NCBI RefSeq assembly: GCF_002849855.1
Contig: NZ_CP018617.1
Location: 930,001 to 994,000, forward strand
Reading direction: 5' to 3'
Length of the DNA: 64,000 nucleotides
Source: Vibrio azureus
GTDB taxonomy: Bacteria > Pseudomonadota > Gammaproteobacteria > Enterobacterales > Vibrionaceae
In this document: piece by piece, positions 1-64,000 of the stretch
Layout: the number at the start of each line of letters is the position of its first letter
How positions within the stretch are numbered: position 1 is the first letter of the stretch
Program-made: the position numbers and the translations under genes
The notes under the pieces: model-generated
Told to the model about the DNA's origin: nothing
What the model saw: the letters and a program-made list of their open reading frames with translations, nothing else
The model's database searches: none

Positions 1-619
1 GAGGTATAAATCATGTAGGCCAAATCATCAGATTCATTACACCAAACCGGGTTCTCTGTACTGTAGGTTTCTAAAGAAGATAAATCACAATCCAATCGCA
101 ATGCTTTACAAGCCAATGGCGTTTCTAGATTATCTTTCAAATGTTCAAGCAACTCGTTTTCCGTCAACAGCACCGAGACACCCGAGTCTGTGAGCATGTA
201 ATCAATGCGCGAAATTGGGTTCACGGGATCAAACGGAATATACGCCCCTCCGGCTTTCATTATCGCTAGAATAGCGACCAAAAACTCAGGTGAACGCTGA
301 GCATAAATACCCACCAAGTCTCCTCTTGCCACGCCAGACTCGCGTAAATAGTGCGCTAACTGGTTAGCTTTGGCATTTAATTCGGCGTAGCTCAGACTGT
401 GATTGTCCCCGATAACCGCCATCGCATCTGGGCAGCGTTGCACCTGAGATTCAAATCGATAATGAACGCAAGGCTCACCATGATAAGTGACGGTCTTACC
501 ATTGAAATCATTGAGGATCTTGGTTCTTTCATCCGATGATAAAATGGAGATATCGCTCATTTTATCGTTTGGACGATGAACAATTTGATGAAGCAGTTGA
601 TCAAAATGTTCAGCCATTC
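1..619 (-). repeat. Long direct repeat inside the NRPS gene, copy 1 (continues off window)
   Basis: Bases 1 to 619 match 3277 to 3895 almost exactly at a constant offset of 3276 bases (1092 codons). I saw only a few substitutions, all near the right end (for example around 522, 543 and 611). The repeat covers the C-to-A linker and the N-terminal part of the adenylation domain up to the SGSTG loop of the last visible module. It probably extends leftwards beyond the window. Confidence 0.95.
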
Positions 620-3600
620 TCTCAATCGTTATTCGATCAAACAAATCCGCAGCATAATCCCAGACCAACGTCAGACCGTTCTGGTTCTCACTGATGTCCA
701 AGCTAAGATCAAACTGAGTCGTAGTGAATTCTTGCTCAACCGGTGTCAAATTAAGATCAGAGAATGACAAAGTGCTATCTGAATTATTATCTAAGGAAAG
801 CATGACCTGAAACAGCGGGTTATAGTTAAAACTGCGTTCTGGTTGAAGTTTATCGACCAATAACTCAAACGGCAGTTGTTGATGTTCAAAAGCAGCGAGG
901 ACCCGTTCACGACTTTGTTGTAACAACTCAGTAAAGCTCAAGTCTTCAGACAAATCCGCACGCAATACCACCGTATTGATAAAGCATCCGATCAGTGGTG
1001 CGATTTCATTTTGCTCTCTATTCGCGATTGGGGAACCTATAACAATATCACTCTCTCCACTGTAACGATTGAGCAGTGCAGAAAATGCCGCATTAAGCAC
1101 CATAAATAATGTAGCTTGATTGCTTCGGGCCAATTGGTTGAGCTCTGACGTCAAGTTTTTATCAATCTGACAAGTAAACTGCGCGCCTTTAAAGCTCGAA
1201 TTATTTGGGCGTTGGTGATCCAAAGGTAAACTGTGCGTAGGCGGTAAATCCGCCAACTGAGTCATCCAATATTCGAGATGACGATCAAGGTTGTTAGCCA
1301 GCCAGTTTCTTTGCCAGTGCGCATAATCACTATATTGAATCGCTAGCGGTGCGAGTCCATTAGGCTCACCTCTTACTGTACTCGCATATATCTCCGACAG
1401 CTCATTGACCATCACACCTTCTGACCATCCATCAGAAGCAATATGATGTAGCGTGAGCAATAGAACATGGCGCGTTTCTGCCAAATGCAGTACCTGTGCG
1501 CGCAGCATTAAGTCCTGACTCAAATCAAAAGCTTGTGACATTTCTTGATGGACTAACGCTTGGACTTGTAATGACTGCTCGGGTTCTGATAACTCGCTCA
1601 AATCAATGACAGGAAGAGTAAACTTAATATCTTGTCGTCGCTGAGCCTTTGCTTCTCCATCGTCCAACTCAAAACAAGTATGCAACACATGATGTCGTGC
1701 AATTATCGTTGAAAATGCTTGTTCAAGAGCTTGAATATTTAAGGCGCCCTCCACTCTGTATGCTGCGGGCATATTATACTCACAACCTTCTGGATCTGAT
1801 TGGTGAATAAACCACATTCTTTGTTGAGCAAACGATAAAGGCACCTGAGCATCGCTTACGACGGATACAATTTCAGGTGTCTGTGTCTTAAATGCAGCAG
1901 ATTGAGTTGAAGCAGATTGAGTTGAAGCAGATTTAATTGAAGCAGAGAGAATTAACGCAAGTTGCGCTAATGTTGGTGCTTCAAAAACCGCTTTTACGGG
2001 TACATCGATGTGTCTATCTGCTCGTATCTGTGCCACCAAACGAGCCACTAACAGCGAGTGCCCACCACAATCGAAGAAGTTGGCGTTCGCACTGACCTGT
2101 TCTAACTGCAGCAACTCACTCCAGAGCGTCGCTAAATACTGCTCTAATTCCCCTTTCGGTTGTTGATATTCACTATCAGCTTGCCAGTTAGGCTCTGGTA
2201 AGGCACGGCGATCAATTTTATCCGCCGCGTTTAAAGGCATCTTGTCTAAAACGGTAAAACTATTTGGCACCATATAATCGGGCAACGAACGTTGCAGTCC
2301 TTGACGCAACTCTGCCGTTGTCGGATAAGGTTGTTGTTTCGCCACCAAATAAGCCGCGAGCGCATTTTGGCCTTGTTGATCACGGCGTATGACAACCGCA
2401 CATTCCCCGACATTATCCAGTTTAGCCAGACTGGCCTCGACTTCACCGAGTTCAACCCTGAACCCTCGGACTTTGACTTGGTTATCAATCCTGCCCATAA
2501 ACTCTAGCGTGCCATCAGGTAACCAGCGCCCTAAGTCTCCGGTGCGATATAAGGTATCACCATGCACTTGATTATCCGGCTCATCATGATAAGGGTTAAC
2601 GACAAAACTGCTTGCGGTCCGCTCCGGCTTATTCCAATACCCTTTACCGACACCAACACCAGATACACACAGCTCACCTGGCACACCAATCGGCTGTAGC
2701 TGAAGCCCTTTGTCCAATACGTACATGGTTAAATTAGGGATCGGCCGCCCAATCGGTACACTCGGTGTGTTTGCGGGTAATGGCGTACGGATAACGTACT
2801 CTGTAATGTCATCAGATGCTTCACTTGGCCCATAACCGTTCATGATCGGGATTTGAGGGTTCAACGCTAACCATTGGTTTAATAATGGCACTGGCGCAGC
2901 CTCTGCGATGGCCATCATCCACTCTAAATCTGGTAAGGCTCTCTCACTCGGTGGCAATGTTTCTAAATGGTCGACAAGTAACTGCAACACCACAGGAGCA
3001 GCTTGCATCAAATGCACTTGATGCTGTTGTAGTAATCGCACTAATTTTGGTATATCAGTCATATCATCCAGAATGACCGTCTGCCCGCCACACATCAATG
3101 GCGCGAGGAACTGCCACACCGAGACATCCGATGAAGAAGCAGCGCTTTGCAAGAAGTTCTTCGCCATCAATTGGTGATTTTCATCGATAAAGTCCAGCAC
3201 ATCAAACTCGGCATCAATATGATTGAGCGCGCCCGCATGATGAACAAGTGCGCCTTTAGGTTGCCCGGTGGAACCGGAGGTATAAATCATGTAGGCCAAA
3301 TCATCAGATTCATTACACCAAACCGGGTTCTCTGTACTGTAGGTTTCTAAAGAAGATAAATCACAATCCAATCGCAATGCTTTACAAGCCAATGGCGTTT
3401 CTAGATTATCTTTCAAATGTTCAAGCAACTCGTTTTCCGTCAACAGCACCGAGACACCCGAGTCTGTGAGCATGTAATCAATGCGCGAAATTGGGTTCAC
3501 GGGATCAAACGGAATATACGCCCCTCCGGCTTTCATTATCGCTAGAATAGCGACCAAAAACTCAGGTGAACGCTGAGCATAAATACCCACCAAGTCTCCT

Positions 3601-6600
3601 CTTGCCACGCCAGACTCGCGTAAATAGTGCGCTAACTGGTTAGCTTTGGCATTTAATTCGGCGTAGCTCAGACTGTGATTGTCCCCGATAACCGCCATCG
3701 CATCTGGGCAGCGTTGCACCTGAGATTCAAATCGATAATGAACGCAAGGCTCACCATGATAAGTGACGGTCTTACCATTGAAATCATTGAGGATCTTAGT
3801 TCTTTCATCCGATGATAAGATGGAGATATCGCTCATTTTATCGTTTGGACGATGAACAATTTGATGAAGCAGTTGATCAAAATGTTCCGCCATTCGAGTC
3901 ATACTTGAGTGCTCAAATAAATCGGTTGAGTATTCCCAATGCAATTGAATCCCTTGTTCAGATTCGACCACATTCAAACTGAGATCAAACTGAGAGGTTG
4001 AATATTCTTGCTCAATAGACTCAAACTCTAGACCATCCAAATTAAAATCAGACTGACGATTATTTTCTACAGACAACATGATTTGGAATAATGGGTTGTA
4101 ACTCAAGCTACGTTCTGGCTGTAATCGTTCTACGAGTGTTTCAAACGGTGCCTGCTGATGCTGTAAACCAGCTAAGGTATTGTCGCGACATTGAGCTAAA
4201 AGTTGAGTAAAGCTTTGTTGATGATCCACTTGCGTTCTCATCACCAAGGTATTGACAAAAAAGCCAATAATAGGCTCAAGTTCAACTTGCTCTCGATTGG
4301 CAACTGGCGTCCCAATCACAATATCCGTTTCACCACTGTAACGGCTGAGCAATAACGAAAACGCGGCTTTGAGTACCATAAATAAACTGGCTTCATTATG
4401 TTGCGCTAACGTTAAAATCAGACGGGATAGTTCTGGACTTAAAGTCTGAGCCAGTTCAGCCCCTTGGAAGCTTTGAATCGAAGGCCGTGCTTTGTCCAAT
4501 GGCAAATGATGCACTGGAGGCAAGTCTGCTAATTGTTGCAGCCAATAATCTAAATGGCGTTCAAGTCGTTCACCTTCAAGCCAAGCACGTTGTGAATAAG
4601 CATAATCACTGTATTGATATTCCAGTGGCAACAAAGGTGTTGGTTCAGTGGTTAAAAACCTATGATAGGCTGATGATAATTCTGAAATAAGTACACTGGT
4701 TGACCAACCATCAGAGGCGATATGGTGCTGCGTAATCAAAAATGCATTGTGTGGCCCTTCCGTTTCTACGCCCTCTTTTTTGAGCTTAACCAACTTAGCT
4801 CTTAGCATTAGATCTTTGCTAAGATTGAACGGTGTGATGGCTTCCTGTTCAACAAGGTTTTCTAACATCACCTGCTGTTCAGTGTGCGAGTACTCCGATA
4901 TATCAATCAGCTCGAGAACGGAATCGAAATCTTGTAAAACGCTTTGATAGACGTTCTGATCTTTGACTCGGTAAACCGTGCGCAATATTTGGTGACGCTC
5001 AACCACGCTGTTCAATGCACGTGTAAATGCAGCAACCTCTAATCTACCATTCACGTAAAACGCTTCTGGCATATTATATTCATAGCCGTTGGGTTCTAGC
5101 TGGGCAATGAACCACAAGCGCTGCTGGGCAAAAGATACCGGAAGTAACGCATCTTGTGGAGCCTTGTTAAGAGGCATCACATGAAGATCCATGAAATCCT
5201 TACTGCCACTTCGAGCCAATTGATTATCGATCTGGCTGGCTATCCCTTTTAACGTTTTTAGCTCAAAAATCGCTTTTAGGCTGAGTTCAACTTGCCAAGC
5301 ATCACGCACCTGAGAAATTAAACCAACCGCCAACAGTGAATGTCCTCCAAGCGCAAAAAAGTGACTGTCTCTACAGACACTTTGGCATGAAAGTAATTGG
5401 CACCAAATAGACGCCAAACGCTGCTCGGTTTCAGATTTAGGTGGCTCATCGCTGTTGAGTAATGTGAGTTTAATATCCAATAAGGCTTGTCTGTTGATCT
5501 TACCTGCCGCAGTTAGAGGCAATTCATTCAGAGACATAAAGATCGCGGGGATCATGTGGTCAGGCAATGTCTTACTCAAATATTCACTCAAATTGTGTTG
5601 GAGTTCTGACTCTAGACCCAATTTGGTGACCAGATAGGCAATCAACTGATCAATGCCTTGCTCTGTTTTCTTTATCATCACCACCGCTTGAATGACGGCC
5701 TCATGCTGCATCAATACTGTTTCAATCTCACCCAGCTCGATACGAAAGCCTCTCAACTTAACTTGGTCATCGATACGCCCAACAAACTCTAATTGCCCAT
5801 CCTGATGATACCTGACCAGATCACCGGTTCGATATAATTTGGCGCCTGGCTTTTGACTCAAATGGTCATCAATAAAGCGCTCTTCGGTTAACGTGTCACG
5901 ATGCAAATAACCATCAGCCAAACAATCACCACCGATTAACAATTCTCCAACAGCACCAACAGGCACACGTTGCATTAATGGGTTAACAACATAAAGTTGA
6001 CGAGGACCACAAGCTTGTCCAATCAACATTGTCGTCAGAGAGGCCAAGTTGTCTGCGGTTATCTCAAAAGCAGTACTGGTGACGGAAGCTTCTGTGGGAC
6101 CGTAAGCATTGATAAAGCGACGACATAAATTCACATCAAAACAGCTTTCTACGGTTGCTTTAGGGATCGCCTCTCCACCTACAACGAGTAATTCTAAGCT
6201 TGTGAGTTGTTTAGCCTCCAGTGTTTTTTGAGAGTTAAGATAAGTTAAATATTGTGATAAATAAGCCAAAGGTAAATCAGCCACACTGATTGCATTCTGG
6301 GTTAAATAGCGATCAAATTTCGATACCTCCATTTCTTGAAGGGAGACAATGTGCAGTTCACAGCCTAGAGTCAAAGGCAGAAAAATTTGCTCAAAGGCAG
6401 CATCAAAATTGACCGATGCAGATAAAATACAGCGATCTTGAGACGTTAACTTAAAGTGGTCATTGATGGTTGCAATATGGTTTGCAGCGGCTTTGCGACT
6501 GACTTTAACCCCTTTAGGCACGCCAGTGGAGCCAGAGGTATAAATAACGTAGGCCGGAGCACTGTGATTACTCGGCAAGCAAGTAAACTCGATGTGATGC

Positions 6601-9600
6601 TCCTCTAATTGCGCGATAGTCTCAGGCGTATCCAACAACATGTACGGCACACGCACTGGTGGTAACAGTCCGAGTTGCTCTGTGTCCGTTATGATGAAAT
6701 CGGCTTGAGAGTCATTCAACATATGCTCCAAGCGAGCTTTAGGATAAGCCGGGTCCAGTGGTAAATAGGCAGCTCCTGCTTTAAAAATCGCGAGTATTGA
6801 GACAATTAAGTCCACGCCTCTCGGTAAGCATAAGCCAACCAAGTCACCTTGCTGGACGCCTTGCTCAATCAATCGATGAGCGAGCTTATCAGCACGATGT
6901 TGTAATGCTTGGTAAGACAAACGTTTCGTGTTCCATACCAAGGCCGTTGCGTCAGGTGTACGCTTTACTTGCAAGTCAAACTGTTCTTCGACCGATAACA
7001 CTTCGGCATCAAGAAAAGCGGTATTCGACCAAGCATTGAGTTTCTGTTGATCCACTTCAGCGAGAATTTCAATGGCATTCAATGGAGCACTTGGGCTCTC
7101 AATAACCGCACCGATCAGTCTTTGCAAGCATTGGGACATACGAGAGATTGTCTCCGGTAAAAAGAGCTCCGTATTGTATTCCCAAGCCAACGCCAACCCA
7201 TGCTCTGTTTCACTCATATCAAGCGTAAGATCAAACTGTGCGGTATGGTTAGGTTGCTCAATTGGAGAAAGCGCAACATCACCAAACTTGAGCGAATTGA
7301 CATTGGTATCATTTAAAGAAAGCATGATCTGGAACAGAGGGTTATAGCTTAAACTCCGCTCAGGCTGCAGATCATCAACAAGAATTTCGAATGGAACATG
7401 TTGATGCTCCCAAGCCTGTAATAATGTTTCTTTGCTGTGGCTCAACAATTGTTCAAAACTTGGGTTACCTGCCGTATCCAACCTTAGCACTAAGGTGTTA
7501 GCAAAAAAGCCTATCAAATCTTTTACTTCAAGCTGGTCACGGTTGGCGATTGGCGACCCCATAACAATGTCAGACTCGCCACTATAACGGCTGAGTAACG
7601 CGGCAAAGAGAGTATGTATCGCCATAAATAAAGTGGCATTATTGTTCTCTGCAAGCTGCTTAAGTTTACTTGTTGTTGCTACATCGATTTGTTGCTTGAT
7701 CTGATTACCCTGAAACTTCTGTACTGCTGGTCGTACAAAGTCCACTGGTAAACTATGTACCAAAGGCAAAGAAGACAATTGCTTACGCCAGTAAGTGAGA
7801 TGTTGTTCAAGCGTATCCCCTTTCAACCAATCACGTTGCCATAGAGCATAGTCTCGGTACTGGATTGGCAAAGGAGGTAATGGAGCCGCTTTTTGTCGTG
7901 AAAAAGCACCATATAACGTTGAAAGCTCGTTAATGAGTAAATTCATTGACCAGCCGTCAGAGGCAATATGATGCATGGTAATCAATAAGACAAAGTTCTC
8001 TTTGTCTAGAGTTAACAACTGAGTTCGCAACATCATATCTTGGCTTAGGTCAAAAGATTTCGACGCTTCTTCTGTGACAAGGCGATGAATTTCTTCGGAT
8101 TTATCTTCAACCGTTAAGTGAGTTAAATCCTTCTGCTGTAATTTAAGAACCCTACCTTTTACCACACTTGATTCAGTGCGCTGCGCTTGTGTTTTCGTTG
8201 ACACTTGTGCATGAGTCGACTCAACATAAACAGTATTTAATACCTCATGACGTTGAACCACTGTCGCGAGAGCACTCTCTAACGCAGCAATATCGAGCTT
8301 TCCAGTCAGTTTAAGCGCGGCTGGCATATTATACTCACTGCCACCAGGGTGCATACGGTCAAGGAACCAAAGCCTTTGTTGTGAAAAGGATAAAGGTGCT
8401 TTGTCTATATTCGGATTTGCAATGATCTGACGTCGATTTGCACGACAATCAACATGGCTTTCTCTATCAATTAAATCAGCTTGATCTTCGAGTGTTTGCG
8501 TTTCAAAAATGGATCTGATGCTAAGATCCACCTCCCAAGCCTGCTTGATCTCAGTGATCAACTTTGTCGCCAAAAGAGAGTGCCCACCCAAGGAGAAGAA
8601 ATTACTCTGTCGACCTACCTGCTCTGTCGCAAGCAGCGTTGACCACAACGAAGCAAGTTTATGTTCTGTTTCAGTTTTTGGTGCTTGATACACGTTTGAG
8701 GAACACAAGTCCGGCTGAGGTAATGCTTTCTTATCCACTTTACCATTGACCGTTAACGGCAATGCCTCCATTAAGCAGAAAACACTTGGGATCATATAAT
8801 GAGGCAGTGATAGTTTCGCTTGTTCTATCAGCTCTTGCTCAGAAATAAGGAAACTTTCTGCGTCTTTTTCTGCAACAACCCACGCAACCAGTTGCTTTTC
8901 CTTACTTCCTTTTGCCGACTGAGCCAACACAAGCGCATCTTTGACGCTTTGATGACGACTCAAAGCATTCTCTATTTCTCCAAGCTCAATACGAAAGCCA
9001 CGAATTTTTATCTGATCATCACTTCGTCCAACAAAAACAAGCTCGCCACTTGGTAACCAACGAACTCGATCTCCTGTTTTGTAAACACGCTTTGCTTCTG
9101 GATTGGAGAATTTTGAAAGATCTGAGCCACTTGGAAGAGATAAATCGAAAAATTTTTCCTTAGTCAACTCAACCTGATTTAAATAACCTCTTGCTAAACC
9201 TAAGCCGGCAATATGCAGCTCACCTTCAACACCAATAGGCACGATCTGCTGTTCATCATCCAAAACATAGATAGAGAGGTTATCTAATGCAGAACCAATG
9301 TTAAGTGTTTGATGTGGCTGTACTCTCGATATCGTGGCGCATACCGTACATTCTGATGGGCCATAGGCATTGTATAATGGAAAGCGCTCTGCCCATTGCC
9401 AAGCTAAAGCCTGATCACAGGCTTCTCCACCGACAATTAAAACTTGGAAAGCGTATTCTCTTTCCATGTCCAAGTGTGCAAGTAAAGACGGTGGTATCAG
9501 CGCATGTGTGACTTTATGCTCCAATAAAAAGTCCGATAGCTTGTCTGGATTCACACGAGTATTGTCGCTACAAATGTATAAGCAGGCTCCCTGTGTCAAC

Positions 9601-11765
9601 GCCATCATCCATTCCCAAGTTGCTGCATCGAATCCCAAGGCGGCAAATTGTAGGACTCGGCTGTTTTCGTTTATCGCGAACTCTGAGTCGAGACTTTGCA
9701 ATAAGTTCACCGCGCCAAGGTGCTCTAACAACACGCCTTTCGGTTGACCAGTCGAGCCCGATGTATAAATAACATATGCGAGGTTTTTTGCTGTCAATTC
9801 TTGAGCTAAAACAGGGTTATCCGTGGTGTATTGTGACAACTTTGCGCCGATCTCCGGAGCGTTTAAACTGATCGACGTAATATCTCCTGCAAGCCGAGCC
9901 GTTTCTTTCTCAGTTACCAAAAATTGGATGCCGCTATCATTTAACATGTACTGCACGCGCTCTGTCGGGTTGGTTGGATCGATTGCGACATAAGCCCCAC
10001 CCGCTTTCAAAATCCCCAGCATGCCGATCAACATATCCACTGAACGAGACACAGACAAACCCACTAACGTATCTGGTTTAACTCCGAGTTGAATCAAATG
10101 GTGCGCAAGTTGGTTAGCCTTGTTATTCAGTTCACCGTAAGTTAGCGACATTTTTTCATCAGGCATTTTCTCCGCTACCAGTGATGTGTACTGTGCCGTT
10201 TCTTCTACAACAATGGCCAACTCATTAGGACGCTGTTTCGCCTGCTGTTCAAAATATTGATGAATACAATGAGGTCGTGCAAGTGGGACTTCACTACGAT
10301 TAAACTGATTCACTATGCCGTCTTGTTGATTCGAGGTCAGTAAAGGTAAAGTCTGCACTTTCTGATTGGGTTGAGCGACAATCCCTTCCAGCAAAACATT
10401 AAAACTGTCTGCCAAACGTTCAACGCTTTGTGGTGTGAACAAATCTTTGGCAAACACCCAATTCAGCGTAAGGCCTTGTTCAGATTCGGTGACTTCCAAG
10501 GTCAAATCGAATTTTGCGTAATCGTCTTTGAAGACTTCAATTTCAGTATCAATCCCATTTAATCGCAAGCTAGCATCATCGTTATTCTGAAGAACCAGCA
10601 TAATTTGGAACAGCGGTTGATGGCTTAAGCTGCGCTCAGGCTGTAAGGTTTCTACTAATAAATCGAATGGCATCTGTTGGTGCTCAAATGCCGACAAAAT
10701 GTTTTTGCGTGACATTTGTAGAAGTTCAGTAAACGACAGAGACTCCGACATATCGGTTCGTAAAACGAGATTATTAAGGAAACATCCGATCAGACCTTGT
10801 GTTTCACTGTGATCCCGATTGGCTATCGGTGTCCCAATCACGATATCAGTCTCACCGCTATATCGTGCTAAAAAACAACTTAATGCAGCATTCAGCACCA
10901 TAAATAACGTTGAATCATGCGCTTTGGCAAGTGTATATAATGCGGCCAGCCCTGATTTAGAGAAGGATCTGTCTATTTGTTGCCCACGGAAGCTCTGCTC
11001 AGCAGGCCGGGGAAAATCAGTCGGTAAGTTATGCAGTGTCGGCAAGCCCTTTAAGGTTTGTTGCCAATAATTCGTTAGTTGACGTAAGGCCTCTCCTTGC
11101 AGGTTATCTCTCTGCCAAAGTGCATAGTCTTTGTATTGGATACTCAAAGGCAATAGAGGGGCTTCTTCACCTTCACAATAACCATCATAAAGCTTGGACA
11201 GCTCATCTGCCCAAATCCCTTGTGACCAACCGTCCGAGGCAATATGGTGCATAATAATCACTAACAGATGCTCTTCGGCGCCTAAACGCAATAACTCTCC
11301 GCGCATCATAATATCTGAGCTAAGGTCAAAAGGCTGACTGAGTAAGAAGTCGAGGCGCTCGCGCATTACGGTCTGTCTTGTTTTTGAGTCTTTTACATCA
11401 TCACTTAAAAGTTCATAAACAGGTAACTCGAACATCACTTCATCTTTTACATGTTGCACAGGCTGACCGTCTTTAATCCGATAAGTGGTACGTAAAATAT
11501 GATGCCTTTGAACAATCGTGTTCAAAGCTTGCGTCAAGGCGAATGTATTGAGGTGACCTTTCATCCTCAAAATAATCGGCATATTGTATTCCACACTGCC
11601 ATTTTGCATCTGGTCTACGCTCCATAAACGTTGCTGGGCAAACGATAAAGGAACAGGTTCATCATGTTGAATGTGCTGTTTGATCAACTGAGGCATTACT
11701 GCTTTTTTAGCGGCTTTTTCTGCCATCATTTTCTTCAATAATGCGCGTTTCTTTTCTAAATCCAT
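1..11765 (-). CDS. Nonribosomal peptide synthetase, modules 4 to 7 (partial, runs off left edge)
   Basis: This very large open frame begins at 11765 and is still open at base 1, so at least 3921 residues are encoded. The frame is the same at every domain I translated. Visible order is C-A-PCP, C-A-PCP, C-A-PCP, C-A(N-terminal part). HHIASDGW condensation motifs lie near 11240, 7965, 4715 and 1430. SGSTG adenylation motifs lie near 9755, 6530 and 3270, and a fourth falls at the window edge. GGHSL carrier motifs lie near 8585, 5345 and 2065. All key residues are intact. Pocket residues aligned by eye to GrsA give DAWLIGAVCK (hydrophobic or aromatic), DAEDVGAVTK (acidic, so probably a basic residue) and DVWQMAGDDK (unclear, acidic) for the three full A domains. 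The charged N-terminal helix (MDLEKKRALLKKMM) is probably a docking segment for the upstream synthetase, whose stop lies about 50 bp before. In-frame ATGs at 11777 and 11783 are alternative starts. No epimerase or thioesterase lies in the visible part. Confidence 0.93.
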   Translation of the reverse strand, partial: MDLEKKRALLKKMMAEKAAKKAVMPQLIKQHIQHDEPVPLSFAQQRLWSVDQMQNGSVEYNMPIILRMKGHLNTFALTQALNTIVQRHHILRTTYRIKDGQPVQHVKDEVMFELPVYELLSDDVKDSKTRQTVMRERLDFLLSQPFDLSSDIMMRGELLRLGAEEHLLVIIMHHIASDGWSQGIWADELSKLYDGYCEGEEAPLLPLSIQYKDYALWQRDNLQGEALRQLTNYWQQTLKGLPTLHNLPTDFPRPAEQSFRGQQIDRSFSKSGLAALYTLAKAHDSTLFMVLNAALSCFLARYSGETDIVIGTPIANRDHSETQGLIGCFLNNLVLRTDMSESLSFTELLQMSRKNILSAFEHQQMPFDLLVETLQPERSLSHQPLFQIMLVLQNNDDASLRLNGIDTEIEVFKDDYAKFDLTLEVTESEQGLTLNWVFAKDLFTPQSVERLADSFNVLLEGIVAQPNQKVQTLPLLTSNQQDGIVNQFNRSEVPLARPHCIHQYFEQQAKQRPNELAIVVEETAQYTSLVAEKMPDEKMSLTYGELNNKANQLAHHLIQLGVKPDTLVGLSVSRSVDMLIGMLGILKAGGAYVAIDPTNPTERVQYMLNDSGIQFLVTEKETARLAGDITSISLNAPEIGAKLSQYTTDNPVLAQELTAKNLAYVIYTSGSTGQPKGVLLEHLGAVNLLQSLDSEFAINENSRVLQFAALGFDAATWEWMMALTQGACLYICSDNTRVNPDKLSDFLLEHKVTHALIPPSLLAHLDMEREYAFQVLIVGGEACDQALAWQWAERFPLYNAYGPSECTVCATISRVQPHQTLNIGSALDNLSIYVLDDEQQIVPIGVEGELHIAGLGLARGYLNQVELTKEKFFDLSLPSGSDLSKFSNPEAKRVYKTGDRVRWLPSGELVFVGRSDDQIKIRGFRIELGEIENALSRHQSVKDALVLAQSAKGSKEKQLVAWVVAEKDAESFLISEQELIEQAKLSLPHYMIPSVFCLMEALPLTVNGKVDKKALPQPDLCSSNVYQAPKTETEHKLASLWSTLLATEQVGRQSNFFSLGGHSLLATKLITEIKQAWEVDLSIRSIFETQTLEDQADLIDRESHVDCRANRRQIIANPNIDKAPLSFSQQRLWFLDRMHPGGSEYNMPAALKLTGKLDIAALESALATVVQRHEVLNTVYVESTHAQVSTKTQAQRTESSVVKGRVLKLQQKDLTHLTVEDKSEEIHRLVTEEASKSFDLSQDMMLRTQLLTLDKENFVLLITMHHIASDGWSMNLLINELSTLYGAFSRQKAAPLPPLPIQYRDYALWQRDWLKGDTLEQHLTYWRKQLSSLPLVHSLPVDFVRPAVQKFQGNQIKQQIDVATTSKLKQLAENNNATLFMAIHTLFAALLSRYSGESDIVMGSPIANRDQLEVKDLIGFFANTLVLRLDTAGNPSFEQLLSHSKETLLQAWEHQHVPFEILVDDLQPERSLSYNPLFQIMLSLNDTNVNSLKFGDVALSPIEQPNHTAQFDLTLDMSETEHGLALAWEYNTELFLPETISRMSQCLQRLIGAVIESPSAPLNAIEILAEVDQQKLNAWSNTAFLDAEVLSVEEQFDLQVKRTPDATALVWNTKRLSYQALQHRADKLAHRLIEQGVQQGDLVGLCLPRGVDLIVSILAIFKAGAAYLPLDPAYPKARLEHMLNDSQADFIITDTEQLGLLPPVRVPYMLLDTPETIAQLEEHHIEFTCLPSNHSAPAYVIYTSGSTGVPKGVKVSRKAAANHIATINDHFKLTSQDRCILSASVNFDAAFEQIFLPLTLGCELHIVSLQEMEVSKFDRYLTQNAISVADLPLAYLSQYLTYLNSQKTLEAKQLTSLELLVVGGEAIPKATVESCFDVNLCRRFINAYGPTEASVTSTAFEITADNLASLTTMLIGQACGPRQLYVVNPLMQRVPVGAVGELLIGGDCLADGYLHRDTLTEERFIDDHLSQKPGAKLYRTGDLVRYHQDGQLEFVGRIDDQVKLRGFRIELGEIETVLMQHEAVIQAVVMIKKTEQGIDQLIAYLVTKLGLESELQHNLSEYLSKTLPDHMIPAIFMSLNELPLTAAGKINRQALLDIKLTLLNSDEPPKSETEQRLASIWCQLLSCQSVCRDSHFFALGGHSLLAVGLISQVRDAWQVELSLKAIFELKTLKGIASQIDNQLARSGSKDFMDLHVMPLNKAPQDALLPVSFAQQRLWFIAQLEPNGYEYNMPEAFYVNGRLEVAAFTRALNSVVERHQILRTVYRVKDQNVYQSVLQDFDSVLELIDISEYSHTEQQVMLENLVEQEAITPFNLSKDLMLRAKLVKLKKEGVETEGPHNAFLITQHHIASDGWSTSVLISELSSAYHRFLTTEPTPLLPLEYQYSDYAYSQRAWLEGERLERHLDYWLQQLADLPPVHHLPLDKARPSIQSFQGAELAQTLSPELSRLILTLAQHNEASLFMVLKAAFSLLLSRYSGETDIVIGTPVANREQVELEPIIGFFVNTLVMRTQVDHQQSFTQLLAQCRDNTLAGLQHQQAPFETLVERLQPERSLSYNPLFQIMLSVENNRQSDFNLDGLEFESIEQEYSTSQFDLSLNVVESEQGIQLHWEYSTDLFEHSSMTRMAEHFDQLLHQIVHRPNDKMSDISILSSDERTKILNDFNGKTVTYHGEPCVHYRFESQVQRCPDAMAVIGDNHSLSYAELNAKANQLAHYLRESGVARGDLVGIYAQRSPEFLVAILAIMKAGGAYIPFDPVNPISRIDYMLTDSGVSVLLTENELLEHLKDNLETPLACKALRLDCDLSSLETYSTENPVWCNESDDLAYMIYTSGSTGQPKGALVHHAGALNHIDAEFDVLDFIDENHQLMAKNFLQSAASSSDVSVWQFLAPLMCGGQTVILDDMTDIPKLVRLLQQHQVHLMQAAPVVLQLLVDHLETLPPSERALPDLEWMMAIAEAAPVPLLNQWLALNPQIPIMNGYGPSEASDDITEYVIRTPLPANTPSVPIGRPIPNLTMYVLDKGLQLQPIGVPGELCVSGVGVGKGYWNKPERTASSFVVNPYHDEPDNQVHGDTLYRTGDLGRWLPDGTLEFMGRIDNQVKVRGFRVELGEVEASLAKLDNVGECAVVIRRDQQGQNALAAYLVAKQQPYPTTAELRQGLQRSLPDYMVPNSFTVLDKMPLNAADKIDRRALPEPNWQADSEYQQPKGELEQYLATLWSELLQLEQVSANANFFDCGGHSLLVARLVAQIRADRHIDVPVKAVFEAPTLAQLALILSASIKSASTQSASTQSAAFKTQTPEIVSVVSDAQVPLSFAQQRMWFIHQSDPEGCEYNMPAAYRVEGALNIQALEQAFSTIIARHHVLHTCFELDDGEAKAQRRQDIKFTLPVIDLSELSEPEQSLQVQALVHQEMSQAFDLSQDLMLRAQVLHLAETRHVLLLTLHHIASDGWSEGVMVNELSEIYASTVRGEPNGLAPLAIQYSDYAHWQRNWLANNLDRHLEYWMTQLADLPPTHSLPLDHQRPNNSSFKGAQFTCQIDKNLTSELNQLARSNQATLFMVLNAAFSALLNRYSGESDIVIGSPIANREQNEIAPLIGCFINTVVLRADLSEDLSFTELLQQSRERVLAAFEHQQLPFELLVDKLQPERSFNYNPLFQVMLSLDNNSDSTLSFSDLNLTPVEQEFTTTQFDLSLDISENQNGLTLVWDYAADLFDRITIERMAEHFDQLLHQIVHRPNDKMSDISILSSDERTKILNDFNGKTVTYHGEPCVHYRFESQVQRCPDAMAVIGDNHSLSYAELNAKANQLAHYLRESGVARGDLVGIYAQRSPEFLVAILAIMKAGGAYIPFDPVNPISRIDYMLTDSGVSVLLTENELLEHLKDNLETPLACKALRLDCDLSSLETYSTENPVWCNESDDLAYMIYT
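3277..3895 (-). repeat. Long direct repeat inside the NRPS gene, copy 2
   Basis: This is the partner of bases 1 to 619 and lies in the third adenylation domain of this protein. Beyond 3895 the two modules diverge sharply, so the shared block has a clean edge at the end of the condensation domain. That pattern fits recent duplication or gene conversion of an A-domain segment. Confidence 0.95.
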
Positions 11766-11817
11766 GTTTTGTCTCATTGTCATATTTTTTGATTTTTTTG
11801 ATGACGCGTGTCCGTAC

Positions 11818-14800
11818 TTATTGTTCAGCCAGCAGAGCAAGATATTGATCTAGCTCTTGCTCCGATAACGAATCTAAGTCGAGATCGTGCAGTTGTAACA
11901 ACGCCTTATCGGCATCGATCATGCTGGCAACCTCAGCGAGATGTGTGGCTTCAAATACCGATTTGAACGCCAGATCCACTTGCCATTGATCACGAATATG
12001 GTTGATCATTCGGGCTGCAAGAAGTGAATGACCACCGATATCGAAGAAGTTGTCATATCGGCTTATTTCAGTGTTGTTGAGTAATATTTGCCAAATTGAC
12101 GCTAATTGTTTTTCTGTTTCAGAAACAGGCGCTTTATATTCCTTTTCTCTGTCGTTCACAGGATCGGGTAAGGCATTTCGATCCAGCTTTCCGTTGGCTG
12201 ATAAAGGCATTGCCTCCAAGAAGGAAATATTATCTGGCACCATATACTGAGGTAATTGTTGTTGAAGGTATTCTTTAATTGCTTTTGAGACTGAACCTAG
12301 AGTAGCGGAATCTCGCTCTGGTTGATTAAGCACAACGTAAGCCACCAGCACTGCGTCTCCTGAGTGATTCGATCTAGCAATGACCACACTCTCATTGACC
12401 ATTTCGTGTTGACTGAGTGTCGCTTCGATTTCCTCTAGTTCAATACGATAGCCTCGTACTTTGACCTGAAAATCTTTTCTCCCGATGAATTCAAGACGAC
12501 CATCAGCATGGCGTTTAACAAGATCACCGGTTAAATACATACGTGAATCGAACTCATCTCTTGGCCAAGGGTTAGAAACAAACACAGCTTGCGTCTTTTC
12601 AGGTTGATCTCGGTAACCTCGCCCAACAACAGCACCAGACACCGCCAGCTCTCCAACCACACCAACAGGAACAAGTTCTAAACTTGGACTTACAACATGT
12701 AGGTGTGCATTGGCAACAGGCGTCCCAATCATGACCTTTTCTATCGGGCTATCAATCACTTGAAAAGCGACATCATCCGAGCATTCCGCTGGACCGTAGG
12801 CGTTCATCAGTGGAATTTGTGGGTACTGTTCAAACCAGACACTCACCAACTCTGACGATAAGGCCTCTCCTGTTGGCATCACCCAACGCAAGCTCGGCAA
12901 TTCAATTTGATAATATAACGCGGCCTTAATCACTGAAGGGACGGGTTCCCAAATCGTCACCGCATGTTGATTGAGCTGTGTGAGCAAAGCTTTAGGATCT
13001 TGAGTGATACTCGAAGGGACTATCACCACCTTGGCTCCCAGAATAGGTGCGGTTAAGAACTGCCAAACAGAGATATCAAAACACTGAGATGCAGTTTGCG
13101 CAATCACATCATGCTGAGTAAGAGCAAGTGGCTCAAACTTACTTAACATGTTATTGATCATGCCTCTATGTTCAATCATTACCCCTTTAGGCCTTCCTGT
13201 TGAACCAGAGGTAAACAGCACATAAGCTAAATCCCCTAGAGAAGGCCATGGTAAAGCATCGGTACAAAGAGAAGTCGGCACCTCTGCGAATAGTTCAGAA
13301 TAAGCGCAGATTTTGTCCTGTTGCCATGTGCCACTTAGCTTGCGTTGTGTATCTTGGAGCTTATCACCAACAATAAGTAATGTTGGCTGGCTTTCGTTTA
13401 AGATCTTTTGCCAACGCTCTAAAGGCTGCTCTGGATCCATTGGCATGTAAGCGGCACCTGATTTTAGAACCGCAACAATCATGATCAACAGATCTAACCC
13501 TCGGTGATCAAGCAGTCCAACAACATCACCATTACGGATCCCTTTGTGACGCAGTGATCTCGCTAGAGCCTCAGATTGTTCGTTGAGTTGTTGATAAGTC
13601 AACTGATTACCTTCACATATGGCCACGACGGCTTCAGGGCTTTTCATCACCTGCTGGTGAAATAACTCCGGCCAGCTATGTTGAAGTAGTGCTGGATCCG
13701 TGGTGTTATTCCAATCAGATAACGATTGAATTTCTTTTTGCCCCAAGTAACGCGTCGTTTCAACCAGGCTGTCAGAGTTTTCAGCCAAGTCACATACAAT
13801 TTGATCAAGGTATTCTTTAATGCACTCGACAAAATCATGATTAAAACAGCCAGAATCAAGATTAATGCTAATTTCAAACTGCTCCGTTAACGGATGACGG
13901 CTGTAATTGGCATCAAACAAGTAATTCGTTTGTTCAAAGTCATCCACTCTTAATATTTGAATATCTTGATCCATCTGTTTATAAACGTGGAAGTCAATGT
14001 AGTTAAACAGTGATGATGAGTACTCTATACCCGTTATTTGCTGAATTTTAGCTAATGGATAATGGCGGTGTGGCATCATCATTAACCACTGTTCGTCTAA
14101 CTGACGAATCAATTGATGCCAGTCCTGTTTAACATCCCCAACACGAAGTGGCAGTGAATTCAAAAATAGCCCTAAGGTCTTATCACTGCCTTCCATTTCC
14201 GGCCGTCCATTGGTAACAACAGAGGTTGTGATATCAGAACACCCAGAAATCTGAGCCAGTAACACCATATGGATCGCCAAAAAGACGCTTTTTTCCTGAA
14301 CTTTGAGATGATGAGCTAAGGCTTTTAGCTTTTTATCATGATGTGACGCCAATGAATAACTCAGCAAGGTAGTACCATTTTGTTCAGCACTGGCCCACCA
14401 TGGCAGCTGCACTTGTTGCAAATGAGATTGCCAGTACCCTTTGGTTTGCTGATTTTGCTCAGACTGCTGTTCTAGAGCAATAAATTGTCGATATGACAGT
14501 GGCTTCTTGAGTTCAGGCAATGTTTCCTTGCGTAAAGCACGAGTGTACAAATCAAATAATTGTGTATTTAGGCTTGCAACACTCCAACCATCCCACAGCG
14601 CATGATGGAAGCTGAGTTGATAATAAAACTCATCTTGAGCCAATTGAAAGATGAAGATTCGCCATAATGGTTGAGTAAAATCAAAGGGGGCACTTTTCTC
14701 GTTCATCGAATGCTCTTGCATGACTTTATCTTGTTGATCTTTTGTCATATGGCACAAATCGATGCATTCAAAAGGCAGGTCAATGTGTTTGTAAACCACT

Positions 14801-17800
14801 GATAATGGACGCTCTACGCCTGATAAATATAAGGTGCGGAACGACTCCTGAGAGTAAACAAGCTTAGATAACGCGTTTCTAAACAGCGCTTCATCCCAAC
14901 GGGCTTTGACTCTATAACCAAAGATATCGTGATAAGTCCCCTCTGCAGCACTTAGCAAGCTATGTACAATCATTCCCTGCTGTAAGCTCGATTGAGGATA
15001 AGCATCTTCAATCGATTCATGATCACCATGCTCACTCAGCCAATGTTTCTCAGCTGTGTCTAATAAACCAAAAACCTCTACTTGCTGTAATTCTTCGACA
15101 TGCGTGTTTTTCTGTTGAATTTCATTGGCTAAGCTTTGAATCTCTGGGAATGCAAACAGATCGCGAATTGAGTAGTTAATTCCAGCCTTTTTGCTTGCTG
15201 CTACGATCGAGATTGCTCGAATTGAATCACCACCTAAATGGAAAAAGTTATCCAATACCCCGACTTTATCGACTTTGAGCTGAGTCTGCCAAATTTCACA
15301 TAAAGCTTGTTCGGTCAGCGTGCTAGGCGCTACAAATTGGTGATGGCTTTGCTCTTCTATCTTCATCGAGAGCAGCGCATTTCTATCGGTTTTACCATTG
15401 GCCGTCGTTGGCAACTTATCGAGCAATACAAAAGCAGCTGGTACCATGTGTTCTGGCAATTGCTGAACCATTGCCTCTCTCAATTTGGCAATGTTATCCG
15501 AGCCTGCATGCTCATCACCGGAAGAAATGACAACATAAGCAACCAGTCGTTTTGGCTCATCACGAGGAAGTACAACGGCTTCTGTCACTTCAGGCAAGCT
15601 AAGCAAACTGGATTCTATTTCACCAAGTTCAATTCTGAAGCCACGAATTTTGACTTGCTGATCACAACGGCCAAGGTATTCCAACTCCCCATCATGACGA
15701 TAACGTGCCAAATCCCCGGTGCGGTATAACCTTTCGCCTGGCACAAATGGATTATCAATGAAACGAGTTTGATTGAGATCGCTACGATTCAGGTAACCAC
15801 GAGCGACCCCTGCACCACCCACATAAATTTCACCGGGTACACCAGTCGGCACAACATCTAAGTTAGGCGTGAATAAATACATAGCCAAATCTTGGAGTGG
15901 TTGACCAATCAGGCTACTGTTAGAACACGTATTCTGTACATCCTGCTGGTAGATTCGTCGATAAGTCACGTGGACGGTTGTCTCGGTAATACCATACATA
16001 TTGATAAGCTGAGGGGCGTTATCTCCATGCCTATTGATCCAAGGCACCAATGACTTCATATTCAACGCTTCTCCACCAAAAATGACATAACGTAGCTTGA
16101 GAGGTTGGCGATGTTCACTGTCCACTCCAATAAGATGGCCAAAAGCGGTAGGTGTTTGGTTAAGAACCGTTACGCCTTCATCGCATAACAGTTGATAAAA
16201 ATCAGTTGTTGAACGAGCGACCCATTGCGGAACAATAATCAATTTACCGCCATGCAATAACGCTCCCCAAATTTCCCAAACGGAAAAATCAAAAGCAAAA
16301 GAGTGAAATAGTGACCATACGTCTGACGAGTTAAATTGGAAGTGTTGCTCACTGGCATCAAACAATCGAATCACTTGTCGATGCTCCACCATTACTCCTT
16401 TCGGTTTACCCGTAGAGCCAGAGGTATAAATCACATAAGCAAGATTATCAGCAGACACGCCACGACTAGGATTCTCTGGTGAATATTCAGAAAACAGGGC
16501 TTGGTGGTCGATATCAATCACGCGTTGGTCGCTTATCGGCAATTGCTGCTTGATCTCAGAGGTGGACAAAATAAGTTTCGTCGCAGAATCTTCTAGCATA
16601 TGCGCCAAGCGTAACGAAGGATAAGCTGGGTCTAAAGGTAAATAAGCCCCACCCGCTTTTAAAATGGCCAGTAGCCCAATCACCATGTCACAACAACGAT
16701 GGACACTTAGCCCAACCAATACATCAGGACCAACACCTTGCTCAATCAGATAGTGCGCTAAACGGTTGGCACGTTGATTGAGTTCTTGATAAGTCATTTG
16801 CTCCTGCTCATCACTTAAAGCAATAGAGTCTGGGTAACACTTCGCCTGCTGCTCAAACCTCTGATGTAACACATCTTGGCTTGTTATTGGATTAAGGTTG
16901 GCCACCCAATGGTTGATCAAGCTTTGACGCTGACTCTCAGTGATAAAAGAAATCTCAGTTACCTTTTGTTGTGGCTGTACAGAGACGTTATTTTGAGCAA
17001 CGTTATTTTGAGAAATTTTGTTTTGAGAAACCTCTTGTTGAGAAACATTGCACAACAACTGATTTAAGTGCATCGCCATAGACTCAATGGTAGCAGGTTC
17101 GAACAAGTCTGTGGCCCAAGTCCAATTTAACTTCAGTTGCGCACCAATTTGTTGTACCTCGACACTGATATCAAATTGTGACCTTAAGCCATCTAACGTC
17201 TGTTCCTCTATCTCGAGCTCAGCTAAATGTAACGAACTCTGTGTATTATTTTGTACAGCTAGCATGATTTGGAACAAAGGGTTATAACTTAAACTTCGTT
17301 CCGGTTTTAATGTCTCAACCAAGGTATCAAATGGCAGTTGGCTGTGACTGAATGCATCCAATGCACTTTGCTTGCTGCGTGCTAACATATCAGCGAAAGA
17401 CGGGTTACCCGATAGATCAGAGCGAATAAGTAGCGTATTAACAAAAAAACCAACCAGAGAAGCTATCTGAGGCTGATCTCGATTAGCAACGGGCGTACCG
17501 ATTACAATATCGTCTTCACCACTATAACGATGAAATAAGCATGCTAATGCCGCATTCATTAACATAAATAACGTCACATTATGCTGTTTAGCTAACTGTA
17601 ATACCCTCTCACTGACTTCCGCTGATAAATCCAATGAAAGTGTCTGGCCATTATGACTTTGTTGTGCCGGGCGGGGTTTATCCAACGGCAAGCTATGAAC
17701 TGGAGGAAGCCCTTTTAAGGATTCTCGCCAAAAATGGATTTCTTTGTCTAATCGTTCTTCGTTCATCCAATTACGTTGCCAATGAGCATAATCGGAATAT

Positions 17801-20800
17801 TGCACAGCTAAAGGAGGTAAAATGGCTTTTTGCGCTTCTGGAGTCTCTTGAGATAGCGATAGCTGAGGGAATGGTTGTTGTGAAAAGACACCATATAGTG
17901 TCGACAATTCCTCAAGTAATAGCGCTTTTGACCAACCATCCGACGCAATATGATGCACCACAATCAATAAGCGATGTTCTTGGTGACTCAATTTGAAAAG
18001 ATTCGCTCTCAGCATCAGGTCACGGCTTAAATCGAACGGATAAAGGGTTTTGTCACTGATTAAGTACGCCAGTTTGTCTTGCTGCTCACTGGCACTCAGT
18101 TTTGTTAAATCTTGCTTGTTCAACTGAAAGTGAATTTCTGCTAAACGATGTTGTTCAACTTGACCATCAATTTGTTGATAGACGGTATGAAGGATATGGT
18201 GACGAGCAATGATATGGCTTAAGGCCTTTTCTAGCGCAGACTCATTGAGGTTACCCTTGATAGAAAAAGCAGCCGACATATTGTATTCCGTTGCATCGTT
18301 TTCCAACTGATCAATAAACCATAAGCGCTGTTGAGCGAATGAGAGAGGCAGTGAACCATTTTGCTGCACAACCGGTGTAATCGTTGGCAAACTGGTTTGG
18401 CTGGCATGATCGATCATGTTGGCAAGATCGGCCAAGTGTTGCGCCTCAAATATGTCTTTGATTCGAAGATCAACATGCCAAGTGTCACGGATCATTGAAA
18501 GCATTCGAGATGCCAACAATGAATGGCCACCAATGTCAAAAAAGTTAGCCTGATTACTTATGGATTTTCGGTCAAGCAGTTGAATCCACATCGCCACCAG
18601 CTTCTCTTCGGTTTCTGTTTGTGGAGCAATACATTGTTGTTCTTGTTCGAAAGTCGGCTGTGGTAAGGCCTTACGGTCTATTTTTCCGTTTGGTGTTAAA
18701 GGCAGCTTATCCAAGGTAACGATAACTTGTGGCACCATATACAGAGGCAAAGTGGATTTTAACCAATGACGCAGTTGATTTGACTCCAACTCGATTTCTG
18801 ACTGCGTATCAAGAACCACATAGGCCACCAAAAGCAATTGATCGTGCTTGTCATATTTAGCATCCACGACGGCTTCAACGACCATTGAATGGCATAAGAG
18901 TTGTGTTTCAATTTCGCCAGGCTCAATACGATACCCACGAATCTTAAGTTGATGATCTTTACGACCAATATACTCTAGACTGCCATCTGGCAAGCGACGC
19001 GCAAGATCCCCCGTTAAATACAAGCGTTGATCGGTCTCATCTTGCGAATACGGATTATCAATGAATACCGCTTGAGTTTGTTTAGGCAGATTTAAATATC
19101 CACGCCCGACAACCGGCCCTGATACGGCAATCTCCCCCACCGCGCCCAATGGTAACAGCGCCTGTTGGTCATCTAAGATATACAATTTGACGTTAGCCAC
19201 AGGTTGACCAATCAAGACTCGGTCTACCGCTTGATGAATTGGCTGAAAAGCAACATCATCAGAACACTCTGCAGGGCCATAGGCATTCATAAGAGGGATA
19301 TGTTTATAGCAGTCAAACCACTGCGAGACCAAAGAAGCACTCAAAGCTTCACCAGTTGGTAACACCCAGCGCAACGATGACAAAGGTTGGTGACAGTCCA
19401 ATGCTGCTTGCATCATCGACGGTACGGGTTCCCAGATAGTCACTTTTTGTTTTTCGAGGTAAGCCAATAATGCACTAGGATCACGGCAGATTTCGAATGG
19501 TACTACATCAACCTTGGCTCCAAGCAAAAGTGCGGTTAATGTCTGCCAAATCGAAATGTCAAAACATTGAGATGCGGTTTGAGCAATGACATCTTGAGGC
19601 TCAAGGGAAAGAGGCTCAAATTTCGCCAACATGTTATTGATCAAACCCGCTTGCTCAATCATGACACCTTTTGGTTTTCCCGTAGAACCGGAGGTAAAGA
19701 TAATGTATGCCAAGTCGTTCATGGCTGGGTAATGACAGAGTTCACTATCGCCAACGTTTAAGGCTAAGAATTCATCGATGTTGAATACTTTTTCTTTATT
19801 CCACTTTCTTTTCAAAGAGCGCTGCTCAAGAAGTAATGTATTTCCAACGAGTAAGGCTGCTGGGTCACTTTCTTGTAAAATATCCAACCAACGTTTAGCG
19901 GGATGGTTAGGATCTAATGGTACCCAAGCAGCGCCCGATTTTAGTACTGCAATCATCATCGTAACCAGATCAATACCTCGATGATCTAATAAGGCAACGA
20001 GGTTTCCGGAACCGATACCTTTTGCATGTAACGCGTGGGCAATCATGTTTGAACGCGTATCAAGCTCTCGATAGGTGATCGATTGCTCTTCTTGCTGCAC
20101 AGCAATCGCCTCGGGTGTTTGTTTGACTTGATTTGCAAACAGTTCTGGCCAGCTTTTGGCAATCAACTGTGGTTGTTGGGTACAATTAAATTGATTGAGT
20201 AGCTGATCTCTTTCACTAGAAGTAATAATGCTAATGTCAGAAAGGCATGCTTGAGGTTCGATACTCGCAAACTGTTCAAGAACATGAAGATATCGTTGCG
20301 CAAATAACGCCACCTCTTGCTGATTTAAATAAGCATTTCGGCAATAAATTTCTATAACAGGCGTAGATGGTGACATTGCATCGACATTGGCGGATTCGGT
20401 GATCCTAACTTGAAGCGGGTCACGACCGGTATCCGTTGCGACGAAATTCACCTCAGTAGGAGCTTTAATATAGTTAAATACAACCTCTGATAAAAACGCT
20501 CTTCCTTGCCCAGTCAGATTCAGCGCTCGCCCCAATTGGTGCATGGGATAACTTTGATGACGTAAGTTGCTTCTCTGCTCTTTCTTTACCTGATTAATTA
20601 ATTCTTCAACCGTCTCCGTAGATGACAAATCAAATCGACCAGGCAGATCGGTGGTGAACATTCCTAGCGTATTTTTCTGAATCGCATTCTTACGACGATG
20701 AACAGGAGTCGCAATAACCACATCATCACGTTGCTTTTCTTTTGAAAAATACAGGATCAATGCCGCCAGTCCAAAATGGTGAAGTGTGGCTCCCATTTCT

Positions 20801-21534
20801 TTGGCTTTTTTCTCTAACGTTTGATGAAGAGAAGCTGACATCTCTAAAGAGACTTTGTGACTGGACGCTTCTAATGATGAGGTTTGCTTATGAACACTAG
20901 GCAATAATAATGGCTCTGGTAACGTTTTGAACTTCTCATTCCAATAAGCGGCATCTTTGGAATATTGATCTGAGTCTAAATACGTGTGCTCTTCGAAAAT
21001 CACTTCCTGAAAGTTTCCAACCCGTGAGCTCAACGCTTGGTTTTTACCAGAAAGTAATGACTTTAAATGATTAATTAGCAGATAAATACCCATTCCATCC
21101 ATCATGATATGGTGTGCTTTAATGCACCAAAAATATTGATCATCATGAATTTTATAGAGATAAGAGGCTAAAAGGCGCTCTTCGCCGAGTTTGAAGGGTT
21201 GCTCAAACACCACGTTTATCTGCTCTATCGCTTGTTGCTCAGGGTTTGAAAAAGTAGAAAAATCTTGTGTGATGAGAGGAAAAGAATTGTGGTGACCAAA
21301 TTCTTGCATCAACTGCTTATCTTTCACGACGAAATGAATACTCAGGACATCAAAGTTGAACACGCAAGCATCCAATTGCTTCTGTAAAGAAAGCGCTTGC
21401 TGTTTGTTTAAACTAATGTAACAACCAATGTTGTAGCAAGGGTCGTCTGGCTTTAACATCTGGTCAAAATAAATGCTTTCCTGAGAAGTGGTCAATGGGC
21501 AAACAGTTGGGTGTTGAAAAACACGATCCATCAT
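11818..21534 (-). CDS. Nonribosomal peptide synthetase, modules 1 to 3 (predicted Dab-Thr-Dab)
   Basis: This 3238-residue protein has the domain order C-A-PCP, C-A-PCP, C-A-PCP. Condensation motifs are HHIMMDG (residues 141-147), HHIASDGW (about 1195) and HHALWDGW (about 2312). Adenylation SGSTG loops lie near 615, 1708 and 2780, and carrier motifs GGHSL, GGDSI and GGHSL near 1001, 2100 and 3165. The first C domain is unlike the elongating ones and resembles the EntF-type domain that takes an external acyl or aryl group, so the chain is probably N-capped. By-eye pocket codes are DIWELTADDK, DFWNIGMVHK and DIWEMTADDK. The second is the established Thr code. The first and third are nearly the same and carry Glu278, Asp330 and Asp331, which suit a cationic side chain; Dab is inferred from the linked ectB-like gene. 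The acidic C-terminal tail (DLDLDSLSEQELDQYLALL) is probably a docking segment. The AGGAATTAATC before the start is shared with the exporter gene upstream. Confidence 0.95.
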   Translation of the reverse strand: MMDRVFQHPTVCPLTTSQESIYFDQMLKPDDPCYNIGCYISLNKQQALSLQKQLDACVFNFDVLSIHFVVKDKQLMQEFGHHNSFPLITQDFSTFSNPEQQAIEQINVVFEQPFKLGEERLLASYLYKIHDDQYFWCIKAHHIMMDGMGIYLLINHLKSLLSGKNQALSSRVGNFQEVIFEEHTYLDSDQYSKDAAYWNEKFKTLPEPLLLPSVHKQTSSLEASSHKVSLEMSASLHQTLEKKAKEMGATLHHFGLAALILYFSKEKQRDDVVIATPVHRRKNAIQKNTLGMFTTDLPGRFDLSSTETVEELINQVKKEQRSNLRHQSYPMHQLGRALNLTGQGRAFLSEVVFNYIKAPTEVNFVATDTGRDPLQVRITESANVDAMSPSTPVIEIYCRNAYLNQQEVALFAQRYLHVLEQFASIEPQACLSDISIITSSERDQLLNQFNCTQQPQLIAKSWPELFANQVKQTPEAIAVQQEEQSITYRELDTRSNMIAHALHAKGIGSGNLVALLDHRGIDLVTMMIAVLKSGAAWVPLDPNHPAKRWLDILQESDPAALLVGNTLLLEQRSLKRKWNKEKVFNIDEFLALNVGDSELCHYPAMNDLAYIIFTSGSTGKPKGVMIEQAGLINNMLAKFEPLSLEPQDVIAQTASQCFDISIWQTLTALLLGAKVDVVPFEICRDPSALLAYLEKQKVTIWEPVPSMMQAALDCHQPLSSLRWVLPTGEALSASLVSQWFDCYKHIPLMNAYGPAECSDDVAFQPIHQAVDRVLIGQPVANVKLYILDDQQALLPLGAVGEIAVSGPVVGRGYLNLPKQTQAVFIDNPYSQDETDQRLYLTGDLARRLPDGSLEYIGRKDHQLKIRGYRIEPGEIETQLLCHSMVVEAVVDAKYDKHDQLLLVAYVVLDTQSEIELESNQLRHWLKSTLPLYMVPQVIVTLDKLPLTPNGKIDRKALPQPTFEQEQQCIAPQTETEEKLVAMWIQLLDRKSISNQANFFDIGGHSLLASRMLSMIRDTWHVDLRIKDIFEAQHLADLANMIDHASQTSLPTITPVVQQNGSLPLSFAQQRLWFIDQLENDATEYNMSAAFSIKGNLNESALEKALSHIIARHHILHTVYQQIDGQVEQHRLAEIHFQLNKQDLTKLSASEQQDKLAYLISDKTLYPFDLSRDLMLRANLFKLSHQEHRLLIVVHHIASDGWSKALLLEELSTLYGVFSQQPFPQLSLSQETPEAQKAILPPLAVQYSDYAHWQRNWMNEERLDKEIHFWRESLKGLPPVHSLPLDKPRPAQQSHNGQTLSLDLSAEVSERVLQLAKQHNVTLFMLMNAALACLFHRYSGEDDIVIGTPVANRDQPQIASLVGFFVNTLLIRSDLSGNPSFADMLARSKQSALDAFSHSQLPFDTLVETLKPERSLSYNPLFQIMLAVQNNTQSSLHLAELEIEEQTLDGLRSQFDISVEVQQIGAQLKLNWTWATDLFEPATIESMAMHLNQLLCNVSQQEVSQNKISQNNVAQNNVSVQPQQKVTEISFITESQRQSLINHWVANLNPITSQDVLHQRFEQQAKCYPDSIALSDEQEQMTYQELNQRANRLAHYLIEQGVGPDVLVGLSVHRCCDMVIGLLAILKAGGAYLPLDPAYPSLRLAHMLEDSATKLILSTSEIKQQLPISDQRVIDIDHQALFSEYSPENPSRGVSADNLAYVIYTSGSTGKPKGVMVEHRQVIRLFDASEQHFQFNSSDVWSLFHSFAFDFSVWEIWGALLHGGKLIIVPQWVARSTTDFYQLLCDEGVTVLNQTPTAFGHLIGVDSEHRQPLKLRYVIFGGEALNMKSLVPWINRHGDNAPQLINMYGITETTVHVTYRRIYQQDVQNTCSNSSLIGQPLQDLAMYLFTPNLDVVPTGVPGEIYVGGAGVARGYLNRSDLNQTRFIDNPFVPGERLYRTGDLARYRHDGELEYLGRCDQQVKIRGFRIELGEIESSLLSLPEVTEAVVLPRDEPKRLVAYVVISSGDEHAGSDNIAKLREAMVQQLPEHMVPAAFVLLDKLPTTANGKTDRNALLSMKIEEQSHHQFVAPSTLTEQALCEIWQTQLKVDKVGVLDNFFHLGGDSIRAISIVAASKKAGINYSIRDLFAFPEIQSLANEIQQKNTHVEELQQVEVFGLLDTAEKHWLSEHGDHESIEDAYPQSSLQQGMIVHSLLSAAEGTYHDIFGYRVKARWDEALFRNALSKLVYSQESFRTLYLSGVERPLSVVYKHIDLPFECIDLCHMTKDQQDKVMQEHSMNEKSAPFDFTQPLWRIFIFQLAQDEFYYQLSFHHALWDGWSVASLNTQLFDLYTRALRKETLPELKKPLSYRQFIALEQQSEQNQQTKGYWQSHLQQVQLPWWASAEQNGTTLLSYSLASHHDKKLKALAHHLKVQEKSVFLAIHMVLLAQISGCSDITTSVVTNGRPEMEGSDKTLGLFLNSLPLRVGDVKQDWHQLIRQLDEQWLMMMPHRHYPLAKIQQITGIEYSSSLFNYIDFHVYKQMDQDIQILRVDDFEQTNYLFDANYSRHPLTEQFEISINLDSGCFNHDFVECIKEYLDQIVCDLAENSDSLVETTRYLGQKEIQSLSDWNNTTDPALLQHSWPELFHQQVMKSPEAVVAICEGNQLTYQQLNEQSEALARSLRHKGIRNGDVVGLLDHRGLDLLIMIVAVLKSGAAYMPMDPEQPLERWQKILNESQPTLLIVGDKLQDTQRKLSGTWQQDKICAYSELFAEVPTSLCTDALPWPSLGDLAYVLFTSGSTGRPKGVMIEHRGMINNMLSKFEPLALTQHDVIAQTASQCFDISVWQFLTAPILGAKVVIVPSSITQDPKALLTQLNQHAVTIWEPVPSVIKAALYYQIELPSLRWVMPTGEALSSELVSVWFEQYPQIPLMNAYGPAECSDDVAFQVIDSPIEKVMIGTPVANAHLHVVSPSLELVPVGVVGELAVSGAVVGRGYRDQPEKTQAVFVSNPWPRDEFDSRMYLTGDLVKRHADGRLEFIGRKDFQVKVRGYRIELEEIEATLSQHEMVNESVVIARSNHSGDAVLVAYVVLNQPERDSATLGSVSKAIKEYLQQQLPQYMVPDNISFLEAMPLSANGKLDRNALPDPVNDREKEYKAPVSETEKQLASIWQILLNNTEISRYDNFFDIGGHSLLAARMINHIRDQWQVDLAFKSVFEATHLAEVASMIDADKALLQLHDLDLDSLSEQELDQYLALLAEQ

Positions 21535-21592
21535 AATAGATTAATTCCTTTTATATTTTTACGCATAAGTTGCGCCAAGAAATTGCGCCAAG

Positions 21593-21637
21593 AGTGACAT
21601 CGCGCTGAATAAAGCATCTTGAGGTCACTTGGGTATA
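21593..21637. repeat. Terminal fragment of the Vibrio TATACCCAAG repeat
   Basis: This roughly 45-bp stretch matches one end of the long repeat at 48414-48697 (gtgac..tcgc.ctgaat.aagcatcttgag) and finishes with the terminal CACTTGGGTATA. It lies between the exporter gene and the first NRPS gene. Confidence 0.75.
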
Positions 21638-21654
21638 TATTTTTCTGTAATTTA

Positions 21655-23325
21655 TTATGTTTCTAATGAACATGGTGCATTGGAACGCATAGGTGAATGA
21701 GACATTTCCATGGCCAGTCCGGCTTCGAATTTGTACAGCTTGTCAGACAAATGAAAATATCGGTCATCATGGCTGATCACGATGACAGCTTTGCCTTTCT
21801 TTTTCATATCAGGTAATAACTCTTGATAGAAAAACTGTCTAAAATACGGGTCTTGATCTGCAGCCCACTCATCAAATAGGCACACGGGTGTGTCTTCTAT
21901 ATAAGATTGAAGCAAAGCGAGTCTTTTTCTCTGGCCATGAGACAGAGATATCGTGGATAGAACACCCTCTTTAACCGAAACTTTTTTATCCAGTTTTAAA
22001 AGTTTTAGGTAATGGTTGACCTTGTCATCACTCGCAAGCTGCCCTTCGTGATTAAGAACGTGATTGAATACATAAAAATCAGAAAAAATCGTACTGAAGT
22101 TTTTCCGGTATTGTTCACCCTCTCCTAGCGTATTTACCTGATCAGCATCTAAAAATACTTGCCCACTTGTTGGTTGATATAAGCCTGTCAATAACTTCGC
22201 AAACGTTGATTTGCCACTGCCGTTGCCACCAGTAATAAACGTAACTTCTCCACGCTTAAAACGAGCATTGATCGGACCTAATACAAATTGATAACCAGAA
22301 GACTCGTTAGACTGATATTCATACGTTACCTGGTTAAGAGACAACTCAGACCAATCAGAATCACTAAGATCACTTTCTTTGGTTTCAAACTCATCGACGT
22401 TCTCAGATAATTTAAGCTTTTCTATTTTGCGATTAGCGACTAAGCCGTTACTGAACTCTTCAAAGCTATCGACAACAAAGCTAAGAGGCCCTATGAGGTA
22501 GATCATGACCAAAATAAATTTCACCATGACATCCACAGAAATCTCTGAGAAAAAAAACTGACTGCCATACACCACCGCTCCCATTGAGGTGAACAAAACA
22601 ACATTGGTCCAGTTGGTGATGTAAACAAAAAACATTTTGGCTTTGACATCTGCTTTTTGGACTTTCTTTATGGTTGGTGTCGCGACATCACGGTAAAAAA
22701 AACGCTTACGATTAGGATTGATATATAATTCCTTACCCCCTTCTACTAGAGCTTTGATATGCGCGAATAACTCGTCATCACACTCCCTAAGTGACTCATA
22801 ACTTTTAATGCCTTTTTTAAGAATCAAGCCTCCAACTAATACCGCGATACTCAACAGAAACACAACGACAAGAAAAAGCTGCCAGGAGTGGTAAGCCATA
22901 TAAGCCAAACAAAACAAAACGGCACTAAAGTTGTAAACAAATAAAGGCAAAATAGATAAAGCTTCAGAAGCGGTTCTGATATCTCCCGTTAAAGTGACGT
23001 ATATTCTATGACCGCCAATTTTCTCTAGATTTGAATAGCTCGTGGACAAAACCCTTTTAATCATTGTATCGCGTAGGGTCGCAACGACAGAGGCACTCAA
23101 CTTGGACAGTATAAACTGTGAAAAAACACCAAAAAAAGCTAACGTAACGATACCAGTGATGAACAAGGTGAGCCCTTCTTGCAGATCAGCAGTACCGTTA
23201 GTCATTTCGGTCAGTTGGTCATTCACCAACGCCATAATACTAATACCAGCTAATGCACTCAGTACACTGAATACCGTAGCAATAAATATTGTCAATTTAT
23301 ATCGAGCTAAAAGGTTACTCAACAT
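21655..23325 (-). CDS. Cyclic peptide/siderophore ABC exporter, SyrD/PvdE family
   Basis: This 556-residue protein fuses an ABC-transporter membrane domain (about six hydrophobic segments within residues 1-300) to an ATP-binding domain. Walker A is GGNGSGKST (about residue 370), the signature is LSHGQRKRLAL, and Walker B runs into DEWAADQDPYFRQFFY. The DEWAADQDP string is typical of the SyrD/PvdE group that exports syringomycin and pyoverdine precursors across the inner membrane. The gene sits directly upstream of the first NRPS gene, about 120 bp away, so it probably exports the cluster's peptide. It has a good ribosome binding site (AGGAATTAATC before ATG). A self-resistance role is possible but is inference. 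Confidence 0.92.
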   Translation of the reverse strand: MLSNLLARYKLTIFIATVFSVLSALAGISIMALVNDQLTEMTNGTADLQEGLTLFITGIVTLAFFGVFSQFILSKLSASVVATLRDTMIKRVLSTSYSNLEKIGGHRIYVTLTGDIRTASEALSILPLFVYNFSAVLFCLAYMAYHSWQLFLVVVFLLSIAVLVGGLILKKGIKSYESLRECDDELFAHIKALVEGGKELYINPNRKRFFYRDVATPTIKKVQKADVKAKMFFVYITNWTNVVLFTSMGAVVYGSQFFFSEISVDVMVKFILVMIYLIGPLSFVVDSFEEFSNGLVANRKIEKLKLSENVDEFETKESDLSDSDWSELSLNQVTYEYQSNESSGYQFVLGPINARFKRGEVTFITGGNGSGKSTFAKLLTGLYQPTSGQVFLDADQVNTLGEGEQYRKNFSTIFSDFYVFNHVLNHEGQLASDDKVNHYLKLLKLDKKVSVKEGVLSTISLSHGQRKRLALLQSYIEDTPVCLFDEWAADQDPYFRQFFYQELLPDMKKKGKAVIVISHDDRYFHLSDKLYKFEAGLAMEMSHSPMRSNAPCSLET

Positions 23326-23498
23326 GATTAATTCCTAAATATATTCATGACACAACCTCAAACTTTTATTATAAAGAGTAGGAGTTGATTCATTAAATGA
23401 AATATGGATAAGAAATCTAGAAACAAAAAACAATCGTTTAAGGGAATCTTTTCAATTTTTAATAAGTAATCTCTATTAAATTACTTTGAAAGATATAC

Positions 23499-24809
23499 TT
23501 AAGCGCAAGATTTTATATCTTCAGAATGCTTACATACTCTAGCATGCATAGCGCTATACTGTGCATTAGTTATACTTCCATAACAAAAAACCAAAAAGGT
23601 TTCCTCGTTAACTTCCCATATATGGAAATAAGAAACTCTCTCTTTATTTAAAGTAACTTCGATATCTTTTTTAATACCGGAAATCAATATTAGCCCCACT
23701 TCTTTTGAATTAGAGTAGTTTTCTCGAAATTCAGGCTTAATAAAACAGTATTGATTTTCCGGAGAACGTGACTCTAACAAGACATGAGCATTTTTTAATT
23801 TAGTCAGTTCTTCAGATGCGAGTAAGGAAATATGATTCACTGCTGAGACCAAACACACACTTGGCTTGTATTTCCGCACGATCTTAGTACCTGGAGCTGA
23901 AGGATGGTGGCTGTTTTTTAAAAAGACTTCGCAATCTACATTGCCGATGACGTCTAGGGTGCGGGTATGCAGGACTGGACTTCCTGTTTTGGCTAAAGTA
24001 TCGGCAAGCTCCCAGCTGATTTCTGCAAGTGGGTATGCCTCTTCAACTCGATTAGGGTCTGCGCTATAAATCCCTGATACATCGCTCCAAAAAAACAATT
24101 TAGTCGCACCAGTTAAACGTGCACATAAACTAGCCGAGTAATCACTGCCGTTTCGCCCTAACGTCACTGTGCGACCCTGCTTATCGGAAGCGATGTATCC
24201 CGTTACCACTTTAAGACTCGAGTCATCAGAAATTGGCACCAAACCGAGGTGGCTCAGCTTTTTCTTACTGACTTCCAGATCAACATGTTCACCATCGCAC
24301 AGGATAAATGATCTAGAATCAACGGCCTTGGCTGGTTTGCCCAAACAAGTCAGTAACTGAGCCATTAATCTCGCAGACCAAAGCTCTCCAAAGCATACCC
24401 AATCGTCAAAACACGTGACTAAGCGATCACAGCTAAAAATCTGTTTTTTCAGCTGGTCAATATCCTGTTGTAATTCATTGCTAAGTTGATGTCTTATAAG
24501 TTCTTGTTCAAAGAGCTCATCAATATTGTAAAAGACATTGAATAAGTTCAACTGAAAATGTGCAATGTCCATTAATAGGCTCAAAGCCTGTTCTTTTTCT
24601 TGAAACGCTTTTTCGGCAACATTAATGAGTCGGTTGGTGGTTTTTCCAGCTGCAGAAACCACCACCCACCCATCCATCGAACTCATGCCATTGCCAGTAT
24701 GGCTCTTGATGATTTGGGCGACTCTTAAAAAAGAATCGGGGCAACTCAAACTAGAGCCACCAAATTTATGAATATGAGTTTTTTTAATTCTCGAACAACT
24801 TAATTCCAC
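23499..24809 (-). CDS. Stand-alone aspartate kinase dedicated to the peptide cluster
   Basis: Aspartate kinase phosphorylates L-aspartate as the first step towards aspartate semialdehyde. The 436-residue protein begins HIHKFGGSS, like the kinase half of MetL/ThrA, and carries GRNGSDYSAS and WSDVSGIYSADPN. Unlike MetL/ThrA it has no homoserine dehydrogenase half. The C-terminal region of about 120 residues, where ACT regulatory domains normally sit, looks divergent, so it may escape feedback control (inference). Start is GTG at 24809 with GGA eight bases upstream. Ectoine operons often carry a dedicated kinase (ask_ect) beside ectB; here the same pairing occurs without ectA or ectC, and aspartate semialdehyde would feed Dab for the NRPSs. 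A semialdehyde dehydrogenase is not in the window. Confidence 0.9.
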   Translation of the reverse strand: MELSCSRIKKTHIHKFGGSSLSCPDSFLRVAQIIKSHTGNGMSSMDGWVVVSAAGKTTNRLINVAEKAFQEKEQALSLLMDIAHFQLNLFNVFYNIDELFEQELIRHQLSNELQQDIDQLKKQIFSCDRLVTCFDDWVCFGELWSARLMAQLLTCLGKPAKAVDSRSFILCDGEHVDLEVSKKKLSHLGLVPISDDSSLKVVTGYIASDKQGRTVTLGRNGSDYSASLCARLTGATKLFFWSDVSGIYSADPNRVEEAYPLAEISWELADTLAKTGSPVLHTRTLDVIGNVDCEVFLKNSHHPSAPGTKIVRKYKPSVCLVSAVNHISLLASEELTKLKNAHVLLESRSPENQYCFIKPEFRENYSNSKEVGLILISGIKKDIEVTLNKERVSYFHIWEVNEETFLVFCYGSITNAQYSAMHARVCKHSEDIKSCA

Positions 24810-24900
24810 GGAAAATCCTTTATCTATGATTAAATTGAAATTATGAATCTTTTAATTTTTAAAATGGATTCCATTCTATTATATTTTTAGTGGTTAAGAT

Positions 24901-25773
24901 TTATGAAATATAATTGAGGTAAGACTTGTACCTTTCAAAACATTGATCATTGCCATCGCCAAGAGAGAGTGCTTTAAAAACTTGCGAGTTGTAGCGTAAA
25001 TTAACCAATGGCATTCCTTTAAAGCACCCCAGAAAAGATTGAAAGACACTATTCAAAGTGTGAAAGTCCACATTAAAGGAGATACCATCATCTAGGCTTC
25101 TGACTTGATGCAAAGTACCTGGCGGCATATAAAATATATCCCCACTCCTCACCGTAATATGTTCTACTTTGGCATGCTTAAAATCTGGAAACTTGTCATA
25201 ATCTGGATTGTCAGGATCAACATCAAACCAGCGCCACCCTTTTCGATAGCAGTATCGGCCATCTCGAGGGTGGATAATGGTAAATACCTTTTCACCTTTA
25301 ATTTGAAAAAATAAATTATGAGTCAGTAAAGTATCAAAGTGTAAAGGCGTGACATTACCTTTGTTAGAAACGAAGAATTGAGCATATCGGGACCAGTTTT
25401 TCGCGTACCAATCTGGAAGGACTTCTGAAGGAAACCAACCGATATCATTGAGAAGTGCTTTTTCCAACAAAAAAATAGGCACATCATGACAATAAGGAAT
25501 CGATCGATTTTTTTTCTCATCTTGAGAAATTTTTAATTTTCCTATGATAGAAGCATATTGACCCATCGACATGTTTTTAGATTTAATGCCTTCCTGACCA
25601 AATATTTTCGTTACAATAGGTATGTTCGGATAAGACTGGGCAAAAAAATCTAAACTCCATTTATTGACTGCAGGCCAATCTGCGACCGCACCTCTAAAAA
25701 CAGAGGTATGCTTCCCTAAACAAAGGTGCTGAAACTCGCTAGACTCGAAATAATTACGTTCTATTATCGACAT
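24901..25773 (-). CDS. JmjC/cupin-like Fe(II)-2-oxoglutarate dioxygenase homologue (second of pair)
   Basis: This 290-residue protein belongs to the cupin_8/JmjC-like family that hydroxylates amino acid side chains in proteins or peptides. The metal triad is visible: His and Asp in TPLHFDTL, and the distal His in PPGTLHQVRS, on strands flanked by GEKVFTIIHP and SGDIFYMPPG. It starts 15 bp after the stop of the paralogous gene, so the two are co-transcribed. The likely role is tailoring, for example beta-hydroxylation of an amino acid or carrier-bound residue, but the substrate is unknown. A spectator role as a host protein hydroxylase cannot be excluded. Confidence 0.85.
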   Translation of the reverse strand: MSIIERNYFESSEFQHLCLGKHTSVFRGAVADWPAVNKWSLDFFAQSYPNIPIVTKIFGQEGIKSKNMSMGQYASIIGKLKISQDEKKNRSIPYCHDVPIFLLEKALLNDIGWFPSEVLPDWYAKNWSRYAQFFVSNKGNVTPLHFDTLLTHNLFFQIKGEKVFTIIHPRDGRYCYRKGWRWFDVDPDNPDYDKFPDFKHAKVEHITVRSGDIFYMPPGTLHQVRSLDDGISFNVDFHTLNSVFQSFLGCFKGMPLVNLRYNSQVFKALSLGDGNDQCFERYKSYLNYIS

Positions 25774-25788
25774 TATTCACAGCCCCTT

Positions 25789-26733
25789 CTAAACATGTAC
25801 TTGTTCTTCAAGAGCTTGCTCTATCTGATAAAAATACTGGTTGTAACGTTTGATAATGTCTGCAGGTGCCGCGAAGTTTTCCCCTGCTTGTTGGTAGAAG
25901 TAGTTAAGAACCTCAAACTCACTGTCATTCTTGGGATCATCCATTAAATAATCGATGTATTCTAATGCACCTCTTTCATGAATAAAGTTCCAAGTTATTG
26001 AGACAGAGTCTTCAACAGCAATTACATCGTGCAACCAGCCATGAGGTACGTAAAGAAGTTCTCCTGGATTTAAGCGCCCTTCAAAATCAGGTGTAACACT
26101 GAGTGTATCTAAACGTTCTTTTCGAACATCTAAATATCCGCCAAAAGAATCATCAGAATGATTTATGCTTAGCTCTTTAACACGGCTAGGATGGTACATC
26201 GCCACATCTTTAGAGCCATAAAACTGAACGACCATCGCATCACTACAAAAAGGGTCGGTATGAAGGCGGGTTCTCGCACCACGAGCGGCAACAAGAATGC
26301 CTCTGTAAGGAAAAGGATCAATGACTGGATCGGGATATTGATCTTGTTGAGAAGGAGGGATTAATAAGTTTTTACCACTGAAGAAGTCAGGTTTCTTCCA
26401 TAAAGAGCGCAATTTTGCAAAAGCCTCATCTCCCCAAGCATAATCTACGTCTTTTAAACGGTTGTACCAACGAACATAAGGAATATTAGGCTTATAATCT
26501 CCAGATTTACCAAAATACTCATCAATATACTGACTCAAAGTGGAGAGATTCTTCAAGTCAAAAAGTGAATCGTATTCCTGAGTAGGTAAATGACCGATAA
26601 GATCTTTCAAATGATCAGGGTGCCACTTATCTTTTTCAAATTTCAAGTTTTTAATAACAACTGGCTTATTTTTTTCAATATATTCTGAGGTAAATAACTC
26701 TTCACTAATATTATCGAGAACATCAATTTTCAT
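25789..26733 (-). CDS. JmjC/cupin-like Fe(II)-2-oxoglutarate dioxygenase homologue (first of pair)
   Basis: This 314-residue protein has the same fold family as its downstream neighbour but is only distantly similar. The metal ligands are seen in RTRLHTDPF (His-x-Asp) and in the later VPHGWLHDV, preceded by LNPGELLYVP. Its start overlaps the end of the aminotransferase gene by 11 bp and has the ribosome binding site AGAAGAGG, which suggests translational coupling. Being locked into the operon with the Dab aminotransferase argues that it modifies a building block or the peptide. The reaction is not predictable from sequence. Confidence 0.85.
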   Translation of the reverse strand: MKIDVLDNISEELFTSEYIEKNKPVVIKNLKFEKDKWHPDHLKDLIGHLPTQEYDSLFDLKNLSTLSQYIDEYFGKSGDYKPNIPYVRWYNRLKDVDYAWGDEAFAKLRSLWKKPDFFSGKNLLIPPSQQDQYPDPVIDPFPYRGILVAARGARTRLHTDPFCSDAMVVQFYGSKDVAMYHPSRVKELSINHSDDSFGGYLDVRKERLDTLSVTPDFEGRLNPGELLYVPHGWLHDVIAVEDSVSITWNFIHERGALEYIDYLMDDPKNDSEFEVLNYFYQQAGENFAAPADIIKRYNQYFYQIEQALEEQVHV

Positions 26734-28078
26734 TGCACACCTCTTCTATATTGGTGACGTTATTTTTGATATCTGTTATTTTTTCGAGCAATGCTTTTTC
26801 TTCGATACATTGATTAAAAACAGAGCAAACTAATTTTATGATGTCACCAATATTTGCTAAAGAAGATTTAAGAAGTGAAGTAGTCATATTAAGAGCTGGC
26901 ATAAATTTAAGAACTTGATCTCTTTCCCCGCATGTTTCAATTAAGATCTTATTCTCAAAGCAAGCTTTTGCTACAGCTGCTGTTAAGACTTCATCATAAA
27001 ATTCAATTCCCTGAAATAGCCCAACTCCTCTCGTCTCCTTGATATATTCATCGCATTCGGTTTTCAATTGATGAAAAAACTGATGAAATAGGATTTCTTT
27101 TTCTTTAAGTTCACTTTCAAAACTATTATCAGACCAATACATCTCGATCATTTTCTTTGACGCGATAAATGCCAAATTATTGCCTCTAAATGTACCGTTA
27201 TCCTCGCCGGGTGCCCAAATATCTATCTCAGGATTAATCAATAACAAAGCCATAGGGAATCCAATTCCACCAATAGACTTAGACAAGCAGACTAAGTCAG
27301 GCTTAATATCTGCTCTTTCAAAACTAAAGAAAGCGCCAGACCTACCTACACCGGCCTGAATATCATCCACAATAAGAAGGATGCCAAAATCTGAAGCCAA
27401 TTGACGAATTCCCTTTAACCAATGATTGGAAGCGACATTAACCCCCCCTTCACCCTGGATGGTCTCTAGAATAATCGCTGCAGGCAGATCAATCCCAGAA
27501 CTTGCATCAGTAAGAAGCTTACGATAATAACTGATCGAGTCATAACCTTGTCCAAGATATCCATCGTAAGGCAATCGGGTCACCCCACCTTGAGAAACGG
27601 CTTGTCGCTTACTCTTGTTACCTGTAAGACTCAGTGACGTCCCTGACATCCCATGGAAGGCATTGGTGAAACAAATGACATTCTGTCTACCTGTGGCTTT
27701 TCTCGCAAGCTTTACTGCAGATTCAACAACACTGGTGCCTGTTGGGCTAGTAAATTGTATCTTATAATCTAAGTTTCTAGGCACTAAGATATTATGATTA
27801 AAAGTTTCAATAAACTCTTTCTTGGCTGAAGTATGAAGGTCTAAGCTCATTAGCACCCCATTACTTTCTATATAATCAATAATATCTGACTTTATTTCCA
27901 AGCAATTATGTCCATAGTTTAGAGCACCAGCACCACATAACATATCTAAATACTGATTCCCTTCGGTATCATATAGATAACTATCTTGAGCTTTATTAAA
28001 TGTTACGACAAAATTACGACAATAACTTCTAGCTTGGGATTCATACTTATCATATGTATTTGAGCTAATTTCATCCAT
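26723..28078 (-). CDS. ectB: Diaminobutyrate-2-oxoglutarate aminotransferase, EctB type
   Basis: This PLP class III aminotransferase converts aspartate 4-semialdehyde and glutamate to L-2,4-diaminobutyrate. At 451 residues it matches EctB (about 420) with some 25 extra C-terminal residues. EctB hallmarks are FTSPTGTSVVE, AFHGMSGTSLSLTG, DDIQAGVGRSGAFFSFE, the PLP-lysine motif LSKSIGG, and GEDNGTFRGNNLAF. The ectoine genes ectA and ectC and the Dab decarboxylase are absent from the window. The next genes are two dioxygenases, an aspartate kinase, a peptide exporter and NRPSs with acidic A-domain pockets, so Dab is most likely a peptide building block. It is the first gene of the run, with its promoter in the AT-rich stretch to the right. 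Confidence 0.9.
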   Translation of the reverse strand: MDEISSNTYDKYESQARSYCRNFVVTFNKAQDSYLYDTEGNQYLDMLCGAGALNYGHNCLEIKSDIIDYIESNGVLMSLDLHTSAKKEFIETFNHNILVPRNLDYKIQFTSPTGTSVVESAVKLARKATGRQNVICFTNAFHGMSGTSLSLTGNKSKRQAVSQGGVTRLPYDGYLGQGYDSISYYRKLLTDASSGIDLPAAIILETIQGEGGVNVASNHWLKGIRQLASDFGILLIVDDIQAGVGRSGAFFSFERADIKPDLVCLSKSIGGIGFPMALLLINPEIDIWAPGEDNGTFRGNNLAFIASKKMIEMYWSDNSFESELKEKEILFHQFFHQLKTECDEYIKETRGVGLFQGIEFYDEVLTAAVAKACFENKILIETCGERDQVLKFMPALNMTTSLLKSSLANIGDIIKLVCSVFNQCIEEKALLEKITDIKNNVTNIEEVCNEN

Positions 28079-28422
28079 TATATATTAATCCTTTTTTAAC
28101 TTGCTTAACTTTGACCCAATTAATGACTCCATTATTAATAATCACAGGTCAGAAATAAGTATACCAAATAATTTACAGAAAAATATACATATTTTAAATA
28201 TTAATTTAAATAATAAGTTAATTAACTTTTTATTTTTATGGAATTGAGCTTTTGGATAACAAAAAATAAATGATAAATCCAGATAAAATAACGCGCGCTA
28301 ATTCTAACTTTTTTAAATAAGTAATATTATATTTAATATTAACGGGGTAATCATACCCAAGCAGTATCAAAGTGCTTGCTGCAGAGAGATACGACTTGGG
28401 TATAGGAGGAAAGGAACTTAAC
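28079..28422. other. AT-rich intergenic region upstream of the peptide cluster
   Basis: No gene is seen here. The stretch is very AT-rich and should hold the promoter of the ectB-like gene on the minus strand, though I could not choose a single -10/-35 pair. The right part contains a short degenerate copy of the TATACCCAAG repeat (28353-28404). Confidence 0.6.
28353..28404. repeat. Short degenerate Vibrio palindromic repeat
   Basis: The unit starts ATACCCAAGCAG and ends ACTTGGGTATA, so its ends are inverted copies around an inner palindrome containing GTATC..GATAC. It is one of several such units in intergenic spaces of this window. Confidence 0.7.
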
Positions 28423-28707
28423 TATACCCAAGTGACCTCAAGATGCTTGATTCAGAGCGAGGTCACTGAGTCGAATTCAAGGAAGACAACGAAGCGGGAT
28501 AGTATTCTATTTCTTATTTTTGTAATAAGAACGGTTGTCTGACGCAAGAAGTCGGCTCAGTGACACGCTCCCAAAGGGCGAGTGACCTTAACTCTCAGAC
28601 TTTGTTAACGATTCTCAATGTAGAGCCACTAAATCTTCGAATCGTTGCCGTGCCTGAGAGCTAAGGTCATCTCGCTGAACGCAGCATCTTGAGGTTACTT
28701 GGGTATA
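28423..28707. repeat. MITE-like Vibrio repeat, full copy A (285 bp)
   Basis: The element has terminal inverted repeats of about 24 bp: TATACCCAAGTGACCTCAAG at the left and the near complement (GAGGTTACTTGGGTATA) at the right. It matches 48414-48697 in reverse orientation over its whole length, with conserved internal blocks such as GAGTCGAATTCAAGGAAGAC and GCGAGTGACCTTAACTCTCAG. There is no open frame of useful length. The right end touches the stop codon of the YoaH-family gene. Confidence 0.9.
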
Positions 28708-28875
28708 TTAATCTTCATTTTTTCTGTTCGTTTTTTCGGCATATTCAGCGCGAATCTGCTGAGCAACGATCTTTATGGCTTCTGCTGTACTCGTACCAGT
28801 TTGCATCAACTGTTGAATTTTTTCGACAGCCTTTTGCTGCTCTTGATGTGATAGAGGGGGTAAATCATCAAACAT
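28708..28875 (-). CDS. YoaH family (UPF0181) small protein
   Basis: This 55-residue protein (begins [20 protein letters not shown]) matches the YoaH/UPF0181 family in length and in the pattern LxHxEQQKAVExIQxLMxxG, followed by a predicted helix and a charged tail. The ribosome binding site AGGA sits well before the ATG. Family function is unknown. As I recall, V. cholerae carries a UPF0181 gene at the end of the vxr operon (vxrE), and the position here, just after the vxrC homologue on the same strand, agrees. The gene ends flush against a MITE-like repeat. Confidence 0.85.
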
Positions 28876-28995
28876 TAAAAAAATCCTCTTCGTAAAGTGC
28901 GAAGACTATAGCGATTCATACTTCGAGCTGCAAGTTAAAAGATAGTGCCTTACAGTGAATTTAAATAATCAGTTTTATAGAATATAAGTTAAGGT

Positions 28996-29907
28996 TCATT
29001 CATCGTCTGGTAGATCATCTGATGACTGCTGAGTAACATTAAATGTACGGCTAATGGTTTGTGCCTGCTCAATACTTATCCCACCCTGCCAACGACGACT
29101 ACTGATTGTTAAAGCAAGTACATAACGTGATTGCGGTATCGCATTATCGGGTAACGATGTTGGGTAATTTGATTTGTAGCTTTTTTGCCAAACTTCCTCA
29201 AACTCTCCATTTGTATAGTCGAAAAGTGACATTTCTAGTTCAGGCAGAGGACAATAAGAGTTGATCAACACACTTTTTTCAACTTTCCAACTGTCGTTAG
29301 ACGTCCAGCGTACATAAAGAGATGAGTTTGACATCCCTAAAATAACCCATGTTCTGTAAGTTTGAAAATCGCCACTTTTAATTGTTAGATGATACAAGCC
29401 AGGCTCTAACCTTCCGGAGATGTTGTAATGTTTTAAATATGTTTTTAGATTGTAACTTGGGTCAGTGCCCTGTGTGGAATCTTTTTCATAGTTAAACTTG
29501 TTATCGGAAGAAATAGACTCTTCAAACCAACGTTCAAAAACAATTTCGTCAATATCCTTCGTTGAACTGGCCTCAATCACAACCTTATAGGAGTCTCTAC
29601 CCGGGCTTTGTATAGTTTGATGAACAATGTTTAAACTTTTAAGCCAGTCAGGAAACTCTGGGGATGTTAAAGACTTACCACAGTCTTTGGTCAACGATTG
29701 CGCCAATAGCTCATCCAAGTGAGCACCAACCCCAGGATCGGTTTGACGCTGTAGAAGTTCGACAAGATCATCAAACATTGCACCTAAATCGTCCTCAAGA
29801 AGGTCTTTGTGAGCACGCTCTAGGGGCGAGTTAGATTGAAACCAGTCCATAGAATAGGCTGGTTTTATCAACATTAACAAAAGAAATAACGCAATTGATG
29901 ATTTCAT
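28996..29907 (-). CDS. vxrC: VxrC-like periplasmic protein (DUF2861)
   Basis: This 303-residue protein has a clear N-terminal signal peptide (about residues 1-19, ending PAYSM) and no other membrane segment, so it is probably periplasmic. I assign it as the third gene of the vxrABC operon from position and general similarity to the DUF2861 family. Only 10 bp separate it from vxrB. In V. cholerae the Vxr system responds to cell-wall damage and controls murein synthesis, type VI secretion and biofilm; the molecular role of VxrC itself is not established. Confidence 0.75.
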   Translation of the reverse strand: MKSSIALFLLLMLIKPAYSMDWFQSNSPLERAHKDLLEDDLGAMFDDLVELLQRQTDPGVGAHLDELLAQSLTKDCGKSLTSPEFPDWLKSLNIVHQTIQSPGRDSYKVVIEASSTKDIDEIVFERWFEESISSDNKFNYEKDSTQGTDPSYNLKTYLKHYNISGRLEPGLYHLTIKSGDFQTYRTWVILGMSNSSLYVRWTSNDSWKVEKSVLINSYCPLPELEMSLFDYTNGEFEEVWQKSYKSNYPTSLPDNAIPQSRYVLALTISSRRWQGGISIEQAQTISRTFNVTQQSSDDLPDDE

Positions 29908-29917
29908 TATTTGTTAC

Positions 29918-30580
29918 TTATGTCTTCATTTTGTATCCAACACCTCGTAATGTTTCAATCTCTAGCCCTGGCAGTTTCTGACGAAGTTGAAGGACATGTG
30001 TATCAACAGTACGGGTGGTGGGGAAATGGTTATAACCCCAAACATGATCGAGTAATTCATCTCGAGTGAATACTCTACCAAGGTTGGAAGCTAAAAATAA
30101 TAATAGGTCAAACTCTGTTCTAGTTAGCGTTATCGGCTGACCATTAAAGATAACTTCACGTGTCGCTCGGTTAATCTCAAGGCCTTTAGTAACCACTTTA
30201 TCTGATGCATCTACACCATCAGAATCTGGAGCTCGAAGCTGAGCGCGAACTCTTGCCAGCAATTCTGCTTCTGCAAAAGGTTTTGTCAAGTAATCGTTTG
30301 CACCTGAGTCTAAACCTGCGACCTTATCTTTTATTGTCACTAATGCAGTTAAAAGAATGACTGGGACATCTTTGAGTTTTTTCCATTTAGGCAACGATAA
30401 AACAGAATCACCATCTGGTAGTTGTCGATCTAATATAACTAGGTCAGCCTTCTTCCACTCAGGCTCTACATCTGAAATACGCTCAACATGTATACATTCA
30501 TAGCCAGCTTGTTCCAAGCTTACTAGTAGCCCATCGGCCAAGTTTCTATCATCCTCAACGAGAAGCAGCGTCTGTTTCAC
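29918..30580 (-). CDS. vxrB: OmpR-type response regulator VxrB (VbrR)
   Basis: This 220-residue protein has a receiver domain (residues 1-115; acidic pair in VEDD, phospho-acceptor Asp in VILDRQLPDG, conserved Lys in LTKPF) and a C-terminal OmpR winged helix (about 128-220; TRTEFDLLLFL, RTVDTHVLQLRQKL, RGVGYKM). It overlaps the 3' end of the kinase gene by 26 bp. In vibrios this pair (VxrAB/WigKR/VbrKR) governs the response to cell-wall-active antibiotics. Confidence 0.9.
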   Translation of the reverse strand: MKQTLLLVEDDRNLADGLLVSLEQAGYECIHVERISDVEPEWKKADLVILDRQLPDGDSVLSLPKWKKLKDVPVILLTALVTIKDKVAGLDSGANDYLTKPFAEAELLARVRAQLRAPDSDGVDASDKVVTKGLEINRATREVIFNGQPITLTRTEFDLLLFLASNLGRVFTRDELLDHVWGYNHFPTTRTVDTHVLQLRQKLPGLEIETLRGVGYKMKT

Positions 30581-32009
30581 AAGGTATCTCCAAAGTAAAC
30601 GTTGTTGGTGGACCCGCTAGGTGCATCTTCCCACCCATGCGACCTACCATCGATTCAACAATAGTTAAGCCCAAACCTAACCCATTTGCACTGACAAACG
30701 GCTTTCTTAAGTTTTGCCAATCTTTTTCAGTCAAATTACCAGCGTCTTTGACTTGAATTATGAGCTTTTCAACGCTGGTTTGTATATGTAGTTCAACGGG
30801 AGCAACACCATATTTGATGGCATTCTTCAACAAATTATCAATACATGTTCCTAACCAGTACACATTAACTTTAGCAGCAACGTCATGGTTTATATTTAAA
30901 GTTACTACACCGCTGAATTCTTCTTCAATCTTGTATTCTAACCATTCTTCAACAGATTGAACCCATTCTGTTGCAAGCATTTGGTTATCTGACTGTAAAT
31001 AATCTTTGCTCGCTTCGGCTAACTGCCTTAGACGGCGAGTATCCTCACACAATCGACGGAACTCTTCATATAGGTTTTCTGGTAAGTGTTCAAACTCTCT
31101 TCGAAACCCTTCCACTGTTAACGAAAGAGAAGCGATCGGTGTTCGCAGCTCATGAGTTAGAATTTGTAAAACAAGCATACGACTGCGTAGCTCTTCTCGT
31201 TTACTGTTCCAACGATAGACTGACCAACCGATCACCAAAAGTATGTTAGCAATAACCAATACTAATATGCCGATTTGAAGCAGAGCTGAATGATCTTCCA
31301 GATCCCAACAAATATTACCTCGCTTCACGAAACAGTGATTACTCACCGCTGAGAGCTCGAATGACAATCCCGCTTCACTTATTTTTGGAGCCCAAACTTT
31401 TTTTGGAAAAACAAAGTAATGATCACCTTGTAATAACCATAAATCTTGACCTTCTATGAACATACTTGCCCCTCTGATAAAGGCATTGATAGTATCTTCA
31501 TCCATGTTTTTCAAGCTGGTCAATAAGTGATCAGCGCTATTATTTGGCCGCTCTTTAACATGCATAAATTTGAGCAACTTATCTTTACTATCGGGAAAGA
31601 TATTTATGTATCTAGCTGCATAAGTACCACCACCAGGATGAATCAGCCCACTCCTTTTAAACCAACTTGGCTTTAACTTTTTCGAATTACACATTGCTCG
31701 AGTAAAAACAAGCGGTTCAGTTATTGATGGGTTTAATGGCAGTTTGCCACGACATGTTTGCGATAACCGATAAAGAAGTTGAATATCTTTTAAAGGATAG
31801 TCTGTCGTTTGCGGGAACATCGAATCGGGCGAAATCAACTTTGTAGGATAAGTCGAACGCAATTCACGGGTATCATATGACCATTCTGCTATCTGATAGT
31901 TAAATAACGTTTTAAATGTATCAATACGTTCAGGTAATGTGTTTGCAATCGCAGCTGGAGAAAGCAAAGACAATATGAATGCAGAGCGTTGTAAAAACTG
32001 TTTAATCAA
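30555..32009 (-). CDS. vxrA: Sensor histidine kinase VxrA (VbrK)
   Basis: This 484-residue protein has a signal anchor (residues 1-22), a periplasmic sensor region of about 220 residues (DUF3404 type), a membrane segment near residues 243-263, a HisKA dimerisation domain with THELRTPIASL (phospho-His near 285) and an ATPase domain with NLLKNAIKYG and GLGLTIVESM. No HAMP linker is evident between membrane segment and H-box. It pairs with the overlapping response regulator gene. The periplasmic domain contains several Cys residues that could form disulfides. Confidence 0.88.
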   Translation of the reverse strand: MIKQFLQRSAFILSLLSPAAIANTLPERIDTFKTLFNYQIAEWSYDTRELRSTYPTKLISPDSMFPQTTDYPLKDIQLLYRLSQTCRGKLPLNPSITEPLVFTRAMCNSKKLKPSWFKRSGLIHPGGGTYAARYINIFPDSKDKLLKFMHVKERPNNSADHLLTSLKNMDEDTINAFIRGASMFIEGQDLWLLQGDHYFVFPKKVWAPKISEAGLSFELSAVSNHCFVKRGNICWDLEDHSALLQIGILVLVIANILLVIGWSVYRWNSKREELRSRMLVLQILTHELRTPIASLSLTVEGFRREFEHLPENLYEEFRRLCEDTRRLRQLAEASKDYLQSDNQMLATEWVQSVEEWLEYKIEEEFSGVVTLNINHDVAAKVNVYWLGTCIDNLLKNAIKYGVAPVELHIQTSVEKLIIQVKDAGNLTEKDWQNLRKPFVSANGLGLGLTIVESMVGRMGGKMHLAGPPTTFTLEIPCETDAASR

Positions 32010-32112
32010 ACTGTTACCGTTAGTTATGTTTATGCAGGAATATACATCAAGATAAATCTAAAAGTCATTATTTGCTTTAAGGCTTTACAGTACTATTACA
32101 TTAACAGTATAC

Positions 32113-32138
32113 AAAAAAGGCCAGCATTTGCTGACCTT
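32113..32138 (-). terminator. Rho-independent terminator of pntAB
   Basis: On the minus strand a stem AAGGTCAGC/GCTGGCCTT with one mismatch and a short AAAT loop is followed by a run of T (CCTTTTTTG). It lies about 40 bp after the pntB stop codon. Confidence 0.8.
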
Positions 32139-32174
32139 AATTGATTTAATTGTTGATAAATATTTTTACCGTAG

Positions 32175-33569
32175 CTAGAGTGCTTTTAAAATTGACTCTA
32201 CGGTTTCTTTGGCATCACCAAATAACATTGATGTATTCTCTTTAAAAAACAGGGGGTTTTGTACACCTGCATAGCCTGTATTCATGGAACGTTTAAAAAC
32301 AATCACATTTTGTGCATTCCAAACTTCTAGAACAGGCATACCAGCAATTGGACTGTTTGGATCTTCTAGCGCAGCTGGATTAACGGTATCATTCGCACCA
32401 ATCACCAACACAGTATCTGTTTCAGGAAAATCATCATTGATTTCATCCATCTCTAAGACAATATCGTAAGGGACTTTCGCTTCTGCTAACAAAACATTCA
32501 TGTGACCCGGAAGCCGCCCAGCAACCGGATGAATACCAAAACGGACATTAACCCCCTGCGCACGCAGCTTTTCAGTAATCTCATGAACTGGATATTGCGC
32601 TTGTGCAACTGCCATACCGTACCCTGGAGTGATAATGACTGATTTTGAATTCTTCAACATATCTGCCACCTCTTCTGCGTTTACTTCAGTATATTCACCC
32701 TGCTCGTCATCACTTGTGATAACCACTTCTTGGCCAAAGCCACCTGCAATCACACTAATAAATGAACGGTTCATTGCTTTACACATAATGTACGAAAGAA
32801 TGGCACCAGACGAACCAACTAACGCGCCTGTAACAATCAGCAAGTCATTAGCCAACATAAACCCTGCCGCCGCCGCCGCCCAACCTGAATAAGAGTTCAG
32901 CATAGATACGACCACAGGCATATCTGCTCCACCAATAGACGCGACGAGATGGTAGCCAAAAACAAATGCGATGAGCGTCATAGCCACTAACGCCATCATA
33001 TTGCCATCAGCGTTGACAAAATAAACCATTAACCAAGCCGAAATTATAAGGATCGCAAGGTTCATCTTATGTTTATGAGGTAAGTTTAACGGTGAAGAAG
33101 AAATAATTCCGCGCAGCTTTCCAAACGCCACGACTGAACCAGTAAAGGTTATTGCTCCAATAAACACACCTAAAAAGACTTCGACCAGATGAATAACATG
33201 CTCGGCATGAATCTCTGTAAGCTCCGTAGAAACTGGAGCTGGTGGCGCTAAGTAGCTGTTGTAACCAACCAGAACAGCAGCCATACCAACAAAGCTGTGT
33301 AAGATAGCGACCAGTTCTGGCATTTCAGTCATTTCGACTTTTTTTGCATAATGGATACCAATACCACCGCCTATCACCATAGCAATGATAATCCAAGCAA
33401 AGCCTTCAGCATTGGGGCTAAAAATGGTCGCAAGTAACGCAATGACCATACCTGCGATCCCGAAATAATTACCTCTTCGAGCAGATTCTTGCTTTGAGAG
33501 GCCCGCAAGACTTAGGATGAAAAATAATGCAGCGACGATATACGCTGCCTGTACTAAACCAAAAGACAT
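32175..33569 (-). CDS. pntB: NAD(P) transhydrogenase subunit beta
   Basis: PntB forms the proton channel part and the NADP(H)-binding domain of the membrane transhydrogenase that couples proton entry to NADPH formation. The 464-residue protein has many hydrophobic segments in its first 270 residues, and a C-terminal NADP-binding domain with [31 protein letters not shown] and [10 protein letters not shown]. Length and motifs match E. coli PntB (462). It lies 11 bp after pntA, with a strong AGGAGT ribosome binding site. Confidence 0.97.
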
Positions 33570-33580
33570 AATGACTCCTA

Positions 33581-35137
33581 TTATTTGTCTTTGCGGAACA
33601 TTTCAAGCATGCGTTTAGTAACCGTAAAGCCACCAAATATATTGATACTTGCAATAAGAACAGCAATGAATGATAGGAAGGTCACGACGCCATTCCCTTG
33701 ACCAATTTGTAATAACGCCCCTACAACAATAATTCCAGAGATTGCGTTGGTCACCGACATTAATGGAGTGTGAAGAGCATGTGTCACATTCCAAACAACG
33801 TAATACCCCACAACACACGCTAGAACAAATACGGTAAAATGAGACAAGAATGCAGCTGGAGCCACTGAAGCAATCCATCCAAATGCGCCAAGCCCCAAGG
33901 CTAAGCATGCGACTTTCTTAGTAGGTGAAGTCGGTTCTGATTTTTTGGGGTCTTTTTTTATTGGTGCTTTTGACTCTACTTGTGGTTGAGCAGAAACCTG
34001 AATTGGAGGCGCTGGCCAAGTAATGTCACCAGCTTTGATCACAGTGACACCTCTTATGACAACATCATCAAAATCGATATCGATCTTGCCATCTTTTTCT
34101 TTACAAAGAAGTTTAAGTAGATTGACCAGATTCGTAGCATACAGTTGTGAAGATTGAGTCGGTAAACGACCCACCATATCTGTATAGCCGATAATCTTTA
34201 CGCCGTTTGCCGTTGTGATTACTTGATCTTTGATCGTATATTCGCAGTTACCACCGTTGGCTGCCGCAAGATCTACAATAACGCTGCCTGCTTTCATGCT
34301 ATCGACCATCTCTTTAGTAATCAATACTGGCGCAGGCTTTCCAGGAATAAGTGCAGTTGTAATGATAATATCAACATCTTTTGCCTGATCTGCATACAGC
34401 TCAGCCGCCTTATTGTTGAAATCATCTGACATCTCTTTGGCGTAACCATCACCAGAACCCGCTTCTTCTTTGAAATCGACAGTAAGAAATTCTGCGCCCA
34501 TCGATTCAACTTGCTCTTTTACTTCGGGTCGAACATCAAATGCTCTAACAATCGCACCTAAGCTTCCTGCAGCACCAATTGCTGCCAATCCGGCAACGCC
34601 TGCGCCAGCGACCAGGACCTTTGCTGGAGGGACTTTACCTGCTGCTGTAATTTGACCAGTAAAAAAACGGCCAAACTCATGAGCGGCTTCTACCACAGCA
34701 CGATAACCGGCAATATTTGCCATGGATGACAGAGCATCTAATGCTTGTGCTCTGGAAATACGTGGTACTGAATCCATAGCAAGAACATTGATATTCTTGG
34801 AAGAAAGCTGCTCCATCAACAGCGTATTTTGAGCTGGCCAAATAAAACTAATGAGTGTCGCTTCTTCTTGTAACTGTTCAATCTCATCAATCTCAAGTTC
34901 TGGATTCACTATGGGTGCATTCACTTTTAAGATGATTTCTGAAGCCCAAACCTCTTCCTTTGTAGACACTTTTGCACCAGCAGATTCGTAGGCAATATCA
35001 TCAAAGCTAGCAAGTAAGCCAGCCTTTGATTCGATTACAACATCGAATCCTAATTTGATTAACTGCTCAACCGATTTTGGCGAGGCAGCTACTCGCGTTT
35101 CTCCCGCAAGTATTTCTTTAGGAACACCAATTTGCAA
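33581..35137 (-). CDS. pntA: NAD(P) transhydrogenase subunit alpha
   Basis: PntA carries the NAD(H)-binding domains and membrane helices of the transhydrogenase. Motifs include [17 protein letters not shown] at the N-terminus, [16 protein letters not shown] (NAD-binding glycine loop) and [16 protein letters not shown], with hydrophobic helices after residue 410. I chose the TTG start at 35137 because AGGAG lies eight bases before it and the protein then begins LQIGVPKE, in line with E. coli PntA. A longer frame to an ATG at 35170 would add 11 residues not found in the family. Length is then 518 residues. Confidence 0.95.
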
Positions 35138-35218
35138 AACGCATACTCCTTGTATACATATGGCCATCATTTATAAAAGCAGGTCAATTACAACCATTTT
35201 TTAAGGTAAAAAACTAAA

Positions 35219-35248
35219 AGAGCCATTAGCATATACGCTAATGGCTCT
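35219..35248 (-). terminator. Terminator after the HlyU-domain gene
   Basis: A perfect 12-bp stem (AGAGCCATTAGC/GCTAATGGCTCT) with a 6-base loop lies between the stop of the small gene at 35284 and the pntA start. On the minus strand it is followed by a T-rich stretch (CTTTTAGTTTTTTACC). Confidence 0.85.
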
Positions 35249-35283
35249 CTTTGAGATGATACGAATCAAATTGCAACAATTTC

Positions 35284-35565
35284 TTAGCTGAAGATGCTAT
35301 CACCCATCTGATCAATGAACATTTGAGATTTTTTAAGCATCAACTCGTTCGCATCTTGTTCTGCTAGCAAAAGGTCGGAACGGATAAAGCGGTGTGATTT
35401 TAATTCACCATTCAATTGTTTTTCGATACGCCCAGCGACCCGGTATTGCCCACCTTCTAAAAGACTTTCTTGATAGATTAAATACCCTTTGTATTCCATT
35501 GGCTCACTGATTTTCATCTCAGCGTTGTTTGAACTGCTCTTAAATAAACGAGAAAAAAATCCCAC
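35284..35565 (-). CDS. HlyU-domain small protein
   Basis: This 93-residue protein (begins MGFFSRLFKSSSNN, with IYQESLLEGGQYRVAGRI) resembles the small family named 'transcriptional activator HlyU' in domain databases (PF10115). It has no obvious helix-turn-helix and is distinct from the ArsR-type HlyU of Vibrio haemolysin control, so a regulatory role should not be assumed. Start is GTG at 35565 with a strong AGGAGGGAGC upstream. It is flanked by its own terminator. Confidence 0.75.
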   Translation of the reverse strand: MGFFSRLFKSSSNNAEMKISEPMEYKGYLIYQESLLEGGQYRVAGRIEKQLNGELKSHRFIRSDLLLAEQDANELMLKKSQMFIDQMGDSIFS

Positions 35566-35709
35566 GCTCCCTCCTGTTGGGTATAGACATTAACGAAGAT
35601 ATTTTGGTTAAAATAACAATGACAGGCAAGCGGCAATACAAGAAATGATTTAAATAATCCATCAAAAGGGATAGTTAGACAAGGTCTATGAGAGCCTCAT
35701 GGTAAAGCT

Positions 35710-36060
35710 CTAAATAGGATCATCATACAGCTCGAGAGCATTCTGTCGGCTTTCATTAGAATATGAAAGAAGAATTGGTACGTCGTTATTGCGATTTTGT
35801 CTTCGGTCTTGCTCAATCATTTTGACTGCATTCTCAACCGCAACAGACGCATTGTGTTTAAGTTGAGTGAGCTTATCTTCGGGTAGTGTCGCAAGAAAGT
35901 CGATATCATGTCGAATGTAAACTGGTTTTAATTGCACTAAAGCCAAACAAGCGATATCGGCAAGCTGTTCACTGTTAAACTGAGCAACAATATTCGATTC
36001 TGACAGTAATTGCCCAACGAGCGTTTCCATATAGTTATGAACTTCAGCACTAATTTGCAT
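35710..36060 (-). CDS. ComFB-like late competence protein homologue
   Basis: The 116-residue protein resembles the ComFB family: helical, with ADIACLALVQLKPVYIRHDIDF in the centre and a conserved short C-terminal segment. ComFB-type proteins in some bacteria bind cyclic dinucleotides; here the gene follows a diguanylate cyclase gene with about 20 bp spacing, so a link to c-di-GMP is suggestive (inference). The ribosome binding site AAGGAGAGAG is strong. No catalytic motif is seen. Confidence 0.7.
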   Translation of the reverse strand: MQISAEVHNYMETLVGQLLSESNIVAQFNSEQLADIACLALVQLKPVYIRHDIDFLATLPEDKLTQLKHNASVAVENAVKMIEQDRRQNRNNDVPILLSYSNESRQNALELYDDPI

Positions 36061-36083
36061 CGACTCTCTCCTTAAGTCATCTT

Positions 36084-37025
36084 CTATTCGGGCGACTCAA
36101 TAACAGTATAAGTGTTTCGACCTCGTGATTTTGACAAGTACAGCGCCTTGTCAGCCAAAGAGTAAATCTCTGATATCTTCTCTTTACCCGTAGGTTGAAA
36201 AGCAAGCACACCCTGTGACACTGTCACGCAACTAGACACCGCTGAATATTCATGAACATAATCTAATGAGATCATAGCCTGTTGGACCCGAACCGCTTCT
36301 TTCTCAGCCGTATCTTTATCTGTACTGCTGAATATCAGAATAAATTCTTCTCCTCCATATCGGCCAACAAACTCCCCAGCCCGACAAAAAGTGCCTTTGA
36401 GTTGCTGGGCGATCGCTTTCAGGCAAAGATCGCCTTCTATATGACCGTAGTTATCATTAAAAAGTTTGAAAAAGTCGACATCAATAAGAATGATTGCCAT
36501 GGGAATTCTGTGACGCCCATGCCATGCGATCATCGCCTGCAGTTGAGTATCAATATATCGGCGATTGTAAAGGTTAGTTAAACCATCTTCATTTGCTTGC
36601 TGTTGAAGCAAAATATTCATTGCCTCTAATTTTCTGGTTACTTGTTTAAGTTCACGACGCATCGACGCAATTCTTTGCATCGCCATTAATTTAGAGTTCA
36701 GCACTAAGCGATCAACGGGCTTGGTAAGATAATCATCGCCACCAGCAGCAATCGCTTTGGCAATCGTTTCTGGCTCTTCATGACTGCTTAAAAAGATGAT
36801 GGGTATCCAGTCAGGAAACTTCTGTCTGATTCTTAATGACACTTCAAAACCTGTCATATTGGGCATCGCAATGTCTAAAAGGATAAGCTCAGGGTCAAAA
36901 CGTTCATATAACTCAAGTGCTTCTCGGCCGCTACTCACTGCTTCGACATCATGTCCTTGCTGCTGTAACCTTATCGCCAATTGCATTCTGTCCACTTTGA
37001 CATCATCGACAAGTAGAATACGCAT
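36084..37025 (-). CDS. Response-regulator diguanylate cyclase (REC-GGDEF)
   Basis: The 313-residue protein has an N-terminal receiver domain (LLVDD, phospho-acceptor Asp in LILLDIAMPN, Lys in LTKPV), a helical linker (about 125-150) and a GGDEF domain with DGLTNLYNRR, DVDFFKLFND and the active-site motif YGGEEF. GGEEF is a functional variant, so c-di-GMP synthesis is expected on phosphorylation. The usual inhibitory RxxD site five residues upstream reads RAGE, so product inhibition may be altered. I chose ATG 37025, which begins MRILLVDD and has AGGA eight bases upstream; ATG 37046 would add seven unrelated residues. Confidence 0.92.
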   Translation of the reverse strand: MRILLVDDVKVDRMQLAIRLQQQGHDVEAVSSGREALELYERFDPELILLDIAMPNMTGFEVSLRIRQKFPDWIPIIFLSSHEEPETIAKAIAAGGDDYLTKPVDRLVLNSKLMAMQRIASMRRELKQVTRKLEAMNILLQQQANEDGLTNLYNRRYIDTQLQAMIAWHGRHRIPMAIILIDVDFFKLFNDNYGHIEGDLCLKAIAQQLKGTFCRAGEFVGRYGGEEFILIFSSTDKDTAEKEAVRVQQAMISLDYVHEYSAVSSCVTVSQGVLAFQPTGKEKISEIYSLADKALYLSKSRGRNTYTVIESPE

Positions 37026-37176
37026 GGCCGTTCCTGTTGGGAGCATGCCTTTCTCACATTATTTTTATATCTATTATTAAAAATATACCATTATGTGAAT
37101 TTTGTATGATTAAAACGGAAAATAGATGCTATATTTTCGTTCTCAACTCATTTATTGGGTCGCTAAGCCATAGCGA

Positions 37177-37207
37177 TATACAAGTCACCTTAAAATGCCT
37201 AGGTATA
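37177..37207. repeat. Short Vibrio palindromic repeat
   Basis: A degenerate unit beginning TATACAAGTCACC and ending GCCTAGGTATA lies between the diguanylate cyclase gene and the DUF3069 gene. Confidence 0.6.
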
Positions 37208-37268
37208 AAGGTAGCTATTTAATGTTTTTGGGATTAATATTCCTGCTTTTTGTAATGAGAGCGATATC

Positions 37269-37709
37269 ATGTCAGAAGCCACTATGAACGAAGAAAACAC
37301 CAAGATTGATCTTGCAACAATTTCTCCTGAGCTACGAAAAGTCATTGAGTTTGATGAAGTACCTGAGGAAATGTTTACAATGGTAGTCTCCATCCATGAA
37401 GTGTCAGAAGATGCTGTACGCGAGTCGTGGGATAGCATGCCAGCAAGCGCTCAGAATGTTTTAGACAACTTCGAGCAATTCCATGCATTAGTTTCGGTTG
37501 GGCAAGCATTCGCTGGTCTTAATGTTATGGAAGAGTTCCCAACCTTGAACTTACCTGAGAATATGAGTGACGAGGATAAAGAAGATTATCGAGCTCAGTT
37601 ACTTGACAATGTACTTCATAACTGTGTTAAAGATATGGTTAAACAGGTGAAGAAAGCACGCCGTGATCCACTGCTAAAGCGTGAGTTTAAAGAAGTATTT
37701 ACTAAGTAA
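37269..37709 (+). CDS. DUF3069 family cytosolic protein
   Basis: The 146-residue protein has no signal peptide or membrane segment and is acidic in its N-terminal half, with a basic C-terminus (VKKARRDPLLKREFKEVF). It matches the DUF3069 family of vibrios in length and general composition (recognition is from memory). Function is unknown. It is a single-gene unit with its own terminator. Confidence 0.7.
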   Translation: MSEATMNEENTKIDLATISPELRKVIEFDEVPEEMFTMVVSIHEVSEDAVRESWDSMPASAQNVLDNFEQFHALVSVGQAFAGLNVMEEFPTLNLPENMSDEDKEDYRAQLLDNVLHNCVKDMVKQVKKARRDPLLKREFKEVFTK

Positions 37710-37792
37710 TCGTTATGCGGTTAAGGTATACCAACGGATTACCTCGCTAAGCAATCGAGCAATACTGAATTATGCTACTCAGTAAATTCGTA

Positions 37793-37825
37793 AAACGTCG
37801 TTCGGCTCTGTACGGCGTTTTTTTT
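37793..37825 (+). terminator. Terminator of the DUF3069 gene
   Basis: A 9-bp stem (AAACGTCGT/ACGGCGTTT, one G-T pair) with a 10-base loop runs straight into eight T residues. It sits about 85 bp after the stop codon and just before the convergent modC stop. Confidence 0.8.
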
Positions 37826-37837
37826 GTACTTAAAGAA

Positions 37838-38947
37838 TCAATCGTAATGTGGTCCGAGTAGGTCTTTGGGGCTAATTGCCACTCCTTTAATTTGTACATA
37901 TACCTTATCATTAACCTGCAAGTTCAAGTCATCAATAGACCATTTGGTAAGATTAGCGTAGAGACAACATGACCGGGCCAGATTCAGTGACACTGTCACA
38001 TTTTGTCTTCCTCCAGCGCAATTCACTTCCTGCATTGAAATCACTTTACCTAAAAGTACATTTCGGATAGAAGTCGCTATTGGTTTTTCCAGTGAGATAG
38101 AGACATCGTTCGAGCGTATTTGTAAACGAACCCAATCACCCAATTCTGCCTCTACCCTCTGAACCCAAAGCTCAACATTAGGCGCAACGGCTACTTTTGT
38201 CATTGTATATGTATCGTGCTGTTCTATTACCTTACCTTGAAAAAAGCTGCTCTGTTCACTGAACGATTGCCATGGCAACATTTCTTGTGAACTCCATACC
38301 TCTTCTAATGAACCAGAAATGGTAACTTTGCCACGATCTAAAATAGATAGATGATTTGAAAGGCGAACGATTTCCTGCAAGCTGTGTGAAACATAAATGA
38401 TCGGCGTATTTACCGTCTGAGAAAGATTTTCCAGAAATGGTAAAATCTCTTGTTTTCGTGGCAAATCCAGTGAAGCTAATGGCTCATCCATTAAAAGTAA
38501 ATCAGGCTTCGATAACAAAGCTCTAGCAATAGCAACTCGTTGTTTCTCACCACCCGAGAGTGAAATAGGGAAACGATTGAGAAGTGGATCAATTGCGAGA
38601 AGTTCTACGATAGTTTTGAAATACTGTTCATCCTTATTCGTCATTCCATAGAGGAGGTTGCCTTTCACTGAGTAGTGAGGAAATAGCCTAGAATCTTGAA
38701 AAACATAACCAATGTTTCGTTTGTGAACGGGTAAATTTATGTTTCTTGAACTGTCAAATAAGACATGCTCACCAATACTTATTTGTCCCTCCCTCGGCGC
38801 AAACAAACCACTGATCACATTAATAACCGTTGTTTTTCCAGCTCCTGAACGGCCGAATAAAGCGCTGATTCCCTGCTGAGGTAAGGTAAAATCGATATCA
38901 AAATCAACGTCGGAGAAGGACTGTTTAAATCGAATTTTAATGCTCAT
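37838..38947 (-). CDS. modC: Molybdate ABC transporter ATP-binding protein
   Basis: ModC powers molybdate uptake. The 369-residue protein has Walker A FGRSGAGKTT, signature LSGGEKQRVAIARAL, Walker B DLLLMDEPLASLD and switch His in YVSHS, then a C-terminal Mop/TOBE-like region (about 290-365, VNCAGGRQNVTVSL). The last gene of modABC; its ATG overlaps the modB stop (ATGA). Confidence 0.97.
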   Translation of the reverse strand: MSIKIRFKQSFSDVDFDIDFTLPQQGISALFGRSGAGKTTVINVISGLFAPREGQISIGEHVLFDSSRNINLPVHKRNIGYVFQDSRLFPHYSVKGNLLYGMTNKDEQYFKTIVELLAIDPLLNRFPISLSGGEKQRVAIARALLSKPDLLLMDEPLASLDLPRKQEILPFLENLSQTVNTPIIYVSHSLQEIVRLSNHLSILDRGKVTISGSLEEVWSSQEMLPWQSFSEQSSFFQGKVIEQHDTYTMTKVAVAPNVELWVQRVEAELGDWVRLQIRSNDVSISLEKPIATSIRNVLLGKVISMQEVNCAGGRQNVTVSLNLARSCCLYANLTKWSIDDLNLQVNDKVYVQIKGVAISPKDLLGPHYD

Positions 38948-39633
38948 TTTATTTCACCTAAACGACGCATGGCTTTGCGACTTAACCATTCGGAGACCAT
39001 TAAAGAAGAAAGTGCTAGAGCAATAGAGATAAGACAAAGACGAGCAGCTTCAATCTCTGCACCTGGAGTCTCGATAAAATTATACATCGCGAGTGGTATC
39101 GTTTGTGTCTCCCCTGGAATATTTGAAACAAAGCTGATTGTTGCGCCAAATTCTCCAAGGCTTCGGGCAAAAGCAAGCATAGTACCAGTGACAATACCTG
39201 GGATTGTAAGCGGTAACGTAATAGTGAAAAACACTTTAATCGGCGATGCCCCAAGTGTCGCAGCAGCATACTCCAGCTTTGAGTCAACGCTGTCCAAACT
39301 CAGACGTATTGAACGCACCATTAGAGGTAAGGCAACGACCATACACGCAACCACTGCACCTTTCCAGTTGAAGCTAAAAACTAAACCAAACTGTTGGTAA
39401 AGCCAATGACCAAGAAAACCGTTTTTACCAAGAGTGATAAGCAAAAGATAGCCAATAACAACTGGGGGTAAAACAAGCGGTAAGTGTACCAAGCTGTCTA
39501 TAATTGATTTACCGACAAACTGTGTTCGTGAAAGTAACCAAGCTAGGCCTAAGCCAAGCGGTATCAGCCATAAAATAGTATAAAAACTCACTTTTAAGCT
39601 TAACGTTAACGCCTGATATTCAAGTTCTGTCAC
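38944..39633 (-). CDS. modB: Molybdate ABC transporter permease
   Basis: ModB is the inner-membrane channel of the molybdate importer. The 229-residue protein has five or six hydrophobic segments and the EAA loop AAATLGASPIKVFFTITLPL. It starts with GTG at 39633. The gene lies 12 bp after modA and overlaps modC by four bases. Confidence 0.96.
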   Translation of the reverse strand: MTELEYQALTLSLKVSFYTILWLIPLGLGLAWLLSRTQFVGKSIIDSLVHLPLVLPPVVIGYLLLITLGKNGFLGHWLYQQFGLVFSFNWKGAVVACMVVALPLMVRSIRLSLDSVDSKLEYAAATLGASPIKVFFTITLPLTIPGIVTGTMLAFARSLGEFGATISFVSNIPGETQTIPLAMYNFIETPGAEIEAARLCLISIALALSSLMVSEWLSRKAMRRLGEIK

Positions 39634-39645
39634 TCTAATAGCCTT

Positions 39646-40395
39646 TTATTGAAAACCGTATTGATTAAAAATATGCTTTGCAGAATCAGAGCGTAAAAAA
39701 TCAAAGAATAACGTCGCCTGCTCGGACTGCTTTATGATAGCAGCAGGATACACGATTTTATCATGAGTGCCTTGGTTAAATTCCCCGACCACTTTTACGG
39801 TATCAATTAATTGTGCATCCGTTTTATAAACGATCCCTAAAGGCGATTCTCCTCGACTAACCAGTGCCAGTGCTAAGCGAACGCTTTTTGTCGGTGCAAT
39901 AAAACCCTCAAGATCAGACCAGTGGCTTAAAGCAGTTAATGCTTGTTTAGCATAAATTCCTGCTGGTACCGAAGTGGGATCCCCCATCGCTAATCGCCCT
40001 CCATCCAAAGCCATTTGCCATTGCGTAAGGTTCGATAATTCCAACTTGTTTATCTTGGAAGTACTTGGTGTGATCACCACCAACTGATTGGTTACCAAAT
40101 TTGTGACGTCGTCACCTTTTAGATTCATATCTTTTACAACAAAATCCATCCATACCGAATTAGCTGAAATAAAAATATCCGCTGGAGCTCCGTTTATAAT
40201 TTGTCGTGCTAATGAAGATGAGCCGCCATAAATAGGTACGACCTTAACTGAGTGCTTTTTGTTAAACTCTCGAATGACTTCATTAATCACATTAGTCATT
40301 GAAGAAGCCGCATAAACTTTAATATCAGCAGCATAAGCCGAATTTTGTAAAACTAGCAATATCGTCAAACAAGCCAGTATGAACCACCTTTTCAT
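39646..40395 (-). CDS. modA: Molybdate-binding periplasmic protein
   Basis: ModA captures molybdate in the periplasm for ModBC. The 249-residue protein begins with a signal peptide (MKRWFILACLTILL, cut near SAYA-AD), followed by KVYAASSMTNVINEV, IYGGSSSLARQI and MGDPTSVPAGIYAKQAL, all typical of ModA. I chose ATG 40395, with AGGA upstream; the longer frame to 40449 puts 18 polar residues before the signal peptide and is unlikely. Confidence 0.95.
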   Translation of the reverse strand: MKRWFILACLTILLVLQNSAYAADIKVYAASSMTNVINEVIREFNKKHSVKVVPIYGGSSSLARQIINGAPADIFISANSVWMDFVVKDMNLKGDDVTNLVTNQLVVITPSTSKINKLELSNLTQWQMALDGGRLAMGDPTSVPAGIYAKQALTALSHWSDLEGFIAPTKSVRLALALVSRGESPLGIVYKTDAQLIDTVKVVGEFNQGTHDKIVYPAAIIKQSEQATLFFDFLRSDSAKHIFNQYGFQ

Positions 40396-40449
40396 ACATA
40401 CATTCCTTTTTAAGATTCTCAAATAAAGTAATCTCCTGAATAAAACCAA

Positions 40450-40776
40450 AAAAGAAATATTACTTTATGAATCATCTTCAACTGTACCATATATCTTTAT
40501 ATATCATATCGTTATCTTATACTTAGACTCAAGCACTTGAGTGTTATATTTGCATTTCAATGGACAAATGTTTATAAACTGTTGGCTTCAAAATATATAA
40601 TTCAGTGCATTTGGGGGTTACTTGGGTATACCGCTGAATTGAATACAACGAACGCATGACGTAAACTGTTGAATATGATATACCCAAGTGACTTTAAGAT
40701 ACTTGGATATACTGTTACTTTTTTGTTATATAGCTTGTCAAAGCTAGGTTTCAATTCGATTCTTCTGGAGATTTCC
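40450..40776. other. Intergenic region between modA and the YfaZ-like gene
   Basis: This divergent control region is AT-rich. The modA side contains TAACGATATGATATATAAAGATATAT on the minus strand around 40488-40515, which loosely recalls ModE operators but is not a good palindrome. The YfaZ side holds one and a half copies of the Vibrio palindromic repeat (40612-40630 and 40679-40711). Confidence 0.5.
40679..40711. repeat. Short Vibrio palindromic repeat
   Basis: The unit reads TATACCCAAGTGACTTTAAG, continues through ATACTTGG and ends in ATATA, forming a hairpin. A half unit ending ACTTGGGTATA lies about 50 bp to the left. Confidence 0.75.
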
Positions 40777-41310
40777 ATGTTAAAAGCCCTAAAGGTTCTG
40801 TCCCTTGGTTTATGCGCTATTTTACCACTCTCTTCATACGCCAATAATTTTAACTACAACATGTTAGAAGTTCGTATGGGAACAAGCCCTGGCACATTTG
40901 GAGGCGAAGCATCCACCTACTTTACTCAAAACACTCATTTCATTGGCCGTGTAGACACATCATTTGATAATGATTGGGATATGGCTGCTGGTGTGGGCTT
41001 TAATGGACCTGCTGGTCAGTTTGCTGATGTCTATGGCCAAATGCTAGTACATAACGTCAAGTCTGAAAATGATGATATTATCGGCAATAAATGGCGCACC
41101 GAGATCAATATCGGCACACGAATCTGGTTTATGCAAAATGTAGAGCTACACGCTCGTCTCGGTCAATTGATAGATAATGATGAGTCGAATCTTATTTACA
41201 ACGTTGGTGCTCGTTTCTATTCAACTCAACAGCTGTCGATTGGGGCAGAGATCAAGGATAATGCCATATATGGCTCACAAATGGTGTTATCAGCTCGATT
41301 TAATTACTAG
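40777..41310 (+). CDS. YfaZ family outer membrane protein
   Basis: The 177-residue protein has a signal peptide (about residues 1-22, ending SSYA) and then alternating beta-strand segments rich in aromatic and small residues, ending in F-N-Y, a typical outer membrane barrel C-terminus. Pattern and length fit the YfaZ-like family, whose role is unknown. ATG 40777 has GGAG eight bases before it; upstream in-frame ATGs lie inside the palindromic repeat and are rejected. Confidence 0.75.
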   Translation: MLKALKVLSLGLCAILPLSSYANNFNYNMLEVRMGTSPGTFGGEASTYFTQNTHFIGRVDTSFDNDWDMAAGVGFNGPAGQFADVYGQMLVHNVKSENDDIIGNKWRTEINIGTRIWFMQNVELHARLGQLIDNDESNLIYNVGARFYSTQQLSIGAEIKDNAIYGSQMVLSARFNY

Positions 41311-41329
41311 AATCTGCCGAAGAGCCAGC

Positions 41330-41355
41330 AAGCCTCTCAGTGCATCGAGAGGCTT
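41330..41355. terminator. Hairpin between convergent genes, possible terminator
   Basis: A perfect 9-bp stem (AAGCCTCTC/GAGAGGCTT) with an 8-base loop sits between the convergent YfaZ-like and aminotransferase genes. Neither side has a strong T run, so termination efficiency is uncertain. Confidence 0.5.
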
Positions 41356-41401
41356 AAAATATCGATAAAATGGCCGCTATTTTACGATATAAAAAAGTAT
41401 T

Positions 41402-42589
41402 CTAACCTTGAGCAACTTTATGAATTGCCTTCGCGACATAAGGGATAGCTTTTTCAGTCAAACCTGCAATGTTCACTCTGCCATCACCAACAGCATATAC
41501 CCCGAACTGCTGCTGTAATTGGGTCATTTGATTATGGTTAAAACCAATGACACTGAACATCCCTTTATGGCTTTCAATAAAATCAAATTGCTCTGAGTTG
41601 TGCTCGGTTCGCAGTTGTTGACACAAAGCATGGCGCAATTTTATTAACCGTTGCTGCATTTCATCAAGCTCTTGCTTCCAAACCGACGTCAAATGCGTAT
41701 CTTGTAAAATCGTTTTTACCAGTGCAGCACCATGATCTGGCGGCATGGTGTAGTTAGTACGAACAACCGTCAGCAGCTTACTTTTTGCATTCGTTACGTC
41801 TTGAATACTCTTGCCCACAATCAAGGCCGCACCTGTACGTTCACGATAGAGTCCGAAGTTTTTAGAACAAGAGGTAGTGATCAACATTTCATCGACATGA
41901 TCAGCCATAAAGCGTAAGCCTTTCGCATCCTCTTCAAGGCCATCGCCAAACCCTTGGTAAGCCACATCAACAAAAGGAATAAAGCCATTTTTCTGTGACA
42001 ACTCAGTAATGGCTTGCCAAACAGAGAAGTCGAAGTCAGCCCCTGTAGGATTGTGACAACAGCCATGAAGCAACACGACATCTGACGGGCCAGCTTTGGA
42101 GAGATCATCCAGCATTTGAGCAGTGTCGACACCTTTTGTTTCTGGCGAGAAATAACGATACAACTTAACGTTGAGTCCAGCTGCTTCCATTATTGGCTTA
42201 TGGTTAATGTAACTAGGGTTAGAGATCCAAACGGTCGTATCAGGTTGCACAAGCTTCATTAGGTCGGCCAACATACGTAGCGCCCCACTTGCGCCTGGTG
42301 TTTGGACGGTCGCCACCCTCCCCATTGCTGAAGTCCCTTGCAAAAGTAGGCTCGTCATACATTGGTTGAATTCTTCACACCCCGCTAAGCCGACATAAGA
42401 TTTTGTTTTTTGGTTTGATATGACAATATCTTGCGCACTTTGAACCGCCTTCATGATTGGTGTTTCACCCAAACTATTTTTGTACACGCCAATGCCAAGG
42501 TCGATCTTATCTGGACGAGGATCGTTTCGATAAGCAACCGATAAAGATAAAATAGGATCTAATGCTGTTGTTGGAAGATGAGAAAACAT
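41402..42589 (-). CDS. Aromatic/aspartate aminotransferase (class I, AspC/TyrB family)
   Basis: This PLP enzyme moves amino groups between aspartate or aromatic amino acids and 2-oxoglutarate. The 395-residue protein shows DPILSLSVAYR and IDLGIGVYKN at the N-terminus, HGCCHNPTGADF, the PLP-lysine motif TTSCSKNFGLYRERTGA, and a C-terminal GRVNIAGL with the substrate-carboxylate Arg. I chose ATG 42589 (MFSHLPTTALDP) by alignment with E. coli AspC; ATGs at 42598 and 42637 are also in frame. The sequence cannot decide between aspartate and aromatic preference. Confidence 0.9.
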   Translation of the reverse strand: MFSHLPTTALDPILSLSVAYRNDPRPDKIDLGIGVYKNSLGETPIMKAVQSAQDIVISNQKTKSYVGLAGCEEFNQCMTSLLLQGTSAMGRVATVQTPGASGALRMLADLMKLVQPDTTVWISNPSYINHKPIMEAAGLNVKLYRYFSPETKGVDTAQMLDDLSKAGPSDVVLLHGCCHNPTGADFDFSVWQAITELSQKNGFIPFVDVAYQGFGDGLEEDAKGLRFMADHVDEMLITTSCSKNFGLYRERTGAALIVGKSIQDVTNAKSKLLTVVRTNYTMPPDHGAALVKTILQDTHLTSVWKQELDEMQQRLIKLRHALCQQLRTEHNSEQFDFIESHKGMFSVIGFNHNQMTQLQQQFGVYAVGDGRVNIAGLTEKAIPYVAKAIHKVAQG

Positions 42590-42785
42590 GAAAGTCATAA
42601 CCCTTTGAAATCCAAGAAGTGGACCTAACGTTATCATTTTCAGGTTGAATTCAGAAAGACTTTTTGTCGCATTTCATCGATTAAGGTATAAAATGTTGGT
42701 CAATTGCATTTTTTATGAGCGGGCTCATTGCAAAAAAGCACAATTACCTTCACTTCATTTACCTGATTGAGCCTTGGCTACCTCA

Positions 42786-43265
42786 TTACCTAAGGAATCG
42801 TTCTGTAAATCGATAGATCACCTGATTAGAGCTGCCTCGCCACTCTAAATCCAAATCTTTTTTATCTTGTTCAAACTTTCCATCAACCAAAGTATCAATC
42901 AAAGCAATCACGGCCCTTTGAGCTTCATTTAGAGCTTCAAGTTGATAGCCAGTCCAAAGCCAAATATCCTTATCTGGACATTCTTTTCGAACGCGTTTTA
43001 CCAGTTTGAGGATACTCGGTACATTTGCAGGGTGAAGGGGATCACCACCAGATAAAGAGAGGCCACGTCGTTTAATCCGAGTGTCCTTTAAATCAGCGAT
43101 GATTTGATCTTCTGCTCGCTGGGTAAACGGTTGACCTGCACTCAGAGATTGGCTTGACTGATTGTAGCAGCCACGACATTGATGTTCGCACCCCGAAACA
43201 AATAAAGTACATCGTGTACCAGGGCCATTCACCACATCAAGTGGGTAATATTGCATATAATTCAT
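42786..43265 (-). CDS. nrdG: Anaerobic ribonucleotide reductase activating protein
   Basis: NrdG is the radical-SAM enzyme that installs the glycyl radical on NrdD. The 159-residue protein carries the iron-sulfur motif C-x3-C-x2-C in SGCEHQCRGCYNQS and the SAM-binding GGDPLHPAN. It starts 15 bp after nrdD and is co-transcribed. Confidence 0.97.
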   Translation of the reverse strand: MNYMQYYPLDVVNGPGTRCTLFVSGCEHQCRGCYNQSSQSLSAGQPFTQRAEDQIIADLKDTRIKRRGLSLSGGDPLHPANVPSILKLVKRVRKECPDKDIWLWTGYQLEALNEAQRAVIALIDTLVDGKFEQDKKDLDLEWRGSSNQVIYRFTERFLR

Positions 43266-43280
43266 TCGGATTCATACCCA

Positions 43281-45401
43281 TTAAAGGTGTTTCACTCGCC
43301 TTTTCACTTCTTCTTGCTTGCCAAAGTTAAACGGCCGAGCATCTGGGCTCCCCAAATATCCGCATACTCGACGTGTCACTGATACTTTAGTGGAATCATG
43401 ATTACCACAATTTGGGCAAGTAAAGCCTTTACTCGTACACTCGAACTCGCCGTTAAAGCCACACTCATAGCATTCATCGATAGGTGTATTGGTTCCATAA
43501 TATGGCACACGTGAGTAACTGTAATCCCATACATCTTCCAATGCTTCAAGGTTACGCTGCATATTAGGAAATTCACCATAGCAGATAAAACCACCACTCG
43601 AGATTTCTGGGTATGGCATCTCAAAGTCAATTTTATCGTAAGGGTTCACTTTCTTTTCCACATCTAGGTGGAAACTGTTGGTGTAATATCCCTTATCCGT
43701 CACTCCTTCAATAACACCAAACTCCTTGGTATCAATGCGACAGAAGCGGCTGCATAAGTTTTCACTCGGTGTTGCATACAGACTAAACCCATACCCCGTT
43801 TCATCCGTCCATTGATTCACCGCTTTTTTCATGTATTGAATGATAGCAATGGCTCTTTCTCGAAGAATTTGGTCATCGTAGACATGACGGTCATTACCAA
43901 ACAGCGCTTGGATGGTTTCATGAATTCCGATATAGCCAAGGGAAATAGACGCACGGCCATGTTTGAAAATGTCAGCAATCGCATCATCCGCTTGTAAACG
44001 TACACCACACGCCCCTTCCATATACAAAATAGGCGCGACACGGGCTTTAACATTTTCCAAACGACTAATGCGAGTTTCTAACGCTTTACGAGCGAGGCGA
44101 AGGCGTGTATCTAATAAGTCGTAAAAAAGTGCTTCATTGCCTGCCGCTCGAAGCGCAATTCGCGGTAAGTTCAAGCTGACCACACCTAAGTTATTACGCC
44201 CTTCGTGAATAAGTTCACCATTCTCTTGGAACACCCCTAAGAAACTTCGACAACCCATTGGTGTTTTAAATGAACCGGTTATCTCCACCACTTTGTCATA
44301 GTTGAGGATATCCGGATACATTCTTTTTGAAGCACATTCAAGCGCGAGTTGTTTGATATCGTAATTAGGATCAGTAGAACGATGATTTAACCCATCTTTA
44401 ATGGCAAAGACTAACTTAGGGAACACAGCTGTTTTATGGTTTTTTCCAAGCCCAGCAATACGATTGTTTAAAATGGACGTCTGAATTAAACGTGATGCCC
44501 AGCTTTTACCCAAGCCAAAACCAAAGGTAACAAAGGGAGTTTGCCCGTTTGCTGTATGCAAAGTATTCACTTCATATTCCAATGATTGGAAAGCGTCGTA
44601 GCACTCTTTTTCAGTTCGAGCCTTAGCAAAAGCTTGTTGTTCAGTAATGCCCCACTCTTTTGCTACCTCTAAATGTTTATCGAAGCTCGCGATGACATAA
44701 GGTTCTAGGACTTCATCAATCCTATTGATTGTCGTCCCACCGTAAATATGACTCGCCACCTGCGCAATAATTTGAGCGGTAACGGCCGTTGCCGTTGAAA
44801 TCGATTTTGGCGTATCAATCTCAGCATTGCCCATTTTGAAACCATGGGTAAGCATGCCTTGTAAATCGATAAGCATACAGTTAAACATCGGAAAAAAAGG
44901 CGCGTAGTCGAGATCATGATAATGGATATCACCCGATTCATGAGCAAGCACAACATCTCGTGGCAAAATATGAGTTTTAGCGTAATGTTTCGCAACAATA
45001 CCCGCCAATAAATCCCGTTGGGTAGGAATGACTTTACCATCTTTATTGGCATTTTCGTTGATCAGATCAAGGTTGCTTTCCTCGATAAGTCCCTCGATTT
45101 CACGCGTAAGAGAACTTTGCTTTTCTCTTGCAATATCGCGATCGTGTCGGTATTCGATATAAGAGCGTGCCAATGACTTATGTGGACCTTGCATCAGTTC
45201 ATTTTCAACAAGATCTTGTATCTCATGGATATGAATTTCATCGTGATCACTGAGTTTCACTTCGATGGCAAGAGCAACATTGAGAGCATAAATGGCGATT
45301 TCTTTGCTTTTTTGCTCCGCTGCCGATTCAATAGCAACTTGAATTCGGGCTCTTTCAAAAGGCGCTCTCGAGCCATCTCGTTTGATTACGATTGGTTTCA
45401 C
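43281..45401 (-). CDS. nrdD: Anaerobic ribonucleoside-triphosphate reductase
   Basis: NrdD reduces ribonucleoside triphosphates to deoxy forms without oxygen. The 706-residue protein has an N-terminal ATP-cone (VIKRDGSRAPFERARI), the catalytic barrel, a zinc site near the C-terminus (CYECGFNGEFEC and CPNCG) and the glycyl radical region RRVCGYLGSPDARPFNFGK. Start is GTG at 45401 with AAGGA seven bases upstream, which matches E. coli NrdD's MKPIVIKRDG-like beginning. Regulation by FNR is indicated by the promoter described at 45650-45699. Confidence 0.97.
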   Translation of the reverse strand: MKPIVIKRDGSRAPFERARIQVAIESAAEQKSKEIAIYALNVALAIEVKLSDHDEIHIHEIQDLVENELMQGPHKSLARSYIEYRHDRDIAREKQSSLTREIEGLIEESNLDLINENANKDGKVIPTQRDLLAGIVAKHYAKTHILPRDVVLAHESGDIHYHDLDYAPFFPMFNCMLIDLQGMLTHGFKMGNAEIDTPKSISTATAVTAQIIAQVASHIYGGTTINRIDEVLEPYVIASFDKHLEVAKEWGITEQQAFAKARTEKECYDAFQSLEYEVNTLHTANGQTPFVTFGFGLGKSWASRLIQTSILNNRIAGLGKNHKTAVFPKLVFAIKDGLNHRSTDPNYDIKQLALECASKRMYPDILNYDKVVEITGSFKTPMGCRSFLGVFQENGELIHEGRNNLGVVSLNLPRIALRAAGNEALFYDLLDTRLRLARKALETRISRLENVKARVAPILYMEGACGVRLQADDAIADIFKHGRASISLGYIGIHETIQALFGNDRHVYDDQILRERAIAIIQYMKKAVNQWTDETGYGFSLYATPSENLCSRFCRIDTKEFGVIEGVTDKGYYTNSFHLDVEKKVNPYDKIDFEMPYPEISSGGFICYGEFPNMQRNLEALEDVWDYSYSRVPYYGTNTPIDECYECGFNGEFECTSKGFTCPNCGNHDSTKVSVTRRVCGYLGSPDARPFNFGKQEEVKRRVKHL

Positions 45402-45515
45402 ATCGGTTCCTTAATTTGGATAAACATACGCGTTTAACAGCTTTGTTGTTTCACGGCCAGGTATGCAGCTGTTATGTTTTTTAGAGAAAGTGACTGACTC
45501 GGTATCTCCTTTTAG

Positions 45516-45604
45516 AGACCATGGTCAGGGTGGTTAAAGCACAACGCAATGCCTCATCAGCTCGATATCATGCCCCCGGGTTCGAGTCCGTATCTGAACG
45601 ACCA
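45516..45604 (+). pseudogene. Degenerate tRNA-like sequence
   Basis: A D-arm-like TCAGGGTGGTTAAAGCACA (45525 on) is followed by a T-loop-like GGGTTCGAGTCC and an encoded ACCA end at 45601-45604. Spacing between them is longer than in a normal class I tRNA. The T-stem lacks a C and the acceptor 3' strand (CTGAACG) has no matching 5' partner, so a functional tRNA is unlikely. It looks like a decayed tRNA or a tRNA-derived fragment. Confidence 0.4.
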
Positions 45605-45638
45605 TTAGTGCATATGTGCTACTTAACTTAACACACAC

Positions 45639-45654
45639 CCACAACATATTGTGG
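45639..45654 (-). promoter_or_regulatory. Candidate NrdR box over the nrdDG start site
   Basis: The 16-bp palindrome CCACAACATATTGTGG fits the NrdR box pattern (xACAAxATATTGTx). It overlaps the predicted transcription start of nrdDG, where a repressor would act. A second, weaker palindrome, TAGTGCATATGTGCTA, lies at 45606-45621, about three helical turns away, as in tandem NrdR boxes. Confidence 0.55.
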
Positions 45655-45655
45655 C

Positions 45656-45699
45656 GTATTAAACGAAAAGCGCCATCTAAATACTTTGACTTTGATCAA
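45656..45699 (-). promoter_or_regulatory. FNR-dependent promoter of nrdDG
   Basis: On the minus strand, TTGATCAAAGTCAA (45686-45699) matches the FNR consensus TTGATnnnnATCAA with one mismatch. A -10 hexamer TAATAC lies at 45656-45661. The spacing puts the FNR site at about -41.5 from the likely start near 45650, the standard class II activation geometry, and suits an anaerobic enzyme. Confidence 0.7.
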
Positions 45700-45911
45700 T
45701 AAAAAGCCGTCGTCGTACAATAAGAAAACAGTGCGAGCCTATTTCTAAAACTGTCAAAAACATGACTCAAACCCGACTGAATTTATAAAAAATTAATGTT
45801 TGTTTTTCAAAAATTGACGCAGACCACTTTTCAGGTTCAATTTCAACAAGCTTTGCTCGCAAAACATCAACATCAGACATTTTCCTCTGAAGATATTGTA
45901 GTAGGATGTTC

Positions 45912-45937
45912 TATATGACCTTAAGGTGCTTAGGTAT
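45912..45937. repeat. Short degenerate Vibrio palindromic repeat
   Basis: The unit TATATGACCTTAAGGTGCTTAG ends in GGTATA. An upstream ATG of the neighbouring nuclease frame lies inside it, which argues for a later start of that gene. Confidence 0.6.
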
Positions 45938-45979
45938 ATTAAAGAATATGCCACGCTGTCAAAAACGAGTTTATCCACG

Positions 45980-46858
45980 ATGATAAGAATATGTTTATTG
46001 CTGACGGTTTTATTGTTTAATCGTCAAGGTATTGCCCAAAACCTCTCATTTACCGAACCTCTAAAATTCACCAGTTGGAACTTTGAATGGTTATCAAGTG
46101 GAAAAGGTAAAGTGATAAGAGACCAGCATGACTTCACTAAGTTGAGTATGTATATGCAGCAATTATCACCAGATGTTCTTGCCTTTCAAGAAGTGGACAG
46201 CACAGCTGCAATCCGAAAAGTGGTAGGAGACAATTACACCATTTACCTCTCCGACCGCGCACAACGCCGTTATCAATCATTACAGTTCAGAGATATTAAT
46301 CAGTACACCGGCTTTGCCGTCCGTAAAGGTTTAGATGTCATTGATGAGCCAGATTTTTCTGTTACCAAAGGGAGGAGTAAGCTGCGATTTGCCAGTTATG
46401 TCGTTCTTAACCCAAACAAAAAGAATGAAATCCATCTGCTATCTGTTCATTTAAAAGCAGGATGCAGCGGGGCCTATAAAAATAGCCGAGACTGTAAAAT
46501 CCTTAAGCAGCAAGGCCAAGCTCTGGCAAAGTGGATGAAAGAACGGGCTTCCAAGAAACAGAAATACGCCGTTCTTGGTGACTTTAATCATAATTTAGCG
46601 TATCGCGGTGACTGGCTTTGGTCGCAAATATCACGCGGCAATAGTGCCAAATTGATGACAAAAAATACGCCAGCTAAGTGTAAAGTACGCTCGAAGAAGA
46701 AACCCAATAAAACTCATCAGTTCCGCTCTTTGATTGACCATATTATTGTCAGCAATGGCGTGGCGGCCTCTGCCAGCATCCAAACACCTTTCAAGAGTCA
46801 AGATGTTCTGGATTACACGCTCAGCGATCACTGCCCTATTTCAACGCAGATCCAATAG
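45980..46858 (+). CDS. Secreted endonuclease/exonuclease/phosphatase family protein
   Basis: The 292-residue protein has a signal peptide (MIRICLLLTVLLFN, cut near GIAQ). It then shows the DNase I-like fold motifs: SWNFEWLSS, LAFQEVD (metal Glu), LSVHLKAGC, LGDFNHN and a C-terminal LSDHCPI with the catalytic His. An extracellular or periplasmic nuclease or phosphodiesterase is likely; the substrate is unknown. ATG 45980 is chosen because the upstream frame to 45926 runs into a repeat. Confidence 0.88.
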   Translation: MIRICLLLTVLLFNRQGIAQNLSFTEPLKFTSWNFEWLSSGKGKVIRDQHDFTKLSMYMQQLSPDVLAFQEVDSTAAIRKVVGDNYTIYLSDRAQRRYQSLQFRDINQYTGFAVRKGLDVIDEPDFSVTKGRSKLRFASYVVLNPNKKNEIHLLSVHLKAGCSGAYKNSRDCKILKQQGQALAKWMKERASKKQKYAVLGDFNHNLAYRGDWLWSQISRGNSAKLMTKNTPAKCKVRSKKKPNKTHQFRSLIDHIIVSNGVAASASIQTPFKSQDVLDYTLSDHCPISTQIQ

Positions 46859-46950
46859 CTCAATAACCCATATATTTAGAAACCTAAGTAATTTAAAACC
46901 TAAGCAACTTAGGCAAGACAAGATAGTAAAAGTAGAAATATTTTAACGAT

Positions 46951-46995
46951 AATATCCAAGCAACCTCGAAAGGCTTGATTCCGAGCGAACACGAT
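46951..46995. repeat. Degenerate fragment of the long Vibrio repeat
   Basis: ATATCCAAGCAACCTCGAAA followed by GGCTTGATTCCGAGCGA resembles the first 40 bases of the long repeat at 28423. The rest of the element is absent. Confidence 0.5.
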
Positions 46996-47080
46996 ATCTT
47001 GTTACAAAAAATCAAGTGGGGATTGTAATTGTTTCAGGTATCACTACAATTCCAAAGAAAACGAACCACGAAACCTGTCT

Positions 47081-48343
47081 ATGCCGAAACTTCATTTAAA
47101 CAGCGCAATGCACCGCACAGATCTGACTGAAATTGAAACCAGCGAAAAAATCCAATCGGCATTAGAACCGAAGTTCCACAAACCCAATGTAAAGCTTTGT
47201 TTAAGTCCGAGCTTAACCGAAAAAAATATCGAACGACGTTGGAAAGTTTTGGAATCATACACCGATAAAACACTATTATTGGATGATTTCACTCGGTCCC
47301 ATTTTGAGCAATATTCGCATAATATTGAACACTTTATTGGTACAGTCAATTTACCAGTCGGCGTTGCAGGTCCACTTCGTGTTAATGGGCTTTATGCCAA
47401 TACCGACTATTTGGTGCCATTAGCCACCACCGAAGCTGCTTTGGTTGCTTCATACAATAGAGGTGCAAATTTAATCACAGCGGCAGGAGGAGCAAGCACA
47501 CTCGTCATTAGTGAAGGGGTAAGCCGTACTCCTGTATTTGCATTTCAATCTCTTGCAGAAGCCGCTCAATTTGTCAGCTGGGTAGTAACACAATATGACA
47601 TTTTCCGTAAAGAAGCTGAGTCCACTACTACGCACGGAAAGCTGAAAGACATTAATGTCCACATCGAAGGTAATCACGTCTACTTAGTGTTTGAATATGT
47701 CACTGGTGATGCTTCCGGACAAAACATGGTTACAATTGCAACGCATAATGTCTTCCATTACATCCTCAATCATAGTCCTGTTACCCCCATCGAAGCCTTC
47801 TTGGATGGTAATTTATCCGGTGACAAAAAAGCCAATAGCCACACATTACGCTCTGTCCGTGGTAAAAAAGTTTCAGCTGAAATCACCATCCCTACAGAGT
47901 TAGTGCAAAAGTACCTACATACTACCCCTGAAAGTATGGTCAAGTTCGGTAAAATGACCATGGTTGGAGGTCTTTTAAGCGGTTCAATTGGCATCAATGC
48001 TCACTATGCGAACGCATTAACCGCCCTTTACATAGCATGCGGACAAGACGCTGCCTGTGTCGCGGAGTCTGCTGTGGGCATCACACGAATGGACGTCAAC
48101 GCGGAAGGTAACTTGTATGCTTCTGTGACGTTACCCAATATTATGGTTGGAACCGTTGGCGGTGGTACGGGACTACCCACTCAAAAAGCATGTTTGGATA
48201 TTCTAGGGCTGCATGGTAATGGTAAAGCCAAAGCCCTCGCTGAAGTCGCTGCTGCTTTATGTTTAGCTGGTGAACTTTCCATCGTGGGTGCATTTTGTGC
48301 CGACCATTTTTCCCGAGCGCACCATAAACTTGCAAGGAAATAA
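47081..48343 (+). CDS. mvaA: Hydroxymethylglutaryl-CoA reductase
   Basis: This enzyme reduces HMG-CoA to mevalonate. The 420-residue protein carries NLPVGVAGPLRVNG, the catalytic Glu region LATTEAALVAS, GDASGQNMV, SGDKKAN with the catalytic Lys, NAHYANALTALYIACGQD with the catalytic Asp, and the C-terminal catalytic His in SRAHHKL. These read like the class I (NADPH-using) form. Vibrios are among the few gammaproteobacteria with this gene. No other mevalonate gene is in the window. Confidence 0.93.
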   Translation: MPKLHLNSAMHRTDLTEIETSEKIQSALEPKFHKPNVKLCLSPSLTEKNIERRWKVLESYTDKTLLLDDFTRSHFEQYSHNIEHFIGTVNLPVGVAGPLRVNGLYANTDYLVPLATTEAALVASYNRGANLITAAGGASTLVISEGVSRTPVFAFQSLAEAAQFVSWVVTQYDIFRKEAESTTTHGKLKDINVHIEGNHVYLVFEYVTGDASGQNMVTIATHNVFHYILNHSPVTPIEAFLDGNLSGDKKANSHTLRSVRGKKVSAEITIPTELVQKYLHTTPESMVKFGKMTMVGGLLSGSIGINAHYANALTALYIACGQDAACVAESAVGITRMDVNAEGNLYASVTLPNIMVGTVGGGTGLPTQKACLDILGLHGNGKAKALAEVAAALCLAGELSIVGAFCADHFSRAHHKLARK

Positions 48344-48384
48344 CCCGTATAGCCAGAACGTTTTTACGCCCAAGTACTCTTTTG

Positions 48385-48415
48385 TACCCAAGTAATTTTA
48401 AGATGCTTGGGTATA
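48385..48415. repeat. Short Vibrio palindromic repeat
   Basis: TACCCAAGTAATTTTAAGAT followed by GCTTGGGTATA forms a hairpin and directly abuts the long repeat at 48414. Confidence 0.8.
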
Positions 48416-48697
48416 TACCCAAGTAACCTCAAGATACTGTGTTCAGCGAGATGACCTTAGCTCTCAGGCGCGGAAACGATTCGAAGATATAGTGGCTCTA
48501 CATTGAGAATCGTTAACAAAGTCTGAGAGTTAAGGACACTCGCCCTTTGGGAGCGTGTCACTGAGCCGACTTCTTGCGTCAGGCAACCGTTTTTCTTACA
48601 AAATAAGAAAGAGCCTGCTATTCCGCTTCGTTGTCTTCCTTGAATTCGACTCAGTGACCTCGCTCTGAATCAAGCATCTTGAAGTCACTTGGGTATA
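48414..48697. repeat. MITE-like Vibrio repeat, full copy B (284 bp)
   Basis: This is the reverse-oriented partner of 28423-28707, with the same terminal inverted repeats (TATACCCAAGTAACCTCAAG at the left, GAAGTCACTTGGGTATA at the right) and matching interior. It lies downstream of the HMG-CoA reductase gene and carries no useful open frame. Confidence 0.9.
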
Positions 48698-48709
48698 AGT
48701 GACTAGCTC

Positions 48710-48741
48710 GTTATACCTCTCTCAAAAAAGAGAGGTATAAC
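48710..48741. terminator. Hairpin between convergent mvaA and fabH, possible terminator
   Basis: A perfect 12-bp stem (GTTATACCTCTC/GAGAGGTATAAC) with an A-rich 8-base loop lies just after the fabH stop. Neither flank has a strong T run. Confidence 0.6.
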
Positions 48742-48768
48742 TTCTCAACATTCTTAAACTATTGTCGC

Positions 48769-49866
48769 TTAAAGATGCTTCTTCCGCGCATTATCAAGAC
48801 AACGCGTAACCGATTCTTGAATTAATTCTGCTGCACTTTGGTGACATTCAGGCAATTGCGCCTCGCTCTCAGCAACCGGCGTTACCCTGTCACCCCACTT
48901 AAGTAAAGCTGCACCCCAAGTGAGACCCGCTCCAAATGCGGCCAGTAGAAGGTTTCCTCCCGGTTTTACCCTACCTTCTTCTAAGGCTTCACACAAAGCG
49001 ATGGGCACCGTTGCTGCAGAAGTATTGCCATATTTATGAATATTGATAAACGCTTTCTCTTCATCTATACCCGTTAATTCACACAAAGTTTGAATGATTC
49101 GAATATTGGCCTGATGAGGGATAACAAGGTCAATATCATCGGTTGTTAGCTCAGCATTTTTTAAGACATTTTTTGCAGCCAGTCCCATCCCTTTTACTGC
49201 GCGTTTGAAAATCTCCTGACCGACAAAATCGAAATGCCAAAATGCGTTATCTGGACAGAAACGATCCATCGCTGAACCAAATTTTGGCACCGATAAAATA
49301 TCGCGCCCATTGGCATCACACCCGACTTTAGACTGCATCAGCCCTAGCGGCTGTTCTGTGCGGCTGAGCACGACCGCCCCAGCTCCATCCGCAAAGAGAA
49401 CGGCAGAGTCTCTTAACGACCAATCAATATAGAACGACAGTCGTTCTGCTCCAATGACAACCGCATGATGGTAATTACCTGCTTGAATTAACCTGGTTGC
49501 TGTTTCTAACCCATAGATAAAACCCGTGCATGCCGCATTTAAATCAAAGGAAGCTGCGGAGCGAATTCCTAAATTCTGTTGAACCTTAGAGGCAATGTTT
49601 GGAATCAAGGTATCAGGCGAGCAAGTCGCAACAATGATAATATCGATATCAGAGACTTCAAGACCAGCCCGTGCTATTGCATGCTGGGCGGCGACGGTTG
49701 CAAGATCAGAGGTATTAACATGGCTGATTCGTCGACTTTCAATCCCTGTTCGAGTCTTTATCCATTCATCTGATGTGTCGATAAACGTACTCAGTTCTTC
49801 ATTAGATAATGTCGCTGGTGGGATACATTTCCCCCAGCCTGTAATTTCAGCATAAAAATTTGTCAT
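48769..49866 (-). CDS. fabH: 3-oxoacyl-ACP synthase III (second FabH)
   Basis: KAS III condenses acyl-CoA with malonyl-ACP to begin fatty acid synthesis. The 365-residue protein has the catalytic Cys in [11 protein letters not shown], His in VIPHQANIR and Asn in [11 protein letters not shown], plus the loop [17 protein letters not shown]. It has a C-terminal extension of about 40 residues compared with the roughly 320-residue housekeeping enzyme. Vibrios carry a second fabH on chromosome II next to a thioredoxin gene, as here. A link to acyl groups for the NRPS cluster is possible but unsupported. Confidence 0.92.
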
Positions 49867-50124
49867 CCAAGCACCATTTAATGTTGATTTCTTGGGGATT
49901 TCCCTAGAAGCTGTAAAGATCTTACTCTGCCTAGCCTACTCGTAGGCAGCAGGATGAAAATAAGTATATGCAACAAGTATAATTATGCGAGGTTGAAATT
50001 AAGTCCACTTACATTAATCCGACTCTAGATGATGTCCGGCAATCAATGTATGTTCAATTAAAGCTTCTTTCATGATCGCCTAATTTTCTGCAAATACACA
50101 AAGATAGAAACAAAGGAAAACATC

Positions 50125-50559
50125 ATGTCATCATTTAAAACTCGCTGCCCTTCTTGTGGCAGTTTAAACCGTGTTCCTAATGAACGAGTGTCAGAGTCCG
50201 CAAATTGTGGAAAATGCCAGCAAGCTTTGTTTGATGGAGCACCAATAGAAGGAACGATTGAGAATTTCTCTGCCCTACTAGAAAGTGACCTTCCTGTCGT
50301 TGTCGATTTTTGGGCACCGTGGTGCAACCCTTGTGTTGGGTTTTCCCCAGTTTTCAGTGATGTGGCAAATGAAAAAAATGGCAAGTTACGCTTTGTCAAG
50401 GTAGATACCGAAGCTCAGCAGCAACTTGCCGCTCAATTTGGCATTAGAAGTATTCCTACGGTCATGGTATTTAAAGGTGGTCAGCGCCTTGACACCATCA
50501 ATGGTGCACTGCCTAAGACTCAGTTTGAACAGTGGCTAAATCAAGCACTTAATAAATAA
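50125..50559 (+). CDS. trxC: Thioredoxin 2 with WCNPC active site
   Basis: Thioredoxin 2 is a cytosolic disulfide reductase with an N-terminal zinc module. The 144-residue protein shows the two zinc Cys pairs (CPSCG and CGKCQ, residues 8-32), the active site WAPWCNPC and the conserved cis-Pro in RSIPTVMVF. The active site reads WCNPC where family members normally have WCGPC, which may shift the redox potential. The ribosome binding site is AAAGGAAAA. Confidence 0.93.
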   Translation: MSSFKTRCPSCGSLNRVPNERVSESANCGKCQQALFDGAPIEGTIENFSALLESDLPVVVDFWAPWCNPCVGFSPVFSDVANEKNGKLRFVKVDTEAQQQLAAQFGIRSIPTVMVFKGGQRLDTINGALPKTQFEQWLNQALNK

Positions 50560-50566
50560 TACTAGC

Positions 50567-50597
50567 AGCTGGCCTACTTGTTAGGCTGGCTTTTTTT
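50567..50597 (+). terminator. Terminator of trxC
   Basis: A 10-bp stem AGCTGGCCTA/TAGGCTGGCT (two G-T pairs), a 5-base loop and a run of T follow the stop codon within ten bases. Confidence 0.85.
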
Positions 50598-50734
50598 ACC
50601 CCATCAAATTCTCTAAACTTCGATAAATATTTTTTGTCGACACGACAGAAATTTATCAGTTTACTTGACGATTAAATCACCTATTATGCGCGCCTGATCA
50701 CTCTTTTATTAATCAATTTTTTAGGCGTAAAACA

Positions 50735-51895
50735 TTGGACAACATCGTCAACACCCCAGTATCTCCAAAAGTTACAGTTCCGGTTATTGCACTGTCTCTT
50801 TATGCAGTAGCATCTGGTTATTTAATGAGCTTAATCCCTCTGATGTTGGGCGAATACCACATCTCTGTCGATTACGCGAGTTGGTTGGCCAGTGTTTTTT
50901 ATGGCGGACTTTTGGTGGGTGCTGTTTTTTTTGAACGAGTTGTTCGCCTACTCGGTCACAGACAAGCCTTTGTTGGCTGCCTAGTCGCATTTTCTTGCAC
51001 CGTTATGATTATGCCCTTGCTTCCGAATCCTAGCGTTTGGCTCATTGCCCGTTTTATCGCAGGTATCGCAGTTGCGGGGGTCTTCGTCATTGTTGAGTCT
51101 TGGCTGATGTCAGGAGAAGAAGCCACTCGAGCAAAACGACTCAGTTTTTACATGCTCTCTCTTTATGGTGGCTCAGCTCTTGGCCAGCTTGGTATTGGCG
51201 TATTAGGTGTCAGCGGAGGAGTGCCATTTGTTGCAATCACAACGCTCATCATGATCGCTATATTAGTGTTGCTGTTTATCGACTCTGAACAACCAAAAAG
51301 CCACGAGTCAACGGCGTTATCACTTAAACAAATCATGAAGCTAAGCCATGCCGCTATTATTGGCTGTATCATATCAGGGCTAACACTAGGGTCTATTTAT
51401 GGCATGATGCCAGTGGAATTAGCAAACCGTAATATTAATCATCAAGATATTGGAACCTTAATGGCTTTGGTTATCTTAGGCGGAATGCTGGTTCAGCCAA
51501 TGGTAGCAACACTGAATAAATACATGGGAAGAACCGTACTCATGGCTTTTTTCTGTATATTGGGTATTTTTTCAATCGGGCTGACATTCATCTCAAGCTC
51601 AACAGCAGTCTTAGCCGTCGCTTTGTTCTTGATTGGAATGGCGATCTTTGCCCTATACCCGATTGCTATTAACCTAGGTTGTGAAGGCTTAGAAGAGCGA
51701 TACATCGTCTCTGCAACCCAAGTCATGCTGTTTAGCTACAGCATTGGCTCAGTCGTAGGGCCTGTAGTCGCTGACCAATTTATGGATAAAATACACGGTT
51801 TGTTAGGGTATTTATTTACGGCTTTACTCGCAACGTGTCTCTATATGTTGCTTGCAGCTGCTCGCTCAAAACGTCCAATGGCGACGGGCCTGTAA
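50735..51895 (+). CDS. MFS transporter (YcaD-like)
   Basis: The 386-residue protein has about twelve hydrophobic segments and the major facilitator layout, with GGLLVGAVFFERVVRLLGHR around the first cytoplasmic loop and VVESWLMSGE in the fifth segment, both typical of the YcaD-like group of uncertain substrate. The start is TTG at 50735, with AGG nine bases upstream and no better ATG before the first membrane segment. A single-gene unit; no linked pathway is visible. Confidence 0.85.
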   Translation: MDNIVNTPVSPKVTVPVIALSLYAVASGYLMSLIPLMLGEYHISVDYASWLASVFYGGLLVGAVFFERVVRLLGHRQAFVGCLVAFSCTVMIMPLLPNPSVWLIARFIAGIAVAGVFVIVESWLMSGEEATRAKRLSFYMLSLYGGSALGQLGIGVLGVSGGVPFVAITTLIMIAILVLLFIDSEQPKSHESTALSLKQIMKLSHAAIIGCIISGLTLGSIYGMMPVELANRNINHQDIGTLMALVILGGMLVQPMVATLNKYMGRTVLMAFFCILGIFSIGLTFISSSTAVLAVALFLIGMAIFALYPIAINLGCEGLEERYIVSATQVMLFSYSIGSVVGPVVADQFMDKIHGLLGYLFTALLATCLYMLLAAARSKRPMATGL

Positions 51896-52193
51896 ACAAA
51901 GCCTTAAACTGCAAACTTTCTGGGGTCTGTTTCTCTTTCGAAATAAAACTGTATTCGAAAAGTCAACAGACCCTAAGTCACACTATCCCTAGAGTCGCAA
52001 GAGAACCAAAAGTCAAAAGAGCGCTAAGCTCTCGTTATATTTCAGAGAGTTTTTCCAACTTTCCACCGTCATTGCTAACGCCAAAAACGGGGTTCACCTT
52101 ATCATCACCGCTTCCAACCCAGCAGTTGAAGCACTTATGTTGTAAATGATCACAAAAGTGACTATCCTTCCGTTCGTCACAAAGGAATCAATC
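51896..52193. other. Intergenic region with a long imperfect hairpin
   Basis: Bases 51923-51973 form a hairpin whose outer arms GGGTCTGTT and AACAGACCC are perfect and whose inner arms contain TTCGAA-like pairs. It may end the MFS transcript or fold as a small RNA. The remainder shows no convincing gene. Confidence 0.5.
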
Positions 52194-52370
52194 ATGAACC
52201 GTAAGAAAAAAATTAATCAAATATTAAAAGCCAAGCAGAAGAAAATGAATGCTAAGCTGCATAAAAGTAACAAGCCTCGTTATATTTCAAAAGCAGAACG
52301 CGCTAAAATGGAAAACGAAGAACAGCAGCAACAAGAGCAAAGCTCGGAAAGCTCTCTAACAGAGTCCTGA
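52194..52370 (+). CDS. DUF2986 family small basic protein
   Basis: The 58-residue protein begins MNRKKKINQILKAKQKK, is very basic in its first 40 residues and ends in a Glu/Gln/Ser-rich tail. It fits DUF2986, a small gammaproteobacterial family of unknown function. ATG 52194 has AAAGGA eight bases upstream; the longer frame to 52146 is rejected. Confidence 0.8.
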   Translation: MNRKKKINQILKAKQKKMNAKLHKSNKPRYISKAERAKMENEEQQQQEQSSESSLTES

Positions 52371-52391
52371 ACTCGTTATATCTTATCCAAA

Positions 52392-52416
52392 GGCCATGGT
52401 CTGCATCACCATGGCC
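52392..52416 (+). terminator. Hairpin after the DUF2986 gene, possible terminator
   Basis: A perfect 9-bp stem (GGCCATGGT/ACCATGGCC) with a 7-base loop follows the stop by about 20 bases. The T content downstream is modest. Confidence 0.5.
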
Positions 52417-52460
52417 CCTAATTTGTTCGGTTTCTTATCATCATTTACTTCCAAGTAATA

Positions 52461-52835
52461 TTAACCTGTCTTCGACAAAGCTGACTTTTGTAATACTTGG
52501 TTAATCCCTACTGCTTTTTCAATGACGGTAATTAAATCCCCAGCCGTTACCATGCCTTTAGCCTCAATTGATGCCGTTAGTTGCTCAACCATGAATGGAG
52601 GTAATGCATACTGAGTTGACAACTCATTCTTAAGCGCCTCAATAACAGAATTTGTCTCAGTCAGACTAACATCAACGGCTATCGAATCACGACTTTTATC
52701 CTCTTTACCATAAGGCGCAGAAGCTCTGGCTTTATCTTTCAATTCCATTTGAGCATTAGTTTCTATCACATCGTTCATCTTTTCAGACAGATGAGAGTGT
52801 CCAATACTGTTACATTTATTCATAGCACAACACAT
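52461..52835 (-). CDS. Hypothetical protein (unrecognised)
   Basis: The 124-residue frame gives a soluble protein with a polar N-terminal half and a helical C-terminal half (ALPPFMVEQLTASIEAKGMV, then DLITVIEKAVGINQVL). I do not recognise a family. Alternative start at 52823 removes MCCA. Coding is likely because the product is hydrophilic and regular and no better frame overlaps, but no ribosome binding site is obvious. Confidence 0.55.
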   Translation of the reverse strand: MCCAMNKCNSIGHSHLSEKMNDVIETNAQMELKDKARASAPYGKEDKSRDSIAVDVSLTETNSVIEALKNELSTQYALPPFMVEQLTASIEAKGMVTAGDLITVIEKAVGINQVLQKSALSKTG

Positions 52836-53022
52836 TCACAAAACAAATAACTAAGGCAAGATGCTATACCAAATCTAAAATATCACTTATCAATATTGGA
52901 CAAAGTTTTAACAATTTTAGGTGAAGCTGATAGAGGTACTAAAAAAGAACACAAGCCAAAATAGTGGCTACTTCAACCTACGAACTATTTATTCAATAGC
53001 ATCAATAGATTAAAGCTAGAAT

Positions 53023-53048
53023 AAAAAAAGCGCCCAAAATGACGCTTT
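53023..53048 (-). terminator. Terminator of tnaA
   Basis: On the minus strand an 8-bp stem AAAGCGTC/GGCGCTTT with a short loop is followed by TTTTTTTAT, about 75 bp after the tnaA stop. Confidence 0.8.
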
Positions 53049-53122
53049 AACTTAATGGATTGACTTCACCACTGCTCATTCAATCCTATTACTGCCGCTT
53101 TTGTAGTGACATAGTTAATTTG

Positions 53123-54592
53123 TTATACCTGCGCTATTTCTGAGGCAGTCGCCTGATTGGACAAAACATAAGGGGCTTCGACTTCTTTTAAACGTGCAGT
53201 GAAATGCCTTAGTACTGGTGGTTCATAAGTGAAGGTTAAACCTTTAACCTTGTGCACGTTTTGCTTCACCTTTTCAAACGCTTCAATCACATAATCCATA
53301 TGAGTTTGGGTATAAGTCGCTCTTGGTAATGTCAGGCGCAAAAATTCAGCAGGACAAGACAGTTGCTGGCCCGTTTTGGGATCTCGACCCAGCAATAGCG
53401 AGCCAATCTCAGGCGCTCGTATTCCTGCCACTTTATATAGCTCACACGCTAGAGCATGGGCCGGAAATTGCTCCGGTGGGATATGAGGCAGTAATTTACC
53501 TGCATCAACAAACGCAGCGTGACCACCAGCTTGCTGACAAACAATGCCCAAAGCCTCAAGACCTTCCACTAAATATGCGACCTGAGAAATACGATAAGCT
53601 AACCATTCTTGACGCATGCCATCATAAAGACCAACGGCTAACCTCTCCATTGCTCCTCCTTCAAGCCCGCCATAAGTAGGAAATCCTTCTTGTACCACAC
53701 ATAAAGTCTGACATTCATGAAATACGTCTTTATAGGTGTCATCTTTAAAACAAAGTAACCCACCCATCGGTACCATCGCGTCTTTTTTAGCTGACATAGC
53801 CAAAGCATCAGCATATCGATAACATTCTTGCGTTATCTCTTTGATACTCCAATGTTGGTAACCTGGCTCGCGCTGTTGGATAAAGTACGCATTTTCAGCA
53901 AACCTTGCAGAATCCATGATCACTGGAATGTCATATTTCTTCGCGATCTGATAGACCGCTTTAAGATTCGCAATAGAAACCGGCTGACCACCGGCCGAGT
54001 TACAAGTAATCGTGCTGACAATATAAGGAACATTGTTAGCGCCTGTCTCTCGGATCACGAGTTCAAGTTTGTCTAAATCAAAATTACCTTTGAAGTCTTC
54101 ATTCGTGGAGGTATCAAACGCTCCTTCTGAGTAAACATTGGTTGCGACACAACAGTTAATTTGTGTGTGACCTTGTGTGGTATCAAAAAAGTAATTAGAA
54201 ATCGCTACCATCTTACTACGATCCAAACCTTTTTCTTTTTCTCGCTTCGCTATCAGCACCGGAATGTAAATTTGCTCAGCACCACGACCTTGGTGTGTCG
54301 GTATGGTGAACTCATAACCAAAAATATCCTGAACGGCATTCGCCAAAGCATGATAGCTTCGACTGCCACTGTAGGCCTCATCTCCTCGTAACATGGCGGC
54401 TTGCATTTCTTGAGTGACTGCCCCTGTTCCGCTATCGGTAAGAAGGTCGATAAAAACATCATCACTCGAAAGCAAAAACGGGTTCATGCCTGCTTTAATG
54501 ATTGCTTCTTCTCGATAAGCTCGGGTTGTTCTTTTCACCGGTTCTATAACACGGATACGGAAAGGTTCTGGTAAGTGTTTAAAGTTTTCCAT
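53123..54592 (-). CDS. tnaA: Tryptophanase
   Basis: Tryptophanase splits L-tryptophan into indole, pyruvate and ammonia; indole is a signal in vibrios. The 489-residue protein matches E. coli TnaA (471) over its length: [32 protein letters not shown], the PLP-lysine motif [12 protein letters not shown] and [10 protein letters not shown]. The gene follows a candidate tnaC leader and, unlike E. coli, has its permease upstream of the leader instead of downstream. Confidence 0.97.
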
Positions 54593-54702
54593 CTAGACTG
54601 CCTTTAATATTGATTCTTTGGATTTAAGCCATCAATAAATTACATATGCAATGGCTTCAGATATCAGGGCAAACCGTTAATAACAAAACGATTTGCTGTT
54701 TA

Positions 54703-54816
54703 CTAAAGACCAAAGGCACTGTATATCTTAGAAAGAAAGCAAGTTTGCGGATCCCTTGTATACCAAGCAAATGAGCTCAGCCACTGCTGATATTGGGTCG
54801 CAAAACAGCTTCTCAT
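54703..54816 (-). promoter_or_regulatory. tnaC: Candidate tnaC leader peptide
   Basis: A 37-codon frame ending about 110 bp before tnaA contains WYTRDP, which repeats the W-x3-D spacing of the E. coli TnaC sensor residues (Trp12, Asp16). An in-frame ATG at 54834 would add six residues. Unlike E. coli, no Pro precedes the stop (it ends SAFGL), and no strong ribosome binding site is visible. In the TnaC mechanism tryptophan stalls the ribosome at the leader stop and blocks Rho. Confidence 0.45.
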
Positions 54817-54863
54817 GTTATCTGTATAAACCATAATTCCATCACTAGAAATTTACATCGGTA

Positions 54864-56138
54864 TCAATTTAATCCATTAAAAGAAGGCAATTGCTCCATC
54901 ACATTGAAGATGTGGACAACCATCACTGAAAGGCCGAAGGCAAAACATACCACTAAAACACCATTCCCTCCCTTCACTCTAAAATCTAATTGATTGCTGT
55001 TATCATGGCGCAATTCGTCCAATTCTGGGGTGGGATGAAAACGCAGCTTAACCGCCAAAAGTACCGGGATAATACAAGCCCATATCGCCGCGGCAAAAGC
55101 AGCGTAGCCAATCGCCGTTAGAAAACCGAACGGAAACAAAATCGAGCAAATCAATGGAGGCAGGAAAGTCACTGCCCAAGACCGAGTTCGCCCAGCACGA
55201 GTATCTTGGAACTTAAAGAAGTCTGCCAAGAAATCAAAAACTCCAAGACCTACTCCTATAAAACTAGACAATATTGCCGCCATTGAAAAAGCATGGATCA
55301 CTTTTGTGACAAAAGACACCTCAATGGCCGTACCTAGTTGGTTCAATAAGACATCAACCGAACCTTTTGAGGCGATAACAGGTGCAAATTCATTACGAGG
55401 AAGGTTGCCATATATCGCGATAAGCCAAAGAACATAAACCATCAGTGAGATAATGGTTCCACCTAACAACGCCCTAGCCGCTTTATTTTCACAGCGATAA
55501 TAATCACGCAACGAAGACACAGAGTGATGAAAACCAAATGAGGCCAACGCGACAGGTAACATGGACGCAACGTAAAGCGTATAGTTATTTTTAGATGAGT
55601 GACCAACATCCCATAAAATATCAAAATCAATATTTTTTGCTAATCCGAATACACCAAATACAAATGACAAGGCCATAAAGATAACTAATAGCACGGAGAT
55701 TCGGTCAACCCAACGAGTCGAATGCCAAACAAAAAATGAAAACATCAATACGTACATAACAGATGCTGCTTTGCTATTAATAGACAACAAATCCCCAAAT
55801 ACTAAACCTGCAGAGGTAATGTAGGCATATAGTAATATGGAACCAACAAAGTAAACTGCGATGTTATTTATTATATTGACTTTTTTACCAAGTAATGTGC
55901 GCGTAACGGTGCTAAAAGAAACCTTGTACGGAAACTTTGAATAAACCTCAAGTAATAAACAACCAGACAACGTCATTAATGACATGGAAATAGCAAGTAC
56001 AACGATACTCCAACTTGTCCAAGCACCCGCTCCTGCCGTTGGTAAACCTAACATCCCTGCTCCAACACAAATACATGTAATGATACATGCACCACCATAA
56101 ATCGAAGGTGAATTTGCCGTAGTAGATGAATTGTTCAT
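54864..56138 (-). CDS. Aromatic amino acid permease (Mtr/TnaB/TyrP family)
   Basis: The 424-residue protein has about eleven membrane segments and the family signature GGACIITCICVGAGMLGLPTA at the first helix, with FPYKVSFSTVTRTLLGKK after the second. It belongs to the hydroxy/aromatic amino acid permeases. Its place upstream of tnaA suggests tryptophan uptake for indole formation. A strong ribosome binding site (AGGAGG) precedes the ATG. It has about 270 bp to tnaA, which holds the leader, so both may share a transcript. Confidence 0.9.
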   Translation of the reverse strand: MNNSSTTANSPSIYGGACIITCICVGAGMLGLPTAGAGAWTSWSIVVLAISMSLMTLSGCLLLEVYSKFPYKVSFSTVTRTLLGKKVNIINNIAVYFVGSILLYAYITSAGLVFGDLLSINSKAASVMYVLMFSFFVWHSTRWVDRISVLLVIFMALSFVFGVFGLAKNIDFDILWDVGHSSKNNYTLYVASMLPVALASFGFHHSVSSLRDYYRCENKAARALLGGTIISLMVYVLWLIAIYGNLPRNEFAPVIASKGSVDVLLNQLGTAIEVSFVTKVIHAFSMAAILSSFIGVGLGVFDFLADFFKFQDTRAGRTRSWAVTFLPPLICSILFPFGFLTAIGYAAFAAAIWACIIPVLLAVKLRFHPTPELDELRHDNSNQLDFRVKGGNGVLVVCFAFGLSVMVVHIFNVMEQLPSFNGLN

Positions 56139-56572
56139 CGATTGCCTCCTATGCTATTGCTTTTCTCGCTCTCGTAATACTAATAAGCCGTGTGAAAGCC
56201 TTCTTATTTATCACAAGAGTTTAATATTGTTATTTTAATCATTATATTTCCCACTTAATCATTCCCGCTCACTAAGTGATTAAGGATAGATTACAGAGCT
56301 TCTAAAGAAAAACAAAATAATTTATTAACAGTTCTAAACTTTAAAGCGAAAGCTAATGATAAACTACTGATTAGTATAAGATTAAACTTCAGAGCAAAGG
56401 ACAAAAGTACACACATAAAATTAACGTTAAAATAATTATTTACATTATAAATTAATATAATTTAGTTAAAATTATTTTCTAATCATGGAAAATGTTTGAT
56501 TGAAACACTAAGGCGTAGAGCCAAGAAAATGATTTATTGAATGAACAGTAATTTCATTACAAAGGAAAAGCA
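56139..56572. other. AT-rich divergent control region
   Basis: This 434-bp gap separates the permease gene (minus) from the first co-component regulator gene (plus). It is very AT-rich, with A and T tracts around 56400-56470 that could bind H-NS or the regulator. I see no gene and no repeat copy. Confidence 0.5.
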
Positions 56573-57253
56573 ATGAATATGAGAGAAAAGCACAGTGACT
56601 ATATTGAAATCAGCTTTGGTTCATCGACACTAAAAAGGGATGAAAATGGTGCCTACATAATATTAAATAATGGTAAGTCTATTTCTATAACCATTCCAGA
56701 AAGTTATATACTCCATAAACTTATCAAACAAAAAAATGAGCTTGTATATAGAGATGAGCTGGTCATAGATGCGTGGGGCAGTATCGATATTATTGGGCCT
56801 AACTCTCTTCCCGTAGCCATTACAAACTTAAGGAAAATTCTCGATTTTGATAACATCAAAATTGTTAACATTCCTAAACAGGGTTACATGATAAAGCTCC
56901 CTGAGCCTAAAATAGTCACAGAAGTTCAACTCGATGAGGATGAACTTGAGGCTTTATCTGAAATCAACACTTTGAATATAGATAGAAGGTCGCCTAATCA
57001 CTATTCAATTTATAAGACCAAGCGTTTATATTTGACTTTGTTTATATTTTTATCTTGTTTGTATATTATTTTTTATCTTGCACTTTCCTGGATTTCATTA
57101 GGTTGTCAATCCGTAGGAAACAACTCTATTTGTTTTATTGATGGTGAAAATATTGATATCAATAATGATATTTTCTCCTCATTGACCGACGGAAGCTATT
57201 ATTCAGCTCGCTCGGGCCTAATCCAAATTAATGAAAAAGCTGACGAAAAGTGA
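56573..57253 (+). CDS. ToxR-like membrane-bound transcription regulator (VtrA-like), pair 1
   Basis: The 226-residue protein has an N-terminal winged helix of the OmpR/ToxR class (about residues 15-110; RDELVIDAWGS, NSLPVAITNLRKIL, IPKQGYMIKLP), a single membrane helix (about 150-172) and a short periplasmic tail of about 50 residues with two Cys (GCQSVGNNSIC). It thus binds DNA while anchored in the inner membrane. The next gene overlaps its 3' end by 23 bp and encodes a small membrane protein, the arrangement of ToxR/ToxS, TcpP/TcpH and especially VtrA/VtrC, where the periplasmic parts form a joint ligand-binding barrel. Codon use is AT-rich compared with nearby core genes. ATG at 56579 (MREKH) is an alternative start. 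Confidence 0.85.
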   Translation: MNMREKHSDYIEISFGSSTLKRDENGAYIILNNGKSISITIPESYILHKLIKQKNELVYRDELVIDAWGSIDIIGPNSLPVAITNLRKILDFDNIKIVNIPKQGYMIKLPEPKIVTEVQLDEDELEALSEINTLNIDRRSPNHYSIYKTKRLYLTLFIFLSCLYIIFYLALSWISLGCQSVGNNSICFIDGENIDINNDIFSSLTDGSYYSARSGLIQINEKADEK

Positions 57254-57779
57254 ATGGGGTCATCACATGGAAAAATTATCTTTTAATCTTCAAACAGCCC
57301 TCTCTCAGATTTTTAATAAATATCGCTTTTTTACCATGTTTTTTGCGGTGACTGTACTGTTAAACGCTCTACTCGCATCTGTTTTTATCTATGGTTGGAT
57401 AAATGGATCAACTTGTCATTATACTCTGACATTGAAAACAGACGAAAGAGATACAGCAGCAACTTGTTATCGTGGAAAAGCCGTCATAATACATACTAAA
57501 GTAAATGATCAAGGTGAAGATCAATCTAAATGGAAAGTCGAGGCCAGATACCTCAGGGTCGGTGCTCAAATGGTCTTTGTTGTCTATCAACGCCAAGCCA
57601 TTATTCAAAATAAAAAGTCGGATGCTAACGATCAGTTCAATCGATTATCAAGCGGGCTAACCTTTCTCTTCTACCATACGAAAAGAGTCGGCGATAAACT
57701 TTACATTTTCCAGAAATTCCCTGAATACAACATTCTACAAGCTAAAGTGTCAGGCAAACTGGATATGTGGGATCAGTGA
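57231..57779 (+). CDS. Small membrane partner of pair 1 (VtrC-like)
   Basis: The 182-residue protein has one N-terminal membrane helix (about residues 38-58) and a periplasmic domain of about 125 residues with a Cys pair (STCHYTL and ATCYRGK) and predicted beta strands (WKVEARYLRVGAQMVFVVY; LYIFQKFP). It is clearly related to the partner on the opposite strand. Size, topology and overlap with the regulator gene match VtrC, whose lipocalin-like barrel with VtrA binds bile salts. Ligand here is unknown. An internal ATG at 57267, after GGGG, is a plausible alternative start. Confidence 0.8.
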   Translation: MKKLTKSEWGHHMEKLSFNLQTALSQIFNKYRFFTMFFAVTVLLNALLASVFIYGWINGSTCHYTLTLKTDERDTAATCYRGKAVIIHTKVNDQGEDQSKWKVEARYLRVGAQMVFVVYQRQAIIQNKKSDANDQFNRLSSGLTFLFYHTKRVGDKLYIFQKFPEYNILQAKVSGKLDMWDQ

Positions 57780-58264
57780 TTGAAAAAGCTCATTTCGCCA
57801 TGTACAAGCCCTGTAGTAATTGTGCTTTTGGGGAAGTTTGCAAAGATGAAAACACGATCATCGATCCGGTCGATATGATAAAAAACCGTTTTGTATCCTG
57901 AGAATATTTGGTTGTAGCGATCGGTTTCATTTTCTTGGTTACCGCCTTCTAAACGTTCACGATGATAAACAAAGTAAATGAGTTGCTTACCAATTTGAAG
58001 TTGTCTGGCTGAAACTTTCCATTGACTGATGATCTCTCTGTCTTGGTTTAGTAACGTATGTAGGACCATCACCTTACCACGATGACAAGTTAGAAAAGTA
58101 TTATGGCTATCCTGTTTTTCTATTGATAAATCATAACGACAGCCTGCACCATTGACCAGCCCAAACAAAATCACCAATACGACCAAGAAGGTACAGGTGT
58201 AAACCGCTCTTTCTAACCATTTAATCATTGCTTTTAGCCTCATACCGTTGACCTTCTGCATCAA
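57773..58264 (-). CDS. Small membrane partner of pair 2 (VtrC-like)
   Basis: The 163-residue protein has an N-terminal membrane helix (about residues 18-38) and a periplasmic domain with the same Cys pair (AGCRYDL and LTCHRGK) and strand pattern (WKVSARQLQIGKQLIYFVYH; RVFIFANFP) as its paralogue. It overlaps its regulator gene by 44 bp, less if ATG 58243 or 58228 is the start. Its stop codon overlaps that of the convergent partner gene by seven bases. It probably stabilises the regulator or forms its sensor. Confidence 0.8.
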   Translation of the reverse strand: MMQKVNGMRLKAMIKWLERAVYTCTFLVVLVILFGLVNGAGCRYDLSIEKQDSHNTFLTCHRGKVMVLHTLLNQDREIISQWKVSARQLQIGKQLIYFVYHRERLEGGNQENETDRYNQIFSGYKTVFYHIDRIDDRVFIFANFPKSTITTGLVHGEMSFFNH

Positions 58265-58946
58265 TAAAATAGGTCACACCTTTACTAATATGGTTTAGCT
58301 CATCTTGGCTAAGAAGTTGTTCGATATTAACTTCGGACGGGCTACAAACGGTCCCCTGTCCCCAATGTTGACAGCGGATATCTACCCAAGAAAACCATAA
58401 ATAAAAAATGAGTATACAAGTGCATATGGCACACACCACAACCGAGACATAACGGACAGCTGATACCTTACTTGCTGTTTGCTGTTGAGCATGGTCAAAT
58501 CCTTGGGTCAACGGTTCTTGTTCGTACGAGCTTTTATTTCGCTGTTGCTGACTATTAGAATTATTGGGGTTGTCATTCTCATTTTCTTGAGCCTGAGACT
58601 GAGCATCAAACATTAAACGATACCCTTGCCGAGGAACATTGATAATATTAATGCCTTCCGGCTGTAAAATTCGGCGTAAATTTGAAATAGCTACAGGTAG
58701 CGAATTACTACCAATGGTCTCGGGGTTTCCCCAAGCAGCAGTAATTAATTCATCTTTGCCAATGACTGTTCCTTGATTCTTTACCAAAACACTAAGAATG
58801 ACTCCCTCCCTAGCTGTGACAGTGTAACTCCTGCCGTTTTTAATCACTAGTTCTGCACCACTTGAGTGAGTATGTAATACACAGTCAGCAAAATTCAGTT
58901 CAGAATCTTGAATTTCCTCATGTATATTCGGTTTTGTTGGCTTCAT
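58221..58946 (-). CDS. ToxR-like membrane-bound transcription regulator (VtrA-like), pair 2
   Basis: The 241-residue protein has a winged helix (about residues 20-115; KDELITAAWGN, NSLPVAISNLRRIL, VPRQGYRLMF), a Gln/Asn-rich cytoplasmic linker (about 120-165), one membrane helix (about 166-188) and a short periplasmic end with a Cys pair (RCQHWGQGTVC). The DNA-binding domain is clearly related to that of pair 1. I chose ATG 58946 (MKPTKPN), which has AGG just upstream; the ATG at 58991 would add 15 residues. Confidence 0.85.
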   Translation of the reverse strand: MKPTKPNIHEEIQDSELNFADCVLHTHSSGAELVIKNGRSYTVTAREGVILSVLVKNQGTVIGKDELITAAWGNPETIGSNSLPVAISNLRRILQPEGINIINVPRQGYRLMFDAQSQAQENENDNPNNSNSQQQRNKSSYEQEPLTQGFDHAQQQTASKVSAVRYVSVVVCAICTCILIFYLWFSWVDIRCQHWGQGTVCSPSEVNIEQLLSQDELNHISKGVTYFIDAEGQRYEAKSND

Positions 58947-59095
58947 ATTACCTACTCGCTTATTAAATCTAACTTCAAGTTTAGAAAACAATCACGACAT
59001 TTAGTAATAAAAATAATAATATAATTAAATGTGAATATGTGGATTCTTTAATATAGGTTTCAATTTGACTTTCAATTTGCAAAATATAAATCATG

Positions 59096-59156
59096 GCCGC
59101 GCCTGAGAGTTAAGGTCATCTCGCTGAACGCAGCCTCTTGAGGTTACTTGGGTATA
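59096..59156. repeat. Terminal fragment of the long Vibrio repeat
   Basis: About 60 bases match the right end of the repeat at 28423-28707 (GCCTGAGAG.TAAGGTCATC through TTACTTGGGTATA). The rest of the element is missing. It sits between pair 2 and the lipoprotein gene, a gap that otherwise shows no gene. Confidence 0.85.
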
Positions 59157-59279
59157 TCAATATATTCACTTAACGAAGTTTGGTATGACTTGTGCTTTAT
59201 TCATATCACGATGACCTGATGGTTAGTTTTAGCAGCAAACCTTTCGGGTAAAATTGAGTGGACTATCGTGAGGCCTATA

Positions 59280-61247
59280 ATGAAATCGACGTCTGTATTG
59301 TGCGTACTAAGTTGTTCTCTTATGTTTGGTTGTAACTTGGACACCAAAGTCAATCAAATCCAGCTGCCGGACTCGAATGACAAACAAACAGAATTAACTC
59401 AAGCGCCTCAGCCATCGACGGAGCAGCCAGAACAACCCACTCCTCCCCAAAGCGAAGTGCCACAACCGCCAACGCCGTCACAAACTGAGCAGCCCAGTCA
59501 AACGGATACCCCCCCTGACACCACCATAGAACCTCCACAGCAGCAACAAGAACCACCCAAAATGCCCGGAGCGTTTACCCTTTCTGAACCAAGTGCGACG
59601 GGGTTTCACCAGTTTCAATTTCAATGGCAAACCAGTGAACACGCAGACAATTATTCTGTATGTTTAAAAGATGATTCACAACTCAATCGCTGTTCACCAC
59701 TTATTACCGCTCTAAGTTCCACACAAATCCGCCATACTTTTGATCAGATTTTAAGCCCTTCTTCTGTATTTTTCGTGTTGGCCAACAATCAAACGGGCAG
59801 TACAAAAAGTAATGAAGTGAGTATTAGTTCTACAACCTTGCTGAATGCAATAAGCCTGCTCAAACATTCTAACGCAGATAGCCAAGATGAGTTTGGGCAT
59901 GTACTGGCCTTGAATCAAGATGGTACTCGACTTGCTGTTGGAGCCATAAATGAATCCGGCCTGGCTAACGATCCTAACGTTAATACTTTCAGTAACTCTG
60001 GTGCTACGTATATTTTTGAACTGGACAGTAATAATTGGCAACAGAAAGCCTATCTAAAACCCTCTAATAGCGAATCTGGTGATGAATTTGGGTATGCCCT
60101 AGACCTCAGTGACGATGGTAAAACGCTTGCGGTAAGTGCCTTGCAAGAAGGCTCCAATGCTACTGGTGTAGACGGAGATCAAAACGACAACAGTAAACCA
60201 CTTTCTGGAGCGGTGTATGTATTCACACTCACAGGCGAAACATGGCAACAGCAAGCTTATCTAAAAGCCTCAAATACAGATGCTTATGATTCGTTTGGTT
60301 TCTCGGTTTCTCTCAGCGGCGATGGCAAAAGACTGCTGGTTGGTGCACCTGGGGAAAGCTCCTCAGCATCGGGAATCAATGCAAACCAACTGGACAATAC
60401 TGGTGCTTTATCGGGTGCAGCTTACCTCTTCGAGTTTCAAAATGATACTTGGGTTCAAACTCAGTACTTCAAACCTTCCAATACGGGGAATTTGGACTCT
60501 TTTGGCTTTGACGTTGATATTAGCCAAGATGGCTTGACCGCCAGTATTGCCAGCCCAGGTGAAGATTCTCTGAATGGCGATCCACTCGATAATAACGCCA
60601 GTAATTCCGGAGCCGTTTATCTCTTCAATGATGATGGAGCCCAGTGGAGCCAACACGCTTACTTAAAAGCGAGTCTCCCCGATGCAGAAGATCAGTTTGG
60701 GTACTCAATATCACTCAACCATGATGGATCAACACTTGCGATAAGCGCTTACCTTGAGTCATCGGACAGCGTAACCAATGGCAACGACGCTGATAATTCC
60801 GCGCCCAATGCAGGAGCCGCCTATATTTTTCAACAACAGCAAGACGTTTGGTCCCAACAAGCTTATCTAAAAGCCGATAACTCAGATTCAGGTGATAAAT
60901 TTGGCCATGATCTTCAACTCGATTTATCTGGTGAACGACTGATTGTCGGTGCTCCCTTTGAAAGTTCATCAGACACCGGAGTTGGAGGCTTACTAAAAAA
61001 TAATGACACGCTCTCTTCAGGTGCGGTGTATGAGTATCAGTTCAAAGAGGGGAACTGGCAGCAAACCAAATACATAAAAGCAACAAACCCAGACCAAGAT
61101 GATCTTTTCGGTGATGCGGTTGCTATCAGTGGTCAAGGCAATACCTTAGCAGTAGGAGCGAAACAAGAGTCTTCCGCTCCACCACTGAGTGATAACGCCC
61201 CTACAGACAACTCACTTTCTAAATCTGGTGCTGTCTACCTTTACTAA
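59280..61247 (+). CDS. Lipoprotein with seven FG-GAP repeats
   Basis: The 655-residue protein has a lipoprotein signal (lipobox LMFGC, Cys about residue 18), a long Pro/Gln/Glu-rich stalk (about 30-95), a fibronectin-like stretch (about 95-185) and seven repeats of 60-70 residues (from about 190). Each has DxFGxxLxLxxDGxxLAVGA, a Ser/Asn-rich loop, SGAxYxF and WxQxxYLK. Seven blades would make a complete integrin-type propeller, with acidic loops that may bind Ca2+. It is probably an envelope or surface-exposed adhesin-like protein; the ligand is unknown. ATG 59280 has TGAGG upstream; a GTG at 59268 is in frame. Confidence 0.88.
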   Translation: MKSTSVLCVLSCSLMFGCNLDTKVNQIQLPDSNDKQTELTQAPQPSTEQPEQPTPPQSEVPQPPTPSQTEQPSQTDTPPDTTIEPPQQQQEPPKMPGAFTLSEPSATGFHQFQFQWQTSEHADNYSVCLKDDSQLNRCSPLITALSSTQIRHTFDQILSPSSVFFVLANNQTGSTKSNEVSISSTTLLNAISLLKHSNADSQDEFGHVLALNQDGTRLAVGAINESGLANDPNVNTFSNSGATYIFELDSNNWQQKAYLKPSNSESGDEFGYALDLSDDGKTLAVSALQEGSNATGVDGDQNDNSKPLSGAVYVFTLTGETWQQQAYLKASNTDAYDSFGFSVSLSGDGKRLLVGAPGESSSASGINANQLDNTGALSGAAYLFEFQNDTWVQTQYFKPSNTGNLDSFGFDVDISQDGLTASIASPGEDSLNGDPLDNNASNSGAVYLFNDDGAQWSQHAYLKASLPDAEDQFGYSISLNHDGSTLAISAYLESSDSVTNGNDADNSAPNAGAAYIFQQQQDVWSQQAYLKADNSDSGDKFGHDLQLDLSGERLIVGAPFESSSDTGVGGLLKNNDTLSSGAVYEYQFKEGNWQQTKYIKATNPDQDDLFGDAVAISGQGNTLAVGAKQESSAPPLSDNAPTDNSLSKSGAVYLY

Positions 61248-61352
61248 GTCATGCTGATATTTGGGCAACGCACATTTTATATTGAAATTTTTGTCTATTG
61301 TTCGGTTGGTCTATTGGTCCCATAGTGCAGTTGCTTGTCTTGCTCTATCAGC

Positions 61353-62972
61353 TCAAACTTTGAAATATTTTAACTGATCATGCAGGATTTCAGAGGTAGC
61401 GGCTAAATGCTGACTTTCCTCTGCTAGCCTTTGTGAAGTTTGTTTCACCTCATTTGCAGCAAGATGAATCGTCGAAACATTTTGGCTCATCTCCTGAGCG
61501 ACCAACCCCTGTTGTTCAGAAGCTGCAGCGATTTGCGCCACCATATCATTAGAGTGAAGCAGTTCAGAAACCATGGTCTCCAACTGAGCTTGCGTAGAAC
61601 GAGAGATATCAACACTGACTTCTACCTTAAGGTTACTTCTTTCCATGGCTCTCACTGTTCGTTCAGTTTGTTCTATCAGTGAATCTATGGTTTTTTGTAC
61701 CTCATCCGTGGACTTTTGTGTTCGACTTGCAAGGTTACGAACTTCATCTGCAACTACCGCAAACCCTCGTCCTTGATCGCCTGCTCGAGCTGCTTCGATC
61801 GCTGCATTCAAGGCCAAGAGATTCGTTTGTTCAGAGACATCTCGAATCACACTGACGACGGCTCTAATTTCATTAACACCAGCTTGAAGCTCGGACACCA
61901 TTTGATCGGCAGTAGCAATATCTTGAGAAACTTCCGCGATGGTTTGAGCTGTTTGATGCATATCTTGGCCACTTTTCTCAGCATGTGATGTTACTAAAGA
62001 GGTGCTGTGCGATGTATTTTCAGCATTACTGGCCACGTCGGAAATTGTGGTGCTCATTTCTGTCATCGACGTAGACAGTTGTTCAAGTTGTGAATGTTGA
62101 TTATTCACACTGCTGGCTGATTCTTCACTGGCCTGAGCAATATTTTGTGCCATGACTGACGATTGTAAAGCCGACTCATGAGCCGCTTGAAGCGTAGATT
62201 GTAACTTATTTAGCATGCGATCGAGCTCGCGACTCACCTCGCCCAATTCATCTTTGCGTTTAGCATGTTGACGTACGGTTAGATCGCCATTTGCGACTTC
62301 GCCAGTAAAAGCACTCAGTTGATTTAAGAAGCTGACAATGTTGTTGGAAATAAAGTATCCTAAAACCGCCAAAGCAAAGATTAAACTAAAAGCAACAACT
62401 GATTCTTTGATGATATCAGCAATTAAAGCTTCCTTGATATCAGCAACAAAAAGCCCTGAGCCGACAATCCATTGCCATTCAGGGAATAAAGCAATATAGG
62501 AAATCTTATCTTTGAGCTCGCCTTGAGGGCTTTTCCATTGGTAATCAAGAAATCCGGCTTGTTGCGAATTAGCAATAGTGGCCATTTGCCGCCAATGGAG
62601 TTTTCCCGCCCCATCTTTGATTTGGCTGGCATCAGCCCCTTCCAAGGTGGGTTTGCGTGGGTGAAGCAGTATTTTAAGTTCAGGGGTCAATACCCAAAAG
62701 TAATTATTGGTATCGTATCTTAGCGAACGAAGCGCCTCCAGTGCCCTTTGCTTAGCACCTTGTTCTCCTAAAATATCGCGTTGCTGGTAGTAATAGTTAA
62801 TTAAGCTTGTGGCTACCTCAACTTGAGCACTCAATTTTGCTTCTCTTTCGCTAAGAGCGTTCTTCCTTTGTTCATTTAGATTATACAAACAGGCTGCGAG
62901 TAAAAGTGAAGCGGAGAAAACAACCAAGAGCAGTAATTTATTTCTAACTGAAAGATCACTAAGTTTCATCAT
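61353..62972 (-). CDS. Methyl-accepting chemotaxis protein with single Cache domain
   Basis: The 539-residue receptor has a first membrane helix (residues 12-29), a periplasmic sCache sensor (about 35-185; [25 protein letters not shown]), a second helix (about 190-212), a HAMP domain and the cytoplasmic signalling tip with [20 protein letters not shown] (CheA/CheW contact). It directs flagellar motility to an unknown small ligand; sCache sensors often bind organic acids. Single-gene unit. Confidence 0.95.
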
Positions 62973-63164
62973 TCGATTCTATGGTTTTTTATTAAAGTAA
63001 AACTTAAACCTATTAGAATCAAAGTCAGTCAAAACTGATTCAAATCAATTTTCATAATATTTGTTAGCAAAAAGTAACTTATATGCTGAAGTCCTCACAC
63101 TATATTGCAAAGACAGAAAGTTTGCATCTAAGCCATATAAACTTAATTATAAAACAGATAATTA

Positions 63165-63196
63165 TATACCCAAGTTACCTCAGGTGCTTGGGTATA
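63165..63196. repeat. Short Vibrio palindromic repeat
   Basis: TATACCCAAGTTACCTCAGG followed by TGCTTGGGTATA forms a near-perfect hairpin just after the stop of the NYN gene. Confidence 0.85.
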
Positions 63197-63200
63197 AGCA

Positions 63201-63719
63201 CTACAACAAAAAGTCTTCATCTATGGCAACAAAAGTATCTGCGCAGTCGACTAGAGCTTGAGCGGTAAGTTTAGGTACACCATAAACCGTGACTTTTTTC
63301 TTAAAACGCTGCTGAATGCGTTCAACAAGAAGGCAGAAGTCACCATCTCCAGAGACTAGAATCACTTCATCGACATCCGCAGCTAATTCGATTGCATCGA
63401 GAGCAATACCAACATCCCAATCTCCTTTGGTGCTCCCATCACTCCTTTGTATGTAAGGTTTCAAGATAACTTCAAACCCTATACCCCGTAAAATATGATG
63501 GAACTGTCGTTGCTTTGCATCTTTACTTGATATCGCATAAGCACGAGCCGTTGATACATTCACTGCTTGCGTTGCAACATACCAAAACTGATTGTAATCA
63601 AAGTGACGTTGATAGGCTTCCCGGCAGGTATAATAAACATTCTGGACATCGACTAAGATAGCCACATTGCGCTGATGATCTGAATTCATGCTTCTTTTCA
63701 AGTTAAAAACGTTGCCCAT
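63201..63719 (-). CDS. NYN domain (LabA/DUF88) protein
   Basis: The 172-residue protein is a PIN-like NYN domain, a fold of metal-dependent RNases. Acidic residues expected in the active site are seen in ILVDVQN, KGDWDVGIALDA and LVSGDGDF. No other domain is attached. RNA target and partner are unknown. ATG 63689 (MNSDHQ) is an alternative start. Confidence 0.85.
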   Translation of the reverse strand: MGNVFNLKRSMNSDHQRNVAILVDVQNVYYTCREAYQRHFDYNQFWYVATQAVNVSTARAYAISSKDAKQRQFHHILRGIGFEVILKPYIQRSDGSTKGDWDVGIALDAIELAADVDEVILVSGDGDFCLLVERIQQRFKKKVTVYGVPKLTAQALVDCADTFVAIDEDFLL

Positions 63720-63772
63720 ACCCTATGCCACTTTTCAGTAAAGTACAATCAATTCATGTAAGACAATGAAAT

Positions 63773-64000
63773 TTAATATGATATCTTTGAAGATTTTAGC
63801 CTCTGGCTACGTCGCTTTTCTTTTACTGACTTTTCGTCTGTTCTAAATAGATAATCCCAAAAGGTAATAAAGAATGAAAAATTGCAACGAACGTTAGAGT
63901 GGTGTTTTAAATGAAATGAGCCAATAGACATAAAACGAGTGATTTTACCGGTAATTTTAGGGTTATGATCCAGAACATTACGGCTAAGAAATAATTCATA
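63773..64000 (-). CDS. Sterol desaturase/fatty acid hydroxylase family protein (3' end only)
   Basis: The open frame enters from the right edge and ends at 63773, giving the last 75 residues. FHLKHHSNVRCNFSFFITFWDYLFRTD fits the last His box and the following NFG..F..WD.LFGT pattern of this di-iron membrane enzyme family (quoted pattern read across 63830-63910). The family's usual Gly after NF is Ser here. Most of the gene lies outside the window, so the substrate cannot be judged. Confidence 0.75.
   Translation of the reverse strand, partial: YELFLSRNVLDHNPKITGKITRFMSIGSFHLKHHSNVRCNFSFFITFWDYLFRTDEKSVKEKRRSQRLKSSKISY

Follow-up and report, generated by a model that had tools for sequence, protein, structure and literature searches.

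Vibrio azureus very likely carries a gene cluster for a lipopeptide of the alterin/ogipeptin type, probably gained by horizontal transfer. The cluster lies in the window, by which we mean the whole stretch of 64,000 nucleotides that was analysed (GCF_002849855.1, contig NZ_CP018617.1, positions 930,001-994,000, forward strand). Its minus strand carries EctB, two JmjC/cupin oxygenases, an aspartokinase, a cyclic-peptide exporter and two NRPSs, as listed below.

26723..28078, minus strand, EctB-type diaminobutyrate:2-oxoglutarate aminotransferase (TIGR02407, 601.6 bits, cut-off 552.2)
25789..26733, minus strand, JmjC1, Cupin_8/JmjC oxygenase (Pfam Cupin_8), proposed Dab hydroxylase for residue 1
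24901..25773, minus strand, JmjC2, Cupin_8/JmjC oxygenase (Pfam Cupin_8), proposed for modules 6 and 7
23499..24809, minus strand, stand-alone aspartokinase, MetL-like (Pfam AA_kinase)
21655..23325, minus strand, SyrD/PvdE-type ABC exporter (TIGR01194 'cyclic peptide export', 415.9 bits, cut-off 286.2)
11818..21534, minus strand, NRPS1, 3238 aa, modules 1-3 (three C, three A and three T domains by Pfam)
1..11840, minus strand, NRPS2 (4665 aa in total), modules 4-7 and thioesterase, extending beyond base 1 to C2:927843

An earlier note on this DNA had already recognised the ectB-like gene, the two JmjC-like dioxygenases, the SyrD/PvdE-type exporter and the stand-alone aspartate kinase, and the profile matches bear this out, AA_kinase being the sole Pfam domain of the kinase. 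Its count of at least seven modules holds only when a truncated A domain is included, as six A domains are complete in the window and the seventh lies only partly inside it. The whole cluster has seven C-A-T modules, NRPS2 consisting of four C, four A and four T domains and the thioesterase. Beyond base 1 of the window the cluster extends leftwards for about 8 kb, to about C2:921990, reaching the thioesterase and a MacAB/TolC-type exporter. All the cluster genes that were read are open over their full length. The adenylation domains and their codes are as follows.

19093..20139, minus strand, A1, code DIWELTADDK (Dab)
15790..16857, minus strand, A2, code DFWNIGMVHK (Thr)
12613..13662, minus strand, A3, code DIWEMTADDK (Dab)
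9180..10253, minus strand, A4, code DAWLIGAVCK (read as Leu-like)
5904..6980, minus strand, A5, code DAEDVGAVTK (read as basic, the alterin residue being Arg)
2634..3731, minus strand, A6, code DVWQMIGDDK (proposed to take beta-OH-Dab or Dab)
1..455, minus strand, A7, cut by the left end of the window (C2:929358-930455, window -642 to 455), code DVWQMIGDDK, 97 % identical to A6

The codes of A1, A2 and A3 are taken by us to mean Dab, Thr and Dab, and the seven modules would thus read Dab-Thr-Dab-Leu-Arg-X-X, the reading of A4-A7 leaning on the structure of alterins. The cationic, Dab-rich peptide envisaged in the earlier note, which would begin with Dab-Thr-Dab, is supported, and it is probably N-acylated and hydroxylated. 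No epimerisation domain was found in the NRPS domain scan, which fits the all-L reading used in PMC7764243.

Alterins were described from Pseudoalteromonas hCg-6 and hCg-42 and consist of a ring of Leu, Arg, Dab, Dhb and three beta-OH-Dab that bears an acyl tail, in which Dab sits among Leu, Dhb and the tail (PMC7764243). The residues, order, acylation and masses predicted for the Vibrio product are the same, and the masses calculated with seven different tails equal the seven masses published for hCg-6/hCg-42 (e.g. C10:0, 954.6). The same gene order and seven modules are present in P. ostreae hOe-66 and Pseudoalteromonas sp. HM-SA03, and a passage of PMC10458718 includes hOe-66, along with hOe-124 and hOe-125, among the alterin strains. 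The residue order of alterins and ogipeptins is found in the Vibrio modules as well, so far as the codes allow it to be read. The ring of ogipeptins (Pseudoalteromonas sp. SANK 71903) is as in alterins, a likeness drawn here from their description. In a passage of PMC11763372 the three beta-OH-Dab of ogipeptins are consecutive, the arrangement expected if modules 6, 7 and 1 adjoin in a ring. Their Dhb geometry is opposite to that of alterins, and E/Z is not legible from a cluster sequence. The same passage treats ogipeptin under head-to-tail cyclisation; unlike this, closure via the side chain of the acylated residue 1 is expected by us, the mass being identical either way.

The earlier note knew of no described product with such a plan. 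This stands for Vibrio, as no product of this plan, and no Dab lipopeptide at all, from the genus was found in the open-access literature. It fails outside Vibrio, where alterins and ogipeptins have the predicted composition, residue order and mass, and where an alterin strain carries the gene set. The match to a known system is largely one of product; no published gene cluster for alterins was found in the open-access literature. It could be argued that the Vibrio makes a congener of alterin, with the seven-module plan kept and a change in a single residue, in the fatty acid tail or in the pattern of hydroxylation. Identity between orthologous A domains is only 56-71 % (C1 44-45 %) and the codes are one letter off those of the two Pseudoalteromonas clusters at modules 3, 5 and 7; however, they are equal at modules 1, 2, 4 and 6 and the two oxygenases both occur with their metal-binding residues preserved, so a congener is considered unlikely.

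Two condensation domains bear on the acylation and on Dhb.

20185..21534, minus strand, C1, condensation domain of starter type (would load the fatty acid on residue 1), best solved match 7c1k/7c1h
13675..15057, minus strand, C3, condensation domain proposed to dehydrate Thr2 to Dhb, McyA-like

C1 matched 7c1k/7c1h with 101 bits and its next match with 76 bits. These structures are RzmA-Cs according to a passage of PMC7804268, and the closeness of C1 to RzmA-Cs points to an N-terminal fatty acid. For C3 the best solved match was McyA (8jbr, 258 bits), whose role we take to be dehydrating condensation, followed by AmbE (144), which barely exceeds McyB (137) and surfactin synthetase (134). C3 shares 15-22 % identity with the other six C domains, and the control domain C2 reached neither the C1-type nor the C3-type match at E <= 1e-20. 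AmbE-C2 is called dehydrating in a passage of PMC10880069. The order of the matches, McyA and then AmbE, suggests that Dhb could be formed from Thr2.

Beta-hydroxylation of Dab would be needed at three residues, and both putative oxygenases have their metal-binding residues intact. The HxD...H residues H158/D160/H235 of JmjC1 were invariant in an alignment of 20 sequences, and H145/D147/H222 of JmjC2 in one of 16. The JmjC1 model (pLDDT 84.4) found its best PDB matches in JMJD5/TYW5/JMJD6. JmjC1 adjoins EctB in 10 of 13 loci and is associated more broadly with Dab systems; JmjC2 goes with A domains of the code DxW[QE]MIGDDK (modules 6-7) and co-occurs with A6-type domains (108 Pseudoalteromonas genomes). 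It is tentatively suggested that alterin makers have two separate routes to the rare residue, in which JmjC2 would give beta-OH-Dab to DxW[QE]MIGDDK pockets, either as free OH-Dab which is then selected or by hydroxylation of Dab on the module 6-7 carriers, and JmjC1 would hydroxylate Dab loaded by the ordinary DIWELTADDK domain. If so, JmjC1 would have to distinguish module 1 from module 3, and DxW[QE]MIGDDK would be a genome-mining signature for beta-OH-Dab. No publication on a JmjC/diaminobutyric hydroxylase was found in the open-access literature.

The aspartokinase and EctB are likely to be the Dab supply, EctB showing the capacity for Dab synthesis and not the entry of Dab into the peptide. 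The earlier note saw no ectC, and indeed the only copy in the genome is at C2:695215, about 260 kb away, beside a second ectB (C2:693928); the cluster's ectB is thus unaccompanied by ectC. The best NCBIfam match of the kinase is the MetL-type PRK09466 (residues 1-380 of 810; 263.5 of 582 bits, below the cut-off), and it shows 37 % identity to the genome's own MetL-like frame (806 aa). Capture of the host ectoine operon was rejected because the cluster EctB shares 49 % identity with the product of the second ectB and 70-71 % with its counterparts in both Pseudoalteromonas clusters, and because the kinase is MetL-like, with PRK09181, presumably the ectoine-linked kinase, the weakest among its 24 NCBIfam matches. 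A kinase lacking its regulatory part was suspected from Pfam AA_kinase alone; this was dropped, as the model (pLDDT 88.3) keeps the full fold and matches whole aspartokinases (3c1n, TM 0.78).

The JmjC2 gene was found in one of 227 genomes of the genus, and the cluster site is without the cluster in two of the three relatives examined. Having been found so rarely, the cluster could have arrived recently and be poorly adapted. That it makes nothing in its Vibrio host is very unlikely, as the genes read are open throughout and A6 and A7 oppose decay. These two domains are 91 % identical in DNA and about 97 % in protein. Codon counts show near-identity from about residue 2682 to 3225, with free divergence before it and a sharp boundary, which argues for recent homogenisation and led us to drop slow, purely synonymous divergence; only 2 amino-acid changes are found in the stretch of about 544 codons. 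A siderophore, proposed from the PvdE-like exporter (PvdE-type pumps belong to its family) and from Dab, a constituent of pyoverdines, is rejected as most improbable, since none of the seven codes reads as Asp or N-hydroxyornithine, no TonB-receptor or ornithine-monooxygenase domain was found in the 30 neighbouring proteins scanned, and the cluster matches alterin strains.

In both Pseudoalteromonas clusters PAP2 and EptA follow NRPS2. The genes read next to the Vibrio cluster include neither of these lipid A modification genes for self-protection, and one EptA is located elsewhere in the genome (C2:1160076); in our view such genes next to the cluster are a non-defining feature of alterin/ogipeptin biosynthesis. 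Alterins are lethal to several Vibrio species (PMC7764243, Table 2), so that the protection of the host itself becomes a question.

An alterin/ogipeptin-type pathway would proceed as follows. Dab would be supplied by the aspartokinase and EctB, C1 would place the fatty acid on residue 1, and the seven modules would assemble acyl-Dab1-Thr2-Dab3-Leu4-Arg5-X6-X7, Thr2 being converted to Dhb by C3. The two oxygenases would account for the three beta-OH-Dab, with JmjC2 most likely acting for residues 6 and 7 and JmjC1 for residue 1. The thioesterase would close the ring between residues 7 and 1. Export of the product, a polymyxin-like, LPS-binding antibiotic, would fall to the pumps of SyrD type and MacAB/TolC type. 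Polymyxin is a ten-residue chain rich in Dab. Polymyxins share the acyl-Dab-Thr-Dab start and the cationic nature; in contrast, the cluster has seven modules and would give a product with Thr converted to Dhb, beta-OH-Dab and Leu-Arg. Alterins bind LPS with a potency similar to that of polymyxin B (PMC7764243). Odilorhabdins of Xenorhabdus contain Dab(beta-OH), as a passage of PMC8749412 states, but they are linear and target the ribosome. Poly-amino-acid synthetase systems of the Pls/PosA family share EctB and JmjC1; however, their synthetase consists of one A-T unit and a C-terminal part of Pls type, and they have no multimodular NRPS.

The cationic peptide which had been supposed to be novel most likely has a known structure. 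Alterins and ogipeptins, which are polymyxin-like and active on Gram-negative bacteria, are provided with a candidate gene cluster that is testable module by module. Such a cluster is now placed in a Vibrio, and enzymes are proposed for the rare beta-OH-Dab and Dhb.

The genome of Vibrio azureus (assembly G000) comprises 4.83 Mb in four contigs and includes a second large replicon; the window corresponds to C2:930001-994000. The cluster lies on the minus strand in the order EctB, JmjC1, JmjC2, aspartokinase, cyclic-peptide exporter, NRPS1 and NRPS2, and NRPS2 ends at C2:927843, left of the window. Pfam resolved NRPS1 into three C-A-T modules and NRPS2 into four C-A-T modules with a thioesterase; no other domain type was found in them by Pfam at E <= 0.001, and a motif scan gave no clear epimerisation domain. 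A third EctB-like stretch of the genome (G000:C1:1836325-1837557, 42 % identical) is part of a 995 aa open frame. Pocket codes were taken by motif from an alignment of the A domains.

Features of the cluster (window positions unless a locus is named)
25789-26733, minus strand: JmjC1, Cupin_8/JmjC oxygenase
24901-25773, minus strand: JmjC2, Cupin_8/JmjC oxygenase
23499-24809, minus strand: aspartokinase
2166-3797, minus strand: near-identical stretch of A6-T6, with its module 7 counterpart from 521 leftwards
L001:9990-15637: genes of MacA, TolC, MacB, MacB and ABC kind, after NRPS2 and left of the window
A1 code: DIWELTADDK
A2 code: DFWNIGMVHK
A3 code: DIWEMTADDK
A4 code: DAWLIGAVCK
A5 code: DAEDVGAVTK
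A6 code: DVWQMIGDDK
A7 code: DVWQMIGDDK

The codes of A1, A2 and A3 are taken by us to mean Dab, Thr and Dab, that of A4 is presumably Leu-like and that of A5 basic. The earlier note had read the sequence accurately, including Dab-Thr-Dab at modules 1 to 3. Among solved structures C3 is closest to McyA (258 bits), followed by AmbE (144), McyB (137) and surfactin synthetase (134). The McyA domain matched is presumably a dehydrating one. AmbE-C2 is described as dehydrating in the available part of the review PMC10880069, in which no mention of McyA was found. The closest structure to C1 is 7c1k/7c1h (101 bits; the next scores 76), the RzmA starter domain according to the accessible text of PMC7804268. 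C2, used as a control, matches neither the best structures of C1 nor those of C3 at E <= 1e-20, and the identity of C1 and C3 to the remaining C domains is 15-22 %, against 43-52 % within that remaining group. Taken together, the codes, the starter likeness of C1 and the dehydrating likeness of C3 predict the chain acyl-Dab-Dhb-Dab-Leu-Arg-X-X.

The JmjC1 alignment was used to scan genome contigs, and 13 loci were confirmed from 32 candidate stretches. It was found that two of them, in Pseudoalteromonas sp. HM-SA03 and P. ostreae hOe-66, share this gene set and gene order, seven modules included, and that both sets of codes are identical to those of Vibrio at modules 1, 2, 4 and 6 and one letter off at 3, 5 and 7. 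As far as the cited texts were available, hOe-66 stands among the alterin strains in a table of PMC10458718, alterins are known from P. ostreae hOe-125 and P. rhizosphaerae hCg-42 (PMC11858371), the alterin ring consists of three OH-Dab together with Leu, Arg, Dab and Dhb, its unhydroxylated Dab being placed among Leu, Dhb and the tail (PMC7764243), and ogipeptins have three consecutive beta-OH-Dab (PMC11763372). The module order would yield three consecutive OH-Dab given OH-Dab at residues 6, 7 and 1 and ring closure between 7 and 1. Masses were calculated with seven different tails; they span 926.57 to 982.63 and coincide with all seven values given for hCg-6 and hCg-42 alterins in the available text. 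No Dab-type code was found in the 11 A domains read, of 12 matches listed, at three other NRPS contigs of hOe-66 (C7, C22 and C46). A gene-product link for alterins and ogipeptins is likely from these likenesses, and searches of the open-access literature found no publication linking the compounds to genes.

In both Pseudoalteromonas clusters a PAP2 protein and EptA directly follow NRPS2 (L017:3419-6103 and L019:2308-4816), which fits self-protection by lipid A modification as their likely role. Neither is present among the genes read next to the cluster in Vibrio, and the genome has one EptA elsewhere (C2:1160076). Across about 544 codons, starting from an abrupt boundary upstream, the A6-T6 and A7-T7 stretches of Vibrio are near-identical (9 synonymous and 2 amino-acid changes); A6 and A7 are 65-67 % identical in both Pseudoalteromonas clusters; judged by sequence, the Vibrio pair is a recent duplication or gene conversion.

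JmjC2 was present in 1 of 227 same-genus genomes, namely this one (E <= 1e-30), and in 2 of 394 genomes sampled from the order, this one counted (E <= 1e-60). The window contains a VxrA match (824.5 bits against a profile cut-off of 750), which together with the second large replicon indicates the genus Vibrio. The vxr region was read in three relatives (L076, L077, L078) of the 12 other genomes with a VxrC match. Each of them has, directly after vxrC, a protein of 213-380 aa whose first stretch ends AANYAIEARG, here taken for VxrD. Genes matching the left flank of the cluster lie on that side of vxrC, within 8 kb, in L077 and L078; no such match was seen in L076. In this genome the cluster sits between vxrC and the left flank, and no ORF of at least 100 aa in C2:912001-994000 matches the VxrD-like protein. 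This arrangement, with the apparent absence of the VxrD-like protein there, points to a gain of the cluster by insertion or replacement at the site. The NRPS genes have a GC content of 43-44 %, the tailoring genes 38 % and the flanks 39 and 41 %, so that composition alone is weak evidence of origin. VxrC itself (DUF2861, window 28996-29907) shares only 38-45 % identity with its best match in the 12 other same-genus genomes. Left of the MacAB/TolC-type genes, L001:6583-7782 encodes a transposase-like protein (HTH_28/HTH_29 and a weak rve_3 match) with a partial match near the equivalent site in one relative.

Related gene sets occur elsewhere. L010:4363-10900 carries EctB, JmjC1 and a single A-T synthetase of the Pls/PosA family (TIGR02353 at 539.7 bits against a cut-off of 423.1, a score for L010 only); L011, L012, L014 and L015 hold similar sets, as does L009 without an EctB match. 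Their hosts are Roseovarius, Rhizobiaceae, Crenothrix and other genomes, and they are possibly makers of poly-(hydroxy)diaminobutyrate. EctB-JmjC2 NRPS clusters were seen in L041/L042 (G485, inferred to be Pleionea sp. CnH1-48) and L043 (G694, inferred P. ulvae UL12), with other sets of codes, e.g. DIESIGTVTK, DVWQMIGDDK and DMENSGAVNK, and would make further peptides. Stand-alone MetL-like kinases of Pseudoalteromonas, Thalassomonas and Pleionea (P0242-P0245 and P0247-P0255; 33-46 % identity, 84-98 % coverage) form one clade with the aspartokinase, and at least four of them appear to share a contig with a JmjC2 relative; this suggests a dedicated supply kinase.

Both oxygenases keep HxD...H, and the best structural matches of the JmjC1 model (pLDDT 84.4) are JMJD5, TYW5 and JMJD6. 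Ten of the 13 JmjC1 loci also contain EctB, which was not found in the stretches read of L009, L013 and L016. EctB is the neighbour of JmjC2 in Pleionea and P. ulvae, and in G676 JmjC2 lies near EctB and an aspartokinase-clade gene; no EctB was found near JmjC2 in the stretches read of G606, G637 and G638. Among 108 Pseudoalteromonas genomes, JmjC2 (E <= 1e-60) occurs in seven and an A6-like domain (E <= 1e-125, at most 14 candidates scored per genome) in six, five of them also with JmjC2 (Fisher p = 1.1e-6, relatedness ignored; the cluster of G001 is also that of G002). Only JmjC2 (40 % identity) was seen in G637 and G638, and only the A6-like domain (DVWEMTCDDK) in G618. Codes were read for 12 A6-like matches, and DxW[QE]MIGDDK was present in G001, G002, G606, G676 and G694, all with JmjC2. 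The JmjC1-only NRPS loci of Lysobacter sp. yr284 (truncated by the end of its contig) and of a Lysobacterales MAG contain DIWELTADDK, and none of their 8 A domains has DVWQMIGDDK. In Pleionea and P. ulvae, where no JmjC1 was seen in the stretch read, the JmjC2 locus has one DVWQMIGDDK each, among 9 (one read in part) and 3 A domains. From this co-occurrence with codes, in few independent cases, JmjC2 might hydroxylate residues 6-7 and JmjC1 residue 1, a tentative hypothesis to which we give slightly less than an even chance. It is made less probable by G606, in which JmjC2 and the A6-like domain lie on different contigs without a nearby EctB. Because JmjC1 is also found with Pls/PosA-type synthetases that have a different code, it is not tied to DIWELTADDK.

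The earlier note knew of no Vibrio product described with such a plan. The novelty is now smaller because the plan is that of alterins and ogipeptins; what remains is a Vibrio host for it, the likely gene-product link and the hypothesis that two hydroxylases could be acting on different residues of the peptide.
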